Of a DNA stretch of 64,000 nucleotides, positions 1 to 64,000 are shown piece after piece. The position numbers were made by a program, and so were the translations under genes. Origin of the DNA: Ostrinia nubilalis. Taxonomy: Eukaryota > Arthropoda > Insecta > Lepidoptera > Crambidae. The notes beneath the pieces were generated by a model that worked only from the letters and a program-made list of their open reading frames with translations, searched no databases and had not been told where the DNA came from. Where the stretch lies: the NCBI RefSeq assembly GCF_963855985.1, contig NC_087118.1, forward strand, positions 10,808,501-10,872,500. Direction: 5' to 3'. The first letter of the stretch is position 1, and each line of letters starts with the position of its first letter.

Positions 1-473
1 TATCTAATTTTACATTTGAGAGCATTCGTAATATTGTGCATGCTAGCTCGCACATTCTCCTAGTGGCAGTGAGATAACGATCTGGCCAACAAAAGGCAGA
101 CTTGTCTCCCGGAGCACTGTGCGCCAGTGCGTTCGGTGCCGACGCGTGCAAGGTACAACATTCATATCTAAAGTGAGTGCTGCAAATCGTAGGGGACGCG
201 ATGCTCGCTTGTCGAAATGTTACTTTTGTTTATTCATATTTATTTTAGATACAAGTTCATGTGGCAGCTGTAGTTGATTTAATTTACATAGATTTTATTC
301 CCCACTGACAATATTTTTCTATGCCGCTGAGATCAGCCAGCGGAAGTATTCCTACTTAAATTACAAAAACTACATATTATTTACATTTTATTATTATTTA
401 ATTTAAATTCTTTTTTTTTTCTCTGATTTTGCTGCTCAGGAAAGCACAAAATTTTTATTTACATACGTCTCAC
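1..473. other. No gene seen; AT-rich flank
   Basis: No open frame with recognisable protein similarity is seen here. The stretch holds a T-rich tract near 411-420 just before the BEL/Pao integrase remnant. It could be decayed internal sequence of that element, but nothing shows this directly. Confidence 0.4.
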
Positions 474-1052
474 GCCCGTCACTTTGGTGGCATCTGGGAA
501 GCTGGTGTCAAATCGGCCAAATATCATTTAAGACGTGTAATAGACACGTCTCATTTAACTTTTTAGAAAATTTCAATCAACACTTTACACAAGTGGAAGC
601 TATACTAAATGGCCTTCCCTTGTGTCCTTTAACTTCATCCCTTGACAATTCCCTTTTCCTTTCCCCAGGGCACTTCTTAACCAGAAAGACCACTGAATGC
701 GCTGCCGTCACCATCTCTGGAGGCTGATGATGAAAAACGACTCCAGCGCTACGCTCGGTTGGAAAAACTACAACATACTACTAATACTATAACTACAGAA
801 AGAAGAAGAAGAAGAAGACAAGTCAGAACAAAATGGAGACAAAACAAGAGCAAAATAAAGACAGGAGACTTGGTTCTACTTCACGAGGAATCTCTCCCAC
901 CTCTCTGTTGGCGTGCTGGGCGAGTAACCAAATTGTATCCTGGCCCTGATGGAATTGTCCGTGTTGCTGACGTGAAGACCACCTCCGGCAGCTACCGACG
1001 GCCCTTAGTGCGGCTCTGCCCGCTGCTCAGCGACGAAGACTTCGAGAGTTGA
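474..1052 (+). pseudogene. BEL/Pao retrotransposon integrase C-terminus, remnant
   Basis: This is the 3' end of a BEL/Pao LTR retrotransposon pol gene. The frame at 474-530 reads RHFGGIWEAGVKSAKYHLRR, the HFGGIWE block typical of BEL/Pao integrases. A broken stretch of more integrase follows (600-700). The last ORF (759-1052, 97 codons from a non-ATG start) carries the post-integrase domain of this superfamily: GDLVLL, then WRAGRVTKLYPGPDGIVRVA and the RRPLVRLCPL ending. The parts are in different frames, so the gene is dead. Gag, protease, RT and RNase H are absent, so the element is 5'-truncated or continues outside the window. The family call is firm from motif order; the left boundary is not. 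Confidence 0.8.
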
Positions 1053-1067
1053 AGAGCTGGAGCCTTC

Positions 1068-1240
1068 AACCGGGGGGAGTATGTTGCGGCCCTACTCGCG
1101 CCTCGTCATATTCTAATAGCAAAATCTACTTCTAATGTAAATGTCACATAACTTTTGTCAGTCAATACTTTATATTGAGAACCATTGTATAAAATCACTT
1201 CTCTTTTGGATTCCGATCGAACAACATCAAAATTGTAACG
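1068..1240 (+). repeat. Polypurine tract and start of putative BEL/Pao 3' LTR
   Basis: Just after the integrase stop lies the G-rich tract CCGGGGGGAGTA (1069-1080), then TGTTGCGGCC starting at 1082. A purine run followed by TG is the expected junction to a 3' LTR. No second LTR copy is in the window, so the end of the LTR is unknown; 1240 is set by the start of the next feature. Confidence 0.5.
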
Positions 1241-1242
1241 TC

Positions 1243-2088
1243 TCAAGAATACAACGAAATAAGCAGTTTCCGAGTTTTATTCATAAAATTCCATCGCGTC
1301 TGCAAGGCGCGAACAAGGGAGGTCCCATAGCCATATTTGGCACGGGCCTGACTGGTTTGGCGTTCTCGAGCTGCGGCTGCTTCCTCATGTTCTAGCTCGA
1401 GCGCCTCCCTCTTTAAGGCGTTAAATTCTTTTTGGGCTTGTGCTAGCCCAACATAGTGGCCAGTAGTAGGTTTGCGCCCACCCTTAGCTGCTCCGGCCTT
1501 TCGAGATGTAGTCTTTACAGACTTTATCGAAGGAGTATCCGAGCTAGACCCCGCCTTGTTATCTAATTTGCGTTTTCGCAAGAACTTCGCGCGGTCTCGC
1601 TCCGGCATTATGCCACCAGCTTCAGTCAAGGTCGATGAGTCCGAGTCGAACCCGTCACCCGCAACAAAGAACCGGCTACCAGAAAAAGACAGCGGCGATT
1701 GCTTTCCTATGGGAGTGCACTCTCCCAGGACGCTGGAGGCACAAACGCTGTCAGCGTTATCCGACATCGCCTCCAGATCTACATCCAAAGGCCTCTTAAA
1801 AGGATCGAATGATCCCACCGACGTCTCGCTATCCTTAGAAGGACCACGAGAGTCACCACCGAGTTGTTTTGGCATCTCGCTATCCTGAGAAGGACCACGA
1901 GAGTCACCACTGAGTTGCTTTAACATCTCGCTATCCTGAGAAGGACCACGAGAGTGAGAGCGAGTACTGCGTCGCATCGTCAATTGATTGACAGATTTCA
2001 CCGAAAAGTAGTAGCTGGCCGGGCCTGATGCTGCGTTACCGCATGCAGGACACCGTTTCCAGGGGACACCACGGGGAAAGTAAACCAT
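1243..2088 (-). CDS. Truncated gag-like ORF1 of a non-LTR retrotransposon
   Basis: A 281-codon minus-strand ORF resembling the N-terminal half of gag-like ORF1 proteins of moth R1-group LINEs. It is serine-rich and acidic, with a basic patch around KFLRKRKLDNK, then GRKPTTGHYVGLAQAQKEFN followed by a charged Glu/Ala-rich helix (LKREALELEHEEAAAARERQ). No CCHC zinc knuckles follow and the frame ends at 1243, so only the 5' part is present. The LINE start is probably the internal Met of MRRSTRSHSRG. The residues upstream (MVYFPRGVPWKRCPACG) follow a good 3' splice site at about 2089-2095 and a 5' splice site at about 2136-2141, so this may be spliced host-like or 5' leader sequence. It carries a 17-residue tandem repeat. 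Family assignment moderate. Confidence 0.5.
   Translation of the reverse strand: MVYFPRGVPWKRCPACGNAASGPASYYFSVKSVNQLTMRRSTRSHSRGPSQDSEMLKQLSGDSRGPSQDSEMPKQLGGDSRGPSKDSETSVGSFDPFKRPLDVDLEAMSDNADSVCASSVLGECTPIGKQSPLSFSGSRFFVAGDGFDSDSSTLTEAGGIMPERDRAKFLRKRKLDNKAGSSSDTPSIKSVKTTSRKAGAAKGGRKPTTGHYVGLAQAQKEFNALKREALELEHEEAAAARERQTSQARAKYGYGTSLVRALQTRWNFMNKTRKLLISLYS
1824..1960 (-). repeat. 51-bp in-frame tandem repeat inside LINE ORF1
   Basis: About 2.7 copies of a 51-bp unit starting at 1824, 1875 and 1926. Each encodes 17 residues of the form SRGPSQDSEMLKQLSGD. Length is a multiple of three, so the frame is kept; copies differ by a few substitutions. Confidence 0.85.
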
Positions 2089-2243
2089 GCCTGCAGTAGT
2101 GCAGAATAGCCTAATTCCATGTTAAAAATTTGACTTACCTTACACGGCTACTAGCACAACATGAGCTTTTTTCGTTAAATCCACGCACTTTTGATCACAC
2201 GATAAAACCCAATTGGAATTCACAATTCCTTTTTAGAAGTCTG

Positions 2244-2470
2244 TATACATGGGTCAGTTTGACGTATGCCCTTATACAGCGGTAGCATATAGGTAAACCT
2301 TAAAACCATGCGGATGAGCAGCTTGCCTCGAGAGAACACACAGAATTTACTTTTATGTAATTTTCTGTACCAGCTTGGCTCATGACTCTCCATCCAACAC
2401 GAGTAAAAATGTTATACCAATAGCAGCTTACTGTTAGGTTACATCCATGTATACGAGAACCTCAAATATG
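2244..2470 (+). repeat. Direct repeat, copy 1 (diverged)
   Basis: A segment of about 225 bp that recurs at 2551-2772. Shared blocks include CTTATACAGCGGTAGCA, CTCGAGAGAACACACAGAAT, CCAGCTTGGCTCATG and GCAGCTTACTGTTAGGTTAC. No coding frame runs through both copies. The function and family are not recognised. Confidence 0.8.
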
Positions 2471-2550
2471 AGAATTATAAACCGATTGAGTTACACACTA
2501 TAATATCTTGAGTGAGAGTCAATAATAATTCATAAGTTCTATAAGATTCG

Positions 2551-2772
2551 TATTCATGGGCCAATATGACGCATGCCCTTATACAGCGGTAGCACCATGG
2601 GTAAACCGTTCAACTATGTGGATGAGCCGATTGCCTCGAGAGAACACACAGAATTACAGTATGTATGTATATTCTGTACCAGCTTGGCTCATGTCTCTCC
2701 ATCCAACATAGGTAAAATGTTATACCAATGGCAGCTTACTGTTAGGTTACATCCAAGAATACAAAACCTAAA
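2551..2772 (+). repeat. Direct repeat, copy 2
   Basis: Second copy of the repeat at 2244-2470, offset by about 307 bp, with perhaps 80-85% identity by eye and small indels. The rest of 2100-3186 is AT-rich with no recognisable gene. Confidence 0.8.
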
Positions 2773-3186
2773 AGATATTCCTTATGAATTAATTAGGCTC
2801 CCACTATACACTACTAACACTTTCACACAAATTGACACAACTGGCTACTGAAGGCGGGATATGCATGTTCAGCACTGTTGCGGTCCAAGCGCATAAACTG
2901 TAGCGATTTTGATGATTAAAATTAGCGAGCATCGAAACCAAATGAGTAATAAGACAACACTGTAAGTATTTATAAATTTTTAAATATGTTAATAGTACGT
3001 ATGAATGTAGGTTTTTAATTAATTTTCAGCTGTACATGAATAGTGATAGCATCTTTATGATATTATCTTAATTTATCTTGTACATTGATAAGATTTTCCT
3101 AAAAGAAACTCTTTAACTTATTAATTCTACAAAATAAAATAATAAAAGATTGTCTTTGTATATCTGTCTAATATTCTTGTCACTTG

Positions 3187-3311
3187 TATTGAAACGCGCT
3201 TGTGATTTTCTCATAGACTGACGTTTATTTAAAAGTAGACGGTTAGTCAAGAACTTACACTAGAGGGCACCACTATTATTTTGTTACACAGATTAAGTAT
3301 AAACTTCAACA
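3187..3311 (-). repeat. Copia element 1, 3' LTR
   Basis: 125-bp LTR, identical to the copy at 7374-7498. It is preceded in element orientation by a polypurine tract (minus strand AAGAGAGGG, plus 3312-3320). Confidence 0.93.
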
Positions 3312-3396
3312 CCCTCTCTTAACAAAATAACACTGTACTTACTTCTAAGTGACTTTTACTGATAGGAATAAAATTTTACAAACAACAGTATTTAAT

Positions 3397-6300
3397 TTAT
3401 TTTACACTACATAATCCCATCATATCAATAAACTTGTAATGCTTGGTAGCACAAAGACCTTTAGTAAATATGTCAGCTGGCATGGAAGAAGTTGGCAAAT
3501 AATTAATTTTAACTTTATTATTAGCGACACATTCTCTAGTAAAATGGTGTCGCACATCAATGTGCTTTGTTCGTTTATGGAATAACGGATTATAAGCTAA
3601 TTTCAGAGAGCTTTGACTGTCAGTATATAAGCACAATGGTATGTCTTTATCAGAAGCATGTAGTTCTAACATTATATTCTTTAGGTAAATCGCTTCTTTG
3701 CATGCCTCTGATAAAGCCATGTACTCAGCCTCTGTACTAGACAGGGCCACTGTTCGCTGTTTGCGAGATTCATAACTTACAATACATCCTGATAACACAA
3801 AACAATAACCCGTGTAAGATCTTCTATCTATATTGCAAGTTGCCCAGTCTGCATCTACAAAACCTTGTAATTCTTTATTATTTTTTATAAATTTTAACCC
3901 AAAATTTTTAGTCTTTTGCAAATATCTTAATAACCTTTTTAAGTGATTCCAATGACTTTCGTTAAAGCATGTATTATATTGGCTCAAAAAACTGACACTA
4001 TAGGAAATATCAGGGCGTGTAAGTACTGACAAATACATAAGTGATCCAACTAACTGTTGATAAGGAAAAGTTTCAGTACAATCTTTAGTAGCTTTTTCTA
4101 ATTTTAAGTTCACTTCTATTGGTGTATCTATAGTTTTACAATCAAGCATGTTAAATCTTTTTAAAATATTGTTCACAAATTGTTCTTGATCCAAAGTTAC
4201 ACAGTTATTTTTAACATTTACATTCATACCAAGACAATTTTTTATCTGTCCTAAATCTTTAATTTTATATTCAGACTCTAAAACTCTTTTCAAATCTTTG
4301 TAGGTTTTATCACAATTATAGAAGACAAAAAAATCGTCTACAAATAAAGCTACAAAAACTTTAACATTTTCATGACTTTTTATAAATAAACAGGGTTCAT
4401 ATTTGGACTTTTGGAAACCCAATTTCAACAAACTTGATTCTACCTTTATGTACCAGGCTCTGGCTGACTGTTTCAGCCCGTAGATTGCCTTTTTTAACTT
4501 CAAAACTTTATTCTGACAATTTACAAAATTTGAATTTTCTGGTATTTCCATAAATACACATTCATCAATATCACCATTAAGAAAAGCTGTTGGTACATCC
4601 AAATGATTCATTTTCAGATTAAATTGTACACTCAAAGCAAAAAGTAATCTTAAAGTTGAGTAACGTAAAACAGGAGCAAAAGTTTCATTAAAATCAGTAC
4701 CTTTGATTTGTGTGAAGCCCTTGGCGACAAGACGAGCTCTGTAGCGCACATTACCTTGGTCATCACACTTCTTTTTGAAAACCCATTTATTTTGAACTAC
4801 TGTGCCTTCACTAGGTCTGTCCACTAATTCCCAAGATTTATTGTCCTCGAACGACTTTAGTTCATTTTGCATAGCACTACACCACTGAACCTTTTCAGGT
4901 CCTTGAAGAGCGTCCTGGAGAGATATTTGTTCACTGGAGGGGTCCTCAACACAAATGTTCGCGAAACCGTACCTATCTGGCGCACGACGAAGACGTTTAC
5001 CATGTTGAATGTCAGCATGGCTCGATGAAGTGGATATTAAGTCATCTGCTGTCAAGCATTCACTGAAATCTTCATCCTGGTCACTTGATGATGAAGTTTC
5101 ACTCAGGATATACGTAGGGTCATGTTCCGTGGTTGTCTCCTCAGTGCTCACCTCACTCTCCTCTTCTACTGCTTCTCCTGCTGGCTCCCTCTCTTCAACC
5201 ATAATCTCTGTTCTGTCATTCCTTGGTTTCTCCATCACAACAACATCTCTTGCGACAGTTATTTTGTGAGTCTTTTCATTGTATAGTCTGTACCCTTTCA
5301 CATTTTCAGAATACCCAACAAGTCTTAGCATTTCAGATTTCTTATCCCATTTTTCACGTCTCACTTTGGGAATGTGGGTCATCACTTGACTTCCAAAGAC
5401 TCTGATATGGTTGAGATTAGGCTTTCTGCCATTCCACACTTCATAAGGTGTTTTGTTGTTGTCCAGTCCAGCTGCTGGTGACCTGTTTTTGAGGTACACC
5501 GCTGTATTTACAGCTTCTGCCCACAAATGTTTATCAAATGAAGCCTCAAATAAAAGACAGCGTGCTTTTTCTACAATTGATCTATTGTACCTTTCACACA
5601 ACCCATTTTGCTCAGGTGTGTAGGCAACTGTCTTCTGGTGAATAATGCCGTTTCTTTTCAAGTAGTTTTCCATTTCTACTGAACAGAATTCACCACCATT
5701 ATCTGATCTGAGTATTTTTATCCTCTCTGAGTGTTGATTCTCAACTTGCTCTTTAAATTCTCTAAAATACTTGAATGCTTCATTCTTTTCCTTCAGGAAA
5801 TAAACAAAACACATGCGGCTGAAGTCATCGACGAATAACAGGTAATATCTTGCTGAACCAAGTGATTTCTTTTCCATTGGTCCACACAAGTCAGTGTGAA
5901 CCACTTCTAGGATTTTGCTACTTGTGCTGGAGCTGAGGGGAAAGGGCAGCCTCGCTTGTTTACCCTCGCAACATACTACACAATTTGATTTGCTCTTATC
6001 ACACTTTTCTTGGTAAGATACACCTTCAACTGCACCTTTCTTCATCTTCTCAAGGTCTCTCATGTTTATATGACCTAATCTTCTATGCCATGTATCACAA
6101 GTGGTCTGCACTGCCGCTGCTAATAGTTGCTCTGACTTCTCAATGTTTAATCTGTACACATCATTCTCCAGGCTTGCTTCACCAATACATATGTTCTGAG
6201 CATTGTAAATGTAACATCCTCTCTTGTTAAAGGATATTCTGTTACCATTTGCAATCATTCTGCTCACTGATAATAAGTTTGTGGTGAGCGTGGGGATGCA

Positions 6301-7317
6301 CAAAACATTTTTGACTTCTACCTTGTGCGTCGTTCCATTGACTCGCGTGGTTAACTGAAGATCTCCTGAGCACAACACTGGTACTTTCGTGCGGTCAGCG
6401 ACGATAATCTCCTTAATTTTCGGTTCATTAGATATGTTTGTCAATAAACTTTTGTCTGACACCATGTGAGCGCTCGCGCCTGAGTCGACGTACCAGTCGT
6501 TTTGGTTAAACTCGCGCGTAATAAAAACTGCACTCAACACATTCGCGTTCGAACTTGGTTTCTGTCTGTCTTTCTGTAATAGGCGGCACTGGCTTTTAAA
6601 ATGGCCAATCTTTTTGCAGTGATAGCAACGAATTTGCTTTTTCTCGTTTTGGTTGACATTTCCACTGACAGAAAATGGGAGTGTTCCATTATTGCTATTT
6701 CCGCTACCGTGTCGCCCTTGCGCCTGTAGAGGGCGCTTCGGAGCTTGTGCAATAAGCGCGCCTTCCGACTTAACCTCAAAGTCCGAACTCATGTCTAATA
6801 ACTTTGTTTTTATAGCATCAGCACTGATTTTTAGCCCAGAATGCTCGATGGCCATTATCATGGGACTAAATCTCTCGGGAAGTCCCGCCAGTAGCAACGA
6901 GCCGACCCACTCATCATTGATTTCGAAACCCGTTCCACTTAATCTTTGTGCAGTTTCCACGAGCTGGTTCACGTAGCTGGTCATCGAATCGCAATTCTCC
7001 ATTCGTATTGAAATAAGGCTTCTTAGAAGAGTAATCTTCCGTGTGAAACCAGAATCGTCAAATAACGATTTCAATTTATTCCACAAAGCTTGAACTGTGG
7101 CTTCGCTCTTGATGTGGACATATAATGATGGGTCGATCGTCATTATAATCTTTGCCCTGGCCTTCTTGTTCTCCGACTCCGACAAACCCGCCGCGTCGTT
7201 CACGTCCACGCCTTCGAGTATCATGAAGTTCTCCACGGCAAAAGCCCAATCGTCATAGTTTTCTCTTCCCTTCAATTTGGGGACGTTCACTGCGTAGTTT
7301 CCCGACATTTTTAACAC
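3397..7317 (-). CDS. Copia Gag-Pol polyprotein
   Basis: An uninterrupted 1306-residue polyprotein. In order: Gag (about 1-210, starting with LKGRENYDDWAFAVENFM); CCHC knuckle CYHCKKIGHFKSQC (about 231-244); aspartic protease with DSGASAHM (about 278); pre-integrase zinc region WHRRLGHI (about 405); integrase core with HTDLCGPM, SDNGGEF and PEQNGLCERYNRS (about 465-570); reverse transcriptase with the FVDDF box (about 1005); RNase H with DADWATCNIDRRSYTGY and STEAEYMALSEACKEA (about 1150-1250). The order protease-integrase-RT-RNase H defines Ty1/copia. The Met chosen is 57 bp inside the primer-binding site, as expected. All catalytic motifs look intact. The protein is closely related to the broken copy at 13104-19107. 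Confidence 0.96.
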   Translation of the reverse strand: MLKMSGNYAVNVPKLKGRENYDDWAFAVENFMILEGVDVNDAAGLSESENKKARAKIIMTIDPSLYVHIKSEATVQALWNKLKSLFDDSGFTRKITLLRSLISIRMENCDSMTSYVNQLVETAQRLSGTGFEINDEWVGSLLLAGLPERFSPMIMAIEHSGLKISADAIKTKLLDMSSDFEVKSEGALIAQAPKRPLQAQGRHGSGNSNNGTLPFSVSGNVNQNEKKQIRCYHCKKIGHFKSQCRLLQKDRQKPSSNANVLSAVFITREFNQNDWYVDSGASAHMVSDKSLLTNISNEPKIKEIIVADRTKVPVLCSGDLQLTTRVNGTTHKVEVKNVLCIPTLTTNLLSVSRMIANGNRISFNKRGCYIYNAQNICIGEASLENDVYRLNIEKSEQLLAAAVQTTCDTWHRRLGHINMRDLEKMKKGAVEGVSYQEKCDKSKSNCVVCCEGKQARLPFPLSSSTSSKILEVVHTDLCGPMEKKSLGSARYYLLFVDDFSRMCFVYFLKEKNEAFKYFREFKEQVENQHSERIKILRSDNGGEFCSVEMENYLKRNGIIHQKTVAYTPEQNGLCERYNRSIVEKARCLLFEASFDKHLWAEAVNTAVYLKNRSPAAGLDNNKTPYEVWNGRKPNLNHIRVFGSQVMTHIPKVRREKWDKKSEMLRLVGYSENVKGYRLYNEKTHKITVARDVVVMEKPRNDRTEIMVEEREPAGEAVEEESEVSTEETTTEHDPTYILSETSSSSDQDEDFSECLTADDLISTSSSHADIQHGKRLRRAPDRYGFANICVEDPSSEQISLQDALQGPEKVQWCSAMQNELKSFEDNKSWELVDRPSEGTVVQNKWVFKKKCDDQGNVRYRARLVAKGFTQIKGTDFNETFAPVLRYSTLRLLFALSVQFNLKMNHLDVPTAFLNGDIDECVFMEIPENSNFVNCQNKVLKLKKAIYGLKQSARAWYIKVESSLLKLGFQKSKYEPCLFIKSHENVKVFVALFVDDFFVFYNCDKTYKDLKRVLESEYKIKDLGQIKNCLGMNVNVKNNCVTLDQEQFVNNILKRFNMLDCKTIDTPIEVNLKLEKATKDCTETFPYQQLVGSLMYLSVLTRPDISYSVSFLSQYNTCFNESHWNHLKRLLRYLQKTKNFGLKFIKNNKELQGFVDADWATCNIDRRSYTGYCFVLSGCIVSYESRKQRTVALSSTEAEYMALSEACKEAIYLKNIMLELHASDKDIPLCLYTDSQSSLKLAYNPLFHKRTKHIDVRHHFTRECVANNKVKINYLPTSSMPADIFTKGLCATKHYKFIDMMGLCSVK

Positions 7318-7352
7318 TGATACTATAAAATTTACACCGAAATACTATTAAA

Positions 7353-7373
7353 TCGTGGCCTGGGCCCATAACC
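7353..7373 (-). promoter_or_regulatory. Primer-binding site, initiator tRNA-Met internal type
   Basis: On the minus strand the bases next to the 5' LTR read GGTTATGGGCCCAGGCCACG. GTTATGGGCCCAG matches the anticodon-stem region of insect initiator tRNA-Met, the half-tRNA priming known for Drosophila copia. The same motif follows the 5' LTRs at 13043 and 43944. Confidence 0.85.
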
Positions 7374-7498
7374 TATTGAAACGCGCTTGTGATTTTCTCA
7401 TAGACTGACGTTTATTTAAAAGTAGACGGTTAGTCAAGAACTTACACTAGAGGGCACCACTATTATTTTGTTACACAGATTAAGTATAAACTTCAACA
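7374..7498 (-). repeat. Copia element 1, 5' LTR
   Basis: 125-bp LTR identical to 3187-3311, flanked on its outer side by the ACTTG duplication at 7499-7503. Promoter and polyadenylation signals would lie here. Confidence 0.93.
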
Positions 7499-7500
7499 AC

Positions 7501-7770
7501 TTGGACCAAACATACATTGGTCTAACTTGAAATCATAGTCAAAGAACAGTATGCAAACATTCAATATAGTTCAACATAGGTTGAATGATAGTTCTAAAAA
7601 TAAGTTAAGAATATCACTAAATAAAATATTAAGCATAATAATTATCTGCCTAATTTCTTATGACTTGGACCAAACGTAACTTCCATGTAACATGAAGTCA
7701 TAGTCAAGGAGCTGTATGCAATCTTTCAATTTAATCCATCATAGGTTGACTGGTAGCCATTTTCATCTCA
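7501..7770 (+). repeat. Two diverged tandem units of about 160 bp
   Basis: Units at about 7501-7610 and 7662-7770 share CTTGGACCAAAC, a TCATAGTCAA block, GTATGCAA and a CATAGGTTGA block. The 7771-8522 stretch beyond is AT-rich with a T-run at 8279-8295 and no gene I can support. Confidence 0.6.
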
Positions 7771-8522
7771 AAGCTTAAGTTTTATTTAACAAATAATAAA
7801 TACTAATAAATTTAGACCAGATTTTTCAATAGTTGGATAAGTTTTAACTGTAGAATAAGTTTGGCGTATTGACAATTTCAATATGGGAAATAATTCAAAA
7901 TGAGTTCTATTCTTCAGTTAAAACCAACGATTCAAAAATCTGCCCTTAAAGAATTTTCTTTATCGAGCAATTAATTCATCAAATATTTTTATCAATACTT
8001 TCATCATAGTCCATCTTTTTGAGAATAAATTAGTGACGACATGACTTAACTTAAACATAAAAAAAGGCTATTAATATAATATTAGCTATTGGTTTCGTTA
8101 AATTAAAAATGATGCGACACATTTTAAAACTTAGTTTGGTTTACTGTCCCTGCAATGAACCTTGGCTCTTACACTATTACAACTGTCTACAGCATTTTTG
8201 CGCACGGGTTATGCATAGCTTATTTTTATTGCTTTATGACCTAGAATTAAGAATAACAACAAAAAATTGTTCTGAATTTTTTTTTTTTTTTTTTTTATGT
8301 GTTTCATTTATTTGCTTTTATGTGTAAAAAATAGAAAAATTCATATCAATGAATGTATGAAACATGAACATAGAGATGATTCAATTTGTTGCCAAATATA
8401 TTTTTTTCTTTCTTTCTTTCATTCTTTCTAATTATTAAAACATACCAAACATCCATTTAAGATTCATTCTCACAAGAGAAAATTTAAAATAGAGTCCAAA
8501 TATTTATTAAAAATGAAAAGTT

Positions 8523-8671
8523 CTAATTTCCTGTCACGTTCCATAGAAGATTTTTCGCATAAAAATCTAACCCTATCATGCTTTCAGTATACTGGCCTTG
8601 GTAACGTCGTCTCTCAAATCTCACTATATTTTGATGAAAGCGTGCCCCTTGTTCTTGCGAATAAGCCCCCA
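8523..8671 (-). pseudogene. Fragment of a repetitive-type protein (FHQ...ERRRYQGQY motif)
   Basis: The minus strand encodes an open 48-codon stretch with SQEQGARFHQNIVRFERRRY and then YTESMIGLDFYAKNLLWN before a stop. It resembles the C-terminus of a multicopy hypothetical protein family found in many arthropod genomes and thought to be transposon-borne. No start or upstream domain is present. The 1,047-bp foldback begins 16 bp to the right. Fragment only; function unknown. Confidence 0.4.
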
Positions 8672-8687
8672 TAATTATTTATAAATA

Positions 8688-9734
8688 CAGTGTGTCCGGG
8701 CATGTAGTGATCAAACTTTAAGGGCGTAATCTATGGACAATTTTATCGATGAAAATACTTCAAATTTGGGGCCTGACCCATTTCTCGAAAAATTACATCG
8801 ATTTAAGTTTTTAATTTTTAGTTTACACCTCTTCTTTAAAAAACAGGTGAAAGCGTGGGTAGCTTAACATTAATAAGCAAATATTTTATATCATGCGATA
8901 GCCAATAAAATTATCTATTAGTAGAAGAAGAAAGCAGACACAAGTTTCATACATTTTATTGGAGTAAGAATGGATTTAATTAGAAAAATACATTACTTTT
9001 TTCACTTCTTTTTTAATTATTTTCCAACACAAGAAAAACCAGGTCGTTAAGGTATGTTTTATTTGCATTGTGTTTTTAGTATTTGAGCTATTCTACAAAA
9101 CGAATGTAAATTTATTCGTCTACGTCTATTAGTTTCGACGTAATTGTTGAACAAAGATACCCCTTCCCAGCGGTTTCCATAGTAATCGGAATAGGTTGTG
9201 TGATTCTTTCAGGCAGTGCATTTTCGCATGTCGCGTGCGCTATGGAAACCGCTGGGAAGGGGTATCTTTGTTCAACAATTACGTCGAAACTAATAGACGT
9301 AGACTAATAAATTTACATTCGTTTTGTAGAATAGCTCAAATACTAATAATACAATGCAAATAAAACATACCTTAACGACCTGGTTTTTCTTGTGTTGGAA
9401 AATAACTGATAAAGAAGTGAAAAATGTAATGTATTTTTCTAATTAAATCCATTCTTACTCCCGTAAAATGTATGAAACTTATGTCTGCTTTCTTCTTCTA
9501 CTAATAGATAATTTTATTGGCTATCGCATGATATAAAATATTTGCCTATTAATGTTAAGCTACCTACGCTTTCACTTGTTTTTTAAAGAAGAGGTGTAAA
9601 CTAAATATTAAAAACTTAAATCGATGTAATTTTTCGAGAAATGGGTCAGGCCCCAAATTTGAAGTATTTTCATCGATAAAATTGTCCATAGATTACGCCC
9701 TTAAAGTTTGATCACTACATGCCCGGACACACTG
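8688..9734. mobile_element. Foldback DNA element with 495-bp inverted arms
   Basis: Left arm 8688-9182 and right arm 9240-9734 are equal-length (495 bp), nearly identical inverted copies around a 57-bp spacer (9183-9239). Ends read CAGTGTGTCCGGGCATG in both orientations, flanked by TA (8686-8687, 9735-9736). TA duplication and CAGTGTG ends fit a non-autonomous Tc1/mariner-type element, but no transposase is encoded. Arms differ by scattered substitutions and small indels. A diverged piece of the same family lies at about 55,908-56,080. Confidence 0.9.
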
Positions 9735-9736
9735 TA

Positions 9737-10309
9737 TATCCTAATGAGAATGGGACGTGCATCTTTAGAGACATTCTACTATGAAGATTGAAAATTCAAA
9801 TCGCTATAACTTCTTAAAAAGCAAATATTTTCGATTTGTAGTCGCACTTTTTTATATAAATTTGCTTATATAATCAGAATATAATAAGTAAAATCCATGC
9901 GCAAAAAAAAATTTTTTTTTTGTTGACCACCGGTCACCGGTCACCGGTTATCAGAGCGTCGACTAACATACCATTTTTGCTGTGTCAAACTGTAACATAA
10001 AGCGCAATGTTGCAATGCTGTTGTATTGACGTCACATTCTCATAATGCTTGAGCTCTTTGATTGCTATAAATACAATCCATACTAACATGCTATAAAAAT
10101 GATTACAATTCATTTATTTATAATATGATTTTATAGCTTGCACTGTGATGTAAGAATTAGGTAAATTGTTAAATTGCATTATTAAAGTATGATTCTATTG
10201 AAATGGTCCGACATCCGGTAGCTAAATCGATGATATTTTAACGAGTAAACAATTATACCACGGCTTTGCCTCTACTACCTTACTAATTAGGTAATTATTG
10301 TAATGAGGA
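9737..10309. other. No gene seen; AT-rich
   Basis: AT-rich spacer between the foldback element and a moth-type dispersed repeat. It contains an ACCGGTCACCGGTCACCGG triplet near 9931-9948. No open frame with recognisable content. Confidence 0.4.
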
Positions 10310-11385
10310 ATAAAAAACCGGCCAAGTGCGAGTCGGGCTCGCACACCGAGGGTTCCGCCGTACAAACGTAGCGGTTTACAATTTATGACGTATTAAATCA
10401 AATTACTTACTTGATTCCGTTGCGAGTAGTGGCGAATTTCAAAATATGCGGTATGATTATTTTTTATTTATTTATTTTTCCTATATTTGCATTATAGGTA
10501 GGTACCTACCTCAGCGTTTTGAATTTTTGCGTTGATTTAGAATTTCTCACAGTTTAGAGGCAATTAGATTTAAGAAGTGTTTGATATGAATTTCAACTTT
10601 AATATCTCTACGCGTTCATGTGAAAAAGGGTAGGTAGTAAGTTTATAATTATTAAAAAAATATTTTATGTCATGTAAGCAAAAATAATATTTTAAATTTT
10701 ATATAACTTCAAATTTATCATTTTCGCAATTTTTCCTTTATCTGTACTATATAACGTTGCTTCGTGCCGAGTTTCAAGATTCTGAGTTCACAGGAAGTAC
10801 CTTGTAGGTTTTGATTCCCTAGCGTGTGACGGAAATTCGTCTAAGGTGTCGGTATAAACTGCTGTATCTTTTGATCGCGTTAACTTAGAAGTTTGATTTT
10901 TTTACTTCTTAAAGGGACAATAGATCTAGGTATTTGGTATAAATTTCAATTTGATACCTTTATTCGTTCGTGAGAAATAAGGTAGTAAGTTTCATTTTAT
11001 TAAAATATTTTTATTATATTATATAACTAAAAAAATGTAATTTTCGCAATTTTTCCTATATTTGCATTATATGACAATGCTTTATGCCAAATTTCAAGAT
11101 TCTGAGTTTACGGGAAGTATCCTGTAGGTTTTGATTCCTTTGCGAGTGTCGAAAATTTGTTGAAAATATCGACATAATCGACTGTATCTTTTGATTGGCT
11201 TGGCTTAGAAGTTTGATATTTTCACAGCTTAAAGGGACAATAGACCTGAGTATTTCATGTGAATTTCAGCTTGATACGTTCACGCGTTCTTGAGATAAAG
11301 GGTCTTGACAGACGGACGGACGGACAACAAAGTGATCCTATAAGGGTTCCGTTTTTTCCTTATGAGGTACGGAACCCTAAAAACC
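10310..11385 (+). repeat. Moth-type dispersed repeat (GGCCAAGTGCGAGTCGG family), copy A
   Basis: Begins with AAAACCGGCCAAGTGCGAGT and GAGGGTTCC and ends with GACGGACGGACGGACAACAA, GTTCCGTTTTTTCC and GAGGTACGGAACCCTAAAAA. The two edges contain an inverted GGTTCCG / CGGAACC pair. I know this sequence pair as very common in moth genomes, but its class is unclear to me. Inside are tandem modules of about 310 bp, each with a TTTCAAGATTCTGAGTT block and an AAGGGACAATAGA block. Other copies: 15300-16136 and 16563-17452. Confidence 0.75.
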
Positions 11386-12059
11386 TGATTTTTTATTCCC
11401 ACCTAGCAACAACTACTTAACATACACAAGTTATAATAAGCCAAAGAAGTCAAACCTAGGATGTAGGGAGATAGTTACGGTGTACGTCTTATCGCTAAAA
11501 AGCGATCTCTTCCAGCCAACCTTCATACCATTGCTAAAACATTATATTGATTGACTAATTAATTATGTAAAAGTTTATTAACTATGTATTGTATGTATGC
11601 ATCATTATTATGGACAATCTGAATTAATTATGAAAACAAATCATAACTAATTTTAACGTAAAACTAATTTTCGAAGCGTAATAATTTCAATAAGTCTAGT
11701 ATATTTTTTACATAATAAGTTAAATCAACATTTTAGGATAAGATGATTTTATCATTTCAAGTTTAATTTTAAACTACAATAACGTCAAATATTTTAAAAT
11801 GTTAATTAAACCTTCAAAATCATGCAGTATTTATAAAGTTTTAGTTTAAATCAAATCATGATTTTGTATAATATTTAATTCGTCTTCACCATGGTTATTT
11901 TCATACAGGCATTCGCATCATTGTCCCAGTTTTCGTAAATACCTGAGTGTGCATAAGCATTAGGCCTGGCGTGAACGCAATGCGCAAGCTGTATAAACCG
12001 ATTGCAGAAAGAGAGAATAATGTTTCAATAAATTTCGAATACCTATTATGTTTTATAAA
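11386..12059. other. No gene seen
   Basis: AT-rich, with no frame I can support. Upstream exons of the host gene at 12.5 kb may lie here or further left, but none stands out. Confidence 0.35.
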
Positions 12060-12160
12060 ATATTTATGTTCATACTAACAAATATTTGTATTGAGCGGGA
12101 ATCGAACACGCAACCTCTGACCTATTAGTCCTGCACGCCACTACTCCATAGGAGAGTTGT
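12060..12160 (-). repeat. tRNA-derived SINE-like fragment
   Basis: The minus strand reads GTGGCGTGCAGGAC, then after about 25 bp GTTCGATTCCCGC, which fits RNA polymerase III A-box-like and B-box sequences of a tRNA-derived SINE. No poly-A tail or target duplication was found, so this could be a decayed tRNA-like sequence. Confidence 0.4.
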
Positions 12161-12539
12161 TAAGCAGATACGTATGTAATGTTTGTGATGAGCCTAACTT
12201 TATTGCTGAATTATCAATATTTTCCCTTTAAATTTGGGGGCTCGCAGTACGAGCTTCATTCTGTATTTCGAAGTGCTTCAGAAGAAGGAACTAGCTCCAG
12301 TGACGTCATATCTTCAGTAAATTGTGAGTGTTCAATATGTGAGTACATTTTTATCTTGATTATTTTTAACTGTGACTTGTTTCGATTTGATGCAGATGCG
12401 TTATTTTAGTACATAGTTAACTAAGCATCATTCAAATCATGTTAATTTAATTTTTTTACATCACAGACTGGGTTATAGTTTAAAAGTGAGGAATTTTGTT
12501 AGGAAATATTGAATTTTAAAACTAACTTTAATGTTTCAG

Positions 12540-12620
12540 GTCTGATTCAGAGTTTGAAGTGTTTGAGCCTGTGCAGAAAGCCAAGCCGAAGAGAAAACTA
12601 ACATCTCGAGACACCGTTAG
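12540..12620 (+). CDS. Host gene, internal exon A (unrecognised protein)
   Basis: An 81-bp exon bounded by TTTCAG (ending 12539) and GTAAGA (from 12621). It encodes SDSEFEVFEPVQKAKPKRK, then LTSRDTV. Phase is kept at both edges with the next exon: its last two bases AG plus the first base G of exon B make Arg. It is a near duplicate of exon B. The product would be acidic then basic and likely disordered. Family not recognised. A possible earlier exon near 12250-12320 did not match in phase. Confidence 0.75.
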
Positions 12621-12782
12621 GTAAGACAGAAGTTCTTTTACTGTTATTGTATCAATCTTAGTTATTTTCGTATTGACGATTTCGATAACTGCATCATGAC
12701 CGAGTACGGGTTTAAAGTGCAAGATTTACTTACTTTACAAGTTGCGAGATAACCGACTTTAACATTGACTTTAATCTTTCAG

Positions 12783-12857
12783 GTCTGACTCCGAGTTTGA
12801 AGCGTCTGAACCCGTGCAGAGAGCCAAGCCTAAACGAAAACCAACATCTCGAGACAG
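12783..12857 (+). CDS. Host gene, internal exon B (tandem duplicate of exon A)
   Basis: A 75-bp exon between CTTTCAG and GTAAGA encoding SDSEFEASEPVQRAKPKRK, then PTSRD. It matches exon A at most positions, lacks two codons near the end and has the same phase, so it is a tandem exon duplication. Its end AG joins the first A of exon C to give Arg. The intron after it was about 250 bp before the Copia insertion and is now 6.7 kb. Confidence 0.75.
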
Positions 12858-12910
12858 GTAAGACAAAATATTTTTCCAGTTTTTGTTTCTAAGTATTTCA
12901 TGTTTCATAG

Positions 12911-13042
12911 TGTTGGAAAGTATATCAAAATAGTTTATAGAGACATCTATTGATAGCTATGTGAACCTATGATGTGTCACATTCAAATTTAAAAAAATAA
13001 AAATGACAGTTGTAAAAAAGCAACCGACTCGTTTTACTTATA
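12911..13042 (+). repeat. Copia element 2, 5' LTR
   Basis: 132 bp, TGTTGGAAAG at the start and ACTTATA at the end, identical to the 3' LTR at 19211-19342. Confidence 0.93.
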
Positions 13043-13062
13043 GGTTATGGGCCCAGACCCAT
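13043..13062 (+). promoter_or_regulatory. Primer-binding site, initiator tRNA-Met internal type
   Basis: GGTTATGGGCCCAGACCCA directly follows the 5' LTR, as in Copia elements 1 and 3. Confidence 0.85.
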
Positions 13063-13103
13063 TTTAAGTGAAAAAACAGTTTTATTGTAGTATTTTTCGT
13101 GTT

Positions 13104-15298
13104 GAGTCAGTTAAAATGAGTTCCAGTTATCTCGCAAACGTGCCAAAGCTAAAAGGTCGCGAAAATTTCGACGATTGGGCGTTCGCAGTGGAGAACTTGC
13201 TAGTTCTGGAGGGTGCAGACAAGTACCTAAAGCAAGAAGGAACGGGTGCAGTCGCAGCAGAGGCAGATGCAAAGACTCGAGCAAAAATGATTTTGACGAT
13301 TGATTCATCATTATTTGTGCACATAAAGGATACAACGACCGCGAAGGAATTGTGGATAAAACTGCGTTCTTTGTTCGACGATTCAGGATTTTCACGGAGA
13401 ATAACGTTGCTTCGTCACCTGATTTCTATAAGGTTGGAAAGCTGTGAAAATATGACGAATTATGTGACACAAATAGTTGAAACGTCTCAACGTTTAAGCG
13501 GAACAGGATTCGCTATAAATGATGAATGGGTTGGTTCATTGTTACTTGCTGGTTTACCTGAGTGATTCATGCCTATGATAATGGCGATAGAGCACTCCGG
13601 GATTCAAATAACCGCGGACTCGATCAAGTCGAAATTACTTGATATGGAAGTGGATCTAAGTGAAACGGAACGTAGCTCGGCATTAGCAGCGAAATGGCAG
13701 AAAAAATCGGCTAAACAGAACAGCACTAGCAAACATGGCGGACAGACAACCAGTACGTCAAAGTCAGGAAATGTCAACAAGACGAAAACAATAATTTGTT
13801 ATCGTTGCAAAGAAATTGGTCATTACCGTAACCAGTGTCCACATTTGAAGGAGAAAACAGAAACTAAGAAACAGAATAGTGCTTTCAACGTTGTATTTCT
13901 CAGTGGAGGTTTCAGTAAAAGTGATTTTTACATCGACTCTGGTGCAAGTATGCACATGACACCGAATGAATGTTGGCTGAAAAATCCTCAATACTCATCA
14001 AGTTTACCAGAGATCATCGTTGCCAATAAGACGAAAATTCCTGTTTTATGTTCAGGTGACATAGAAATAACGACAAGTTGCAACTACGACATAACTGTGA
14101 AGAATGCGTTGTGTGTACCAAATCTCACGACTAACCCCTTGTCGGTGAGCGAGTTGATTAAAAACGGAAACAGCGTCGTATTTAAGCCGAATAAATGTCT
14201 CGTAAAGAACACATTGAACAAGTTGGTTGCAGTAGCTGATCTGGTTGATGGAGTATATAAGGTGAGAGTACAAGCACAGAAATGTTTATTGACAGCAGTC
14301 AGTGGAGATACATGGCACAGACGGCTTGGTCATATTAATAGCACGGACATGAACAAGATGAAGAACTGTGCATTGGTAGAAGGACTTGATTATGCTGATG
14401 GGTTCCTGACAAGCAAATCCAGCTGTCAAATATGCTGCGAAGGAAAGCAATCAAGATTTCCATTCAGCAATCAAGGATCACGTGCCACAGAGATTCTTCA
14501 GATCATTCATTCAGATGTCTGTGGGCCCATGGAGACTGCGTCAATAGGAGGTGCACGATATTTTTTAACATTCATTGATGATTTCACTAGAATGACCTTT
14601 ATTTACTTCTTGAAGGCTAAGAGTGAAGTGTTGAGCCGTTTCAAAGAATTTAAGTCTATGGCAGAGAATCTTCAGAATAAGAAAATAAAAATCTTGCGTA
14701 CAGATAATGGCTGTGAGTACTGCAGTAAAGATTTTGAGGATTTCTTGAAGAAAGAAGGAATTATACACCAAAAGACAAACCCTTACACACCGGAACAGAA
14801 TGGACTGAGTTAAAGGTCCAAACCGAACCATAGTGGAGAAAGCGAGATGTTTACTTTTCGAAGCAGATCTGGATAAGAGATTTTGGGCAGAAGCTGCCAA
14901 CACAGCTGTCTATTTGAAAAACCGATCAGTTGCTTCAGGTATTGAAAAGACTCCATATATGAAGGTTGGAACAACAAAAAACCAAATTTACAGCATATTC
15001 GGATTTTTGGAAGTACAGTTATGGTTCATATACCCAAAGAAAAAAGAACCAAGTGGGACAAAAAATCGAAAATGCATATTCTGGTTGGCTTCAGTGATAT
15101 CAAGGGTTACAGAATTTATGATCCAGTTAAAAGGACTGTAACTACGAGTAGAGATGTTGTGATTATGGAAAAGTCACGAAGCATAGAAGCTGCAATTATT
15201 CCAGTAGAGACCACAGATTAAGTGGGGGAGTTGCTGGAGGAATCTGTGGTGAACCCAGAACTCTCTCCTGTTCAGTCGAGTACCAGTGTGTGTGAAGA
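13104..15298 (+). pseudogene. Copia element 2 gag-protease-integrase, broken
   Basis: Starts with Met-Ser-Ser at 13114 (an upstream in-frame Met exists at 13068). Gag reads LKGRENFDDWAFAVENLLVL. A TGA at 13564 replaces an Arg codon (CGA to TGA). The frame continues with CCHC CYRCKEIGHYRNQC, protease DSGASMHM, WHRRLGHI and integrase SDVCGPM / TDNGCEY to a TAA at 14811, where element 1 has Glu. A one-base insertion follows at about 14822, a further frame change near 15000 and a TAA at about 15219. The coding sequence is then cut by inserted repeats at 15300. Best read as a decayed relative of the intact Gag-Pol at 3397-7317. Confidence 0.9.
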
Positions 15299-15299
15299 T

Positions 15300-16136
15300 A
15301 AAAAACCGGCCAAGTGCGAGTCGGACTCGCGCACCGAGGGTTCCGTACAAACCTGCAAGGTTTACAAAGTTCGTTCATTACGACAATCGAGTCATAACTA
15401 TGGTATTTTTATTGCAAAATGAAATTCATAAGTTTATATTTATTGAAATATATATATATTTTGTAATGTAACTAAAAATTTAAGGTTTTCGGAATTTTTC
15501 CTTTATGTGTGCTATAAAACGTTGCTTCATGCCAAATTTCAAGATTCTAGGTCGACTGGAAGTACCCTTTAGGTTTTGATTCCCTTGCGAGTACTTGCGA
15601 GTTTCAAAATATGCAGCTTAAATTGCTGTTTCTTTTGATTGCGTTGACATAGAAGTTTGATTTTGTTACAGCTTAAAGGTATTATAGACCTGAGTATTTG
15701 GTATGAATTTCAATTTAATACCTCTACGTGTTTATGAGGAAATGGGTAGTAAGTTTAAAATTATTAAAAAAATATATATTATGTGATGTAACTAAAAATT
15801 TATGGTTTTCGTAATTTTTCCTTTATCTATGCTATAAGACGTTGCTTCGTACCAAATTTCAAGATTCTGAGTTCACGGGAAGCACCCTGTAGGTTTTGAT
15901 TCCCTTGCAAGTGTCGAAAATTTGCGGCATAAACGGCTGTATCTTTTGATTGCGTTGGCTTAGAAGTTTGATTTTTTCACAGCTTCAAGGGACAGTAGAC
16001 CTGAGTAATTGATATAAATTTCAGCTTCATACCTCCACGCGTTCCTGAGAAAAAGGGTCTTGACAGACGGACGGACGGACAACAAAGTGATCCTATAAGG
16101 GTTCCGTTTTTTCCTTTTGAGGTACGGAACCCTAAA
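15300..16136 (+). repeat. Dispersed repeat GGCCAAGTGCGAGTCGG family, copy B (inside Copia 2)
   Basis: Starts AAAAACCGGCCAAGTGCGAG and ends TTGAGGTACGGAACCCTAAA, like copy A at 10310-11385, but has fewer internal modules. It interrupts the Copia integrase-RT linker. Confidence 0.8.
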
Positions 16137-16562
16137 AACCACCTGTTATAGGGGCATTTTTGGAGAAATTTATCAAATAACCAAAAAAACATTTTTTTTT
16201 CAAAAAGTATCATTTTTTATTATTTGATGGCCTTTTTTTGTTTATTTTATGTATTTTTTTAGTATCGCCTGTTATTTAGCATTATTACTGTTTTTATTTT
16301 ATCAGGATATACCGCTTAGTTTAAAATTTATTACGTTTTCTTTACAATAAGTAATTGGAAGAAAAAAAATTCTATAAAAAATTAAAAAAATATCAAAAAA
16401 AAATTTTGACCTCTTTTTTGTCGATAAAAATAGGTCTAGTTTCATCTATTTTCATATGTACACTTTAACGTGACTCACACTGTATAACTAAAATAGTAGG
16501 CCAGTACCTTGTAAAAGTTCTTTTATTAGTTATTTATTTACAACATTTTATAGTCATCGTTT
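16137..16562. other. Spacer between two inserted repeats inside Copia 2
   Basis: AT-rich sequence with A- and T-runs and no coding frame. It may be part of a composite insertion, since the two flanking repeat copies are in the same orientation. Confidence 0.4.
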
Positions 16563-17452
16563 TAGAGCGTTTTGAATTTTTGCGTTGATTTAGAATTTTT
16601 CACAGTTTAGAGGCAATTAGATTTAAGAAGTGTTTGATATGAATTTCAACTTTAATATCTCTACGCGTTCATGTGAAAAAGGGTAGGTAGTAGGTAGGTA
16701 GGTAGTTTATAATTATTAAAAAAATATTTTATGTCATGTAAGCAAAAATAATATTTTAATATTTTATGTAACTTCAAATTTATCATTTTCGCAATTTTCC
16801 CTTTATCTGTACTATATAACGTTGCTTCGTGCCGAATTTCAAGATTCTGAGTTCACGGGAAGTACATACCTTGTAGGTTTTGATTCCCTAGCGTGTGACG
16901 GAAATTCGTCTAAGGTGTCGGTATAAACTGCTGTATCTTGTGATCGCGTTAACTTAGAAGTTTGATTTTTTCACTGCTTAAAGGGACAATAGACCTAGGT
17001 ATTTGGTATAAATTTCAATTTGATACCTTTATTCGTTCGTGAGAAATAAGGTAGTAAGTTTCATTTTATTAAAATATTTTTATTATATTATGTAACAAAA
17101 AAAATGTGATTTTCGCAATTTTTCCTATATTTGCATTATATGACAATGCTTCATGCCAAATTTCAAGATTCTGAGTTTACGGGAAGTATCCTGTAGGTTT
17201 TGATTCCTTTGCGAGTGTCGAAAATTTGTTGAAAATATCGACATAATCGGCTGTATCTTTTGATTGGCTTGGCTTAGAAGTTTGATATTTTCACAGCTTA
17301 AAGGGACAATAGACCTGAGTATTTCATGTGAATTTCAGCTTGATACGTCCACGCGTTCTTGAGATAAAGGGTCTTGACAGACAGACAGACGGACAACAAA
17401 GTGATCCTATAAGGGTTCCGTTTTTTCCTTTTGAGGTACGGAACCCTAAAAA
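16563..17452 (+). repeat. Dispersed repeat, copy C (5'-truncated, inside Copia 2)
   Basis: Nearly identical to 10516-11385 of copy A, including GCGTTTTGAATTTTTGCGTT at the start and GAGGTACGGAACCCTAAAAA at the end. It lacks the CCGGCCAAGTGCG edge. Copies A and C look like recent relatives. Confidence 0.8.
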
Positions 17453-19107
17453 TGTAGAAAAAGAGAGTAATAAGACAGAACAAGAAGTTGAAATTCCTCA
17501 GCCCGACTGTGAAGAACCAAAGAAAAGGCAAAGAAAGAAGCCAGAAAGGTATGGTTATGCAAATTTGAGTACTACGTCTATAGGAGAAGATAACTTGACT
17601 TATGCTGAAGCTGTCAGTGGTCTCGAGAAACAACAGTGGTTGCAGGCGATGGCGGAAGAGCTGCAGTCATTTGACGACAACCAAGTTTGGGAGATTGTCG
17701 ACGCTCCAGATGGCGCTAGCGTAGTACAGTGCAAATGGGTATTAAAAAAGAAGATAGAATATGATAATAAAGTGAGATTTCGTGCGAGACTGGTTGCAAA
17801 AGGCTTCACGCAGAAGGCTGGTGTGGACTATCAGGAAACTTTTTCACCCGTGATTAGGCACTCAACCTTGCGGTTATTATTCGCTCTGGGAGTTCAATTA
17901 GATATGGATGTTACTCATCTAGATGTCACAACAGCTTTTCTTAATGGTTATTTAAAAGAAAGCATCTTTATGCATTTACCAGAAGGTTTTCCTGTTAAAG
18001 ATTCTAATAATAAAGTACTAAAGTTAAGAAAGGCTGTTTATGGCTTGAAGCAGTCATCCTTAGTTTGGTATGAAAGAGTAGATGAAGCATTGTGCAACTT
18101 AGGGTACAGTAGATGTAAACTTGAACCTTGTGTTTTTGTAAAAAATCACAGTAACAATAAGAAAACTATTGTTGGGATTTATGTTGACGATTTTTTAATC
18201 TTTTCAAATAGTGAGTCAGAAACTAAGTCTCTGATAGAAGCACTAAGTCAAGTATTTAAGATTAAAAATTTGGGTCAAGTTAAACAGTATTTGGGCATGA
18301 GAATTAACATAAATAAAAATGTTATTACAATAGATCAGGAGAATTATATTGAACAGTTGGCAAATAAGTTCAATATGACTGATTGTAATATAGCAAACAC
18401 GCCCATAGAATGTAAATTAAATCTTGAGAGATCTAATATGTGTGATAGTAAGTCATACCTTTTCAGAGACTAATAGGTAGCTTGATGTATTTGGCGGTCT
18501 TGACAAGACCAGATATTGCATACGCAGTTAATTATCTCAGTCAGTTTAACAATTGTTATTCAGCATTGCATTGGAATTATGCAAAGAGAATTTTAAAGTA
18601 TTTGTTAAAGACCAAAAATTATTGTCTAAGATATTGTAAAGAAGGAACAGAATTGTAGATGCAGATTGGGCCAGTGATACTATTGATAGACGTTCCTATA
18701 CAGGATATTGTTTCATTAAATCTGGTTCTGCTGTTTCATGGGAAAGTAAGAAGCAAAGAACTGTAGCCCTCAGTAGCTGTGAGGCAGAATACATGGCTTT
18801 GTCAGAAGCGTGTAAAGAGGCTGTGTATCTGCAAAATTTGGAATGTGAATTGATAGGTTGTTGCAGTAAGATTGTCCTGTTTAATGATAATCAGAGTGCA
18901 TTGAAGATGGCAAATAACCATAATTCTCATAAACGTTCTAAGCATATTGATGTTCGATATAACTTCATTAAAGATGTAATTAATGATGATAAGGTTGAGA
19001 CAAAGTACTAGCCAACTTCAAGTATGCCTGCGGATTTATTAACCAAAGGATTGTCAGGAACAAAACACTATGAGTTTATGCAAACACTTGGTATTGTTAA
19101 AAAGTAA
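17453..19107 (+). pseudogene. Copia element 2 RT-RNase H, broken
   Basis: The frame resumes in the linker and encodes RT (KWVLKKKIEYDNKVRFRARL, LDVTTAFLNGYLKE, GIYVDDFLIF) to a frameshift at about 18465. After it come GSLMYLAVLTRPDI and WNYAKRILKYLLKT, then a small deletion at about 18655, then RNase H (DADWASDTIDRRSYTGYCF, SSCEAEYMALSEACKEA). A TAG at 19009 replaces a Leu-type codon before PTSSMPADLLTKGL. The original stop is near 19105. Catalytic boxes are recognisable but the frame is dead. Confidence 0.9.
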
Positions 19108-19210
19108 ATTTAATTATTATATCCTAGTTTTGTGTTTGTATAGACTGTGAGATTGTAAATGTGTAGTGTAATAGATATTTAGATTATTTGCTATTTTGAT
19201 ATAGTGGGGG

Positions 19211-19342
19211 TGTTGGAAAGTATATCAAAATAGTTTATAGAGACATCTATTGATAGCTATGTGAACCTATGATGTGTCACATTCAAATTTAAAAAAATAA
19301 AAATGACAGTTGTAAAAAAGCAACCGACTCGTTTTACTTATA
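19211..19342 (+). repeat. Copia element 2, 3' LTR
   Basis: 132 bp, identical base for base to 12911-13042; followed by the CATAG duplication. Confidence 0.93.
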
Positions 19343-19544
19343 CATAGTAATTATTAGCTAAAATGTTTCGTCGCGTTGTAATTGTATGCAAGTAATCATT
19401 GTTACATCATAACTTTAAACTTTAACTGTATCCATTATGAATACGTTACTTCATGTATCCATTAAAGTGAATACGACAACTTCACTGCGAAAAAATTATA
19501 ATATTATTTATGTATTAATTTTATAATGTCTTTCTCGATCACAG

Positions 19545-19953
19545 ATCCCATTCTTCAAAGAAGCCGAAGTCGAATCCAAAGGAATCGTTCGACGTGCTGG
19601 GAGTTCTGTCGGACGAGGAGGAAGCCATAGAGAAGGCCACGCGCGCATCCAACGAGCCGAGGCGGCTCGACAGCAGCTTCAGCAGCAAGACCGCGCACGG
19701 CTCGCTGGTGTGGCGCGCGCCGCTGGCCGGCCGCTACTACGTGGAGACGCGCGTCTACAGCGCGGACGACGCGCGCAAGGCGCCCCCGGACCAGCGCTAC
19801 ACCAAGGCGCTCGTCACGCTCAAGGCGCAGCTGGACTCGGAGCAGGCTGAGTGGGACTACTTGCAGAGGTTCCTGAAGAAAGCTAAAACACTGTTTAGCG
19901 ATACTAAACCTGTATTTTATGATAATAAAATAAATAAAGTAGGTTTAAAATAA
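19545..19953 (+). CDS. Host gene, terminal exon C (unrecognised protein)
   Basis: Starts after the 3' splice site GATCACAG (ending 19544) in phase with exon B and runs 136 codons to TAA at 19951. It encodes SHSSKKPKSNPKESFDVLGV, an acidic run LSDEEEA, then SLVWRAPLAGRYYVETRVYS and a predicted helix LKAQLDSEQAEWDYLQRFLK. It is GC-rich (with CGCGCGC runs) unlike its AT-rich surroundings, which suggests a constrained host exon. I do not recognise the family. A polyadenylation signal lies about 150 bp downstream. Exons A and B make a repeated N-terminal linker to this domain. Confidence 0.8.
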
Positions 19954-20099
19954 TATTGACTTAGGTTTTTTTTCCTTCGTTGACCTCGAGTGCCCAGGCA
20001 GGTTATGATTTTACATGTAAAATTTAGATAGGTAATTATACAATAATAAGTAAAACTAAGATAGTTAAAAATAACTTTTAGACTAAGTATTTGTACCTA

Positions 20100-20105
20100 A
20101 ATAAA
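20100..20105 (+). terminator. AATAAA polyadenylation signal of the host gene
   Basis: AATAAA at 20100, 147 bp after the host stop codon and 79 bp before the Polinton polymerase start. The 19954-20099 stretch is 3' UTR with no other feature. Confidence 0.5.
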
Positions 20106-20183
20106 GTTTTAGATAGCTAAAAGTAAGTTTTATAAAGAGCTAGAAAGTTATTAACAAGTTTTTAATCTAATCTAACTATTAAA

Positions 20184-20400
20184 ATGCCTTTTTGCTCTGA
20201 GTGTTGTATCCAAGTAGATAGCAGGCGGTGGGTAGGCCACCTGCGCAGCGCCGCACACAAAGGTCGGTGCAACGCGTTGCAGGCGCAAGACTTTGATGGT
20301 GTGGTTGAACTTACAACTGCTTTCCAGGGCCGCATCGTGTCCTACAGGATCACTCCTACAGATGAGTACGTACACTCTTTGCCTGATATGTTTTTCAAAT
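20184..20400 (+). pseudogene. Polinton DNA polymerase B, piece 1 (N-terminus)
   Basis: Start Met at 20184. The N-terminus MPFCSECCIQVDSRRWVGHL has a C2H2-like pattern (C-x2-C, then two His). Then FQGRIVSYRI, the conserved strand seen at the head of Maverick polymerases. The frame runs into a LINE near 20,396-20,400 and resumes near 26,185. Polinton PolB is protein-primed and usually over 1,000 residues; here it is spread over five pieces. Confidence 0.8.
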
Positions 20401-20639
20401 TTCAAAAATTCAAAAAAAAAAAAAATTCAAAAATTCTTTATTTCTTTATAAAGGCTTACATAAATACTAATAGACGAAGCCTCCTTTTAGGCGTATGATT
20501 GCCTGTGCCAGGAGACAACGCTCTGCATAACTATAGGTGTTTTGTGTAAATTCTACTCAAAATCAATAATAAAGAAATATTCTATTATTCTACAATTATT
20601 ATATTTTTATAAATATAATGATGTGAATATTATGTGTAC

Positions 20640-20830
20640 TTACTGTAGGACGTGCTATGTGTATTATATTAGGAGTGTGCATTGTGTGTGTGTGTTATGT
20701 TAGTTTATAGTTTTGTATGTATGTTGCGTATGTATAGTATGGTGTATGTGTAGTGTTGTGTGTGTGTAGTGTAGTGTATGTATAGTGTAGTGTATGTGGA
20801 GTGTAGTATGGTATGTATGGTGCTTGTATT
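20640..20830 (-). repeat. TG-rich low-complexity tract in LINE 3' UTR
   Basis: Degenerate repeats of GTGTAGTGTAGTGTATGT type on the plus strand between the ORF2 stop and the tail. Confidence 0.7.
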
Positions 20831-20852
20831 CATATTTTATTGTAAAATCACT

Positions 20853-23847
20853 TCATGAATTAACCAAAGCCTCAACTTCGTCGTAGTCTAAGTCTTGTAA
20901 CCATTTTTTCATTGTAGATTTGCAATCTGAGAATGTTTTTTTATATAGATCAAGCTTTTTATTTATTTTATTATAGAGATGGGAAGATCGGAAATCAAAT
21001 TGCATTTGAGCAAACTTTGTTCTGAGTTTGGGAATGGCTGCTACTTTGAACTGACGAGCTCGTCTTTTATCTTCAACGCGAGGGTCGTATGTCAATGTTT
21101 TGTGTTTTTTTAATATTAACCCCAGGATATAAAGTTTTCTCACAGATAACAATTTGCTAGTATGGTAGATACCCTGGGTTGAAAAAGTTCTTTTTTTAAA
21201 ATACATTATTTTGAGTAATGCTCTTTGAGCTCTTTCGATCATCAGAAAACGCGTTTTATGGGCACCACCCCAGACTGAGATACAATATGTTGTTACCGAC
21301 TGAACCAGAGAAATGTATATTTCATTCAGTAAATTCCTAGTGGTATGTGCGTTATTTTCCAGATTTGTAGGAACAATGTGTCTCAGTGTCCGGAAGATCC
21401 AATTAAATTTACGTATCCTTGATACAGTCATTTCTATCTGTGGATACCATGAAAGCCTATGGTCCACCATCACTCCCAAATATTTTACAGACTCTACTTT
21501 GTTTATTGAGGGACAATTGCAGTTATGACTGTTTATCTCATTACAAGTATGTATTTTTATATTAAAGTCTTGATTGGGTTGAGAGTTATTGTAAATACTG
21601 AAACATACATAATTGGTTTTAGTTGTATTAAGGGTGAGGAGGTTGTTTTTCAGCCATGATGCGACCTTCATTAAACCGGTTTCTGCCGTTTTTTTTGTAT
21701 CAGCCCAGTTGGAGCCAGTGAAGACGATTGCAGTATCATCGGCATAGGAAAATATTTTTGCATTGTAAAGATTTAAGTTGCATAAATCATTTATATAAAT
21801 GAGGAATAGAGTGGGACCTAAAACACTCCCTTGTGGTACGCCACATGATACCTCTATGTCCTCACTCGTGCAGTCATCTATCTTTACTTTTTGCTTTCTA
21901 TTAGATAGGTAATTTTCAAAAATCAAGAGCTGTCTACCTCTAATGCCAATTTTTTCTAGCTTTTTAACGAGGATAGAAGAGGAGACTGTGTCGAAAGCCT
22001 TTTTGAGGTCTATAAACACTGTGAGACATTTCTGACCATTATCTAGGGACTGTGATATTAAAGTACTTAGGGAGGTAACTGCATCCTCAGTCGACATTTG
22101 CCGTCTAAAACCAAATTGATTTGGGGAGAGAATATTCTTAGCATCAAGATAGTTTAATAGTCTAATGTTTAAACAACTTTTCAAGAATTTTCGCAAGAAC
22201 TGGGAGAACCGAGATGGGTCTATAATTGTTGACGTTATCTTTTTCGCCACCTTTGTAAATCGGCGTGATTATAGATTTCTTTAAAGAGTCAGGGAAAATA
22301 CCCATCTTAAAACAAACATTAGCCAAATGTGTTACAATAGGAATAATTTCATTTCTAACGTGTTTGATAAATTTTGTAGAAATGTTGTCCCATCCTGGGG
22401 CGCTATCTGATTTAAGGTTCGTTATTATACTGTTTACCTCCTTGTGGTCAGTATCCAGCAGGACAAAGGATTGTTTCTGGTTAGATAGGGTGTTTAGATA
22501 ATTACTTATGTCATCATTATTTACAGATTGTTTTATTTCGCAAGCAAGCTGATTTCCAATATTTGCAAAAAACTCATTAATATAGTTAGCAGAGTCAAGA
22601 GTGGATGATTTAAGGCATGTAAGTTCAGAATTTAATTTATTTGATTTGCAAGTGTACGTTAGTGTTTTTATGTTTTTCCACAGAATTTTATTGTTGTTTA
22701 TGGAGTTTTCAATGAGTTGCCTTTCATATTTTCTTTTAAGTTTCTTTATTAGCTTGTTACAGTAATTTCTATATCGAGTAAATCTTATTTTTTTTATTTC
22801 GTTTAATGGATCATCTCTAGTTTCTCTTTGCAGCTTATTACGATTTCTAATACATTTCAAAATTCCATTTGTCATCCAAGGTTTTATTATTTGCTTGCTT
22901 TTAGGTATTTTTATCGTTATAGTATTTTCTTTTATCGACTCTTTTAGCCTCTGAATAAGATTATCCGATATATAACTAGGGTTGTCATTCAAGAGTAGTT
23001 GTGGTAGGTCTTTTTCTTTTAGATATTTAAGAGCACCTTCAAAATCGGTTCTCGTAGTTGTTTTAGGTGGGGTTTGGTTGCTTTTCAACCTGGCTATAGA
23101 AAGAAAAGTAGTAAGGTGATCGGTAATAGACGTGTTGATGATGGCAATGAAAGCGGAATGTCGCTTCTTATTTATTCTCAACATAAAGTGGTCAAGACAT
23201 CTTTTATCCCGAGTAGTCAGCATGTGACCGGGGAAAATACCATATGCTGTTAACATATCCAGGTAGAAGGTCCTGTTTTTAAACTCATATGATTGCTCGT
23301 TATCAGTGGGTGTTATGTTTATATTGATATCGCCTGCAATTGTAATATTTTTTTGAGAGCTTAAGGTGGCTAGATGACTTGACAGAGAGGTAATGAACGA
23401 TTCCGCAGAGTGATTGGATGGAGAGCGATAGATACCTAATATGGAGTTTTCGAGGATGTCTATTTGTAGACCAGAAGCGTGCGTAAGGTTTAGTTCAGCA
23501 ACGTTCGATGACAGTGTATTCTTAATGTAGACGACTACTCCATCATTCTGGTTTAGGTGACGAGTGGTTCTATAGGATTGATAGTTAGTTAATGTGGGCA
23601 CAGACTTGTCTGGATGTAGTCGGCATTCGGTCAATATTATAATGTCGACCTCAACATTAAAGGATGACAAATTAATTAGCAGATCGTCAAAGTTACAATA
23701 TATGCTTCTTATGTTCTGTGAAATAATATTGAGATCTGTTTTGTGTATGTAATGATGCTTAGTCAGATCATTCCAGTCACACTTGATAGATTTGGCTATG
23801 TTCATAATATTATCAATCTCACTTATGGCCTGTGTTCTGTCACCCAT
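20853..23847 (-). pseudogene. LINE ORF2: endonuclease and reverse transcriptase, one frameshift
   Basis: Two overlapping minus ORFs (23847-22162 and 22250-20853) form one protein. The N-terminal part is an APE-type endonuclease (LNIISQNIRSIYCNFDDLL, ILTECRLH, GVVVYIK, NITIAGDININITP, SITDHLTTFLSI). The RT has SAPGWDNISTKFIKHV, NNYRPISVLPVLAKILEKL, then after the frameshift NQFGFRRQMSTEDAV, FIDLKKAFDTV, GVPQGSVLGPTLFLIYINDL and the YADDTAIVF box. The break lies at 22162-22250 between EKLF and FRKFLKS. Motif style points to the Jockey/CR1 group; clade not certain. Confidence 0.88.
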
Positions 23848-24407
23848 TTAGGAGTACAATAGAGTACACTAGTTTTATCATAAGTAGGGTATATTTTGGT
23901 AAATTACATTCTGCCTTTGTTTGTTGGGTATAAAGACATAGTGAACCCAGGATTCTGGGTATTAATTCGATATTATGCATTGAGATAATTGGCTTGGTTT
24001 CATGTGTGGTTTGTATGGATTTTGTTTTGTATATGTTGTGGTGAGTGTCATTTGGCAATATTGTGTTGAGTGGCAATGTAAGTGTGTGTGTCTTGTGTGT
24101 TTGGTTTTTACTATAATACAGATGTTTCTTAAGTAACATTATATTATATAAGTAGATTTTTACAGAAACTATATTTAGTAGCAAAATAATACATTCATGT
24201 TTGAGAATATGAGCAATAATAGTACAATATGAACAATACGAGAGTAAAGTATTGTATATATTGTACGAATAGAGGCAATATAACATTCAGCAGATAAAAG
24301 TGACAAAAAACAGGTACATATGTTGCTATGTTTTTAGATAAGGAAATATTCAGATGCAGATTCGTTACTAGGTAATTGTTAACTAAAGGCAGCAGACCGA
24401 CATATAG

Positions 24408-24869
24408 TCAGGTACCCTGAATAAGCTGTTGAACCTGCGTCTCAGAATGTATTTTTATTATGGGAGAGGTCTCATTTTTTCTTACATATACAACACCGTA
24501 GGCGGTCCAGCAAAATTTGTATGATCGAGATTTCACTAAATCGCGAGCAAGGAAATGTAGTCGCGACGCTTTTGCAGTGAGTTGTTCAGTTACAAATATG
24601 GGGGTATCCTCGTTTGTCCGAAGGCCTAGATGCTTAGCACACAGTTTTGATTTATGCTTGATGTTGAAAGATTTACACGACTTAAGAATGTCTGTTTTAA
24701 CAATAACCGAAGCAGTCTCGACGATTATCGGCGAGTTTTGGGTTGCTTCGTTCCTACTACGAATCCTGTATATGTCACTAATGTCTCTTTTATCCATTTG
24801 AGATCCCACGGTTCCGGACAGTGTGACAACCATGTCCACTAAATCTTCTTTTGTTTCATTACTTCGTTT
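24408..24869 (-). pseudogene. LINE ORF1, C-terminal piece
   Basis: Encodes ETKEDLVDMVVTLSGTVGSQ, KRDISDIYRIRSRNE, PIIVETASVIVKTDILKSCK and KFCWTAYGVVYVRKNETSPI. This is the RNA-binding-like C-terminal domain found in LINE ORF1 proteins of moths, related to the baculovirus FP-protein fold. It is separated from its N-terminus by the 24877-25251 insertion. Confidence 0.75.
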
Positions 24870-24876
24870 AGGCACA

Positions 24877-25251
24877 CAGGTGGGGCTCGCTCGCCTTCGT
24901 GAGTTGCATAAGAACTAAGCTCAAGAACTGTATTGTTTGTTGTAGTGGTTGTAATTTTTTTAAGTATTGCATGAGTAGATATAGTATAGTGTAGTAATTA
25001 GCAGGAAACACAATGAATGCTCGGGCTGGGTGGCGCCATCTTGCTGTAACTTTAATAATCTTTAAAAATCTATTAAATTCCATACAAAAAACACCCAGTT
25101 ACTGCTATGGTAACGGTTGAAGTAGGCTGGTGCAACTGAGCCCGAAAAACTAAGGACGAGAACTATTGCCGACAAACTGTAATGCAGTTTGGCAAGTGTA
25201 TCTTTATATTTGATGTGTATCCTTTTGTGAACAATAAATAAAAAAAAAAAA
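24877..25251 (+). mobile_element. Retroposed sequence with poly-A tail, nested in LINE ORF1
   Basis: Flanked by AGGCACA (24870-24876 and 25252-25258). It ends in AATAAATAAAAAAAAAAAA, so it was copied from a polyadenylated RNA in plus orientation. It has no coding frame and no clear pol III boxes, so it is either a truncated LINE 3' end or a processed transcript fragment. Confidence 0.8.
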
Positions 25252-25258
25252 AGGCACA

Positions 25259-25698
25259 TTTTTGATCTCGAAATTAGACTTTCGACTGGTTCTTTGCAAA
25301 TCCTCAATTTTATCCTCTAGTATTGTTATATACTTTTTGTCTTCCTTCGCTTGTCCCTCTAGTCTAGTTATTTGCTTTTTAAAATCTTCATTTTGCGCCA
25401 TTAAAAAAGCAATGGACTCACGGATGTTTTCATTGGTTTTTTGTATGTCTTTAAGTGTGGGGTTAATATCTTTGGTGTGTTCCTCTATAACTGAAGTCAT
25501 CATACTTCTCATTTCCTCCTTAAAATTCTGTAAATCCAATGACCAATCCTCTTCCCTTCTTCTCTTGGTGCGAATGTTTACATTATGAGAGTCATCCATA
25601 CTTAAGTCTGGGGCCGACCCACCAAAGTGAACTGCGGCCGGTACCGGGTGCTCCTGACTGGATGCCGGTGATACGGGTGGTGTCCTTTTTAACGGCAT
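25259..25698 (-). pseudogene. LINE ORF1, N-terminal coiled-coil piece
   Basis: Starts MPLKRTPPVSPASSQEHPVP, followed by a basic patch RTKRRREEDW and a long coiled coil (KEEMRSMMTSVIEEHTKDIN to LEDKIEDLQRTSRK). The open frame runs on to 25204 but residues after KNVP belong to the inserted sequence. Same gene as 24408-24869. Confidence 0.75.
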
Positions 25699-25910
25699 TT
25701 TGTCTGTATATTATGTATCTGTATGTTATGTATGATAGTTAGAATAAACCTCCAATAGTCGGTCTTAAGATGCAAAGTTTGTACATTAACCGCAGTCACT
25801 GTCCGTAGCAGGTCCGTAGCACTTTCGTAGTTCTCGTAGCGTGATGAGGCGTAGCGCAAGTCGTAGCACTCGACGAAACAGGTCGCTTATTTCAACGCGG
25901 CGGCTCACTA

Positions 25911-25990
25911 CTCACGTGGCGCAGTTGGTACAGGCCAAAAGCAAGGCGGCGACGATCGAGCGGCCCCCGGTTCAAATCCCGCCAACACGC
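25911..25990 (+). repeat. tRNA-like sequence with A and B boxes
   Basis: TGGCGCAGTTGGT (about 25917-25929) matches the A-box consensus and GGTTCAAATCCCGC (about 25969-25982) the B-box. Length fits a tRNA-derived SINE head or a tRNA pseudogene. It lies on the strand opposite to the LINE, in its 5' region. No clean cloverleaf acceptor stem was found. Confidence 0.5.
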
Positions 25991-26185
25991 AAAAAGACCA
26001 GACGGTCTGACGCGACGTATGGGGGCTTCGAAGTCACCAGATGCACCGGCTCACAAGACGGGCGAAGTCCGAGGGCGCAGCCCGAGATTCTTGATTTATT
26101 CGTCAACACTCCGAGAAAAAATCACACACGTCCACACAGTACGACGCCCGGAGGCAGAGAGGACACTCACAGCACAGTATATTTT

Positions 26186-28221
26186 CTAAAATCGGTAACT
26201 TATTGAAACTCTCATTGAAAAAGCATATAAGTTTAAAAGTTAATTTCGAATATTTCGCTAATTTCTTTTTATTTAAGAATTTTTTAGTTACTCGAAATTA
26301 TGACTTTGATAAGATATTTGAAACACTTATTGATAGTATTAAAAATAAAGTTGAGGAATTCGAAGACCGCGATAGCGGCTGGACTTTTTTGAGAAATGTT
26401 TCCCTGGAAGTCAATATTAATAGGTACCATCCTCTTAGAGGGTCGGGTTCAACTTACGTTGATTTACCACTTACAATAAAAAAGAAAAAGGCGTGTATTA
26501 ATATCCGGAATAAGGATGAATATTGTTTTCTGTGGAGCATTGTTGCTGCTCTGTACCCGGTGAAAAAGAACGGTGATCGTACATCCTCATATCCAAACTT
26601 TGAACAGGTTCTAAACATTGATGGCATGTCATTCCCAGTAACGTTCAGCGATATCGCAAAGTTTGAAAATAATAATCTTGAAATAAGTGTAAATGTATAC
26701 GCTTTAAAAAATAATCGTACCGCAGTAGGACCTATATATAAATCAGAATTTAAGTCAAAAACTAGAACTAAAATTAACTTACTGTTAGTTGAAAATAATA
26801 TTAAATGTCATTTTGTTCTAATAAAAAACTTGTCTCGACTTGTCAGAAGTCAGATTACGAAACATCACGGAACACTCTATTTTTGCGATGATTGTTTGTT
26901 ATTTTTTACTACCGAAGTTAAACTGGAAAATCATACATGCAGTGGTGTAAGCATGGTACTGCCTGATAAAGGAACGTGTTTAGAATTCAAACATTTCGAA
27001 CGGAAGCAAGATGTTCCTTTTACTATCTATGCAGACTTTGAAACACTTCTTGTACCTTTTCAAGGGTGTGAACCTGATCCTACATCAAGTTTTACTTCTC
27101 AACGCCAAAAACACATTCCAGCAGCCTTTGCATATTATATAGTTTGCTCGTTTGATAATGATTTAAATAAATTCGTGCAATATCGAGGCAAAGATTGTGT
27201 TGAGATTTTTCTTGATAAACTTTATAAGGACATAAAAAAGTTTTATGATATCTTAGACAAGGAAATTGCAATGGAATTTGATGAAAACGATGCTGAAGCC
27301 TTTGCTCGTGCTGAAGTTTGTCACATTTGCAATAAATTATTGATTGTAGACAAAGTGAGAGATCACTGTCATCTCACAGGACGTTATCGAGGTGCTGCAC
27401 ATCAATACTGTAACCTAAGGTTCAGTGTGCCTAAATTAGTTCCAGTCTTTTTCCATAATTTAGCTGGTTATGATTGCCACTTGTTTATTAAAGAATTAGC
27501 AGAAAGTTTAGGACCTGTCAAAGTCATCGCTAAAAATAAAGAAAATTACGTATCTTTTACAAATTTTTTAAAGGTAAACAATGAAAAATATGCTCGAATT
27601 CGATTTGTTGATTCTTTTCAATTCTTAGGAACAAGTTTAGAAAAATTAGCCGGTGGATTAGAAAAAACTGATTTTACGTATTTGCAAAAGTTATATCCCA
27701 AAGAAAATGAATTTGTGTTATTAACGCGGAAAGGCGTGTACCCTTATGACCATATGAAACAATGGAAATCGTATTCCGAACGAAAATTACCTCATAAAAA
27801 ATGTTTCTATAATTCGTTAACTGATACAGACATTAGTGATGAAGATTATGCTCATGCTCAAAAGGTTTGGTCTGCTTTTAACATAAAAGATATGGGCCAG
27901 TACACAGATCTTTATCTAAAGACTGATGTATTACTATTGACAGATATTTTTGAAAACTTTCGACATGTTTGTAAAACAAATTATCAATTAGACCCTGCCT
28001 TTTACTTTACAGCCCCAAGTCTTTCATTTGATGCTATGTTACTTAAAACAGGCGTTCAGTTAGATTTATTAACAGACTTGGAAATCATTCGTTTTATACA
28101 GAAAGGGATAAGAGGAGGGATCTGTTTGTGTTCAACAAGATATGCTCAGGCAAATAATAAATACATACCTCATTATGATCCTAGCGAACCCGATTCTTTT
28201 CTGGTTTACATAGATTGCAAT
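26186..28221 (+). pseudogene. Polinton DNA polymerase B, piece 2 (exonuclease to motif A)
   Basis: Open from the LINE edge to the Gypsy insertion. Visible motifs: ExoI-type FTIYADFETLL; a cysteine/histidine cluster CHICNKLL with DHCHLTGRYRGAAHQYCN that resembles an endonuclease-VII-like zinc region; ExoII-type FHNLAGYDCHLFIKEL; ExoIII-type LYLKTDVLLLTDIF; and the start of polymerase motif A (VYIDCN) at the very end, where the LTR begins. All are as expected for Maverick PolB. Confidence 0.93.
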
Positions 28222-28621
28222 TGTTGGTATTATTGCGTGTAGTGGGAGATGTTTCTTAATAAAACTCGGATTGCAGAATGGTGAAATCTTATTGTATTCG
28301 CACCCTTTATATATATTTCCTAGTACATAAAAATAATAACAATGGGTAGATTATTTACTAGACTACCTAACACAATTTTAGACTAAGTAAGACAGTAAGA
28401 CGGCTATACTAATGCTGTCCTTGTCATCGCACAAAATAATATTCAACCGCCCGCTACTCCGGAGGAATGAGTAGGACGGCATGCGCGCTGTCTCTGTCGC
28501 GCACTCGCGGCGCGGGCGCAATCAAATGTAGGTCAAACGGTCAAATTCTTTCAGCAGTGGCACGGCGGCGAGCCGAGCGGGCGGTCGCCGCGTCTCGATG
28601 TGCGGTGTATGTGTCCCCACA
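28222..28621 (-). repeat. Gypsy 3' LTR
   Basis: 400 bp, carrying the extra ACGGTCAA repeat at about 28534-28541 relative to the other LTR. Next to CAAT duplication. Confidence 0.93.
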
Positions 28622-28632
28622 GGTACCCCCCG

Positions 28633-31600
28633 TCAGGAAAACCGTACATTTCTTGTAGGTTTGACTATCCTGCCGGAACGGGTTACGTATTGAGGATCTT
28701 GTGGCAGTTCTTCACAGGGCATCACGAAGGCGGGCTTCAGTCTATCTAGTGATATGTTCGCTTCACGTTTCGGTAGTTTTATCTTGAAGTGTTTGTCGTG
28801 TTTTTCTATAACTTCAAACGGGCCTTCATACGGTGGTGTTAGTGATTTGCGAGTTGCATCTGTGCGTATAAATACTTGTTTGCAGGTTGACAGCTGATCG
28901 GGAACGAAGCTTGTGCGTTGTTGTTGAGTTGAAAACGTTGAATAGTTTAGTGATGACATTGTTTCTGTGAGTTTGCGTATTATTTCCGAGTCTTCATTGT
29001 TACTTGTAGATGTTGTAGGTGTGAAAAAGTCGGCAGGTAGTCGCATTGAGGTTCCGTAGGTCATCATAGCGGCACTATAGTTGGTTTGTCTATGTATTGC
29101 ATTGCGTAATCCTAGCAATACTGAAGATAACTCTTGCGTCCATTGATTTCTATTGCCTCTTGCAATTAGGGCGGCTTTCAGTGATCGATGCCAGCGTTCT
29201 ACGATGCCATTGGACTGTGGATGATAGGCGGTAGTCCTTAATCTTTCGACTCCGAGCTTTTTTGTGAGTTTTTCGAATAAAGCTGATTCGAATTGCCTTC
29301 CTTGGTCGGTGGTTATGCGTAGTGGGCAACCAAATCTTGCGATCCAACTGTCGTAAAAGACTCTGGCTATTGTGTCTGCACTTATATCGTTGACAGGTAT
29401 TGCTTCAGGCCATCTAGTGCATCGATCGATCATAGTAACAATGTAGCGGTGTCCTTCTGATGGTGTCAATGGGCCGACGATGTCCATGTGTACGTGTTCA
29501 AATCGGCTTGATGTAGGAAATTGTACGAGTGGTGTTACTGTATGGCGACTCACTTTTGCTCGCTGACAAGGTAAGCAGCATCTAGTCCATGTTGATATGT
29601 CTTTGTTCATGCTAGGCCAGAAGTACTTCTCGGTAACCATTTTTCTTGTTGTGCGTATTCCTGGATGACTCAGCTCATGTAACGCTTTATAGGCAGTTTC
29701 ACGAAGGCTTGGCGGTAGGTAGGGACGCGGTGTCTTTGTAGTTACTTCGCAGTAGATAGGTTTCTTTAGGCCGGGTAGTGTAATCGTAGTAAAACTGAGA
29801 TGCGGCTTTTGTAACAGTTGTTTCAGCTCTTGATCTTGCGCTTGTTTTTCAGCCAACTCGTTGTAGTCGATGATAGTAGGACAATCGATTGATGAAATGC
29901 GTGATAGTGCATCAGCCACAGTATTGTCTTCGCCATTTATGTATTCTATTCTTGTGCAGAATTGACTGATGAAAAGTAGCTGTCTCTCTCGTCTAGGTGT
30001 GTCATTTGCAGTTGTTGGCTTCATCAAGGCGTAAGTTAGAGGCCTGTGGTCTGTATAGACAGTGACGTCGTTGCCTTCAATCAATCTTCTAAAGTGCTTA
30101 ATAGACATATAGATCGCTAATAGTTCACGATCGTATACGCTATATCTCTTCTGTGTGTCACTCAGCTTCTTTGAGAAAAAAGATAGTGGTCTCCACACGT
30201 TGTCTATCTTTTGTTGTAGTACTGCGCCAACACTTACGTCTGACGCGTCTGTCATGATGCATAGCGGTGCGCCTGAGACGGGATGAGTCAAAACCGTGGC
30301 GTTAGAGATGCTTTGGCGGCATTTCTCGAACGTTTCTTCAAGGCTTGGCGTCCATTGAATAGGCGATTTGTCTTTTTTCTTCTTATTGTGAAGTAGCTTG
30401 TTCAAGTCGATTTGAAGTTCAGCTTGTTTAGGTAAACAATCGTGGTAGAAATTCAGCATCCCCAGAAATCGTCGTAACTCTTGTATGTTTGCTGGTTTCG
30501 GGTAGTTGAGAATAGTTTCGATGCGTTCTTCAGTTGGTTTAATACCCTCGCTTGTAACTTCGTATCCCAGGTAGTTGAGTTTCTGGACACCAAACTTGCA
30601 TTTTTCAGTGTTTATTCCGACACCGTACTTTGCTAGTCGTTCTAGGACTTGACGTAGGTGCATTTCATGAAGTTTTTCAGTTTTTGACCACACTAATAGG
30701 TCATCAACGAAGCAGAAGCAGCATGAGTCTAGGTCTTGTAGGACTTCGTGCATGAATCGTTGGAAAGTCTGTGGTGCATTTCGAAGTCCAAACGTCATGC
30801 GGGTGAATTCAAAAAGCCCAAATGGCGTGGTGATAGCAGTTTTCTTAATATCGTCTTCAGCCATTGGAATCCAAAAAAATGCTCTTTTCAGGTCAATTTT
30901 AGAGAAAATCTTCATGTCATGTAGCTGGTATGTGAAGTCTTGTATTCTTGGCAGCGGGTATCGATCAGGTAAAGTAACCGCGTTCAATCGACGGTAGTCG
31001 CCACATATTCGCAATGTACCGTCTTTTTTCTTCACAACATGTAGTGGGCTCGCCCAGGGACTCTTCGACGGCTGGCAAATTCCCTGTTCCATCATGGATT
31101 GGAATTCTGCCTTGGCTGCGTTGTATTTATCTGGCGGTAGCGGGCGTGGTCTGGCAAACAGCGGCGGGCCGACGGTTTCAATGTGGTGTCTAACGCCGTG
31201 TTTAGCGGGCGTTTTCATCGATGTTGGCTTGAGGACTTCAGGGTAGGCTTGAAGTATTTTGTGATATCGATGGCTTGGCTCAACCAGATGAATTGACACG
31301 TCTTGGTTTGTCTGTATCTCGACGGTGTTGACAGATAGTTCAGTTACGCTGTCAATTAACTTCTTGTGATGTAGGTCCACCAGCAGCTTATAGTGTCGTA
31401 AGAAGTCTGCACCCAAAATTGACATCTTCACATCGGCCACGATGAATGTCCACTTGAAGCTGCGTCGAAGTCCCAGGTTCAAATGAATTGTTTTATCGCC
31501 GTACGTTTTGATTGGTGTGTTGTTGGCAGCAAATAAGGCGTAGGTTGTAGACGTTATCGGTTTTCGCTTATTCTTTGTCGCTAAGACCGATATATCTGCG

Positions 31601-31686
31601 CCGGTGTCGACTAGAAATCGCTCTCCAGTGTTTCTTTCAGTGATGCAAAGGCGATTGTTCAGTTTAGTAACACCGACGTCCGCCAC
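28633..31686 (-). CDS. Gypsy Pol polyprotein
   Basis: A 1017-residue open frame. Order: aspartic protease (RFLVDTGADISVLATKN, near residue 25); RT with WASPLHVVKKKDGTLRICGD, FSKIDLKRAFFWIPM, RMTFGLRNAPQTFQRFM and CFVDDLLVWS; RNase H with PLCIMTDASDVSVGAVLQQK and VYTDHRPLTYAL; integrase with zinc HH-CC (HELSHPGIRTTRKM, CLPCQRAK), HVHMDIVGPL, TDQGRQFESALFEK and HPQSNGIVERWHRSLK. The order protease-RT-RNase H-integrase defines Ty3/gypsy. No env follows. It begins 15 bp after the gag stop, so gag-pol coupling would need recoding or reinitiation. Confidence 0.95.
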   Translation of the reverse strand: MADVGVTKLNNRLCITERNTGERFLVDTGADISVLATKNKRKPITSTTYALFAANNTPIKTYGDKTIHLNLGLRRSFKWTFIVADVKMSILGADFLRHYKLLVDLHHKKLIDSVTELSVNTVEIQTNQDVSIHLVEPSHRYHKILQAYPEVLKPTSMKTPAKHGVRHHIETVGPPLFARPRPLPPDKYNAAKAEFQSMMEQGICQPSKSPWASPLHVVKKKDGTLRICGDYRRLNAVTLPDRYPLPRIQDFTYQLHDMKIFSKIDLKRAFFWIPMAEDDIKKTAITTPFGLFEFTRMTFGLRNAPQTFQRFMHEVLQDLDSCCFCFVDDLLVWSKTEKLHEMHLRQVLERLAKYGVGINTEKCKFGVQKLNYLGYEVTSEGIKPTEERIETILNYPKPANIQELRRFLGMLNFYHDCLPKQAELQIDLNKLLHNKKKKDKSPIQWTPSLEETFEKCRQSISNATVLTHPVSGAPLCIMTDASDVSVGAVLQQKIDNVWRPLSFFSKKLSDTQKRYSVYDRELLAIYMSIKHFRRLIEGNDVTVYTDHRPLTYALMKPTTANDTPRRERQLLFISQFCTRIEYINGEDNTVADALSRISSIDCPTIIDYNELAEKQAQDQELKQLLQKPHLSFTTITLPGLKKPIYCEVTTKTPRPYLPPSLRETAYKALHELSHPGIRTTRKMVTEKYFWPSMNKDISTWTRCCLPCQRAKVSRHTVTPLVQFPTSSRFEHVHMDIVGPLTPSEGHRYIVTMIDRCTRWPEAIPVNDISADTIARVFYDSWIARFGCPLRITTDQGRQFESALFEKLTKKLGVERLRTTAYHPQSNGIVERWHRSLKAALIARGNRNQWTQELSSVLLGLRNAIHRQTNYSAAMMTYGTSMRLPADFFTPTTSTSNNEDSEIIRKLTETMSSLNYSTFSTQQQRTSFVPDQLSTCKQVFIRTDATRKSLTPPYEGPFEVIEKHDKHFKIKLPKREANISLDRLKPAFVMPCEELPQDPQYVTRSGRIVKPTRNVRFS

Positions 31687-31700
31687 GGTCGGTGTTAACG

Positions 31701-32510
31701 TTAGTTTTCCGACGACGGTTTTCTAGCGCACGGAGGCTCACATTTCCTCGCTTTATCTCCAAATCGATGGTGATAAAAACATTCCCAACCGGGATCGCCA
31801 GGTTTCTTGCCATTTGTTCTAGACCTTGATCTTGAGCGTGCACGATAAGGACGGCGATAGTTTGTCCTGCACTCACGTATCGCTGCTATCTCGAGTGTGA
31901 GCTTTTCAATTTGCTTTGACAGAAGTTCATAATGTGGGTCTCGACTTGTCGACGGTTGTGATGGTGATGAAGCAATCTCTGCGATGGTGTTACGATCTGT
32001 GTGTTCCATCATCTTGTCTGCCATGATCGCCAGTGTGTCTAGAGATGATTCAGTACTCACAGACAGTACGGCTCGAACTTGTGAGGGTAGATGTCCCATC
32101 CAAAGCACTTTCAGGGCGTCGTCGGTTACTTTCTCGCCGGCCAGGTCACGCATAACGCGCAGTAGTTGTGTTGGTTTCTGATCGCCAAGCTCTAGGCCGC
32201 TTAGAAGCTTTTGAAATTGACGGGATTCCGATTCTTCGTATACTGACAGTAATCTTCTCTTCAGCGCTGTGTACTTTCCAGTGGCGGGTGGCTTGCAGAT
32301 GATGTCGCTGACTTGTTCAATATCCATTCGTTCCAGCACCGGTATAACAAGGTTGTATTTCTGGTCATCGCCGATCTTGCACGAAGAAACCACAGCTTCA
32401 AATTGCGCGAACCAAAGTTTAGGTTGAGCTCTCCAGAACGCAGGTATTCTTGATTGCAGTGAAATTGTTGACACTTCTTTCTCTTCAGAGCGCAGCGCAG
32501 TGGGTACAGC
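31701..32510 (-). pseudogene. Gypsy Gag, main piece
   Basis: Gag capsid region: IPAFWRAQPKLWFAQFEAVV, KYNLVIPVLERMDIEQVSDI, SVYEESESRQFQKLLSGLEL, LRVMRDLAGEKVTDDALKVL and LPSQVRAVLSVS, then an Arg/Ser-rich run and a cysteine cluster CFYHHRFGDKARKCEPPC in place of a standard CCHC knuckle. The open frame extends to 32567 only because it reads into the hAT element. The true start is the Met at 33408-33406 next to the 5' LTR. Confidence 0.88.
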
Positions 32511-33379
32511 TAGGGATGTTCCGATACCACCTAAGTATCGATACCTACTCATTTCGATAATACTCAAATCTTTTTTCGATACTACTTAAATAAGTACTCC
32601 TAAAGTATCGATAGTTACTGATATCGATACTTTTTGGAACTTTTATTTTGTTTTATTATTTTGAGGGTGCTATCAATGAACGTTGAAGGACAATAATTTA
32701 AACAAAATTGAGAAGAAAACAACTATTTATTTATTATAAATGTTTATTAGGCTTATTATTAATTTAAACAAAAAACTCTTCAGCATTAAGATTGCCCAAA
32801 AACAGTAACTGTTCAAGGTATTTTGAAGACAATCTGTTCCTTGTTTGTGTCATTGTTGCACCGGCTTTGGAAAAAAGGCACTCGCTAGGAACTGATGTTG
32901 TAACAACAATTAAATATTGCTGTGCATACTTGTAAAGACAAGGGAACACCAACTTCATGTCATCCCATTCTGCAAATGGGTTGCTTTTAAGAGAAACTAC
33001 TGGATTTGATAAACAAAGAGAAACTTCATCTCCCTGATGAGATTTTTTTTTCTTCTTGTGCCCATGTACTAACTCTTTATGATGTTTCCAAAAATCGTAT
33101 TCAGGTGGTGCAGTAGATGAGACATCATCTTCTGACTCACTTGGGCTACTTAGTTGTCCGACAACCATGGTTCTAAGTTTTTGAATAGCTCTTCCGCATG
33201 CAGAGGAGTCTTGGAAATGCAGATTTTTAAACCTAGATTTGCTGATTCGATTCGATACCAAGTATTTTTGTTTCGATACCGATTATGTATCGCAAAATTG
33301 ATTCGATACAATAAATACTTGGTATCGAATCAAAAGTATCGAGTACCTACTCGTATTTATTAGTATCGGAATATCCCTA
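32511..33379 (-). mobile_element. hAT DNA transposon fragment, nested in Gypsy gag
   Basis: 869 bp flanked by an exact 8-bp duplication GGTACAGC (32503-32510, 33380-33387). Terminal inverted repeats TAGGGATGTTCCGATAC and TAGGGATATTCCGATAC. The 8-bp duplication plus the coding sequence prove hAT. Subterminal zones on both sides are packed with TATCGATA-like words. Confidence 0.96.
32764..33261 (-). pseudogene. hAT transposase, C-terminal dimerisation domain only
   Basis: 165 codons holding the hAT C-terminal domain: YLIVVTTSVPSECLFSKAGA, TMTQTRNRLSSKYLEQLLFL. The catalytic DDE core and the zinc-finger BED domain are missing, so this is an internally deleted non-autonomous copy. Confidence 0.9.
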
Positions 33380-33387
33380 GGTACAGC

Positions 33388-33408
33388 ATCGCGGAATTCT
33401 TCCTCCAT
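33388..33408 (-). pseudogene. Gypsy Gag, start codon piece
   Basis: Seven codons (ATG at 33408-33406, MEEEFRD) of gag lie between the hAT element and the 5' LTR; they are in frame with the main gag piece across the hAT duplication. Confidence 0.7.
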
Positions 33409-33453
33409 AGTAAATGTTTCAGTGAAGTCGGGTAAACGTCGGTTGGTCACCAC

Positions 33454-33845
33454 TGTTGGTATTATTGCGTGTAGTGGGAGATGTTTCTTAATAAAACTCG
33501 GATTGCAGAATGGTGAAATCTTATTGTATTCGCACCCTTTATATATATTTCCTAGTACATAAAAATAATAACAATGGGTAGATTATTTACTAGACTACCT
33601 AACACAATTTTAGACTAAGTAAGACAGTAAGACGGCTATACTAATGCTGTCCTTGTCATCGCACAAAATAATATTCAACCGCCCGCTACTCCGGAGGAAT
33701 GAGTAGGACGGCATGCGCGCTGTCTCTGTCGCGCACTCGCGGCGCGGGCGCAATCAAATGTAGGTCAAATTCTTTCAGCAGTGGCACGGCGGCGAGCCGA
33801 GCGGGCGGTCGCCGCGTCTCGATGTGCGGTGTATGTGTCCCCACA
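33454..33845 (-). repeat. Gypsy 5' LTR
   Basis: 392 bp. Inner side (minus strand) continues GTGGTGACCAACCGACG, where a primer-binding site is expected; I cannot name the tRNA. Confidence 0.92.
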
Positions 33846-34211
33846 CAATAATTTATATGGTTATAGCATGTGCCAATATTTACCTGTTTCGGATTTCCGT
33901 CTTTTAGATCAATCCGAAATAGATCTCTTGAATATTATAGACGTAGACGATAACGCTGAATTTGGATACATTCTTGAAGTCGATTTAATTTATCCTGAAG
34001 AGTTACATCATAGTCACAATGATTACCCTTTTTGTCCAGAAAAGTTCACACCGCCTGGTGGTAAGACTTCAAAACTAATTCCTAACTTGTATCCTAAATA
34101 TCAGTACGTAATTCACTATGTATATTTAAAGACATGTATTAAAAATGGTCTAGTGTTAGATAAAATTCATCGCGTTTTATGTTTTAGACAAAGCCCATTT
34201 TTAGCTAAATA
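33846..34211 (+). pseudogene. Polinton DNA polymerase B, piece 3
   Basis: Resumes polymerase motif A as NNLYGYSMCQYLPVSDFRLL, followed by YILEVDLIYPEELHHSHNDY, PFCPEKFTPP and HYVYLKTCIKNGLVLDKIHR. Ends at FLAK where a TA-duplicating element enters. The frame joins piece 2 across the CAAT duplication. Confidence 0.92.
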
Positions 34212-34829
34212 ACGGGTGTAAAAAAACCTATCCCGAAGCCGAAGACTACTTATTCTCCACATCATGGGGATCATTTTTTTCTTTGGGACCATACCTGGGA
34301 AACTTGTGGTTTAGGAGATATTGAAGGTCAAAGTCAGAATATTTTTTTCAAGATTTTTACATTATCAATTTCAATTCGTTGTTTAAAATTTTTTTTTCTA
34401 AGAAACCTTATTAAAATTTTGAGTATTTTCGTCACAATAAGGCTTTTGTCTTTACAATAAGAAATGGACAGCAGCGCGCGCACACACGCTCAAGTCTCAA
34501 GCGCTGCCCCCACGCCCCGAACCGCAACCCGCGCTCGCCCATGAGTCATTCAACTCTACTGTGAGTTCAACGACTACGACTGGACCAACTGAACTGAGCT
34601 TAATCCAAATCTACCTAGTTTGTAAAAATGAAATGAGTACTTAAATTAGTTACTTACACCTTAATATCACCTTACCAGTTTAGTTTTTATTCTAAAAAAT
34701 AATAAATTACATTTTGATTAATAAAAACCCTTTACACGAATTTGTTTCTTTCCGCAAATTAAATAATCTTACAGAACCTAGGTTGTTAACTAAACCGTGC
34801 TTTTACACATAACCGTTATTCTATCACAA

Positions 34830-35680
34830 TGTAGTATCACAGGTCTTACTTATTAGCTACGCAAGTGTGATAAGCGTAAGTAAGTAGGTATCATTAAAAA
34901 GTACCGTAAACAGATGAATAATGATCTTTTGAATGAGGCCTGTCATTCTTTACATTAATAACTCTCTACTTCAATAACTTAAGTCTTTACGATAGTAATA
35001 AAATTCATAAAGTAAAACTCAAATTATTGCTTACACCACACCGCTCCAAACGCCTAGAGTAAACACCTGGCAATGTTACTCCTATCGTTGATTAAGGCAT
35101 TCACTTTCGATAGGAGTGATGATTGTGTGTTCTTTAAACTTAATTGATTTCAGCAACTAAATAAAAAGGTCTCTTTTTTCAGTCTTCCTTCCATACTCAT
35201 TACTTCCTTCTTCTTCATAATTTACTTGAAATAAATAATGGTTATGCACGCGATTCTAAATAAACGTAATTTTAATCGTTAATCACAGGCAGTAAGCAGA
35301 TGTGATAAACTTGTATCATTAAAAAGTACTGTAAATAAATGACAAATGCTCTTACACACAGGTTCATTATTTCTAGCTCTCTAACTTAATACATTTTACG
35401 TCTTTACGATAGTAATTAATAAAATAAAACTTAACTTACTTATTACTGCAATCTGAACGCCTAGAAATAACACACTGGCAAACTCTTGCTCCTTCACTTT
35501 CGATGGGAGATTAAAAGATAAGATTTTATTTTTAAACTCGATTGATTTTAGAAACTAAACAAAATTTCATATCTTTTAGCACTTCTTTCATACCAATTAC
35601 TTCCATTCTTCAACATAAAAAGATTCATCGTCTTGTTCGTGATTATTTTAAATGAACGTAACTTTATTACACGGAATAAC
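34830..35680 (+). repeat. Diverged tandem duplication of about 420 bp inside the TA element
   Basis: Copies at about 34830-35275 and 35280-35680 share TATCATTAAAAAGTAC, GTCTTTACGATAGTAAT, a CGCCTAGA block and CACTTTCGATRGGAG. Both are noncoding. Confidence 0.65.
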
Positions 35681-36197
35681 TATCAAAATGTATTGATATT
35701 CTTATTGTTTTATTAATAACGATTGCGCATCTACAATTCATTCAAATTTGAGTATTTTGGAAGCTTGCTTAAAGCATTAATTATTAACAAGTATGCTAGG
35801 ACGGATCTTTATTTAACAAAGATTAATCAAAGTATTTTTGCCGCCGCTTTTACAATCTCATTCGTTGATAGACTTGCCTGTATTAAAGTGATGAAATTAC
35901 ATTTTTGTTAAGTTAAAAATTACGTAAATTTGTAGTTGAAAATGAAGAGTAATAACAAAGCGCTACCGATTCACGACGACACATTCGATAGACGTATTGC
36001 TTGACTGTTATTGGTCAGTCAGTCTCGCCGCGCGGGGCAGTGCCTTTGTTCGAGGGGCCGCTCGCGCCTCTCGTACGGCCAGTTCGGTTTCTTCGGCCGT
36101 CGAATGCGCTTGCGACTTTTGATTGTTTTCGCGTGCGGATAGTTAGTGTGTGAACGTGTGATAGTGAGTGTGGTAATAGTGAATGTGTGTTAGAAAG

Positions 36198-36598
36198 ATG
36201 CCTAACCATACGTACAGTGCTCGTGAGTACGTAAACATGGTTTACTGTTATGGGAGGGCACGTGGAAACGCATCTGAAGCCCTGCAGGCTGTAGGTATCG
36301 GGCTGAACATCCTACAGCGCACCACCGTACTGATGCACGTATTATTGTTCTGGCTGTACAACGTCTGTTGGACAATCAGCCGATTGTGCCTCCGTCCGCC
36401 TCGTCTAGGCGTGTATTGTGTCGGATTTGAGGAACTTAAATACCGGTCTGTACGTGAAGGAATACTGGAGCGCGCATCAAAACACGATTTACCTGGCACG
36501 CGTTTGCTTGCACGTGGAAGGCCGTCAGTTCGAGCCACAACTTGTCCGGTTGGAGCGGCCGATTCCAGACGACATCGAAGGGGATTAGTCGGTAAGTA
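36198..36598 (+). pseudogene. Mariner-type transposase N-terminus, broken
   Basis: Met at 36198 begins MPNHTYSAREYVNMVYCYGR, ARGNASEAL, an N-terminal helix-turn-helix like those of mariner-type transposases. A frameshift at about 36290 moves the protein into another frame (AEHPTAHHRTDARIIVLAVQ, RLLDNQPIVPP). The catalytic DDE/D part is absent. A good 5' splice site (GGTAAGTAC) follows at 36591. Confidence 0.55.
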
Positions 36599-36926
36599 CT
36601 TAGTTCTAAACCTAAACAAATGCTAAAGGAATGTGTTTTTTAAATGTAGGAAGTGAATAATCTGGTAATTTTGTGTACAAAATACTTCTGCGGTCGCGGT
36701 AGGTAGTGGCGGGAAAGCGCGTACGCTCCAATACACTCACACACACATAGGCACGGTCATTGCGTTGCGTGGCGCGCTGTACATTGCGGGCTGCGGAATA
36801 TTGTATTTTTTTTAATCATAAAAATAAAAAATATTTCCCACCAATAATATTTTGTAATATTACCTACTTGGTTGGGTGTACAGAAGGCGTAGTTTCAGTC
36901 TTCGTGATAGGTTTTTTTACACCCTG

Positions 36927-37556
36927 TATATTAATTTAAACACAGATCTAAGAAAGAAAGCTGTAACATCTTTTCAGCAAGACCTTTTCAAATTAATGAA
37001 TAATTCAGTACCTATTTGGAAAAACCCTAGAAGACAGCGAAAAAAGAGTAGATGTACGTTTGGTTAATAAGTGGTGTGATAAATCTAACAAAACTAAAAA
37101 GTTCATAACTGCAGACAGATTAATCGCAAGGCCTAATTTTCATAGTGCTACTGTTTATTCAAATAATTTAGTCGCGGTACAAATGAAACAGGAAAGGATT
37201 ATTTTAGATAAACCGATTTATATTGGTTTTGCTGTTTTGGAACTCTCTAAGAGTCATATGTATGATTTCCATTACTCAGTTGTAAAGCCTCACTACGGAG
37301 ATAGAGTACAGCTATGCTACACTGATACCGATAGCTTTGTTTACAGAATTGAAACTGAAGATTTTTATAGAGACTTAAAGAAAAAATTTATAAACTATTT
37401 TGATACAAGCAATTATAGTTCTGACAATGTATTTGTATTACCACTAAAAAATAAGAAAATACCAGGTCTGTTTAAAGACGAGTTAGGAGGTAAAATTATG
37501 ACCGAATTTGTGGGTCTTCGATCTAAGTTATATTGTATTAAAACAGAATCTACATA
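36927..37556 (+). pseudogene. Polinton DNA polymerase B, piece 4 (motifs B and C)
   Basis: Encodes KKAVTSFQQDLFKLMNNSV, the motif B region, then a one-base frame change at about 37015 and on through LEDSEKRVDVRLVNKW, YIGFAVLELSKSHMYDFHYS and motif C YTDTDSFVYRIETEDFY, then FKDELGGKIMTEFVGLRSKL. Interrupted at about 37556 by a LINE tail. Confidence 0.92.
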
Positions 37557-37711
37557 ATAATATTAATAATAATAATAATAATAATAAATTTTATTTCCAG
37601 AAAAATGCACTTTAGTTACATAGGCTTACAAAGTAGTTATACTAATAGGAATTCAGGTGACTTACTAGTAGTCCCCAAACTAGGTAGTCCTGTCTTTTGG
37701 GGACTTGAGAC
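37557..37711 (-). mobile_element. Short 5'-truncated LINE 3' end with (TTA)n tail
   Basis: On the minus strand a noncoding segment ends in GGAAATAAAATTTATTATTATTATTATT, a polyadenylation-like word followed by a TTA microsatellite, as at LINE 3' ends. It separates CIKTEST from KKAKGVKKN of the polymerase. Confidence 0.65.
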
Positions 37712-37958
37712 ATTAATCAAAAAGGCAAAAGGTGTTAAGAAAAATGTAATCAGAGATTTGTCGTCATCTGATTATAAATCGGTTTTGTTAGATGATAAAA
37801 TAATTAGAAAAAAAAATATTTTGTTTAGATGCATTAAACATGAGATTTTCACGCAGAGTGTAAACAAGGTAGCTTTATCAAACCAAGATGATAAACGTTT
37901 TATTTCATCCGATAAAATTACCACCTGGGCATGGGGTCATCATAGAAATTTATTTTAG
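37712..37958 (+). pseudogene. Polinton DNA polymerase B, piece 5 (C-terminus)
   Basis: Encodes KKAKGVKKNVIRDLSSSDYK, NILFRCIKHEIFTQSVNKVA, LSNQDDKRFI and WAWGHH near the stop at 37956. An AATAAA lies at 38058. The gene is convergent with the minus-strand cluster. Confidence 0.9.
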
Positions 37959-38430
37959 ATTTAATTAATTAGTTTGTTAAAATTTATTATATTTTATAGA
38001 AGGTATAATATTAATTTCATTTAGATTTTAAGATTCCATTTTATAAATGTGATATTAAATAAAGGTATTACATGTTTTTTATGGTTTTCTTTATAATCCT
38101 GTTTAGAATCATATCATTTGATAAATATTTGTGCAATAATCTTTCCAATAAACTTAATAACCTAATTTTATATTACAATATGCAATTTGCAATATGCTGA
38201 CACAAAACATCCGTTCGCGTTTGCAAAGTCAACGATTTCGCAATAAAGCATATCACATGTTTGTTCCGGCGCTTCTTCTCAGCACTTGCCAAATGTTGGT
38301 CTCGAAGCGCTGGTAGGGTAAAAAGATTATGAGACATGTAGAGGCTCCTTAAGAGCATATGACGATTTGTAAGAACTATTTATTAGTCTAAACAAATAAA
38401 GAAATTTTGACTTTGACTTTGACTTTGAAA
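37959..38430 (+). mobile_element. PolB 3' end and a 5'-truncated LINE tail
   Basis: After the polymerase AATAAA (38058-38063), the stretch from about 38190 to 38428 ends AATAAAGAAATTTTGAC plus repeats of TTTGAC. This TTTGAC-repeat tail is typical of moth CR1/Jockey-type LINE 3' ends. No coding remains. Confidence 0.6.
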
Positions 38431-38593
38431 TATTTCACCGAGAAGCTCATTCACTCCATATCACTGCTCGTCTTCAGACTACCGACGGGTTAATTATTTT
38501 GTAAGTATTCAAGTTTTTAATTTTATGACTGTACCATCAGCTATTTTTGTAAATTTATGATGATCACTAACAATTATTATTTTTACTTTTCAG

Positions 38594-38980
38594 ATGATGC
38601 AAAACTCCGATATGAACATCATGCTTCCCCCGTTCACCTATGATCCCTGGGAGGGATTAACACAAGCTTGTCCAGATGTCTCGGGACAGGTTGGCGAGCC
38701 TCAAACCTCCCGGGAAAAGAGGGTTAGACGGAAGACTGAGCAACCGACACGAAAGAAGGCACGTAGTTCAGCTAAGTCCTACGTCATTTCTAAGGAGCGA
38801 ACTAGAGGCTTACGACTTATACAAATAAGAGTGTGCGACCTGACGAGTGAGCCTTCCTGTTCAAAGGCATGGGATCCGGATGAGCACAGTGAAAGTGACG
38901 ATAATGTGATGCTTAGTGCACAGTATGTAGTGACTGAAAATTATGATGAAATAATGGACATGACTGAATCAGTTATTTAA
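38594..38980 (+). CDS. Hypothetical protein, 128 aa
   Basis: Starts MMQNSDMNIMLPPFTYDPWE, directly after a 3' splice-like TTTTCAG (38593). A basic middle (SREKRVRRKTEQPTRKKARS) is followed by an acidic tail (DPDEHSESDDNVML). It looks nuclear and disordered. I do not recognise it. It lies between the convergent Polinton polymerase and the minus cluster, so it may be a Polinton accessory gene or a fragment of another insertion. A possible upstream exon (38435-38494, ending at GTAAGT) does not match in phase. Confidence 0.35.
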   Translation: MMQNSDMNIMLPPFTYDPWEGLTQACPDVSGQVGEPQTSREKRVRRKTEQPTRKKARSSAKSYVISKERTRGLRLIQIRVCDLTSEPSCSKAWDPDEHSESDDNVMLSAQYVVTENYDEIMDMTESVI

Positions 38981-39228
38981 AAAATCTCAAAAATTTGTGT
39001 AATGATAATCTTTAGTATTTAGTTTAAATTTAAAAGTTTATAATTAAGTGTAATTATGAAAAATGTTTAGTGCGAAGTTAAAAGTTTAAATATAGTTTAT
39101 GTATAAATGAAAGTGTTATTTTTTTATTCCCTTACATAGATAGGTAACTAATAATTTAACTCTTTTTTATCAAGGATTAATAAAATAAAAACAATTAGTT
39201 TTTTTAGAATAATAATACAGTTTATTTA

Positions 39229-39704
39229 TTATACTGCTACATTTTTTTCAACACACCATTTCTTTATACACATCACATTCTTTAATGCACAATATTTCTT
39301 ATGAGTAAAACAGTTAAATAATGTAGGGTTATCAAAACAATAAAGTTTGTAAAGAGTACTTAAATTTGGAGCGCCTAAACAAGTTACATCTAAAACGTCA
39401 TTTTGATTACATAAATTATGCACCCATTTGATCTTTTCTTCTCCTTTTACTAAGATATATTTGCCTTTTAAATAAGGTACGATAAGTCTTTGAAATTCTC
39501 TATAGTCAATATATCCTTCATTCCACCGATAGCCTCTGTTTTTTTCGATCCAGCAAACTTGCTTTTTTTCTTCAGCAGTCAATGAAGAGAACGGGTATGG
39601 AGGCTTAATCAAAAATATGTGAGTATGCTCTTGAGTAGCTATAGCAAATTCTTTTATTATAAATTCATTTTTGCTATTTTTAAATCCTTGCAGATCTACG
39701 ATTA
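39229..39704 (-). pseudogene. Conserved Polinton ORF next to capsid gene, main piece
   Basis: Encodes IIVDLQGFKNSKNEFIIKEF, AIATQEHTHIFLIKPPYPFS, SLTAEEKKQVCWIEKNRGYR and a cysteine-rich C-terminus (YCALKNVMCIKKWCVEKN). This protein type is found beside the capsid genes of many arthropod Polintons. The opening IIVDLQGFK could be the first motif of an exonuclease-like fold, but this is a guess. The first five codons are on the far side of a TA element (41141-41126). Confidence 0.75.
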
Positions 39705-39706
39705 TA

Positions 39707-41125
39707 CACCACTAAATTTTTATCACCGAAAAAAAAAATTCTGGGTAATGAGTTATTGATACTGATCCTATTTATGCAAAAAAAAAGTTAAATAAAGCTA
39801 CTCAAAATTTCATCCCAAAATTGGTAATATTTGGACACACGCGTCGCTAGCAATATTTACGCTCAACGCGGCAACGCAAGGCCGCCCGTTACTATGGAGA
39901 GAGATGCGACGTTGCCGGCCCGACGCTTCCTAAAGGCGGCGGTGTACGTTTGTTGTGCGGCGGCCATTATCACCCGCGGCCCCGCGCCGCTGTCTCGCTC
40001 GCTCGGCCGCCGGCCACGGTCAGTTGCGCGCGCGCGATCTCTTGATCGGTCATGAACTGTCTTGTTAACATTGTATCAATCAAGTCAATAGTGTCGTGCA
40101 ATTATTACGTTGTCTTACCAATTCACCTCACGTGAATACGTGTTAATGATACGTGCATTATTATTCTTGGCCGGAGAAATTGTGTAGTGCGGTTTTGCGA
40201 CTGTACCGAGACAGCCGCACTTCAGCACGATGCAGGGTGCTTATCAAAGCATTGAATTTTGCCGGTCCTAAGGCTGATCCTAAGCCCGGGTAAGTATGAA
40301 GGGAAAGTTGAATTATTTTATTATTTTACCTAAGCGCCTACTAAAACCACCATCTAAAACTGTTCGCACCACTCAGCTGTTATGGCGGATCTTAAATTCA
40401 CGAACTACGAACGACGCGCGATCTCAATTGGAGTTACACAGTAGGTATTATTATTAACTAGTGTTAAAAACTCACAGAAATACAACGTGACGTATTACGT
40501 AATTACTAAATTACTGTTTTCGTCCTTTGCCCTGCGTTTAATTACAATTCTAATTACCTACTTGAAATGTTGCAATAAAAATAGCCTAAGATAGGTAGCT
40601 AAGTAATACATTATTATTATTCTGTGATGATAACACTGAAAGCCGCTGTTTTGGCAGATCTTTGAATTACAAATTTCTTTTAGTCGTAGTAGCCTCGTAA
40701 CGACACATTGGTGTGTATTCGTAACGTATTCACAGTAGGTAGGTATTTCATTATATTAATAACTTACAATTAGTGTTAACAGTCAGAATACCACGTAAAG
40801 AAGTACGTAAGTGTAATGAAACACTTATTAGAACTCAAAATTACTTGAAATGTTGCATTAAAATGGTCTAAGTTAGTAATAATAACACTGGAAGCGTGGT
40901 CAAGGCGTGAGCGAGACAGACAGATCAATGTGCGAGCGCGTACGACTACTCTACTGAATGAACGAGCAGCGGAGTGGCCCAGCTGTGACGCGTAAAATAG
41001 GGACTAAAGAAAATTTAATAAAAACATTAACTTTATAAAAATTTAAATTTTTTTTTTACTTTATAATTTTCACACATTTCTACATAACCTATTAAAATTT
41101 TTCCGGTGATAAAAAAGTAGTGGTG
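39707..41125. mobile_element. TA-duplicating element with CACCACTA ends, non-autonomous
   Basis: Ends CACCACTAAATTTTTATCACCG and the inverse CGGTGATAAAAAAGTAGTGGTG, flanked by TA (39705-39706, 41126-41127). Excision with one TA restores the Polinton frame. It contains a GC-rich promoter-like zone (39840-40040) and a noncoding exon ending in a strong 5' splice site (about 40289, GGGTAAGTAT), but no transposase. Internal diverged repeats at about 40440-40640 and 40730-40880. Confidence 0.88.
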
Positions 41126-41141
41126 TATTATTGCTATTCAT
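41126..41141 (-). pseudogene. Conserved Polinton ORF, start codon piece
   Basis: ATG at 41141-41139 followed by AATAGCAATAA and the TA duplication. The ATG overlaps the major capsid stop codon as ATGA. Confidence 0.75.
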
Positions 41142-42275
41142 GATATTTTCTTGACGATATTACTCAGAGGTTTGTATTCAAATATACAATCGTTTAGAAT
41201 CAAGCAATAAGCAGCTGTCTGATCTGGTATCTCTTGGTCTGTTTCAATTTCAACTCTTACGTCGATCGAACCTTTTAAAGTTTCGTGTTGTCTTGAACAG
41301 TCGATAACAAATAAGGGAGCTACGTCTCTGAATTCTTTCAAGCTCAACAACGGCTCTGACCGGCGTCCGTGATACGACTGCTGAAATCTTGAATACTGTT
41401 CGTATAATAAAGCAATTTTTTCCTCTGAAAAACTGACATTTAGTCCTTCATACGGATAATATGTTGAATTTAAAAAGACTCTTACATCTTGCACATGACA
41501 ATGATCAAACTCCGCCATTGACAACACAGCATTATGTTTGCGATTGGTTTGTAAGGCAATTACAACAAATCGTGGTTTTTCTATTTGCGATGAAGTTTTT
41601 ATAGACCAAGTGTGCTTACGTGTTTTAGGTAGTAATGGATATTCATACAGATCCCAATTACGAAACACTAATGGAATAGCTCGATCTTTCTCCAAGTGTT
41701 TCAATAGGTTAATCCTCTCACGGTCTGAAACTTTAATGTGTGGAACGCGCCAAATAATTTTATTGATTATTATGTCATCTACTACTTCACCTGCATTTAA
41801 CTTGACTGCATTAAGGTTAGTATTACTTCTCAGTAACACTAACTCGTGTTTACAGTTAATGATATTTTTTTCATAATCCTCTGCAAATCCCAGTATTCTA
41901 TTTAATGGTATAGATGCAGAAAATGCTCCACGACTGGTATTGTTTGTTCCTGCGGTTAACCACCCCCAAACTCGACCACATTTGGATTCATTTTCATTTA
42001 AGGATAGGTAAGATTTCATTGTTGTAGTAATACCAGCATTTTTAATTTTATCAATTTCGACTCCATTAAGTTCATATCTTATGTCTTGGAAGAGGAATAA
42101 GCCTGGATTATTAACGAAGTGCACATTTGATACTTTTTCTTTGGTGGTGCTGTTATACACAACTACTTTACCTTCGATATATAGACTACTAAGTGAAGGT
42201 AACACGTATAAGTCTTGTTGGTTGATAGGTATTCGTATTTCATCATTCTTGTTGAAACTTGTCACGTATGGTTTG
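41138..42275 (-). pseudogene. Polinton major capsid protein, main piece
   Basis: 375 codons plus a few upstream residues of a double jelly-roll type major capsid protein, identified by conservation with Polinton capsids: NPGLFLFQDIRYELNGVEID, CGRVWGWLTAGTNNTSRGAF, IIWRVPHIKVSDRERINLL and IEKPRFVVIALQTNRKHNAV. The product would form hexons of an icosahedral particle. The N-terminal residues are cut off by a Copia insertion at 42276 and continue at 44119-44194. The stop overlaps the next gene's start. Confidence 0.88.
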
Positions 42276-42960
42276 TGTTAGAGTAATCGAATTTAGTGGT
42301 ATTTACTTTGAAATAATAAAAGTTAATAAAGTACAACAACTGTCTTTTATTGATGCCCACAGAGTAGATAGAAGTAATAAGCTTTCGAAAAAGGCGCGAA
42401 TTTTACCATAGAGTACAAACATACACAGAATAAAACTAATATTTTAACACTCCTACCAAATTCAAGCCTTACAGTTTTACATAGTAACAAAAATTTAGTA
42501 CACTATAAAGAATGTAATCAGTTAAATGCTCCGCAGCACTGAGCACAAGTTTAATTAGCAAGTTTTGACATTCCAATGTTATTTCTCATAAAAATAAATT
42601 TGTCTTTAGACAGGGCTTTTGTAAACATATCAGCATACTGATTATTAGTGTGTACATAGTTCAGACTAATTATATTATCATAGTATTTTTCTCTTATAAA
42701 GTTATACTTAATGTCTATGTGTTTACATCGCTTATGAAATTCATTATTTTTAATCACATTTATTGCACTCTGATTGTCAATGTTTATGCATACGGATTTT
42801 TGTCCATATTCACCCAAATCACTGAGTAATTGTCTGAGCCACATGGCTTCTTCGGTTGCTGCACAAGCAGCCATGAACTCGGCTTCTGTCGTGGATAACT
42901 CGGCTTCTGTAGGGGCTAACGGGAGTATTAGTAATTTGTGTAATAACAAATTACTAATAA

Positions 42961-42997
<37 letters not shown>

Positions 42998-44118
42998 TCC
43001 ATAACTTTTTGTCTCTTTCAGGTATTTTGATATTTTCTTTACAGCGTTCCAGTGGGAATCATCATAGGAATGTAAGTATCGACTCACCTGGTTTACAGCA
43101 AGCATTATATTAGGTCTGCTCACCGTTGCTGCATGTACAAGTGATCCAACTGCCTCTCGGTAAAGATAACTTTTCTTCAGTGCATTATCAGGCTTCTGCA
43201 ACTTAACATTTGGATCAGCAGGTACATAGTTAGGGTTGGCATCCTGCATGTTGAATTTCTTTAGCAACTGATCAATATATTTGGATTGATGAATAAAAAT
43301 AAAATTATTGTGCTTTTCAATTTGCATCCCAACAAAGTTTGTTGGCACAGAGTATACTTTTATTTCAAAGTTCATTTGCAACTCAGATATCACTTCCATT
43401 ATTGCAGATTTATTTTTACAGAACAGAAGTCCATCATCGACGTAAAGGCACAGATAACATTTGAAATCATTTATTGTTTCAATATAAACACACTGATCTG
43501 CATTGCTTTTCTCAAAACCAAACTTATTGAGAACTGAGTTAAATTTAGTGTTCTAGCATCTAGGTGCCTGTTTTAAACCATATATTGATTTTACAAGCTT
43601 ACATACCTTATTAGAGTTGCAGTTTAGTCCCACAGGTGCTGTCATCAGGATGTTTTCCTTTAACTCTCCATACAAAAAAGCAGTGGTTACATCAAATTGA
43701 ATTATTTCTAATTTTTCTTGAGCTGCAATTGACAACAAAACTCGAATAGAGTCATACCTGACTGTTGGAGAAAACGTTTCATCATAATCAATTCCCTCTT
43801 TCTGTGCATAGCCTTTTGCACACAGACGAGCTTTGTAACGAGGGCCTGTTGGTTCTTCTTTGACTCGAAAAACCCATTTGCTTCTGTTATTTTATGTTTA
43901 CGAACTTTCACTATATTTATCAGGGCTGTACTGGGCCCATAACCTGTTAGAGTAATCGAATTTAGTGGTATTTACTTTGAAATAATAAAAGTTAATAAAG
44001 TACAACAACTGTCTTTTATTGATGCCCACAGAGTAGATAGAAGTAACAAGCTTTCGAAAAAGGCGCGAATTTTACCATAGAGTACAAACATACACAGAAT
44101 AAAAATAATATTTTAACA
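42276..44118 (-). mobile_element. Copia LTR retrotransposon 3, internally deleted
   Basis: 174-bp LTRs at 42276-42449 and 43945-44118 differ at about 2 positions. Target duplication GTTTG (42271-42275, 44119-44123). Primer-binding site GGTTATGGGCCCAG beside the 5' LTR, purine tract GGTAGGAG beside the 3' LTR. The interior is only 1.5 kb: gag, protease, integrase and the start of RT are missing. Confidence 0.95.
42551..43911 (-). pseudogene. Copia element 3 RT-RNase H remnant
   Basis: Three frames: 43911-43708, 43738-43553 ([37 protein letters not shown]) and 43399-42551 (EAVGSLVHAATVSRPNIMLA, then TTEAEFMAACAATEEAMWLR, CKHIDIKYNFIREKYYDNII). The FVDD box region is damaged. A 27-base A-run (plus 42966-42992) with adjoining foreign sequence replaces part of RNase H, and a short stretch encoding TEAEL is duplicated beside it. 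Confidence 0.9.
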
Positions 44119-44194
44119 GTTTGTATGAATGATACTCGAAACTTTCAATGCTGTTATCGCATGATGTTTGTTGAGATATATTTAAAATATTCAT
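44119..44194 (-). pseudogene. Polinton major capsid protein, N-terminal piece
   Basis: ATG at 44194-44192, then ILNISQQTSCDNSIESFEY up to the Copia edge. Frame agrees with the main piece across the GTTTG duplication. The ATG overlaps the stop of the 48-residue ORF (ATGA at 44194-44191). Confidence 0.82.
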
Positions 44195-44337
44195 TTTATT
44201 AAACCAATTAATTTGAGAAATTCTTTATTGGTCTTTGTTAGCTTCTTTTTAAGCTGAAGCGGTCTGTCTTTGTGGAATGTTCTTTTAGAACTGAGTGGAG
44301 TGCGCAATGTAGAAGGATTTTTATTGAAGTTAATCAT
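44191..44337 (-). CDS. 48-aa basic protein between penton and major capsid genes
   Basis: A small complete ORF on the minus strand: ATG at 44337-44335, stop TGA at 44193-44191. It starts MINFNKNPSTLRTPLSSKRT and ends LKKKLTKTNKEFLKLIGLIK. It is strongly basic (about 13 Lys/Arg) with a helical end. Both its start and its stop overlap neighbouring genes by ATGA, which strongly suggests that it is real. By position and charge it could be a core or capsid-cement peptide; no function is proven. Confidence 0.7.
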   Translation of the reverse strand: MINFNKNPSTLRTPLSSKRTFHKDRPLQLKKKLTKTNKEFLKLIGLIK

Positions 44338-45004
44338 TTTTTTCTGAAATGTAAATAAAGTTGTACTTCTTCACCTCGTAAGTTTATCTCTTTGTTTTCA
44401 GCATCCAACAGCCTGATATTGATAGCGCTTATAGAACTTTGATTGACAGGAAAGTAAATTAAATTTTTAGGTATTTCAATTATTCGATAACCAGGTGGTA
44501 CATTAGGCACGAATTCATAAATTATATGGCTTGCTTTTCCGTTCACAAATGAACCACTGACTACATCGCATTCGATCCTCACAATGGTTGTTGATAGAAT
44601 GCTCACAGGATACTTTGATTCAGTACTTATATTTGCATTTATTGTTTGCATTCCAAAACCTAAAATTTTACCATTGAGCTACTTTTATGAAAATGAACGT
44701 CTTTAGAACAAAAAATATTTGTTTTCAACGTGTTATTATTGCAAGTAAGTTTTAATGTAGTGTTCTTGATGTTATTTTTTAAGTAATCACAAATATCCTG
44801 AAGCTCGTAAGACCCTTCAGGAATTTCGATGATCTCATTTTCACCATAGTAAAACTTGTTGTTTCTTTCATCTATGTTGGGAATTGAATTGAAGGTTGAA
44901 AAATATAAAAGACCGCATTCGTAGTCCTCTCGAAGCTCTAAAGTCGGTGAATAATTTGTTGTTAAGGAGGCTCCTGTTCCGGTTATAGACACAGTGAAAG
45001 ACAT
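44334..45004 (-). pseudogene. Polinton minor capsid (penton-like) protein, one frameshift
   Basis: Two frames of one gene. 45004-44660 gives MSFTVSITGTGASLTTNYSP, TLELREDYECGLLYFSTFNS and YELQDICDYLKN. 44651-44334 gives TIVRIECDVVSGSFVNGKAS, HIIYEFVPNVPPGYRIIEIP and LRGEEVQLYLHFRKK. These are the conserved blocks of the single jelly-roll penton-type protein of Polintons, which would sit at particle vertices. A single-base indel near 44660-44680 (around the GCTCAATGGTAAAATT stretch) separates them; the linking residues are readable in the third frame. Confidence 0.85.
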
Positions 45005-45034
45005 TATTATACTGACACTTTTATTAAACTTTTA

Positions 45035-45396
45035 TTAAATTTTCCAATAATTTCTTAAAAATTTCAGACACAAATGACCACAGTTTATTGTACCAAAGGC
45101 TTGATGTCGTACATAATTATAGTTTATAGATAAGTTACTAAAATATTTGACTAATTCTAATGGTGGTTTTAAATTACCAAAACTGTCATAATATTCAACA
45201 TAATCATTTTGCTTTACAAAGGCTACCCAATGTGTACCAGGATTTTTATTACTATCCAAATTCATGATTGCACATTCTATCTTCTTAGGTTTCGCAGGTA
45301 ATGTATCTCTCATGAATACACCACGAAAGAATGGAATATCACTAGCATGTTCTAATATATCCAAGTTAGTGAGCGCACGTCTAGGTAGCCGCTTAA
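45035..45396 (-). CDS. Polinton maturation protease (adenovirus-type cysteine protease)
   Basis: Open frame with IPFFRGVFMRDTLPAKPKKI, catalytic His in GTHWVAFVKQ, YYDSFGNLKPP and catalytic Cys in TINCGHLCLKFL. This is the Ulp1/adenain-like protease that would process capsid proteins. No ATG is seen at the expected start; the frame continues upstream through LIKRLPRRALTNLDILEHAS, and a CTG stands where a Met would be expected (about 45396). Either the start was mutated or it uses a non-ATG start. All else looks intact. Confidence 0.85.
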
Positions 45397-45451
45397 TCAG
45401 TTTTTTGAGGGATTGAGATATAAACCGGCTCCTTTTTTATGAGGCTTTATA
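45397..45451 (-). pseudogene. Polinton PLA2/hydrophobic protein, C-terminal piece
   Basis: Encodes KPHKKGAGLYLNPSKN and stops at 45399-45397. It is joined in frame to the 48130-48428 piece across a TA duplication. Confidence 0.7.
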
Positions 45452-48127
45452 TAGGGTCCTTCTAAATCAGCTACGTTCCGTTTAATGGGAGCATGTATAC
45501 GTCACACTGAATACGTTCCCAAAGTTTGAGCCAAAAATTCAGGCTAGTTTCCGAGATAATTAAGGAAACAACTTCATTTCTTATCAACCCAATACAACAC
45601 CCTGTTCAGCTGATTCACTACTACACTGACAAAAATCCGCACGCACACGAGCTTACGTAATGGCCGCCATTGCGCTTGTGCTGCCGTTGGGCCACTGGCC
45701 GCGAACACAAGAGTGCCGCCGGACGACGGACCGGCGGGCGGCGCCACACAAGCTATTCTAGGGCTACTACTAGTTATTTAAGGAATTAAATTAAGCAGAA
45801 AATTAAAGTTTATTTTATTTGGTAACATAAAAAAATCTTATGTGGTAAGTACTTATTTAGTGGCCTTAATGGAATGATGTTTATTCAAAAGTTCGTTAAA
45901 ATACCTTTGCGCTTGCAAAAATCTTTTATTTCAAACGTAGCAACGAAACGAAGCAAAAAAGTTAGTTGCCGAAATCAATGACTTATTTTTATGCCATACA
46001 CAAATGGGATAGTTACCATGACTATGAAATTTAGAATTACGGTTATTATTACGATAAAGCAGGCACATTTTTCATGTTAATTTTAATCGCTTAATATCCC
46101 CTTAGCAAATTAAAAATGTGATTCGTAATTGACTCGATCATAGCAGAAACTAAACGCTATCGAATTATCTACCTGTGATTATCGGCAGTCTTTAGTATTC
46201 CGAAGTAAATAAGTAAATAATTGTTCCCAACTATCAATTTTAAACTGAAATAATAATCATTAAAATCATCGTAGAAACAAAAAAAAATTATAAAAGTAAA
46301 TAATGATAGTTTTATTATTGTTAAGATTAGAAAGAATTTTGGAGTTGACATCTTTATTTATGCGTGGCGGAGTCGGTGGTATCAAAGACAGCCGTCCCTC
46401 ACAATAGCCACCAATAGCCGACCGCGCTAGTGTTGTAAGAACCTCGAGTCTTTAAAGTCTTTATTTCGAGACTTGAGTTTATTTTTAAGACTAGGACTCG
46501 TTAGTCACATGAATAAGGGAATAATTGAGTCTTCCGAGTCCTTTCGAGTATTTTAAGTTCTTTGAGCTAGACTGAATCATGACATGAACTTGAGTTGGTG
46601 TATACTAATAGGCAATAATGAGTGATTTCATATCATCATCCGTATGTTATATCCTAATTGAAAATAAAATAAATCGCACAATACAAATGTAATATCAATA
46701 AAATTGCATTAAACGCAAATAAAATCGAATCAGAAGTATCCATTTAAAGACTGACGATTTTCGTAATCAAAAAGTTAAAACGGTCCAATAAAATAATAAA
46801 CACACAGTCTTAATTCATTGCTATTTTATTTTCTTCAAACTTTTAATAAGTAAGATTCCAAGACTCGAGTGTCGTATCGTACAACACTAGCCGGCGCAGC
46901 AAACGAACTTGCCGCCGCCTTTAGACACGTGCCGCCGGCCGCCGGCTAGCGCAATGTACACTCACCAAAATAAAATTAAGAAATGCAACAAACTTTTTTT
47001 TACTATTCAAATTAAAATTGTGTTTATTGTTAAATCACAGGTACATAAGATAGGTCATAAATAAATACCAAGTTGGAACGGAAATGATTCGGAAATTTTA
47101 TTTAACTAATTAGGTACCTACCTACCTCATCTACTTTTCTATTGTAATAGAAATGATGACATTAACGATTAATTTAAGAATGGACTTTGATTTAGGATAA
47201 ATGGAATATCAATACAAACAAATTGAAGAGTTTTATTTGCTTCAATAGTCTAATTTAATGTTTCTAAATAATTGACTAGGCCATTGAATTACCTTCACAA
47301 AACAATAAGTTTGATTAATTTTTAATTATTATCTGTTATAGGATATTTTACCATGAAATACTCAACACCATAATTTAGATTCGAATCAATTGAAATCGAA
47401 AGCAAGCAGATAAAATAATAAACAAATAAGTTTCTTTTTTGTCGACTGTACGCTTATGCCAACTTTTCGGCTCTTGCTTTGGCGGCGTCGGCGTCTTTGT
47501 GTCAACAAAAGGCGTGCGGCTTGTCGGCATTTGTCGGCGCGTGCGCTTTGATTTAATTCAGTTTTTGACTAGCTTTCTTGTGTGAAGGTGCGTTTTGTAG
47601 TGCTCGTGAAGTGAACTATGACGCACAGGTGCACAAATACAAATAAATTTACTAAGACGCGCCTTAAAAATCATGGCCTTTGCTGGTTGATTTTTCGATG
47701 GTGTCGTGAGTCCGTTTTACTGTGATTAACATAAGATAATAAGGATAGACAACGATATGAGAGTAGGCCTGCAACATTGAAGTGATAGCTCGCCCAATCA
47801 GTCGATCAGCTAATCGGCTATCAGCTGTGACGACTGCTGTGAGTTGTTATGACGTGAGTGTAAACAACAAAAAAGTGTGCAGTGGTAGTGAGCGTTGTGT
47901 GTGTTGTGTCTCGTGTTCCTGTGCAGAATGAATACACTACAGCTTTGTTGTGTGAGTAAAAAATACAGCATGTTCCATTATGTAAGACGAAATGAATTTT
48001 TATTTTTGTTAGAAAATGTAACTTTGTAAAATCATTATAAAACACATACTCAAATTTGGTGAACTTGTTCAGTGTACCGTATAGATGCCCCCATTAAAAG
48101 GAATGTAGCTAGTTTAGAAGGATCCTG
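45452..48127. mobile_element. TA-duplicating element with about 80-bp terminal inverted repeats
   Basis: Left end TAGGGTCCTTCTAAATCAGC and right end (inverse) CAGGATCCTTCTAAACTAGC stay similar for about 80 bp, including TTTAATGGGRGCAT. Flanked by TA (45450-45451, 48128-48129); removing it leaves an open Polinton frame. The 2.7 kb interior has GC-rich patches (45,660-45,760; 46,890-46,950; 47,460-47,560) in AT-rich DNA and no transposase. Confidence 0.85.
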
Positions 48128-48129
48128 TA

Positions 48130-48803
48130 TACAGTCCTTTTCCAAGGGCTACTGCTTCCATCATTCTGTTATGCCTTTCTGATTCCATTAGACTCTTTTG
48201 TGCGGCTTTAGAATCATTAACAGCTTTTACTATACCAGCTGCTCCTCCAGCAAGAGAACCTAAAGCCGATAACCCCGCAAAAATAGGAATAAGTGGTAAA
48301 AGTCCACCACATTTTGGAAGAGGAATACATCGAGGTAATCGTATTCCTTTTTTGTTAGCGAAAAGTTTTTTTGCAGCTGCATTAGCATATTTTATAGCAG
48401 AGTGATTATCTTTAGATTTAATTTTTTTTTATTCTGTTTTTATTTTCTTTATCCCTTTCTTAAATGAAGTTATACCTCGACCGGCTCTGATTTTGGCTTT
48501 CATCGCATTTTTAACTATCCATGAAGCAATTTTTTCTCCTCTTCCAACATCTTTTGATTTTAACCTTTTCTTAGCCATATTTAACAATTCTAAGTCAGCC
48601 TTTTGTCGAGCACCAGAATCTTTATTCAAATAAGCAATATCGTGGTGCATACAAGCCTCGTCCAATTTGTTAATCCCACGGTCGCCTTGAAGTAATCGTT
48701 TCTGAAGTTTAGTTCCTGGACCACAAAATTGATATCCAGGTAAGTGTAACTCAAACGGTAAATGATCTATCAATGTATTAATTATACCACTGCCTCCCTT
48801 CAT
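48130..48803 (-). pseudogene. Polinton phospholipase-A2-like protein with hydrophobic tail
   Basis: Starts at 48803 with MKGGSGIINTLIDHLPFELH. Then the PLA2 calcium-loop-like YQFCGPGTKL and active-site motif DEACMHHDIAYLN, as in parvovirus VP1 and Polinton PLA2 domains, which act on membranes during entry. A TAA at 48431-48429 follows KKIKTE, but the same frame continues with KSKDNHSAIKYANAAAKKLF, a Gly/Ala/Leu-rich membrane-like segment (GGLLPLIPIFAGLSALGSLA) and MMEAVALGKGLY. So one gene carries a nonsense mutation, and its last residues are beyond a TA element (45451-45397). Confidence 0.82.
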
Positions 48804-48879
48804 CGATTATCACAAAGTGAGTTATAGAGGAATTTATGTTTTATTTATATACACATGCACTTTTGTCAACCCAACTGTT

Positions 48880-49704
48880 TTATTTATCACTTAAGCCTAA
48901 CCATTTAACAAAAAGTTTGTTTCCTTTCCTTTTTATAACTTTTTCGATAAGATAAAGATCAGGCAGTGTCGTTTTTTGTAATTCATATCCGTAAAAAGAA
49001 CCAAGAATAATTTGATTGTGTTTATCTTCAATTTGATACGTTTGTGGATTTGTTTGTTTGATTTTTATGATACGAAAAATTTCGGTAGACCAATTAGGTG
49101 TATAACCTTTATAAAAATCTCCTTTGAATTTACTAATACGAACAAAGTCGCCAACTTGAAAAGATGATCGTTTACGCGTTTGTGGCTTTTGGCTTTTAAT
49201 AATATTAGATCTAACAACAATCTCATTGGAATCATTAACATTTATTGGTTTGAATTTTGTAACCCGATGCAGTGTTATTGTACTACAGTACAACTGCATC
49301 TAAATTATTTTTAAACCATTGATAACGACCGCATAAACTAAATATTTTGTAGAGATGTGATTTTATCGTCCTTATTACTCGTTCCACAATTGCAGCCTTT
49401 TTAATAGAGTATGTGGAATAATGATTTATGTTATAACTTTTTGTTAACTGTTTAAAACAATCGTTATAAAACTCTGTACCCAGATCTGTTTGCAAATTTC
49501 TAGGCTTTCGTGTTGATTCGGTAAATATACTTCTCATTGCATTCGTAACACTTTGTTTGGATTTAGATTTCAACGGTCTAACCCATACGTATTTTGAAAA
49601 AGCGTCAATAACAACTAGAACATATTTATATCCTTTATTAAATGATGAATATTTTTGAAAATCCATAAGGTCAGCTTGCCATAAATCATCTATCCCTTTA
49701 ATAA
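48880..49704 (-). pseudogene. Polinton integrase, catalytic core and chromodomain
   Basis: Retroviral-type integrase core: IKGIDDLWQADLMDFQKY, YVLVVIDAFSKYVWVRPLKS, LQTDLGTEFYNDCFKQL (DDE residues), ERVIRTIKSHLYKIF. After damage at about 49275-49300 (a TAG and a frame change around YNNT) the C-terminus continues with FQVGDFVRISKFKGDFYKGY and a chromodomain-like LYLIEKVIKRKGNKLFVKWL. Integrates the Polinton DNA. The N-terminal piece is at 51015-51095. Confidence 0.88.
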
Positions 49705-51014
49705 GGCATGTATTTAAATGATCTTTTTAAATTAGCAAAAATGACAAATAAAAAATCTAAATGGTCATCTATTTTAATGATTGATCCTCTTTCTTTGAGA
49801 CATAAAATAAATGAAATCGATCGATATTTTAATCTCTTTTGAACTACGCAAAAAATTATTGAGATGTAAAAATTATATCTGATCGTTACTTGTTGGTCCT
49901 CAAAAATAAAAGAAATGAGCACCAAATATTCAATATTGTGATACTTTTTTAAATAATTCGATTTGTATAAATTATTTTTTGTCTATATCAAATAATCTTC
50001 AAAATAATTATGTTATGGTACTTATTTTTATTAAGTTGTAGTCAAAGGATGGAAACTATTTAAAGGCACTTGATGTTCAAAGATTTATTTTTTATTAAAA
50101 AAGCATACTTAACACGTTCACACTGCGTTATCGGGTCGAATTGACCTTAGGTGCTGGATGCGTTGGTGCGGGATGGATATATTCGGTCTTTTCAGTAGTA
50201 CGAAAGATACATATTGTTTTGCAATTGTTTCGTCAAACGCAGTAAATATTTGAAAAAAAAAAAACTTATCAGGTCCTTACGACCCGATGTCGCACTAAAA
50301 GTAAACAAATATCGTATAGTGCTTTTATCGTGTCTAATCGACCCGTTGACAGATGACTTTATGGTCACTGATCACGGTCGAGATCGGTATAGGTACTAAG
50401 AGAAAATCAACCTTGCGATTTGAAAAAAATAAAGAGGTAAAAATTATGATGTCGGGTTCAGGGATGACAGAAGGAAGAAATTATTTTACATAGCGTCTCT
50501 AGTCCCAAACTAAGCAAAGCTTGTAATTTAAACAAACATGGCAATGTACCATTCTGCTTGCTCATTGGCCGCTAAGCCCTTGGCCAACTCAGTAACCAAT
50601 GACGAACGATTGTCACTCAACCACAAAGTACCGCGTAAATTAAAAGATATTTTTTAATTAAAAATATTAACCAATAATATTTTTAGTTAGATCAAATATA
50701 TTTTAAAGTTTAGTTATACATAGATCGAAATGTATTTATTAGGTGATCAATATTAAAAGGCAAACTTGGTATAAAAATCATCAAATTAACAAAATTAAAG
50801 ATCAATAACTAAAAAAGAGGATCAAATATTATTTTTGTTTACCAAATATTAAAAGAGTATGTTAAACATCATCATTCATAATTTATCCGTAGATCAACTA
50901 ATATAGACCCAATAATTAATATAAAGATAAAATATAATAAAATACATCATTTATTTTTAAAAGTGCACATACAAAAAAGATCAATTAGTTTTTAGAGGAT
51001 CAAATAATATTGTC
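49705..51014. mobile_element. Unclassified element with 11-bp target duplication
   Basis: Flanked by CCCTTTAATAA at 49694-49704 and 51015-51025; the integrase frame is open across the join. It is AT-rich and noncoding. The right 370 bp has about eight copies of RGATCAA-like words, and the left end has inverse forms (TTGATCCTC). Ends GGCATGTATTTAAATGATC and (inverse) GACAATATTATTTGATC are weakly alike. An 11-bp duplication would fit a Mutator-like element or a retroposon; class open. It holds a piggyBac-like zone near 50110 (TTAACACGTTCACACTGCG). Confidence 0.75.
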
Positions 51015-51095
51015 CCCTTTAATAATCGTATGTCGACGGATGAAATTTCTTCTCGCTGCTTTGTGTAGCTCGTTGACTATATCTTGTTTACTCAT
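51015..51095 (-). pseudogene. Polinton integrase, N-terminal piece
   Basis: ATG at 51095-51093, then SKQDIVNELHKAARRNF to the duplication. It overlaps the fibre-like stop codon (ATGAGTAA). The Arg-rich end before the catalytic core matches Polinton integrases. Confidence 0.8.
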
Positions 51096-51438
51096 TCTTG
51101 ATAGATTTTGCTGCAATCATCCTATCGATTTCTTCTTTCGTGTAATAAAATGTAGATAAATTATTAGTTGTTAATTTTTCCAAATTATTAAGATACTTCT
51201 TAATATTACTTTGAATGGTTTTCAATTCATTTTTTAAATCTTGAACACATTTATCCACATACTCTTTATTTACAGCCTCGTCATCGTTTTTAGGAGTTGG
51301 TAGTCCTTTTAATCTCGATGATTTTAAATCAAAGTCGCCTGTATCTGATCTTACTAATGTGTCATCTGTAAGAATATTAGTAAACTCAGACAGTCGTAAA
51401 CGCTTATGAACGTGATGACCAAATTTATCTATATTCAT
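51088..51438 (-). CDS. Fibre-like coiled-coil protein of Polinton
   Basis: 116 residues: MNIDKFGHHVHKRLRLSEFT, then DFDLKSSRLKGLPTPKNDDE, AVNKEYVDKCVQDLKNELK and a coiled coil. The pattern LPTPKNDDEAVNKEYVD resembles phage tail-fibre segments. Such proteins occur in Polintons and may be attachment spikes. Its ATG overlaps the previous stop by ATGA. Intact. Confidence 0.7.
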   Translation of the reverse strand: MNIDKFGHHVHKRLRLSEFTNILTDDTLVRSDTGDFDLKSSRLKGLPTPKNDDEAVNKEYVDKCVQDLKNELKTIQSNIKKYLNNLEKLTTNNLSTFYYTKEEIDRMIAAKSIKNE

Positions 51439-52058
51439 TGCCGTCTGCTCGGCTTCTGTAGTGTAATGGTACTGCCAAACCCTCCTGTTGGAAGCTTTAT
51501 ATATTTTATATCTTTTATGATACCAGCTTCATGCAATTCCTCTATTATTGAATAAATTTCATTTTGTACTCCAGTGTTACCAGCTGCCCATGATCCAAAT
51601 AGTAATTTTAACCTTTCCACTAATTCATTTGGATCATCCCAATAAACCAAATCAGTATCCTTCTTAACTTCTTTCAAAATATCGACACCTTCACCTCGTG
51701 ATAGACTTTCTACACTACTTGTGTGACTTCTAGAGAACTTAAACAAAGGTTTGATCACGTTCATATATTTAAATCCCTTGTTACTGTTTATTGGCTTTGA
51801 TGGATCACAGTTTCGTTTGTGTGCATTGGTATCTATAAGTACTAATTTATAATTTTGTAAGTCCTCATTCGTAATAATTTTTAAATCTGGGATTTTTTTG
51901 TACAACAATTCTTTTAAGCCTGGAGTCTTTTTTAGGCTACGGTTTCCAATTTTTAAAATGCGGTCATCATCATGAACACGCGTATTACCGAGCATCAGCT
52001 TTCCCTTTACATTTCTAATACCATAAGGTACATCACTCATCACTTCAGATGACACCGA
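51435..52058 (-). pseudogene. Conserved acidic Polinton protein, C-terminal piece
   Basis: Encodes MSDVPYGIRNVKGKLMLGNT, ILKIGNRSLKKTPGLKELLY, then VYWDDPNELVERLKLLFGSW and NEIYSIIEELHEAGIIKDIK. The DDPNELVERL and IIEELHEAGII blocks are conserved in Polinton-encoded proteins of unknown role. It is separated from its N-terminus by an RTE LINE. Confidence 0.78.
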
Positions 52059-54548
52059 CCATGATAAAGAATCGTTATTGGTACTCGGTGACGGCCCATT
52101 TTACCGTTGTGATGGGGGACTTCAACGCGAAGCTGGGTAGACGAAGCGATAATGAGCTGAAAGTGGGGCAATTTGGGTATGGAGAGAGGAACGCACGTGG
52201 CCAACTGCTGGCTGGCTTTATGGAGAGGGAGGGCCTCTTTATGATGAACTCCTTCTTCAGGAAGCCAAAACAGCGAAAGTGGACATGGCTGCATCCCAAT
52301 GGCGCTATAAAAAATGAGATCGACTTCATCTTGTCGACGAAGAAGCATATATTCAATGATGTCTCTGTGATCAACTCGGTCAAAACAGGAAGCGATCACC
52401 GAATGGTAAGAGGCACATTGAATATCAGACCCAAGCTCGAGAGGCGTCGACTGATGAAGTCTACGCTCCGCCCAGCGCCCATCCAACTCCAAAACCCCGA
52501 AAGCTTTCAGCTCGAGTTGCAAAATCGTTTCGAATGCCTAGGAGACTGCGAAAATGTGGACGAATACAATGACAGGTTCGTGGAAATTGTCCAAACGACT
52601 GGGTCTAAGTTCTTTAAAACCCGTCGTCCAAAAGGAACCAAAAAGATCTCTGACCTCACCAATAAACTTATGGAAGAGAGACGAAACTTGGTTCTGCAGT
52701 CCTCTGAAGATGCTGCTCAGTATCGGCGTCTTAACAGACAGATCTCCAAGTCTTTGACTCGCGATCTACGCCAATTTAATACAGATCGTATTGAAGAGGC
52801 GATTGAGCGTAACAAAGGCTCTAAAGTGTTCGCTAGGGATCTGTCTGTTGGCCAAAGTCAACTGACCAAGCTGAAGACCGAGGATGGCAGAGACATCTCG
52901 TCGGGGCCTGAGTTATTGGAAGAGGTTGAGAAGTTCTACGGACAATTATACACGAGTGTACGTACACCTGTCACAAATCTAGCCGAAGACCCAAGAGCTA
53001 GACTGACCCGACACTACACCGAAGATATCCCGGACGTCAGCCTGTACGAGATTAGAATGGCTCTCAAACAGCTGAAAAACAACAAGGCACCGGGTGATGA
53101 TGGAATCACGGCTGAGCTTCTGAAAGCAGGCGGAACGCCGGTACTAAAGGCTCTTCAGAGGCTGTTCGATTCCGTCATACTTGAGGGAAAAACGCCTACG
53201 GCATGGCACAGAAGTGTGGTGATACTTTTTTTCAAAAAAGGCGACAAAACCTTGTTGAAAAATTATAGACCCATCTCACTTCTGAGCCATGTCTACAAGC
53301 TGTTTTCGAGAGTCATCACGAATCGTCTCGCACGCAGGCTCGACGACTTCCAGCCTCCCGAACAAGCCGGTTTCCGAAAAGGCTTTAGTACCATAGACCA
53401 CATACATACGCTACGGCAGATTATACAGAAGACCGAGGAGTATAATCAGCCACTTTGTCTGGCGTTTGTGGACTATGAAAAAGCCTTCGACTCGATCGAG
53501 ACCTGGGCAGTGCTACAGTCTCTCCAACGGTGCCAAATTGACTATAGATACATCGAAGCGCTGAAGGGCTTGTACGAAAACGCCACAATGTCGGTCCGCC
53601 TCCAGGATCAGAACTCGAAACCTATCCAGTTGCAGCGAGGGGTGAGACAGGGAGATGTCATATCTCCGAAACTGTTCACCACCGCCCTGGAAGATGTTTT
53701 CAAGCTTCTGGACTGGAGCGGATTCGGCATAAATATCAACGGCGAGTATATCACACACCTTCGTTTCGCGGACGATATCGTAGTCATGGCTGAGACCGTG
53801 GAGGACCTAAACACAATGCTCGATGGCCTCAGTAGAGCCTCTCAACAAGTGGGTCTTAAAATGAACATGGACAAGACAAAAATTATGTCAAATGCCCGTG
53901 TTGTACCCACTCCTCTGAAGGTTGGAGACACTACACTCGAACTTGTTGACAATTATGTATACCTGGGACAAACAGTCCAGTTAGGTAGGTCCAACTTCGA
54001 GAAAGAGGTTAATCGTCGAATCCAACTCGGCTGGGCAGCGTTCGGGAAGCTTCGCGAAATTCTCACGTCCGAAATACCGCAGTGTCTCAAGACAAAAGTA
54101 TTTGACCAGTGTGTGTTGCCAGTGATGGTGTATGGCTCTGAGACGTGGTCGCTTACTATGGGCCTCATAAGAAGGCTCAAGGTCACCCAAAGAGCGATGG
54201 AGCGTGCTATGCTCGGAGTTTCCCTGCGTGATCGAATCAGAAATGAGGAGATCCGTAGGAGAACCAGAGTGACTGACATAGCCCGCAGAATCGCTAAAAT
54301 CAAGTGGCAGTGGGCGGGGCACATAGCTCTAAGAGCTGATGGCCGCTGGGGCAGGAAAGTTCTTGAGTGGCGACCACGAGCTGGAAGACGTAGCGTGGGC
54401 AGGCCTCCCACTAGGTGGACCGACGATCTGGTAAAGGTCGCGGGAAGTACCTGGATGCAAGCGGCGCAGGACCGGTCTTTGTGGAAATCCTTGGGGGAGG
54501 CCTTTGTCCAGCAGTGGACGTCTTTCGGCTGAAACGAACGAACGAACT
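52059..54548 (+). mobile_element. RTE-clade LINE, 5'-truncated
   Basis: One 827-codon frame preceded by almost nothing, ending in TGAAACGAACGAACGAAC (a GAAC microsatellite tail as in RTE elements). Inserted in the acidic Polinton gene; no clear target duplication. The 5' end lies in the endonuclease domain. Confidence 0.88.
52085..54532 (+). CDS. RTE endonuclease-reverse transcriptase (N-terminus missing)
   Basis: Open from the left edge. Endonuclease C-terminal half: FTVVMGDFNAKLGRR and GSDHRMVRGTL. RT: NNKAPGDDGITAELLKAGG, LLKNYRPISLLSHVYKLFSR, EQAGFRKGFSTIDHIHTLRQ, LAFVDYEKAFDSIETW, GVRQGDVISPKLFTTALEDV and the FADD box THLRFADDIVVM. The C-terminal WAGHIALRADGRWGRKVLEW and VGRPPTRWTDDLVKVAGS are typical of moth RTE elements. 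It cannot be fully active without the N-terminal endonuclease residues. Confidence 0.9.
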   Translation, partial: SVTAHFTVVMGDFNAKLGRRSDNELKVGQFGYGERNARGQLLAGFMEREGLFMMNSFFRKPKQRKWTWLHPNGAIKNEIDFILSTKKHIFNDVSVINSVKTGSDHRMVRGTLNIRPKLERRRLMKSTLRPAPIQLQNPESFQLELQNRFECLGDCENVDEYNDRFVEIVQTTGSKFFKTRRPKGTKKISDLTNKLMEERRNLVLQSSEDAAQYRRLNRQISKSLTRDLRQFNTDRIEEAIERNKGSKVFARDLSVGQSQLTKLKTEDGRDISSGPELLEEVEKFYGQLYTSVRTPVTNLAEDPRARLTRHYTEDIPDVSLYEIRMALKQLKNNKAPGDDGITAELLKAGGTPVLKALQRLFDSVILEGKTPTAWHRSVVILFFKKGDKTLLKNYRPISLLSHVYKLFSRVITNRLARRLDDFQPPEQAGFRKGFSTIDHIHTLRQIIQKTEEYNQPLCLAFVDYEKAFDSIETWAVLQSLQRCQIDYRYIEALKGLYENATMSVRLQDQNSKPIQLQRGVRQGDVISPKLFTTALEDVFKLLDWSGFGININGEYITHLRFADDIVVMAETVEDLNTMLDGLSRASQQVGLKMNMDKTKIMSNARVVPTPLKVGDTTLELVDNYVYLGQTVQLGRSNFEKEVNRRIQLGWAAFGKLREILTSEIPQCLKTKVFDQCVLPVMVYGSETWSLTMGLIRRLKVTQRAMERAMLGVSLRDRIRNEEIRRRTRVTDIARRIAKIKWQWAGHIALRADGRWGRKVLEWRPRAGRRSVGRPPTRWTDDLVKVAGSTWMQAAQDRSLWKSLGEAFVQQWTSFG

Positions 54549-54941
54549 CGGTGACGATTGAAGAGATTTAAATGAGTTTTCATGTACATCATAATCCACC
54601 GAGGGCGATGTAGTAAGGGTTTTATTAGATGTTTTGCAAACATCTATATTATCTAAATCCTCTTCATCATCGTCGCTTTCTTCATAATCTTCAGCAGAAG
54701 TATTTGATGCTTCACTTTCACTGTATTTAGTTCTTTTAGCTTCTGAGTTTTGCTCCGATCCTTCATTTATAAGACGTTTTTCATCAGTTTGGTTTGTTAG
54801 TAGTTTCAGCGGGTCAATGATAGGTTTAAATATCGTGTCCAAAGCCATATCATTTGAATTTTTTACATCTTTAATCATTTCTACTTTTCTTTTTACAGCT
54901 GCAGCAGATTTTACTATTTGTTCCTTTAAGTTTCGTTCCAT
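54549..54941 (-). pseudogene. Conserved acidic Polinton protein, N-terminal piece
   Basis: Likely start ATG at 54941-54939 (MERNLKEQIVKSAAAVKRKV), then EMIKDVKNSNDMALDTIFKP and a very acidic run (SAEDYEESDDDEEDLDNIDV). The frame reaches the RTE edge and agrees with the 52058 piece. Full product would be about 330 residues. Confidence 0.75.
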
Positions 54942-55019
54942 TATTAAGATTCCTGCTCTATTTGACTTCTCCAATTAAACTGAATGTTTGATAACTTAAC
55001 ATCTATACTTATAAAAAGT

Positions 55020-55195
55020 TTAGTCCATTACTATGAATGTATCAAACTTCATTCGATAACAGCCTTTGTTTCGTTCACAATCTTTATTGATAACCACATA
55101 ACTGTAAGGTTTACTCCATACAGTTGAGCACATTTCACGAAACTGACCATGACATGTCAGACCCAACATGTTCGTCGTAAACGTGTCTTAGATTT
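55020..55195 (-). pseudogene. Polinton packaging ATPase, C-terminal piece
   Basis: Minus-strand frames give DINLRHVYDEHVGSDMSW and, after one frame change, FREMCSTVWSKPYSYVVINK with a stop at 55022-55020. This is the C-terminus of the FtsK/HerA-type Polinton ATPase. It is cut from the rest by a 2-kb element. Confidence 0.75.
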
Positions 55196-55200
55196 ATATC

Positions 55201-57259
55201 GCCCATTTGCGACGACACTGTGACATCTCGACATATACGATTTTTTGTTTTACCGAAATTCTGAACCGCGATCTTGCGTTCTTTTATCTCCAAAAACAGG
55301 GTATTTGTTACTCCAAAAACAACAATACTATGAGAGAAAGAGACAAAATATTACGTTATAGCGCTGGCTCGTTCGGCGATCTAGTTGGCTTCGACACTGT
55401 GACAGTTCAGTTGCCACCTGCGCTTTGAGATGTGAGGTGCTCTTCGTTTTTAAGAAAAACGTGACATCTCGAGGATACCGCGGTATTGATGACAAAGGTA
55501 AGTTTTTAAAATATTTTTATTTTATTCGACAATGTGGCACGTCATAGTTATCACAGTGTTCTTCTAAAACAAAAAGCAAAGTAAAAGATAAATTATTTAT
55601 ATGTCACGTTATTCTTGTAAGAAAATCGAAGTATCATCGGGACATCTTAACTTGTAACGTTGTAGATGATGAAAATTTTTCCTATATTGGAAATATGTTG
55701 TAGGTCATTTGTTGATGTTCTGTTATTGCAGAATCATGTTATTGAAATTGAATGGTATATCTACTTGTCACGTTGTATACGCTAAACAGTAATACTAAAC
55801 TCCAGATATCATTACAGATGGGGACTAGCAATGCAAAAAAGCAAAGGTTAACATTTGTGGCGATGCACTGCCTGAAGGAATTCCACAACCTAATCCGACA
55901 ACATGACTAACAGCGCTATGCGAGCGCTGTGAAAGGGTCTCTTTGAGCTACAATAACGTCGGAACTAATATGAGTAGATATAGACTGATAAACATACATT
56001 CGTTTTGAAGAATAGTTCAAATACTAGAAATACAGTGCAAATAAAACATACTTATACGACTGTCTGTTTTTACAGACACAACAAGCAAAATATTTTATAT
56101 TATCATACAATAGCCTTAGATTAGCTTAATCTAAGACCCCAGATATTTATTTATTTATTATTATGTAATTATTCAATGTTACTTAGCTGTATTGGCTATG
56201 TTTTGCTTTCTGCAAAAAAAGGTATTTTAATGTTTTAATATAATTACAGATCATCAGCAATTGATGGAATTTTATCGCATCTTGCCCAAATTTACTTTGG
56301 CGGGCGCAACATTGTTTTGTAAGTATAATAATATTGCAATAGGTACAACTATTGCAGAAAAACTACGCCAATAAAATGGCTACATTATTTATAAAATAAT
56401 AGTGGTTGTTATTTTTCACTATTAATACATTATTTAAATATCTTTTATAAATTTACTTTTAAATAAGTATAAAAAATTAAAAGACCCTAAAGGTACCAAA
56501 ATGTCGCTTTTTTGCCATTTTATGCGCCGGAGACGGCGATTTTTGCGTTGATAGTTTTAGGATTAAATTGTCATAACTAGTCTGTTAAAAAACATCTATT
56601 TACTAACCTAGTAGGTACCTACAATTTTTTTTTCTGCATACATACATACTTAGTACCTACAGTTTCTCTTCCTGTGTTTTTTTTGTAGTAGTTTACGAGG
56701 TTTTACTTTTGAGAGTTTTTCGTTTATTTTGATAAGTATTAGTTTTTAGAATAAGAAAACTTAATGTGAACATAAATATTGTATGTATACAACTGTCTGT
56801 CTACTTAGATAATATTTTTATAAGTGAAATTTAACATGGCAAAGCGAAATATTCGCCTGTTCCAATAATTACCTCATTTTTACTGATTGTAATGTTAGTA
56901 AAATAAAAAAAAATTTTCAAGATCAACGTTTTATCTAAATAATGACTTATATAAATATATTTTTTTATATCATCTACAACGTGACAACTGAACTTACCAT
57001 CTTCAAAATATTATTTTTTACTAGAACAACGTGATAAGTTGTCTCTTTTTTTTTCAATCGCTATAATGTCATCAATTTAGACGCAAAGTTATGTCTTACT
57101 ATAAATATTTAAATTCATTAATAGTTAATCTTTAAACGTTTCATACACAATTAGGTAATCCTAACCTTATTTTAAGAGTTATGGTCATTCAAAAGTTAAA
57201 AAGTCGATTTCTGTAAAACCACTGTTTTTGATATATCACAGTGTCGTCGCAAATGGACG
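55201..57259. mobile_element. 2-kb element with CATTTGCGACGACACTGTGA terminal inverted repeats
   Basis: Left end at 55204-55223 and the exact inverse at 57236-57255 are 20-bp inverted repeats. Flanks show ATATC at 55196-55200 and 57260-57264. No transposase. Subterminal zones repeat an ACAACGTGACAA-like word in both directions, including ATCATCTACAACG near both ends. Holds a diverged piece of the foldback family (about 55,908-56,080). Superfamily unknown. Confidence 0.82.
55908..56080 (+). repeat. Diverged piece of the 8.7-kb foldback family
   Basis: Shares with the right arm at about 9255-9400 the blocks CTTTG, TACGTCGRAACTAATA-like sequence, ACATTCGTTTTG, CAAATACTA and GCAAATAAAACATAC, in the same order. 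Confidence 0.7.
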
Positions 57260-57895
57260 ATATCATCTTGCTTAAACAATATGATAAGATTTGCATTATC
57301 TCTTACCAGTTGCTTAGGTATTTTAGTATAAGTTTGATTCATATAAAAACAATCAATGTTTTTATGCCGACCCATGGCGAAATAATCGCGTATATTGTTT
57401 TGATTTTCACAAGCAACATCGTCAAATATGATAATCGACTCAGGCAATGCTTCGTGGGGACTTAAAATTTCACTATTATGATTATACTTGTTATAAGATG
57501 TGCCTGCAACCTTGTCCAATACTTTTTCTAAAAATACGTACTTGGTATAAAGACTTAGAATACGGGTTAGTACACATACAGGTTACGAAAACGTGGTCCA
57601 TCCTTATGTAACAATAAACTGATAACTAAATTGGTCTTCCCACAGTTCGGACCGCACACGATACTACGTATAGTATTTGGCAATAATTTCCCGTGACGCT
57701 TAAGCTCGTTCGATGCTTCAGGACAGACGCATTCCAATTTAAGTGATTCTTTTTGTTTCAGAAATTTCATAACAGAATTTTTAACTTGACTGTTGTGATC
57801 GGTGGATTTCAAAGAACTGAGGACAATATACTCACGTCGATGGTTAAAAGATGTAGTTCGAAAAATGTTCATATTCATCGTGCATGGTTTACTTA
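57260..57895 (-). pseudogene. Polinton packaging ATPase, main piece
   Basis: Likely start at the Met of MNIFRTTSFNHRREYIV (about 57880). Walker A reads SIVCGPNCGKTNLVISLLLH and Walker B SIIIFDDVAC; a later NANLIILFKQDD is the typical end of the core. A frame change lies at about 57535-57570 between LYVY and LDKVAGTS. The residues after KQDD in the open frame (VHLRRHCDIS) come from the inserted element. The gene pumps DNA into capsids. Confidence 0.88.
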
Positions 57896-57900
57896 CGATC

Positions 57901-57980
57901 GTGTTATTGGGCGATCTAACGCACAGAGTGAGGTCGCAAACTGCGACCGAACGAATGTGAGTTAGAACGCCCAATAACAC
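57901..57980. repeat. 80-bp hairpin at Polinton right side
   Basis: Perfect 13-bp stem GTGTTATTGGGCG (57901-57913) with CGCCCAATAACAC (57968-57980), then TCTAAC/GTTAGA, and an inner GGTCGCA/TGCGACC stem. It lies just upstream of the ATPase start and may be part of the Polinton terminal repeat, or a tiny foldback element. Confidence 0.8.
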
Positions 57981-57985
57981 ACTAC

Positions 57986-58186
57986 TCATACTAGATTTGC
58001 TTTTTGTGCGCAAGTTTTGTAAGTAATTGCAGCAAAATATTGCGCTATTTTTTTATTGCGCTGATTCTGCTCCATACTGATGTCTGGAGCCTTTAATGGA
58101 TGGTATTGTTTGTTTACACATACAATCTCACTAGTTTGTTGCAATTTCTTACAAAACTTTGCGCGCAAAAAGTAAATCTAGTATGA
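57986..58186. mobile_element. 201-bp MITE with about 45-bp inverted ends
   Basis: Left TCATACTAGATTTGCTTTTT and right inverse TCATACTAGATTTACTTTTT, continuing through GCGCAA and GTTTTGTAAG with few mismatches. No target duplication was recognised. Confidence 0.75.
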
Positions 58187-58368
58187 AAATCATCAAACTT
58201 CTAATGCTCGTAACTCAGTTCAGACTGAGTTTAGAGGTATACATGTCATAGTAAGTTTGATTTATTACACTATTTTGTAGTCAAAAAACAAAGTTTGGTC
58301 GATGGCCGCGCGAAAAAAAAAAGACGCCAATTTCCGGCATTGTCTTTTAATAGCCAGAAAAAAATTAT

Positions 58369-58423
58369 GATGCTTTAAACGATCTCACAATCTATGAGCT
58401 GATATGAAATCGTTTAAAGCATC
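58369..58423. repeat. Inverted repeat at the transposase stop
   Basis: GATGCTTTAAACGAT (58369-58383) and its exact inverse ATCGTTTAAAGCATC (58409-58423), 25-bp loop, overlapping the last codons of the piggyBac-type gene. 58187-58368 holds nothing else I recognise. Confidence 0.8.
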
Positions 58424-60150
58424 CCTCAATGCACAAACTGACCATGCATGTATCACACGCCCAGGGAGTGCGAACATCCAGCTTACTTTTTGCGCACAAT
58501 TTGCAACGCTTTCTTTTATTAGTTCTGGCAGGGAAATGACCAGATTTTGGCACCTGAGCCGGCGTAGGGAGTTGCGGGTTGTATTTCTTTAAAATTTGGT
58601 CGGCAAGTTGTACCCGAAACAGCCTTTGGGATATATTTGTTTTATTACTGCTGTAAATTATGTAAGTGTTGTGTATGGAGACATTTAGAAGTCTCCGAAA
58701 CAGTTTTTTGACCAGACTAAATTTCTGGTTCTTTCAACGGGGAATGCCTGCAAGAGCTGGTCTTTCTTGTCGACACCCCCCATTGAAAGATTATAGTCCA
58801 GAACAACTTGGAGTTTATATTTATAGAAATCATGCTTTTCCTTTCCACCGATTTCCACTTGTGGTAAGTGGAAATCAGTGACACCAAATTCGCATCTTTC
58901 CATACGACAACGGTTAAATCCTGGGTTTGGCTGCTGGCAACCTCCCCCGTGCGCATATTATTCTTGGTTTTAGTACGAAGGCTGTCGGGTACAAATTGCC
59001 GATTGAGTCGAAGAGTCCCGATAGTATCTGTCTTACGCAATTTGAGGGTTCTTGACAGAAGAGGCGAGTTATAAAAGTTGTCCATCAGTAAAAAAAAATT
59101 TTCCTTTATCTAAAAGAGGACGAACAAGGCGATACACGATTTGGGACGTGGCCCCCTCAGGTTCGTTCGTCCCCCTTTGCGGGTCTACACTTTCTGATGG
59201 ATCGCAGCTCTTTCCAGCGTACACCTCCATCTTCCACAGATACCCTGTTCGGGACTCGCACAACTCATAGCTTTTTACGCCTACCCGAGCAGCTTTGTTG
59301 GCGATGAGTTGGGAGAACGAGAGTCTCCCTTTCCAAAGAAGGAGAGACTCATCGATCGCTATGTTCTGCTCGGGTAGGTATAAACTGCTAAATTTATCAT
59401 TCAAATGATTCAGTATGGGCTGAATTTTCGTAAGTTTTTTTTGTTCACGTGTAGAGGGCTCAGCTATCGAAGTGTTGTCTACGAAATGCAGACATTTCTT
59501 AATTAAACAGAACCGTCTGAAGGACATTCTGTTTTTAAAGTTGCCGATCTGAAGATCGGGCAGTAGAGGATACCAATACTCTTTTTCGACGGGATTTGGG
59601 ACAAAGCTGTGTAACATTATTATCCCAAAGAAGGCCCATAGTTCGTCTCGCGTGATGTCAGTCCACCGTCTTATCCTGGACTGCGGCGTTAAATTTGTCT
59701 GACTAAAAAGTTGGAAGGCATATCTATTGGTCTCCTTTATAATATGCTCTATAATAGCTTCGTCCCAAATCTTCTCGAAAATGTCGAGTGGGGTGGCACC
59801 CTCCACTAGGAATGTTGGGCCCGATGGACCATGGAAATCTTCTCTGGTTCCGGTAAAGACTTGGGGGTCGCTGCTCCAGGCAAAATGCAGCAAGTCTTCA
59901 TTATCTGCTATGTCCCGTAATGCAGAATCGTCTTCAGCATCTAACAGGTGCAATTGGTGCAGATGCTCAGAAGATATATCTGACAAATCTGCTGGATAAT
60001 CGTTGACATTCCTGTGCCGGTGTTCGCCAATGTTAACGGTGCCTGTATCCAGCAGATCGTCATCCAAATCGCTGCCTGCGTTTTGCTGGATCTTGTCATT
60101 GTCTTCCCACTCGGCAGTCATTTCCTCCGGGTCTTCGAATAATGATGGTT
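58394..60150 (-). pseudogene. piggyBac-type transposase, last exon, three frame breaks
   Basis: Begins at a 3' splice site (60151-60152). The acidic N-terminus is followed by GATPLDIFEKIWDEAIIEHI, RIRRWTDITRDELWAFFGII, SIAEPSTREQ, NIAIDESLLLWKGRLSFSQL (first catalytic Asp) and a second Asp near FFTDGQLL / MDNFYNSPLL. After breaks at about 59085 (T9 run), 58865 and 58730 (A6 run) come VEIGGKEK, LDYNLSMGGVDKKDQLLQAF and a C-terminal Cys cluster CKLCAKSKLDVRTPWACDTC. All DDD motifs are recognisable. Two of three breaks are at homopolymers, so they may be assembly errors. Upstream exons at 60615, 63353 and 63800 join in phase. Confidence 0.85.
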
Positions 60151-60415
60151 CTGAAATAAAACCACAATCGTTATAATATGTATATTATATGTACGCACAA
60201 GCACACATATTGCGGCTCAGGGTTTGAGTGTTGGATTAAAAGAGTTTTTGTATGTTAAAAATATGGTTCTATTCAATGTTCCACAGTAATGTTAAAAATG
60301 TTAAAGTTATGTTAAAATGTTAAAAATGTTCTGAGCGCACCCGGTCGCGATAGTTCCGTGATTTGCACTAATTAGTTTTTTGAAGTAAAATCGATGCATT
60401 GCGAACGAGTGCGTT

Positions 60416-60565
60416 CATCATCATCATCATCATGTCAGCCATAGGACGTCCACTGCTGAACATAGGCCTCCCCTAATGCTTTCCACATTGATCGATTGGT
60501 AGCGGCCTGCATCCAGCGCTTCCCTGCTACCTTTACGATGTCGTCGGTCCACCTTATAGGCGGAC
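60416..60565 (-). mobile_element. Short RTE LINE tail with (ATG)n end
   Basis: 150 bp flanked by a perfect 12-bp duplication AACGAGTGCGTT (60404-60415, 60566-60577). The minus strand encodes RWTDDIVKVAGKRWMQAATN and SMWKALGEAYVQQWTSYG, a stop, then an ATGATG microsatellite. It is a heavily 5'-truncated relative of the RTE at 52059-54548, sitting in the last intron of the piggyBac-type gene. Confidence 0.93.
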
Positions 60566-60614
60566 AACGAGTGCGTTGATTCACACAATTGAAAAGTGAA
60601 AAAATAACACTCAC

Positions 60615-60692
60615 CTTTAGTAACTGCGGGTAAAGATTTTGGAGTAGACGTATTTGAGTCTGGTATGTAGCGAATATGAGTTTTAAGTTTTA
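60615..60692 (-). CDS. piggyBac-type gene, exon 3
   Basis: Ends in a 5' splice site (AAAG/GTGAGT, 60614 leftward). Encodes KLKTHIRYIPDSNTSTPKSL, then PAVTK; the split codon joins the next exon as Glu (G + AA) giving a continuous EPSLFEDPEE. The 78-bp length keeps phase on both sides. The 3' splice site (ATCACAAAG) is only moderate. Confidence 0.6.
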
Positions 60693-60739
60693 CTTTGTGA
60701 TATTAAATTAAACACAGTTTTTACGATTTTACGAAGGCA

Positions 60740-61165
60740 ATCGCCGCCATTCTTTTATTTTCAATAGACCACAGAGAAACTTCAAAATATATTTTTAATC
60801 ATAAAAACGTTAAGGCATTGGAACAGCGATTACCAGCCAGATACAATAATCGATAACACCACCTCTTAATTGCTGTCCAATTATGCATTAAGGTTTTCTT
60901 ACAAATATTGAGATAAACTAATTTTATAACTAAACTAATTACTTTATTATTTATTTATTTAACTAATTTTAAACAAATCTATGACTCTAAATTAACAAAC
61001 ATAAACCATACTTTCAATTAAGATAATCATAAAATTGCTAAGCAATTATTTTAGTACATATATTATTAAACTTTTCAGAACATAAACTTTTAGTCATAAT
61101 ATCAGCAAGGTTATTGTTAGAGTTTACATCGATGCCTCCTAAGTAAACTATCGTATGTCTTAAAA
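60740..61165 (-). mobile_element. Copia remnant: RNase H end and 3' LTR start
   Basis: The minus strand at 61165-61038 encodes VNSNNNLADIMTKSL, the C-terminal ADIxTK block of Copia RNase H, ending with a stop. A purine tract AAGAGGTGG (about 60859-60867) abuts TGTTATCG at 60858, so a 3' LTR continues leftward; its end is unknown. Confidence 0.65.
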
Positions 61166-62149
61166 CCAAACTTTACAGTAGAGCCATTTAAAGATATTTA
61201 TGTGTGCAGTTTTCCCATCTTTTGAGCTAGGGATACGATTTTTTCAAAACTTATAGTCAATTTAAGGTGTATTCTCATACAATAACATTTATTTGTAAAT
61301 ATATTGTAGTTTTGGAGATATTGTTGTTACGGTGTTTTACGGCGGATAAAATTAGTCATAGAAATCGTAACATAACTATACAATTATTTACTTTGTCTAG
61401 CTGTAGGTAAAATATATAGTAAGAGCCACATACTCCATTGTACGGGAACATAATCATTTATACTGTCGAAGGTATGTTACATATTTATTAATTTTTCATT
61501 GTAAATTCATGCTAAAACTAAATTATTCAATTAGGTACTCATCTATTTTGGACAAAAGGATTCACAAAATCAATTTGAACACAATGAAAGTCTTGAAATG
61601 AAACCTCTGTTTTAAATACCATATTTATTAATTTGTACCAAAGAATCACGTTATAACAGTCTTTCTTTCTTATGAAAATATAATTAAAATAGTTTTAAAT
61701 TAACATAGAATGTGAAGTTATTACAAATAATTAAATCAAAAGTAATTAACTGACGAGATCAAATAATTTTTTTTTTTTTGTTTTCTAATAAACATTGATT
61801 ATTTTTTAAACATAGCAATTACGATTAAATTAAAAAGTTTTATTTATAAAGTGATAAAAGGAATATTTATCTTCTTTATTAACCTTAAAATAAGCAAAAT
61901 CTATTCTTAATTGATAAAATCAATTAACAAAGTTACATCGTTATTGTTCTTACTTTAAAAAAAAAAGTATTTAATCTTATTAGAGCCTCTAATATTATTC
62001 AAAAATTGTACATAAGGAATCTATATAATAGGAAACATGAATAATAATTAATGATAATTCAGTAAATTGTGTTTTTTTTTTCTGAAATCAATTAAGTTTA
62101 AGTTATGAGTTATTTTTTTCTACTGGACTTTTAAAGATATTTATTTTAT
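61166..62149. other. No gene seen; AT-rich intron sequence
   Basis: Very AT-rich, with A- and T-runs (61770-61780, 61955-61965, 62070-62080). It may include decayed Copia sequence on its left, but no frame is readable. Confidence 0.4.
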
Positions 62150-62344
62150 TTAGTTACATTTTTATGTATTTTTATAAGTAATCAATAATAGGTAAAAAAC
62201 TTTATAACCAAAAAAAGTTAATCTGAATCAGTCTCAGCATTATGATTAGAAGAATCTACAAGAAGATTGTGATAGAATTGGTGATGCACCGCTGGAATGA
62301 CACCACTAGTACAAAGGCTTACCAAGTATTTTTTTTAACTTTGG

Positions 62345-62626
62345 TTATAGTAGCACATGGTTAAAAAGCAGGCAAACATCAGAGTAATCTTGCTGTCGTC
62401 GTCTCGTGTTAGTTTTAGTAACAACAGTCATATATTGAGACTCATCCAAATGATATTTATAATGGAGTTTATTTGGCTCAGAAGGAAGCACCTTGACTTC
62501 TTTTATTTTCATCCATTGCACAACAGCGTTCAAGTTCTTGGTCCAATTTTTACAGCCTAAGGTTGACTTAAAATCCAAAAATTTGGTATGATCCAACTCG
62601 ATTACAGTACATGGTTGTAGTTTCAT
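62345..62626 (-). pseudogene. Unrecognised protein segment, left foldback arm
   Basis: 93 codons: YTVIELDHTKFLDFKS-type sequence, LGCKNWTKNLNAVVQWMKIK, EVKVLPSEPNKLHYKYHLDE, SQYMTVVTKTNTRRRQQDYS. Probably from a transposon or a host gene copied into the element. I do not know the family. Confidence 0.45.
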
Positions 62627-62653
62627 GCTTTGATTGAAAGATGTGCCAAAAAT

Positions 62654-62824
62654 AAATGTATTTATACTCCTTTAGAATGGTTTTCATTGGTACGATGGGC
62701 TAAACAAGATGGGAAACCATATACTGTAATCGAGTTGCATCATACCAAATTTTTGGATTTTGAGTCAATCTTAGGCTGTAAAAATTGGACTAAGAACTTG
62801 AACGGTGATGTTGTGTTCAAATAA
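62654..62824 (+). pseudogene. Unrecognised protein segment, right foldback arm
   Basis: Encodes YTPLEWFSLVRWAKQDGKPY, TVIELHHTKFLDFESILGCK and then breaks by frameshift near NLNGDVVF. Its N-terminal 20 residues (in the loop region) extend the protein beyond what the left arm shows. Confidence 0.45.
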
Positions 62825-63195
62825 ACTCCATTATAAATATCATTTGGATGAGTCTCAATATATGACTGTTGTTACTAAAACTAACACGAGACGACGACAG
62901 CAAGATTACTCTGATGTTTGCTTCCTTTTTAACCATAAAATATGCTACCTATAACCAAAGTTAAAAAAAATACTTGGTAAGCCTTTGTACTAGAGGTGTC
63001 ATTCCAGCGGTGCATCACCAATTCTATCACAATATTCTTGTAGATTCTTTTAATCAAAATGCTGAGAGTGATTCAGATTTACTTTTTTTAGTTATAAAGC
63101 TTTTTACCTATTATTGATTAGGTACTTATAAAAATACATAAAAATGTCACTAATTAAAGAAATTTAGTTTGTCACAGATCGTCATAAATTATAGC

Positions 63196-63342
63196 CTAAT
63201 GTTATGTTATTCTGGGTTATAAACAAAAATACTGTAAAGTTTCATCAAAATCTGTTCGGTAGTTTTTGCGCGAAAGAGTTACAAATTTCCAGACATCCTG
63301 ATATCCAGACATCCTAACTTTCGCATTTATAATATTAGTAGG
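63196..63342 (-). repeat. Moth-type dispersed repeat ending TACTAATATTATAAATGCGA
   Basis: The minus strand starts TCCTACTAATATTATAAATG and continues through CTCTTTCGCGCAAAAACTAC, GATTTTGATGAAACTTTAC. This edge is one of the commonest moth repeat motifs; I think of it as a Helitron-like (Lep1) family but cannot prove this. It lies in an intron of the piggyBac-type gene. Confidence 0.65.
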
Positions 63343-63352
63343 ATCGAAGTAC

Positions 63353-63436
63353 CTTCATCACTAAGTAAATCACTGGAGATCAAATTAGAAAATGCTTGGA
63401 TTTCTATTAAATCAGCTCCTTCAGGCAATGGCGAAT
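63353..63436 (-). CDS. piggyBac-type gene, exon 2
   Basis: 84 bp between TTTTCAG (63437 on) and GTACTT. Encodes SPLPEGADLIEIQAFSNLIS, SDLLSDE. Joins exon 1 with a split Asp codon (G + AT) and exon 3 with a split Val codon, both phase 1. The 5' splice site GTACTT is weak. Confidence 0.6.
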
Positions 63437-63799
63437 CTGAAAATATTAAAAAAACACAAACATAAAATATAATTTAACTTCACAACGAAGACGAAAAAAT
63501 CGTAATTAAACGTTACAATAGGAATAAATACTCAATTTACCAACGTAAACAATATTAAATTGCACATACAATATCAAACGTACGAAAACAAACCACGTTA
63601 ATAATCGTATGTATTACATACGATAAAAAATAAATTTAATTGACAACGTTTATCATGGTATGTAAAACATACGATACTTTGTTAGCTTAAAAAAGGAACG
63701 TAAAGAATCTTATGTGTTAATTACTATAGTTTTGAATAGCTAGTAACAAAATATAAGGCAATTTTCAACACCAAAAGGAAAACTGTAATTACTACTTAC

Positions 63800-63866
63800 C
63801 TAATAGTATGCGCTCGCTAGCGGTGAACCAAACCGCTTCTCCCCTGTAGACGATCGCACAGGACAT
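63800..63866 (-). CDS. piggyBac-type gene, exon 1 with start codon
   Basis: ATG at 63866-63864, encoding MSCAIVYRGEAVWFTASERI, LL and then a strong 5' splice site (G/GTAAGTAG). Upstream sequence to 64000 has TACGAT-type words repeated (CGATAGTATACG, ACATACGAT, also near 63600-63670). No other gene seen there. Confidence 0.6.
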
Positions 63867-64000
63867 TACGATAGTATACGTTGCGATCGTGGATTACATA
63901 CGATTGAATACGTGTGAAAAATCTTTTATTTTAAATGATATTGCAATTTTTGTTCGCGGGTTCGATAATACGTATTTTAGTAATTATAAAATGCTTATAA

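What the first reader, a model, noticed from the sequence alone, without database searches (positions are those of the whole stretch)
20184..57980. A shattered Polinton/Maverick: about 26 kb of younger insertions inside about 11-12 kb of virus-like element
Reading all frames and ignoring insertions gives an ordered set of PolB, ATPase, integrase, PLA2, protease, penton, major capsid and small conserved ORFs. At least ten insertions of different classes hit it, and most fall inside coding sequence. A host-like region would not tolerate this, so the Polinton has served as a neutral landing zone. A gene-by-gene annotator would probably miss most of it.
Basis: partly seen in the sequence, partly recalled or inferred. 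Interest (0 to 1): 0.9.

Follow-up and report, generated by a model that had tools for sequence, protein, structure and literature searches.

The report
Shattered Polinton with swapped polymerase
A virus-like Polinton in what is likely a corn-borer moth genome has been cut apart by at least ten younger insertions, mostly of recognisable mobile elements, and compared with its closest relative its capsid genes and its DNA polymerase gene show different depths of descent, likely because such elements exchange polymerase genes; it is otherwise a known kind of genomic fossil.

Summary
Relatives in the same genome show the uninterrupted target at ten insertions: six in a copy at 93-98% identity, two in a copy on contig C22 at 98-99%, two in a PolB at 70-74%. 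Ten of twelve catalogued insertions lie in coding sequence. Corrections: the element reaches left to at least 11384, past another copia insertion (12911-19342); its right end is 57986; the penton call rests mainly on position. The 'neutral landing zone' reading is weak: flanks also hold young transposons, and 12 of 20 fetched copies on this contig show no capsid-block interruption over 300 bp. The contig is likely W-chromosomal (C31+C32: 49 of 126 scored capsid hits, 3.5% of bases); Maverick enrichment on the Ostrinia W is published (PMC11064298). Beyond the finding: against the closest capsid relative all ten capsid-side pieces compared have dS 0.05-0.22, while all four PolB pieces compared are at or near synonymous saturation. 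Capsids of equal family score sit beside PolBs of three types. This points to exchange of the polymerase module.

The parts
11384..12910 (+).
   Evidence: L037/L036 (C22 copy) 98.5-98.7% over 11736-12911; L035 70-85% over 11381-12450
12911..19342 (+). insertion 0: copia-type LTR element, itself holding repeats at about 15.3-17.45 kb
   Evidence: LTRs 12910-13042 and 19210-19342 identical over 133 bp; RVT_2 at 17319-18473; uninterrupted target in L036 with 6-bp overlap
19343..20183 (+). Polinton left arm, exon-like ORF upstream of PolB
   Evidence: 99% to L036
20184..20395 (+). PolB N-terminal block
   Evidence: Loxostege PolB P0121, 60% aa; L036 99%
20396..26171 (-). insertion 1: LINE (ORF2 20853-23847, ORF1-like 24411-24914) plus further pieces
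   Evidence: RVT_1 6.9e-31, Baculo_FP_2nd 1.9e-12; uninterrupted target at L036 1126/1127, no target duplication
26172..28221 (+). PolB main block
   Evidence: 76% aa to Loxostege PolB; 97-99% copies in own genome
28222..33845 (-). insertion 2: Ty3/Gypsy-type LTR element; LTRs without a substitution, one 8-bp indel; flanked by CAAT; holds a hAT fragment at 32767-33282
   Evidence: RVT_1, RNase H, rve, RVP; LTR alignment; hAT PF05699; junction in L035
33846..34211 (+). PolB block
   Evidence: L035 74% nt
34212..36926 (.). insertion 3: terminal-inverted-repeat element, flanked by TA
   Evidence: inverted ends 34214-34249/36924-36889, 86%; junction in L035
36927..37554 (+). PolB block (read in two frames)
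37555..37712 (-). insertion 4: about 160 bp, LINE-3'-end-like, ends approximate
   Evidence: gap between adjacent homolog residues (P0124, P0142) and between the L035 and L028 matches
37713..37940 (+). PolB C-terminal block
38195..38430 (.). insertion 5: short retroposon-like repeat, ends approximate, no uninterrupted target seen
   Evidence: similar stretches in L011 and L014
38564..38977 (+). small basic ORF on the PolB side
   Evidence: likeness to L028 8820-9218 (-) seen by eye only; no Pfam
39229..39706 (-). ORF39 (conserved, unknown function)
   Evidence: 98.1% to L028 7734-8212
39707..41128 (.). insertion 6: TIR element near the start of ORF39, flanked by TA
   Evidence: inverted ends 88%; uninterrupted target in L028
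41129..42276 (-). major capsid protein, double jelly roll, codons from about 24 on
   Evidence: PF21738 E 9e-105; 98.7% aa to an Ostrinia furnacalis protein
42277..44118 (-). insertion 7: copia-type LTR element inside MCP, flanked by GTTTG
   Evidence: LTRs 42276-42449/43945-44118, 98.85% over 174; RVT_2; uninterrupted target
44119..45461 (-). MCP N-terminus, penton-position gene, protease, end of PLA2 gene
45462..48127 (.). insertion 8: TIR element in the PLA2 gene
   Evidence: inverted ends over 86 bp at 81%; uninterrupted target
48128..49704 (-). PLA2-domain gene and most of integrase
   Evidence: PF08398, rve; L028 94.2%
49705..51014 (.). insertion 9: unclassified 1.3 kb insertion in integrase, 11-bp duplication
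   Evidence: uninterrupted target
51015..52093 (-). integrase N-end, small ORF, C-part of gene X
   Evidence: L028 96.8%
52094..54545 (+). insertion 10: LINE in gene X, flanked by ACTCGGTGACG
   Evidence: RVT_1 7.8e-35; uninterrupted target
54546..55200 (-). gene X N-part and ATPase C-end
   Evidence: L028 95.9%
55201..57261 (.). insertion 11: TIR element in ATPase
   Evidence: inverted ends 91%; uninterrupted target; a 98.9% copy of its end adjoins an ORF39 piece in L001
57262..57986 (-). ATPase N-part and Polinton right end with an inner palindrome
   Evidence: L028 92.9%, whose match ends at the same terminus

Best explanation
This is a decayed Polinton/Maverick of the lepidopteran adintovirus-like group that has been interrupted by at least ten younger insertions, probably because it sits on a non-recombining W-type chromosome, and whose polymerase module and capsid module likely come from different parents. 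Shown: gene pieces, order, uninterrupted targets in relatives, repeated target bases at most junctions, and the contrast in synonymous divergence between modules. Inferred: the element once integrated through its rve integrase and replicated with its PolB; loss of recombination and selection then let insertions pile up over a short time, as LTR pairs with zero to two substitutions suggest. The PolB module was probably exchanged by recombination between co-resident Polintons before the insertions, with a break near the stop of ORF39 (39228).
For: Gene families. Uninterrupted targets: L028 matches seven window pieces collinearly at 93-98% with small overlaps at six junctions; L036 gives two more, L035 two more. 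Young insertions: Gypsy LTRs one indel and no substitution, copia LTRs 2 differences in 174, 0 in 133 and 0 in 125. Contig: 49 of 126 scored MCP hits on C31+C32, 17.35 of 495.4 Mb; 0 of 126 homeodomain hits there. Modules: ten capsid-side pieces compared, all dS 0.05-0.22 against L028; four of six PolB blocks compared, all pS 0.72-0.90 against L035, which continues the same element; the window's PolB has 97-99% copies elsewhere. Same tail-to-tail layout in L028/L035 and, by coordinates, at C22 twice and C9 once.
Against: The left terminus was not found, so full length, terminal inverted repeats and the element's own target duplication are untested. W identity rests on MCP enrichment and the literature; the homeodomain gap is weak, since at least six other contigs (C5, C16, C17, C19, C22, C28) also have no listed homeodomain hit. 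No male/female coverage. The MCP DNA search in the genome did not complete, so capsids of the 97%-PolB copies were not compared at DNA level; only equal family scores were seen, and PolBs of the 72% and 68% types sit beside MCPs with other scores (mostly 361.9-365.9 and 354.6 bits), so pairing is not free. Insertion 1 shows no target duplication. Penton, protease and ATPase are weak by profile.
Confidence: 0.85

Rival explanations
1. Two different Polintons lie side by side by chance: the PolB half belongs to one and the capsid half to another.
For: PolB half and capsid half differ in divergence from L028/L035; one Polinton beside or in another occurs on this contig (L028).
Against: PolB and MCP stand tail to tail, PolB piece and MCP domain 2.9-3.0 kb apart, at C22 twice and at C9 with 97% PolB, and in the same layout in L028/L035 with another PolB.
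Confidence: 0.08
2. No exchange: PolB simply evolves much faster than the capsid genes.
For: Among the 120 best hits listed, MCP relatives are 67-99% and PolB relatives 45-76% identical.
Against: The contrast is at synonymous sites (dS 0.05-0.22 against saturation or dS 2.5), which protein constraint does not explain; PolBs of three types sit beside MCPs of equal score.
Confidence: 0.07
3. The Polinton is a preferred target: its sequence or chromatin attracts insertions.
For: The same families hit several Polintons: the element of 55201-57261 also adjoins a Polinton ORF39 piece in L001, and the palindromic repeat 8685-9738 lies in gaps of or beside Polinton genes in L015, L025 and L029. Eight of 20 fetched C31 copies are interrupted in the capsid block.
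Against: Flanking DNA also holds young transposons; 12 of the 20 show no such interruption.
Confidence: 0.1
4. Assembly artefact joining unrelated repeats.
For: Repeat-rich contig; reads not available here.
Against: Six junctions resolve with small overlaps against one collinear relative.
Confidence: 0.02

Closest known systems
Polinton/Maverick (polintoviruses; PMC4028283, passages seen)
   Same: PolB, rve integrase, packaging-type ATPase, adenovirus-type protease, double-jelly-roll MCP, a penton-position gene next to MCP
   Different: Split by at least ten insertions; left end not found
Adintoviruses (PMC11071296, passages seen; the defining 2021 paper is not held)
   Same: A 73% MCP relative is named hexon of Spodoptera moth adintovirus 1; the integrase of L028 has a weak C-terminal chromodomain; mixed hexon/PolB clade pairings are described in that paper
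   Different: Here the mixed pairing is between close elements within one genome, and this copy is broken
Maverick-rich W chromosome of Ostrinia furnacalis (PMC11064298; abstract, part 1 of 2 of Results and passages seen)
   Same: Maverick enrichment with a larger share of LINE, Copia and Gypsy on W
   Different: The parts seen do not describe single copies, nested insertions or PolB exchange

Membership tests
Polinton/Maverick | type B DNA polymerase of the Polinton kind | tested here: met
   homologs; protein priming itself not tested
Polinton/Maverick | RVE integrase | tested here: met
   PF00665 E 3.9e-14
Polinton/Maverick | double-jelly-roll MCP | tested here: met
   PF21738 E 9e-105
Polinton/Maverick | packaging ATPase | tested here: inconclusive
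   PF04665 0.0056 in window, 2e-4 in intact relative, both below cut-off; collinear position
Polinton/Maverick | adenovirus-type cysteine protease | tested here: inconclusive
   PF00770 0.0048, below cut-off
Polinton/Maverick | penton (single jelly roll) | tested here: inconclusive
   PF01686 0.0064 sub-threshold, 3 of 21 relatives weakly, no PDB hit, model pLDDT 36
Polinton/Maverick | terminal inverted repeats (recalled) and 15-20 kb length (read in PMC4028283) | tested here: inconclusive
   right end shared with L028; no inverted partner between 17000 and 20200; L028 terminus against the whole window gives only this right end, its own palindrome and short matches, one at 2078-2101
Adintovirus | integrase with C-terminal chromodomain | tested here: inconclusive
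   PF00385 9.7e-5 in L028, just below cut-off; C-end of the window's broken gene gave no family
Adintovirus | OTU-like domain at PolB N-terminus | not tested
   feature read in PMC11071296; the Pfam scan of two PolB pieces lists no OTU, no dedicated search made

The most novel reading that the evidence does not exclude
Within one moth genome, Polintons with one and the same capsid module carry at least three polymerase genes, two of them 25-30% away from the window's type in DNA, so these elements trade replication genes as cassettes on a recent time scale, and a W-type chromosome stores and shreds the products.
Probability: 0.65. Interest if true: 0.6.

Novelty: new member of a known kind. 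Interest (0 to 1): 0.36.

Why it matters
It is a well-resolved case in which a large virus-like element can be traced through ten insertions because uninterrupted relatives survive in the same genome, and it suggests that gene-by-gene annotation would undercount Polintons on such chromosomes. The capsid/polymerase contrast makes exchange of modules among co-resident Polintons measurable within one genome: 17 PolB-MCP pairs with coordinates can be read.

Tried and rejected
Relatives in viral contigs, by one MCP and by a profile: none confirmed among 8 and 123 pattern matches. The best-scoring MCP loci turned out to be distant (63-68% nt over MCP). Terminal repeat search 17000-20200 against 57700-62000 gave nothing usable. 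Structure models of the penton-position protein and of gene X were too poor to use (mean pLDDT 36 and 44); no fold search was made. PHROGs listed endonuclease VII likeness in PolB and a few weak families for PLA2 and ATPase. ARAGORN found 0 tRNA genes. One codon comparison (gene X) was out of frame; it was dropped and redone. The penton profile found no PDB chain, the MCP profile one unrelated chain at E 0.077. In one search L033 was scored as uninterrupted because its chain held only two genes; one search shows its MCP in two stretches over 8 kb apart, so I count it as interrupted (8 of 20, not 7).

Rejected: that the Polinton begins at 20184; that the PolB position marks an inversion peculiar to the window (L028/L035 have the same layout; the C7 copy L011/L012 has another).
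Full report
What was checked. The window is G000:C31:10808501-10872500 in an unnamed 495-Mb genome of 52 contigs. Its MCP is 98.7% identical over 379 residues to an uncharacterized protein of Ostrinia furnacalis, so the host is likely an Ostrinia moth; the genome itself carries no name here.

Genes. Stop-to-stop pieces were scanned one by one. PolB is on + in six blocks from 20184 to 37940. On - follow, from right to left, ATPase, gene X, a small ORF, integrase, PLA2-domain gene, protease, a penton-position gene, MCP and ORF39. The same order stands uninterrupted in L028, with PolB tail to tail beyond it (end of L028 and L035). Profile support is strong for MCP, PLA2 and integrase, and below cut-off for ATPase, protease and penton.

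Insertions. The window pieces 57986-57262, 55200-54546, 52093-51015, 49704-48128, 45461-44119, 42276-41129 and 39706-39228 map collinearly to L028 1219-8212, and the six junctions overlap by 3, 11, 11, 12, 6 and 2 bp in the BLAST ends, which are upper bounds for the target duplications. Searches show inverted ends, LTRs and repeated target bases. L036, from a copy on C22, covers two more junctions: the copia element 12911-19342 and the LINE of 20396-26171. L035 covers the Gypsy element and the TIR element inside PolB. Two smaller insertions (about 37.55-37.71 and 38.2-38.4 kb) are less sure. Of the twelve, ten lie in coding sequence, judged by the gene limits in L028 and the PolB homologs; since most of a Polinton is coding, this is little more than expected. 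Sizes inside 20184-57986 add up to about 26.3 kb, leaving about 11.5 kb (my sums from the table of parts).

Limits of the element. The left arm runs at 98-99% identity to the C22 copy from 20183 back to 19343 and, beyond the copia insertion, from 12911 back to 11736, and more weakly (70-85%, L035) to about 11381. There it meets other repeats. The right end is 57986, where the L028 match also ends. No left terminal repeat was found.

State of the genes. Besides the insertions, ATPase, integrase, the penton-position gene and PolB each carry at least one frameshift relative to open frames in relatives. MCP has no internal stop in its long piece and differs from L028 by 5 amino acids in 378 codons against 34 synonymous changes; this is a pairwise count, not assigned to one side. 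LTR pairs carry 0 substitutions (Gypsy, apart from one 8-bp indel), 2 in 174, 0 in 133 and 0 in 125. So the insertions are young, and the element was probably under selection until not long before.

Surroundings. Left of the element lie a copia element with identical LTRs and a long open frame (3187-7498), a palindromic repeat (8685-9738) and other repeats; right of it a piggyBac-type transposase. Of 126 scored MCP hits 35 lie on C31 and 14 on C32, which make 3.5% of the bases; the next contigs have 7 each. Only 126 of 212 candidates were scored, so counts are lower bounds and favour well-kept copies; the window's own MCP is not among the listed ones. None of 126 homeodomain hits (150 of 188 candidates scored) lies on C31 or C32; about four would be expected by length, many of the 126 come from a few clusters, and at least six other contigs (C5, C16, C17, C19, C22, C28) also have none, so this is weak support. 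A published W chromosome of O. [quoted passage not shown] I therefore read C31 as likely W. Among 20 fetched C31 copies, chosen from the best MCP scores and seen over 10 kb each, 7 show capsid-block insertions over 300 bp by chain, none more than two, and an eighth, L033, has its MCP in two stretches over 8 kb apart. In L015, L017 and L033 only part of the block was in reach. The window copy has six such insertions. Autosomal copies could not be fetched for comparison.

Two histories in one element. Between the window and L028 the ten capsid-side coding pieces compared have dS 0.05-0.22. Between the window and the PolB of that same element the four blocks compared (of six) have pS 0.72-0.90, with dS 2.5 in one and saturation in three. 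DNA identity is 98% in ORF39, no blastn match to L028 is found directly past its stop, and PolB lies at 70-74%. The window's PolB main block has five other copies at 97-99% (C22 twice, C9, C32, C31) plus a 98% fragment on C3. For three of those five an MCP hit lies 2.9-3.0 kb away in the same layout; for the other two none is listed. MCPs beside the 97%-type PolB (3 of 3 listed), beside the 75%-type (3 of the 4 with an MCP hit nearby; the fourth is a truncated MCP about 9 kb off) and beside the eleven 70%-type copies with matches from base 424 on (10 of 11) have the same family score, 355.8 bits. Equal score is not proof of identity, and the direct DNA comparison did not complete. Against free exchange: PolBs of a 72% type sit beside MCPs of mostly 361.9-365.9 bits and PolBs of a 68% type beside MCPs of 354.6 bits, so some pairings look stable. 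Mixed PolB/hexon pairings are known between adintovirus clades (PMC11071296, passages seen). In the listings no title or abstract start describes this among close copies within one genome; apart from the papers named here, those papers were not read.

Verdict. A real, well-resolved case of a known kind: a Polinton broken by many insertions on a likely W chromosome. The polymerase/capsid contrast is the part a specialist would want to follow.

Noticed in passing
L028:1-1340: The Polinton of L028 ends directly beside the start of another Polinton's MCP gene in opposite orientation, so it likely inserted into that element: Polinton in Polinton.
   Followed up: partly
L011/L012 versus L028/L035: Two gene layouts in one genome: PolB upstream of and collinear with ATPase on C7, PolB tail to tail with the capsid block in L028/L035 and the window.
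   Followed up: partly
window 12300-12960 and 19519-19953: Left arm looks like a spliced gene with repeated short exon-like units bounded by AG/GT signals, upstream of PolB and kept in the C22 copy; splicing not tested.
   Followed up: no
window 32767-33282: hAT C-terminal dimerisation piece (PF05699, 4.7e-11) lies inside the Gypsy element between its 5' LTR and a DUF7041 ORF.
   Followed up: no
window 8685-9738: About 1.05-kb near-palindromic repeat, also in gaps of or beside Polinton genes in L015, L025 and L029 at 89-96%.
   Followed up: partly
window 2006-2101: AGTAGTA followed some 70 bp later by a 24-bp match to the inner part of the Polinton terminus; possibly an end of this or another Polinton.
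   Followed up: no
window 58720-60184: piggyBac-type transposase in two frames (PF13843) just right of the element.
   Followed up: no
G000: Groups of MCP hits with identical scores on many contigs (e.g. 361.7, 355.8, 354.6 bits), mostly with open frames, suggest several recent Polinton bursts in this genome.
   Followed up: no
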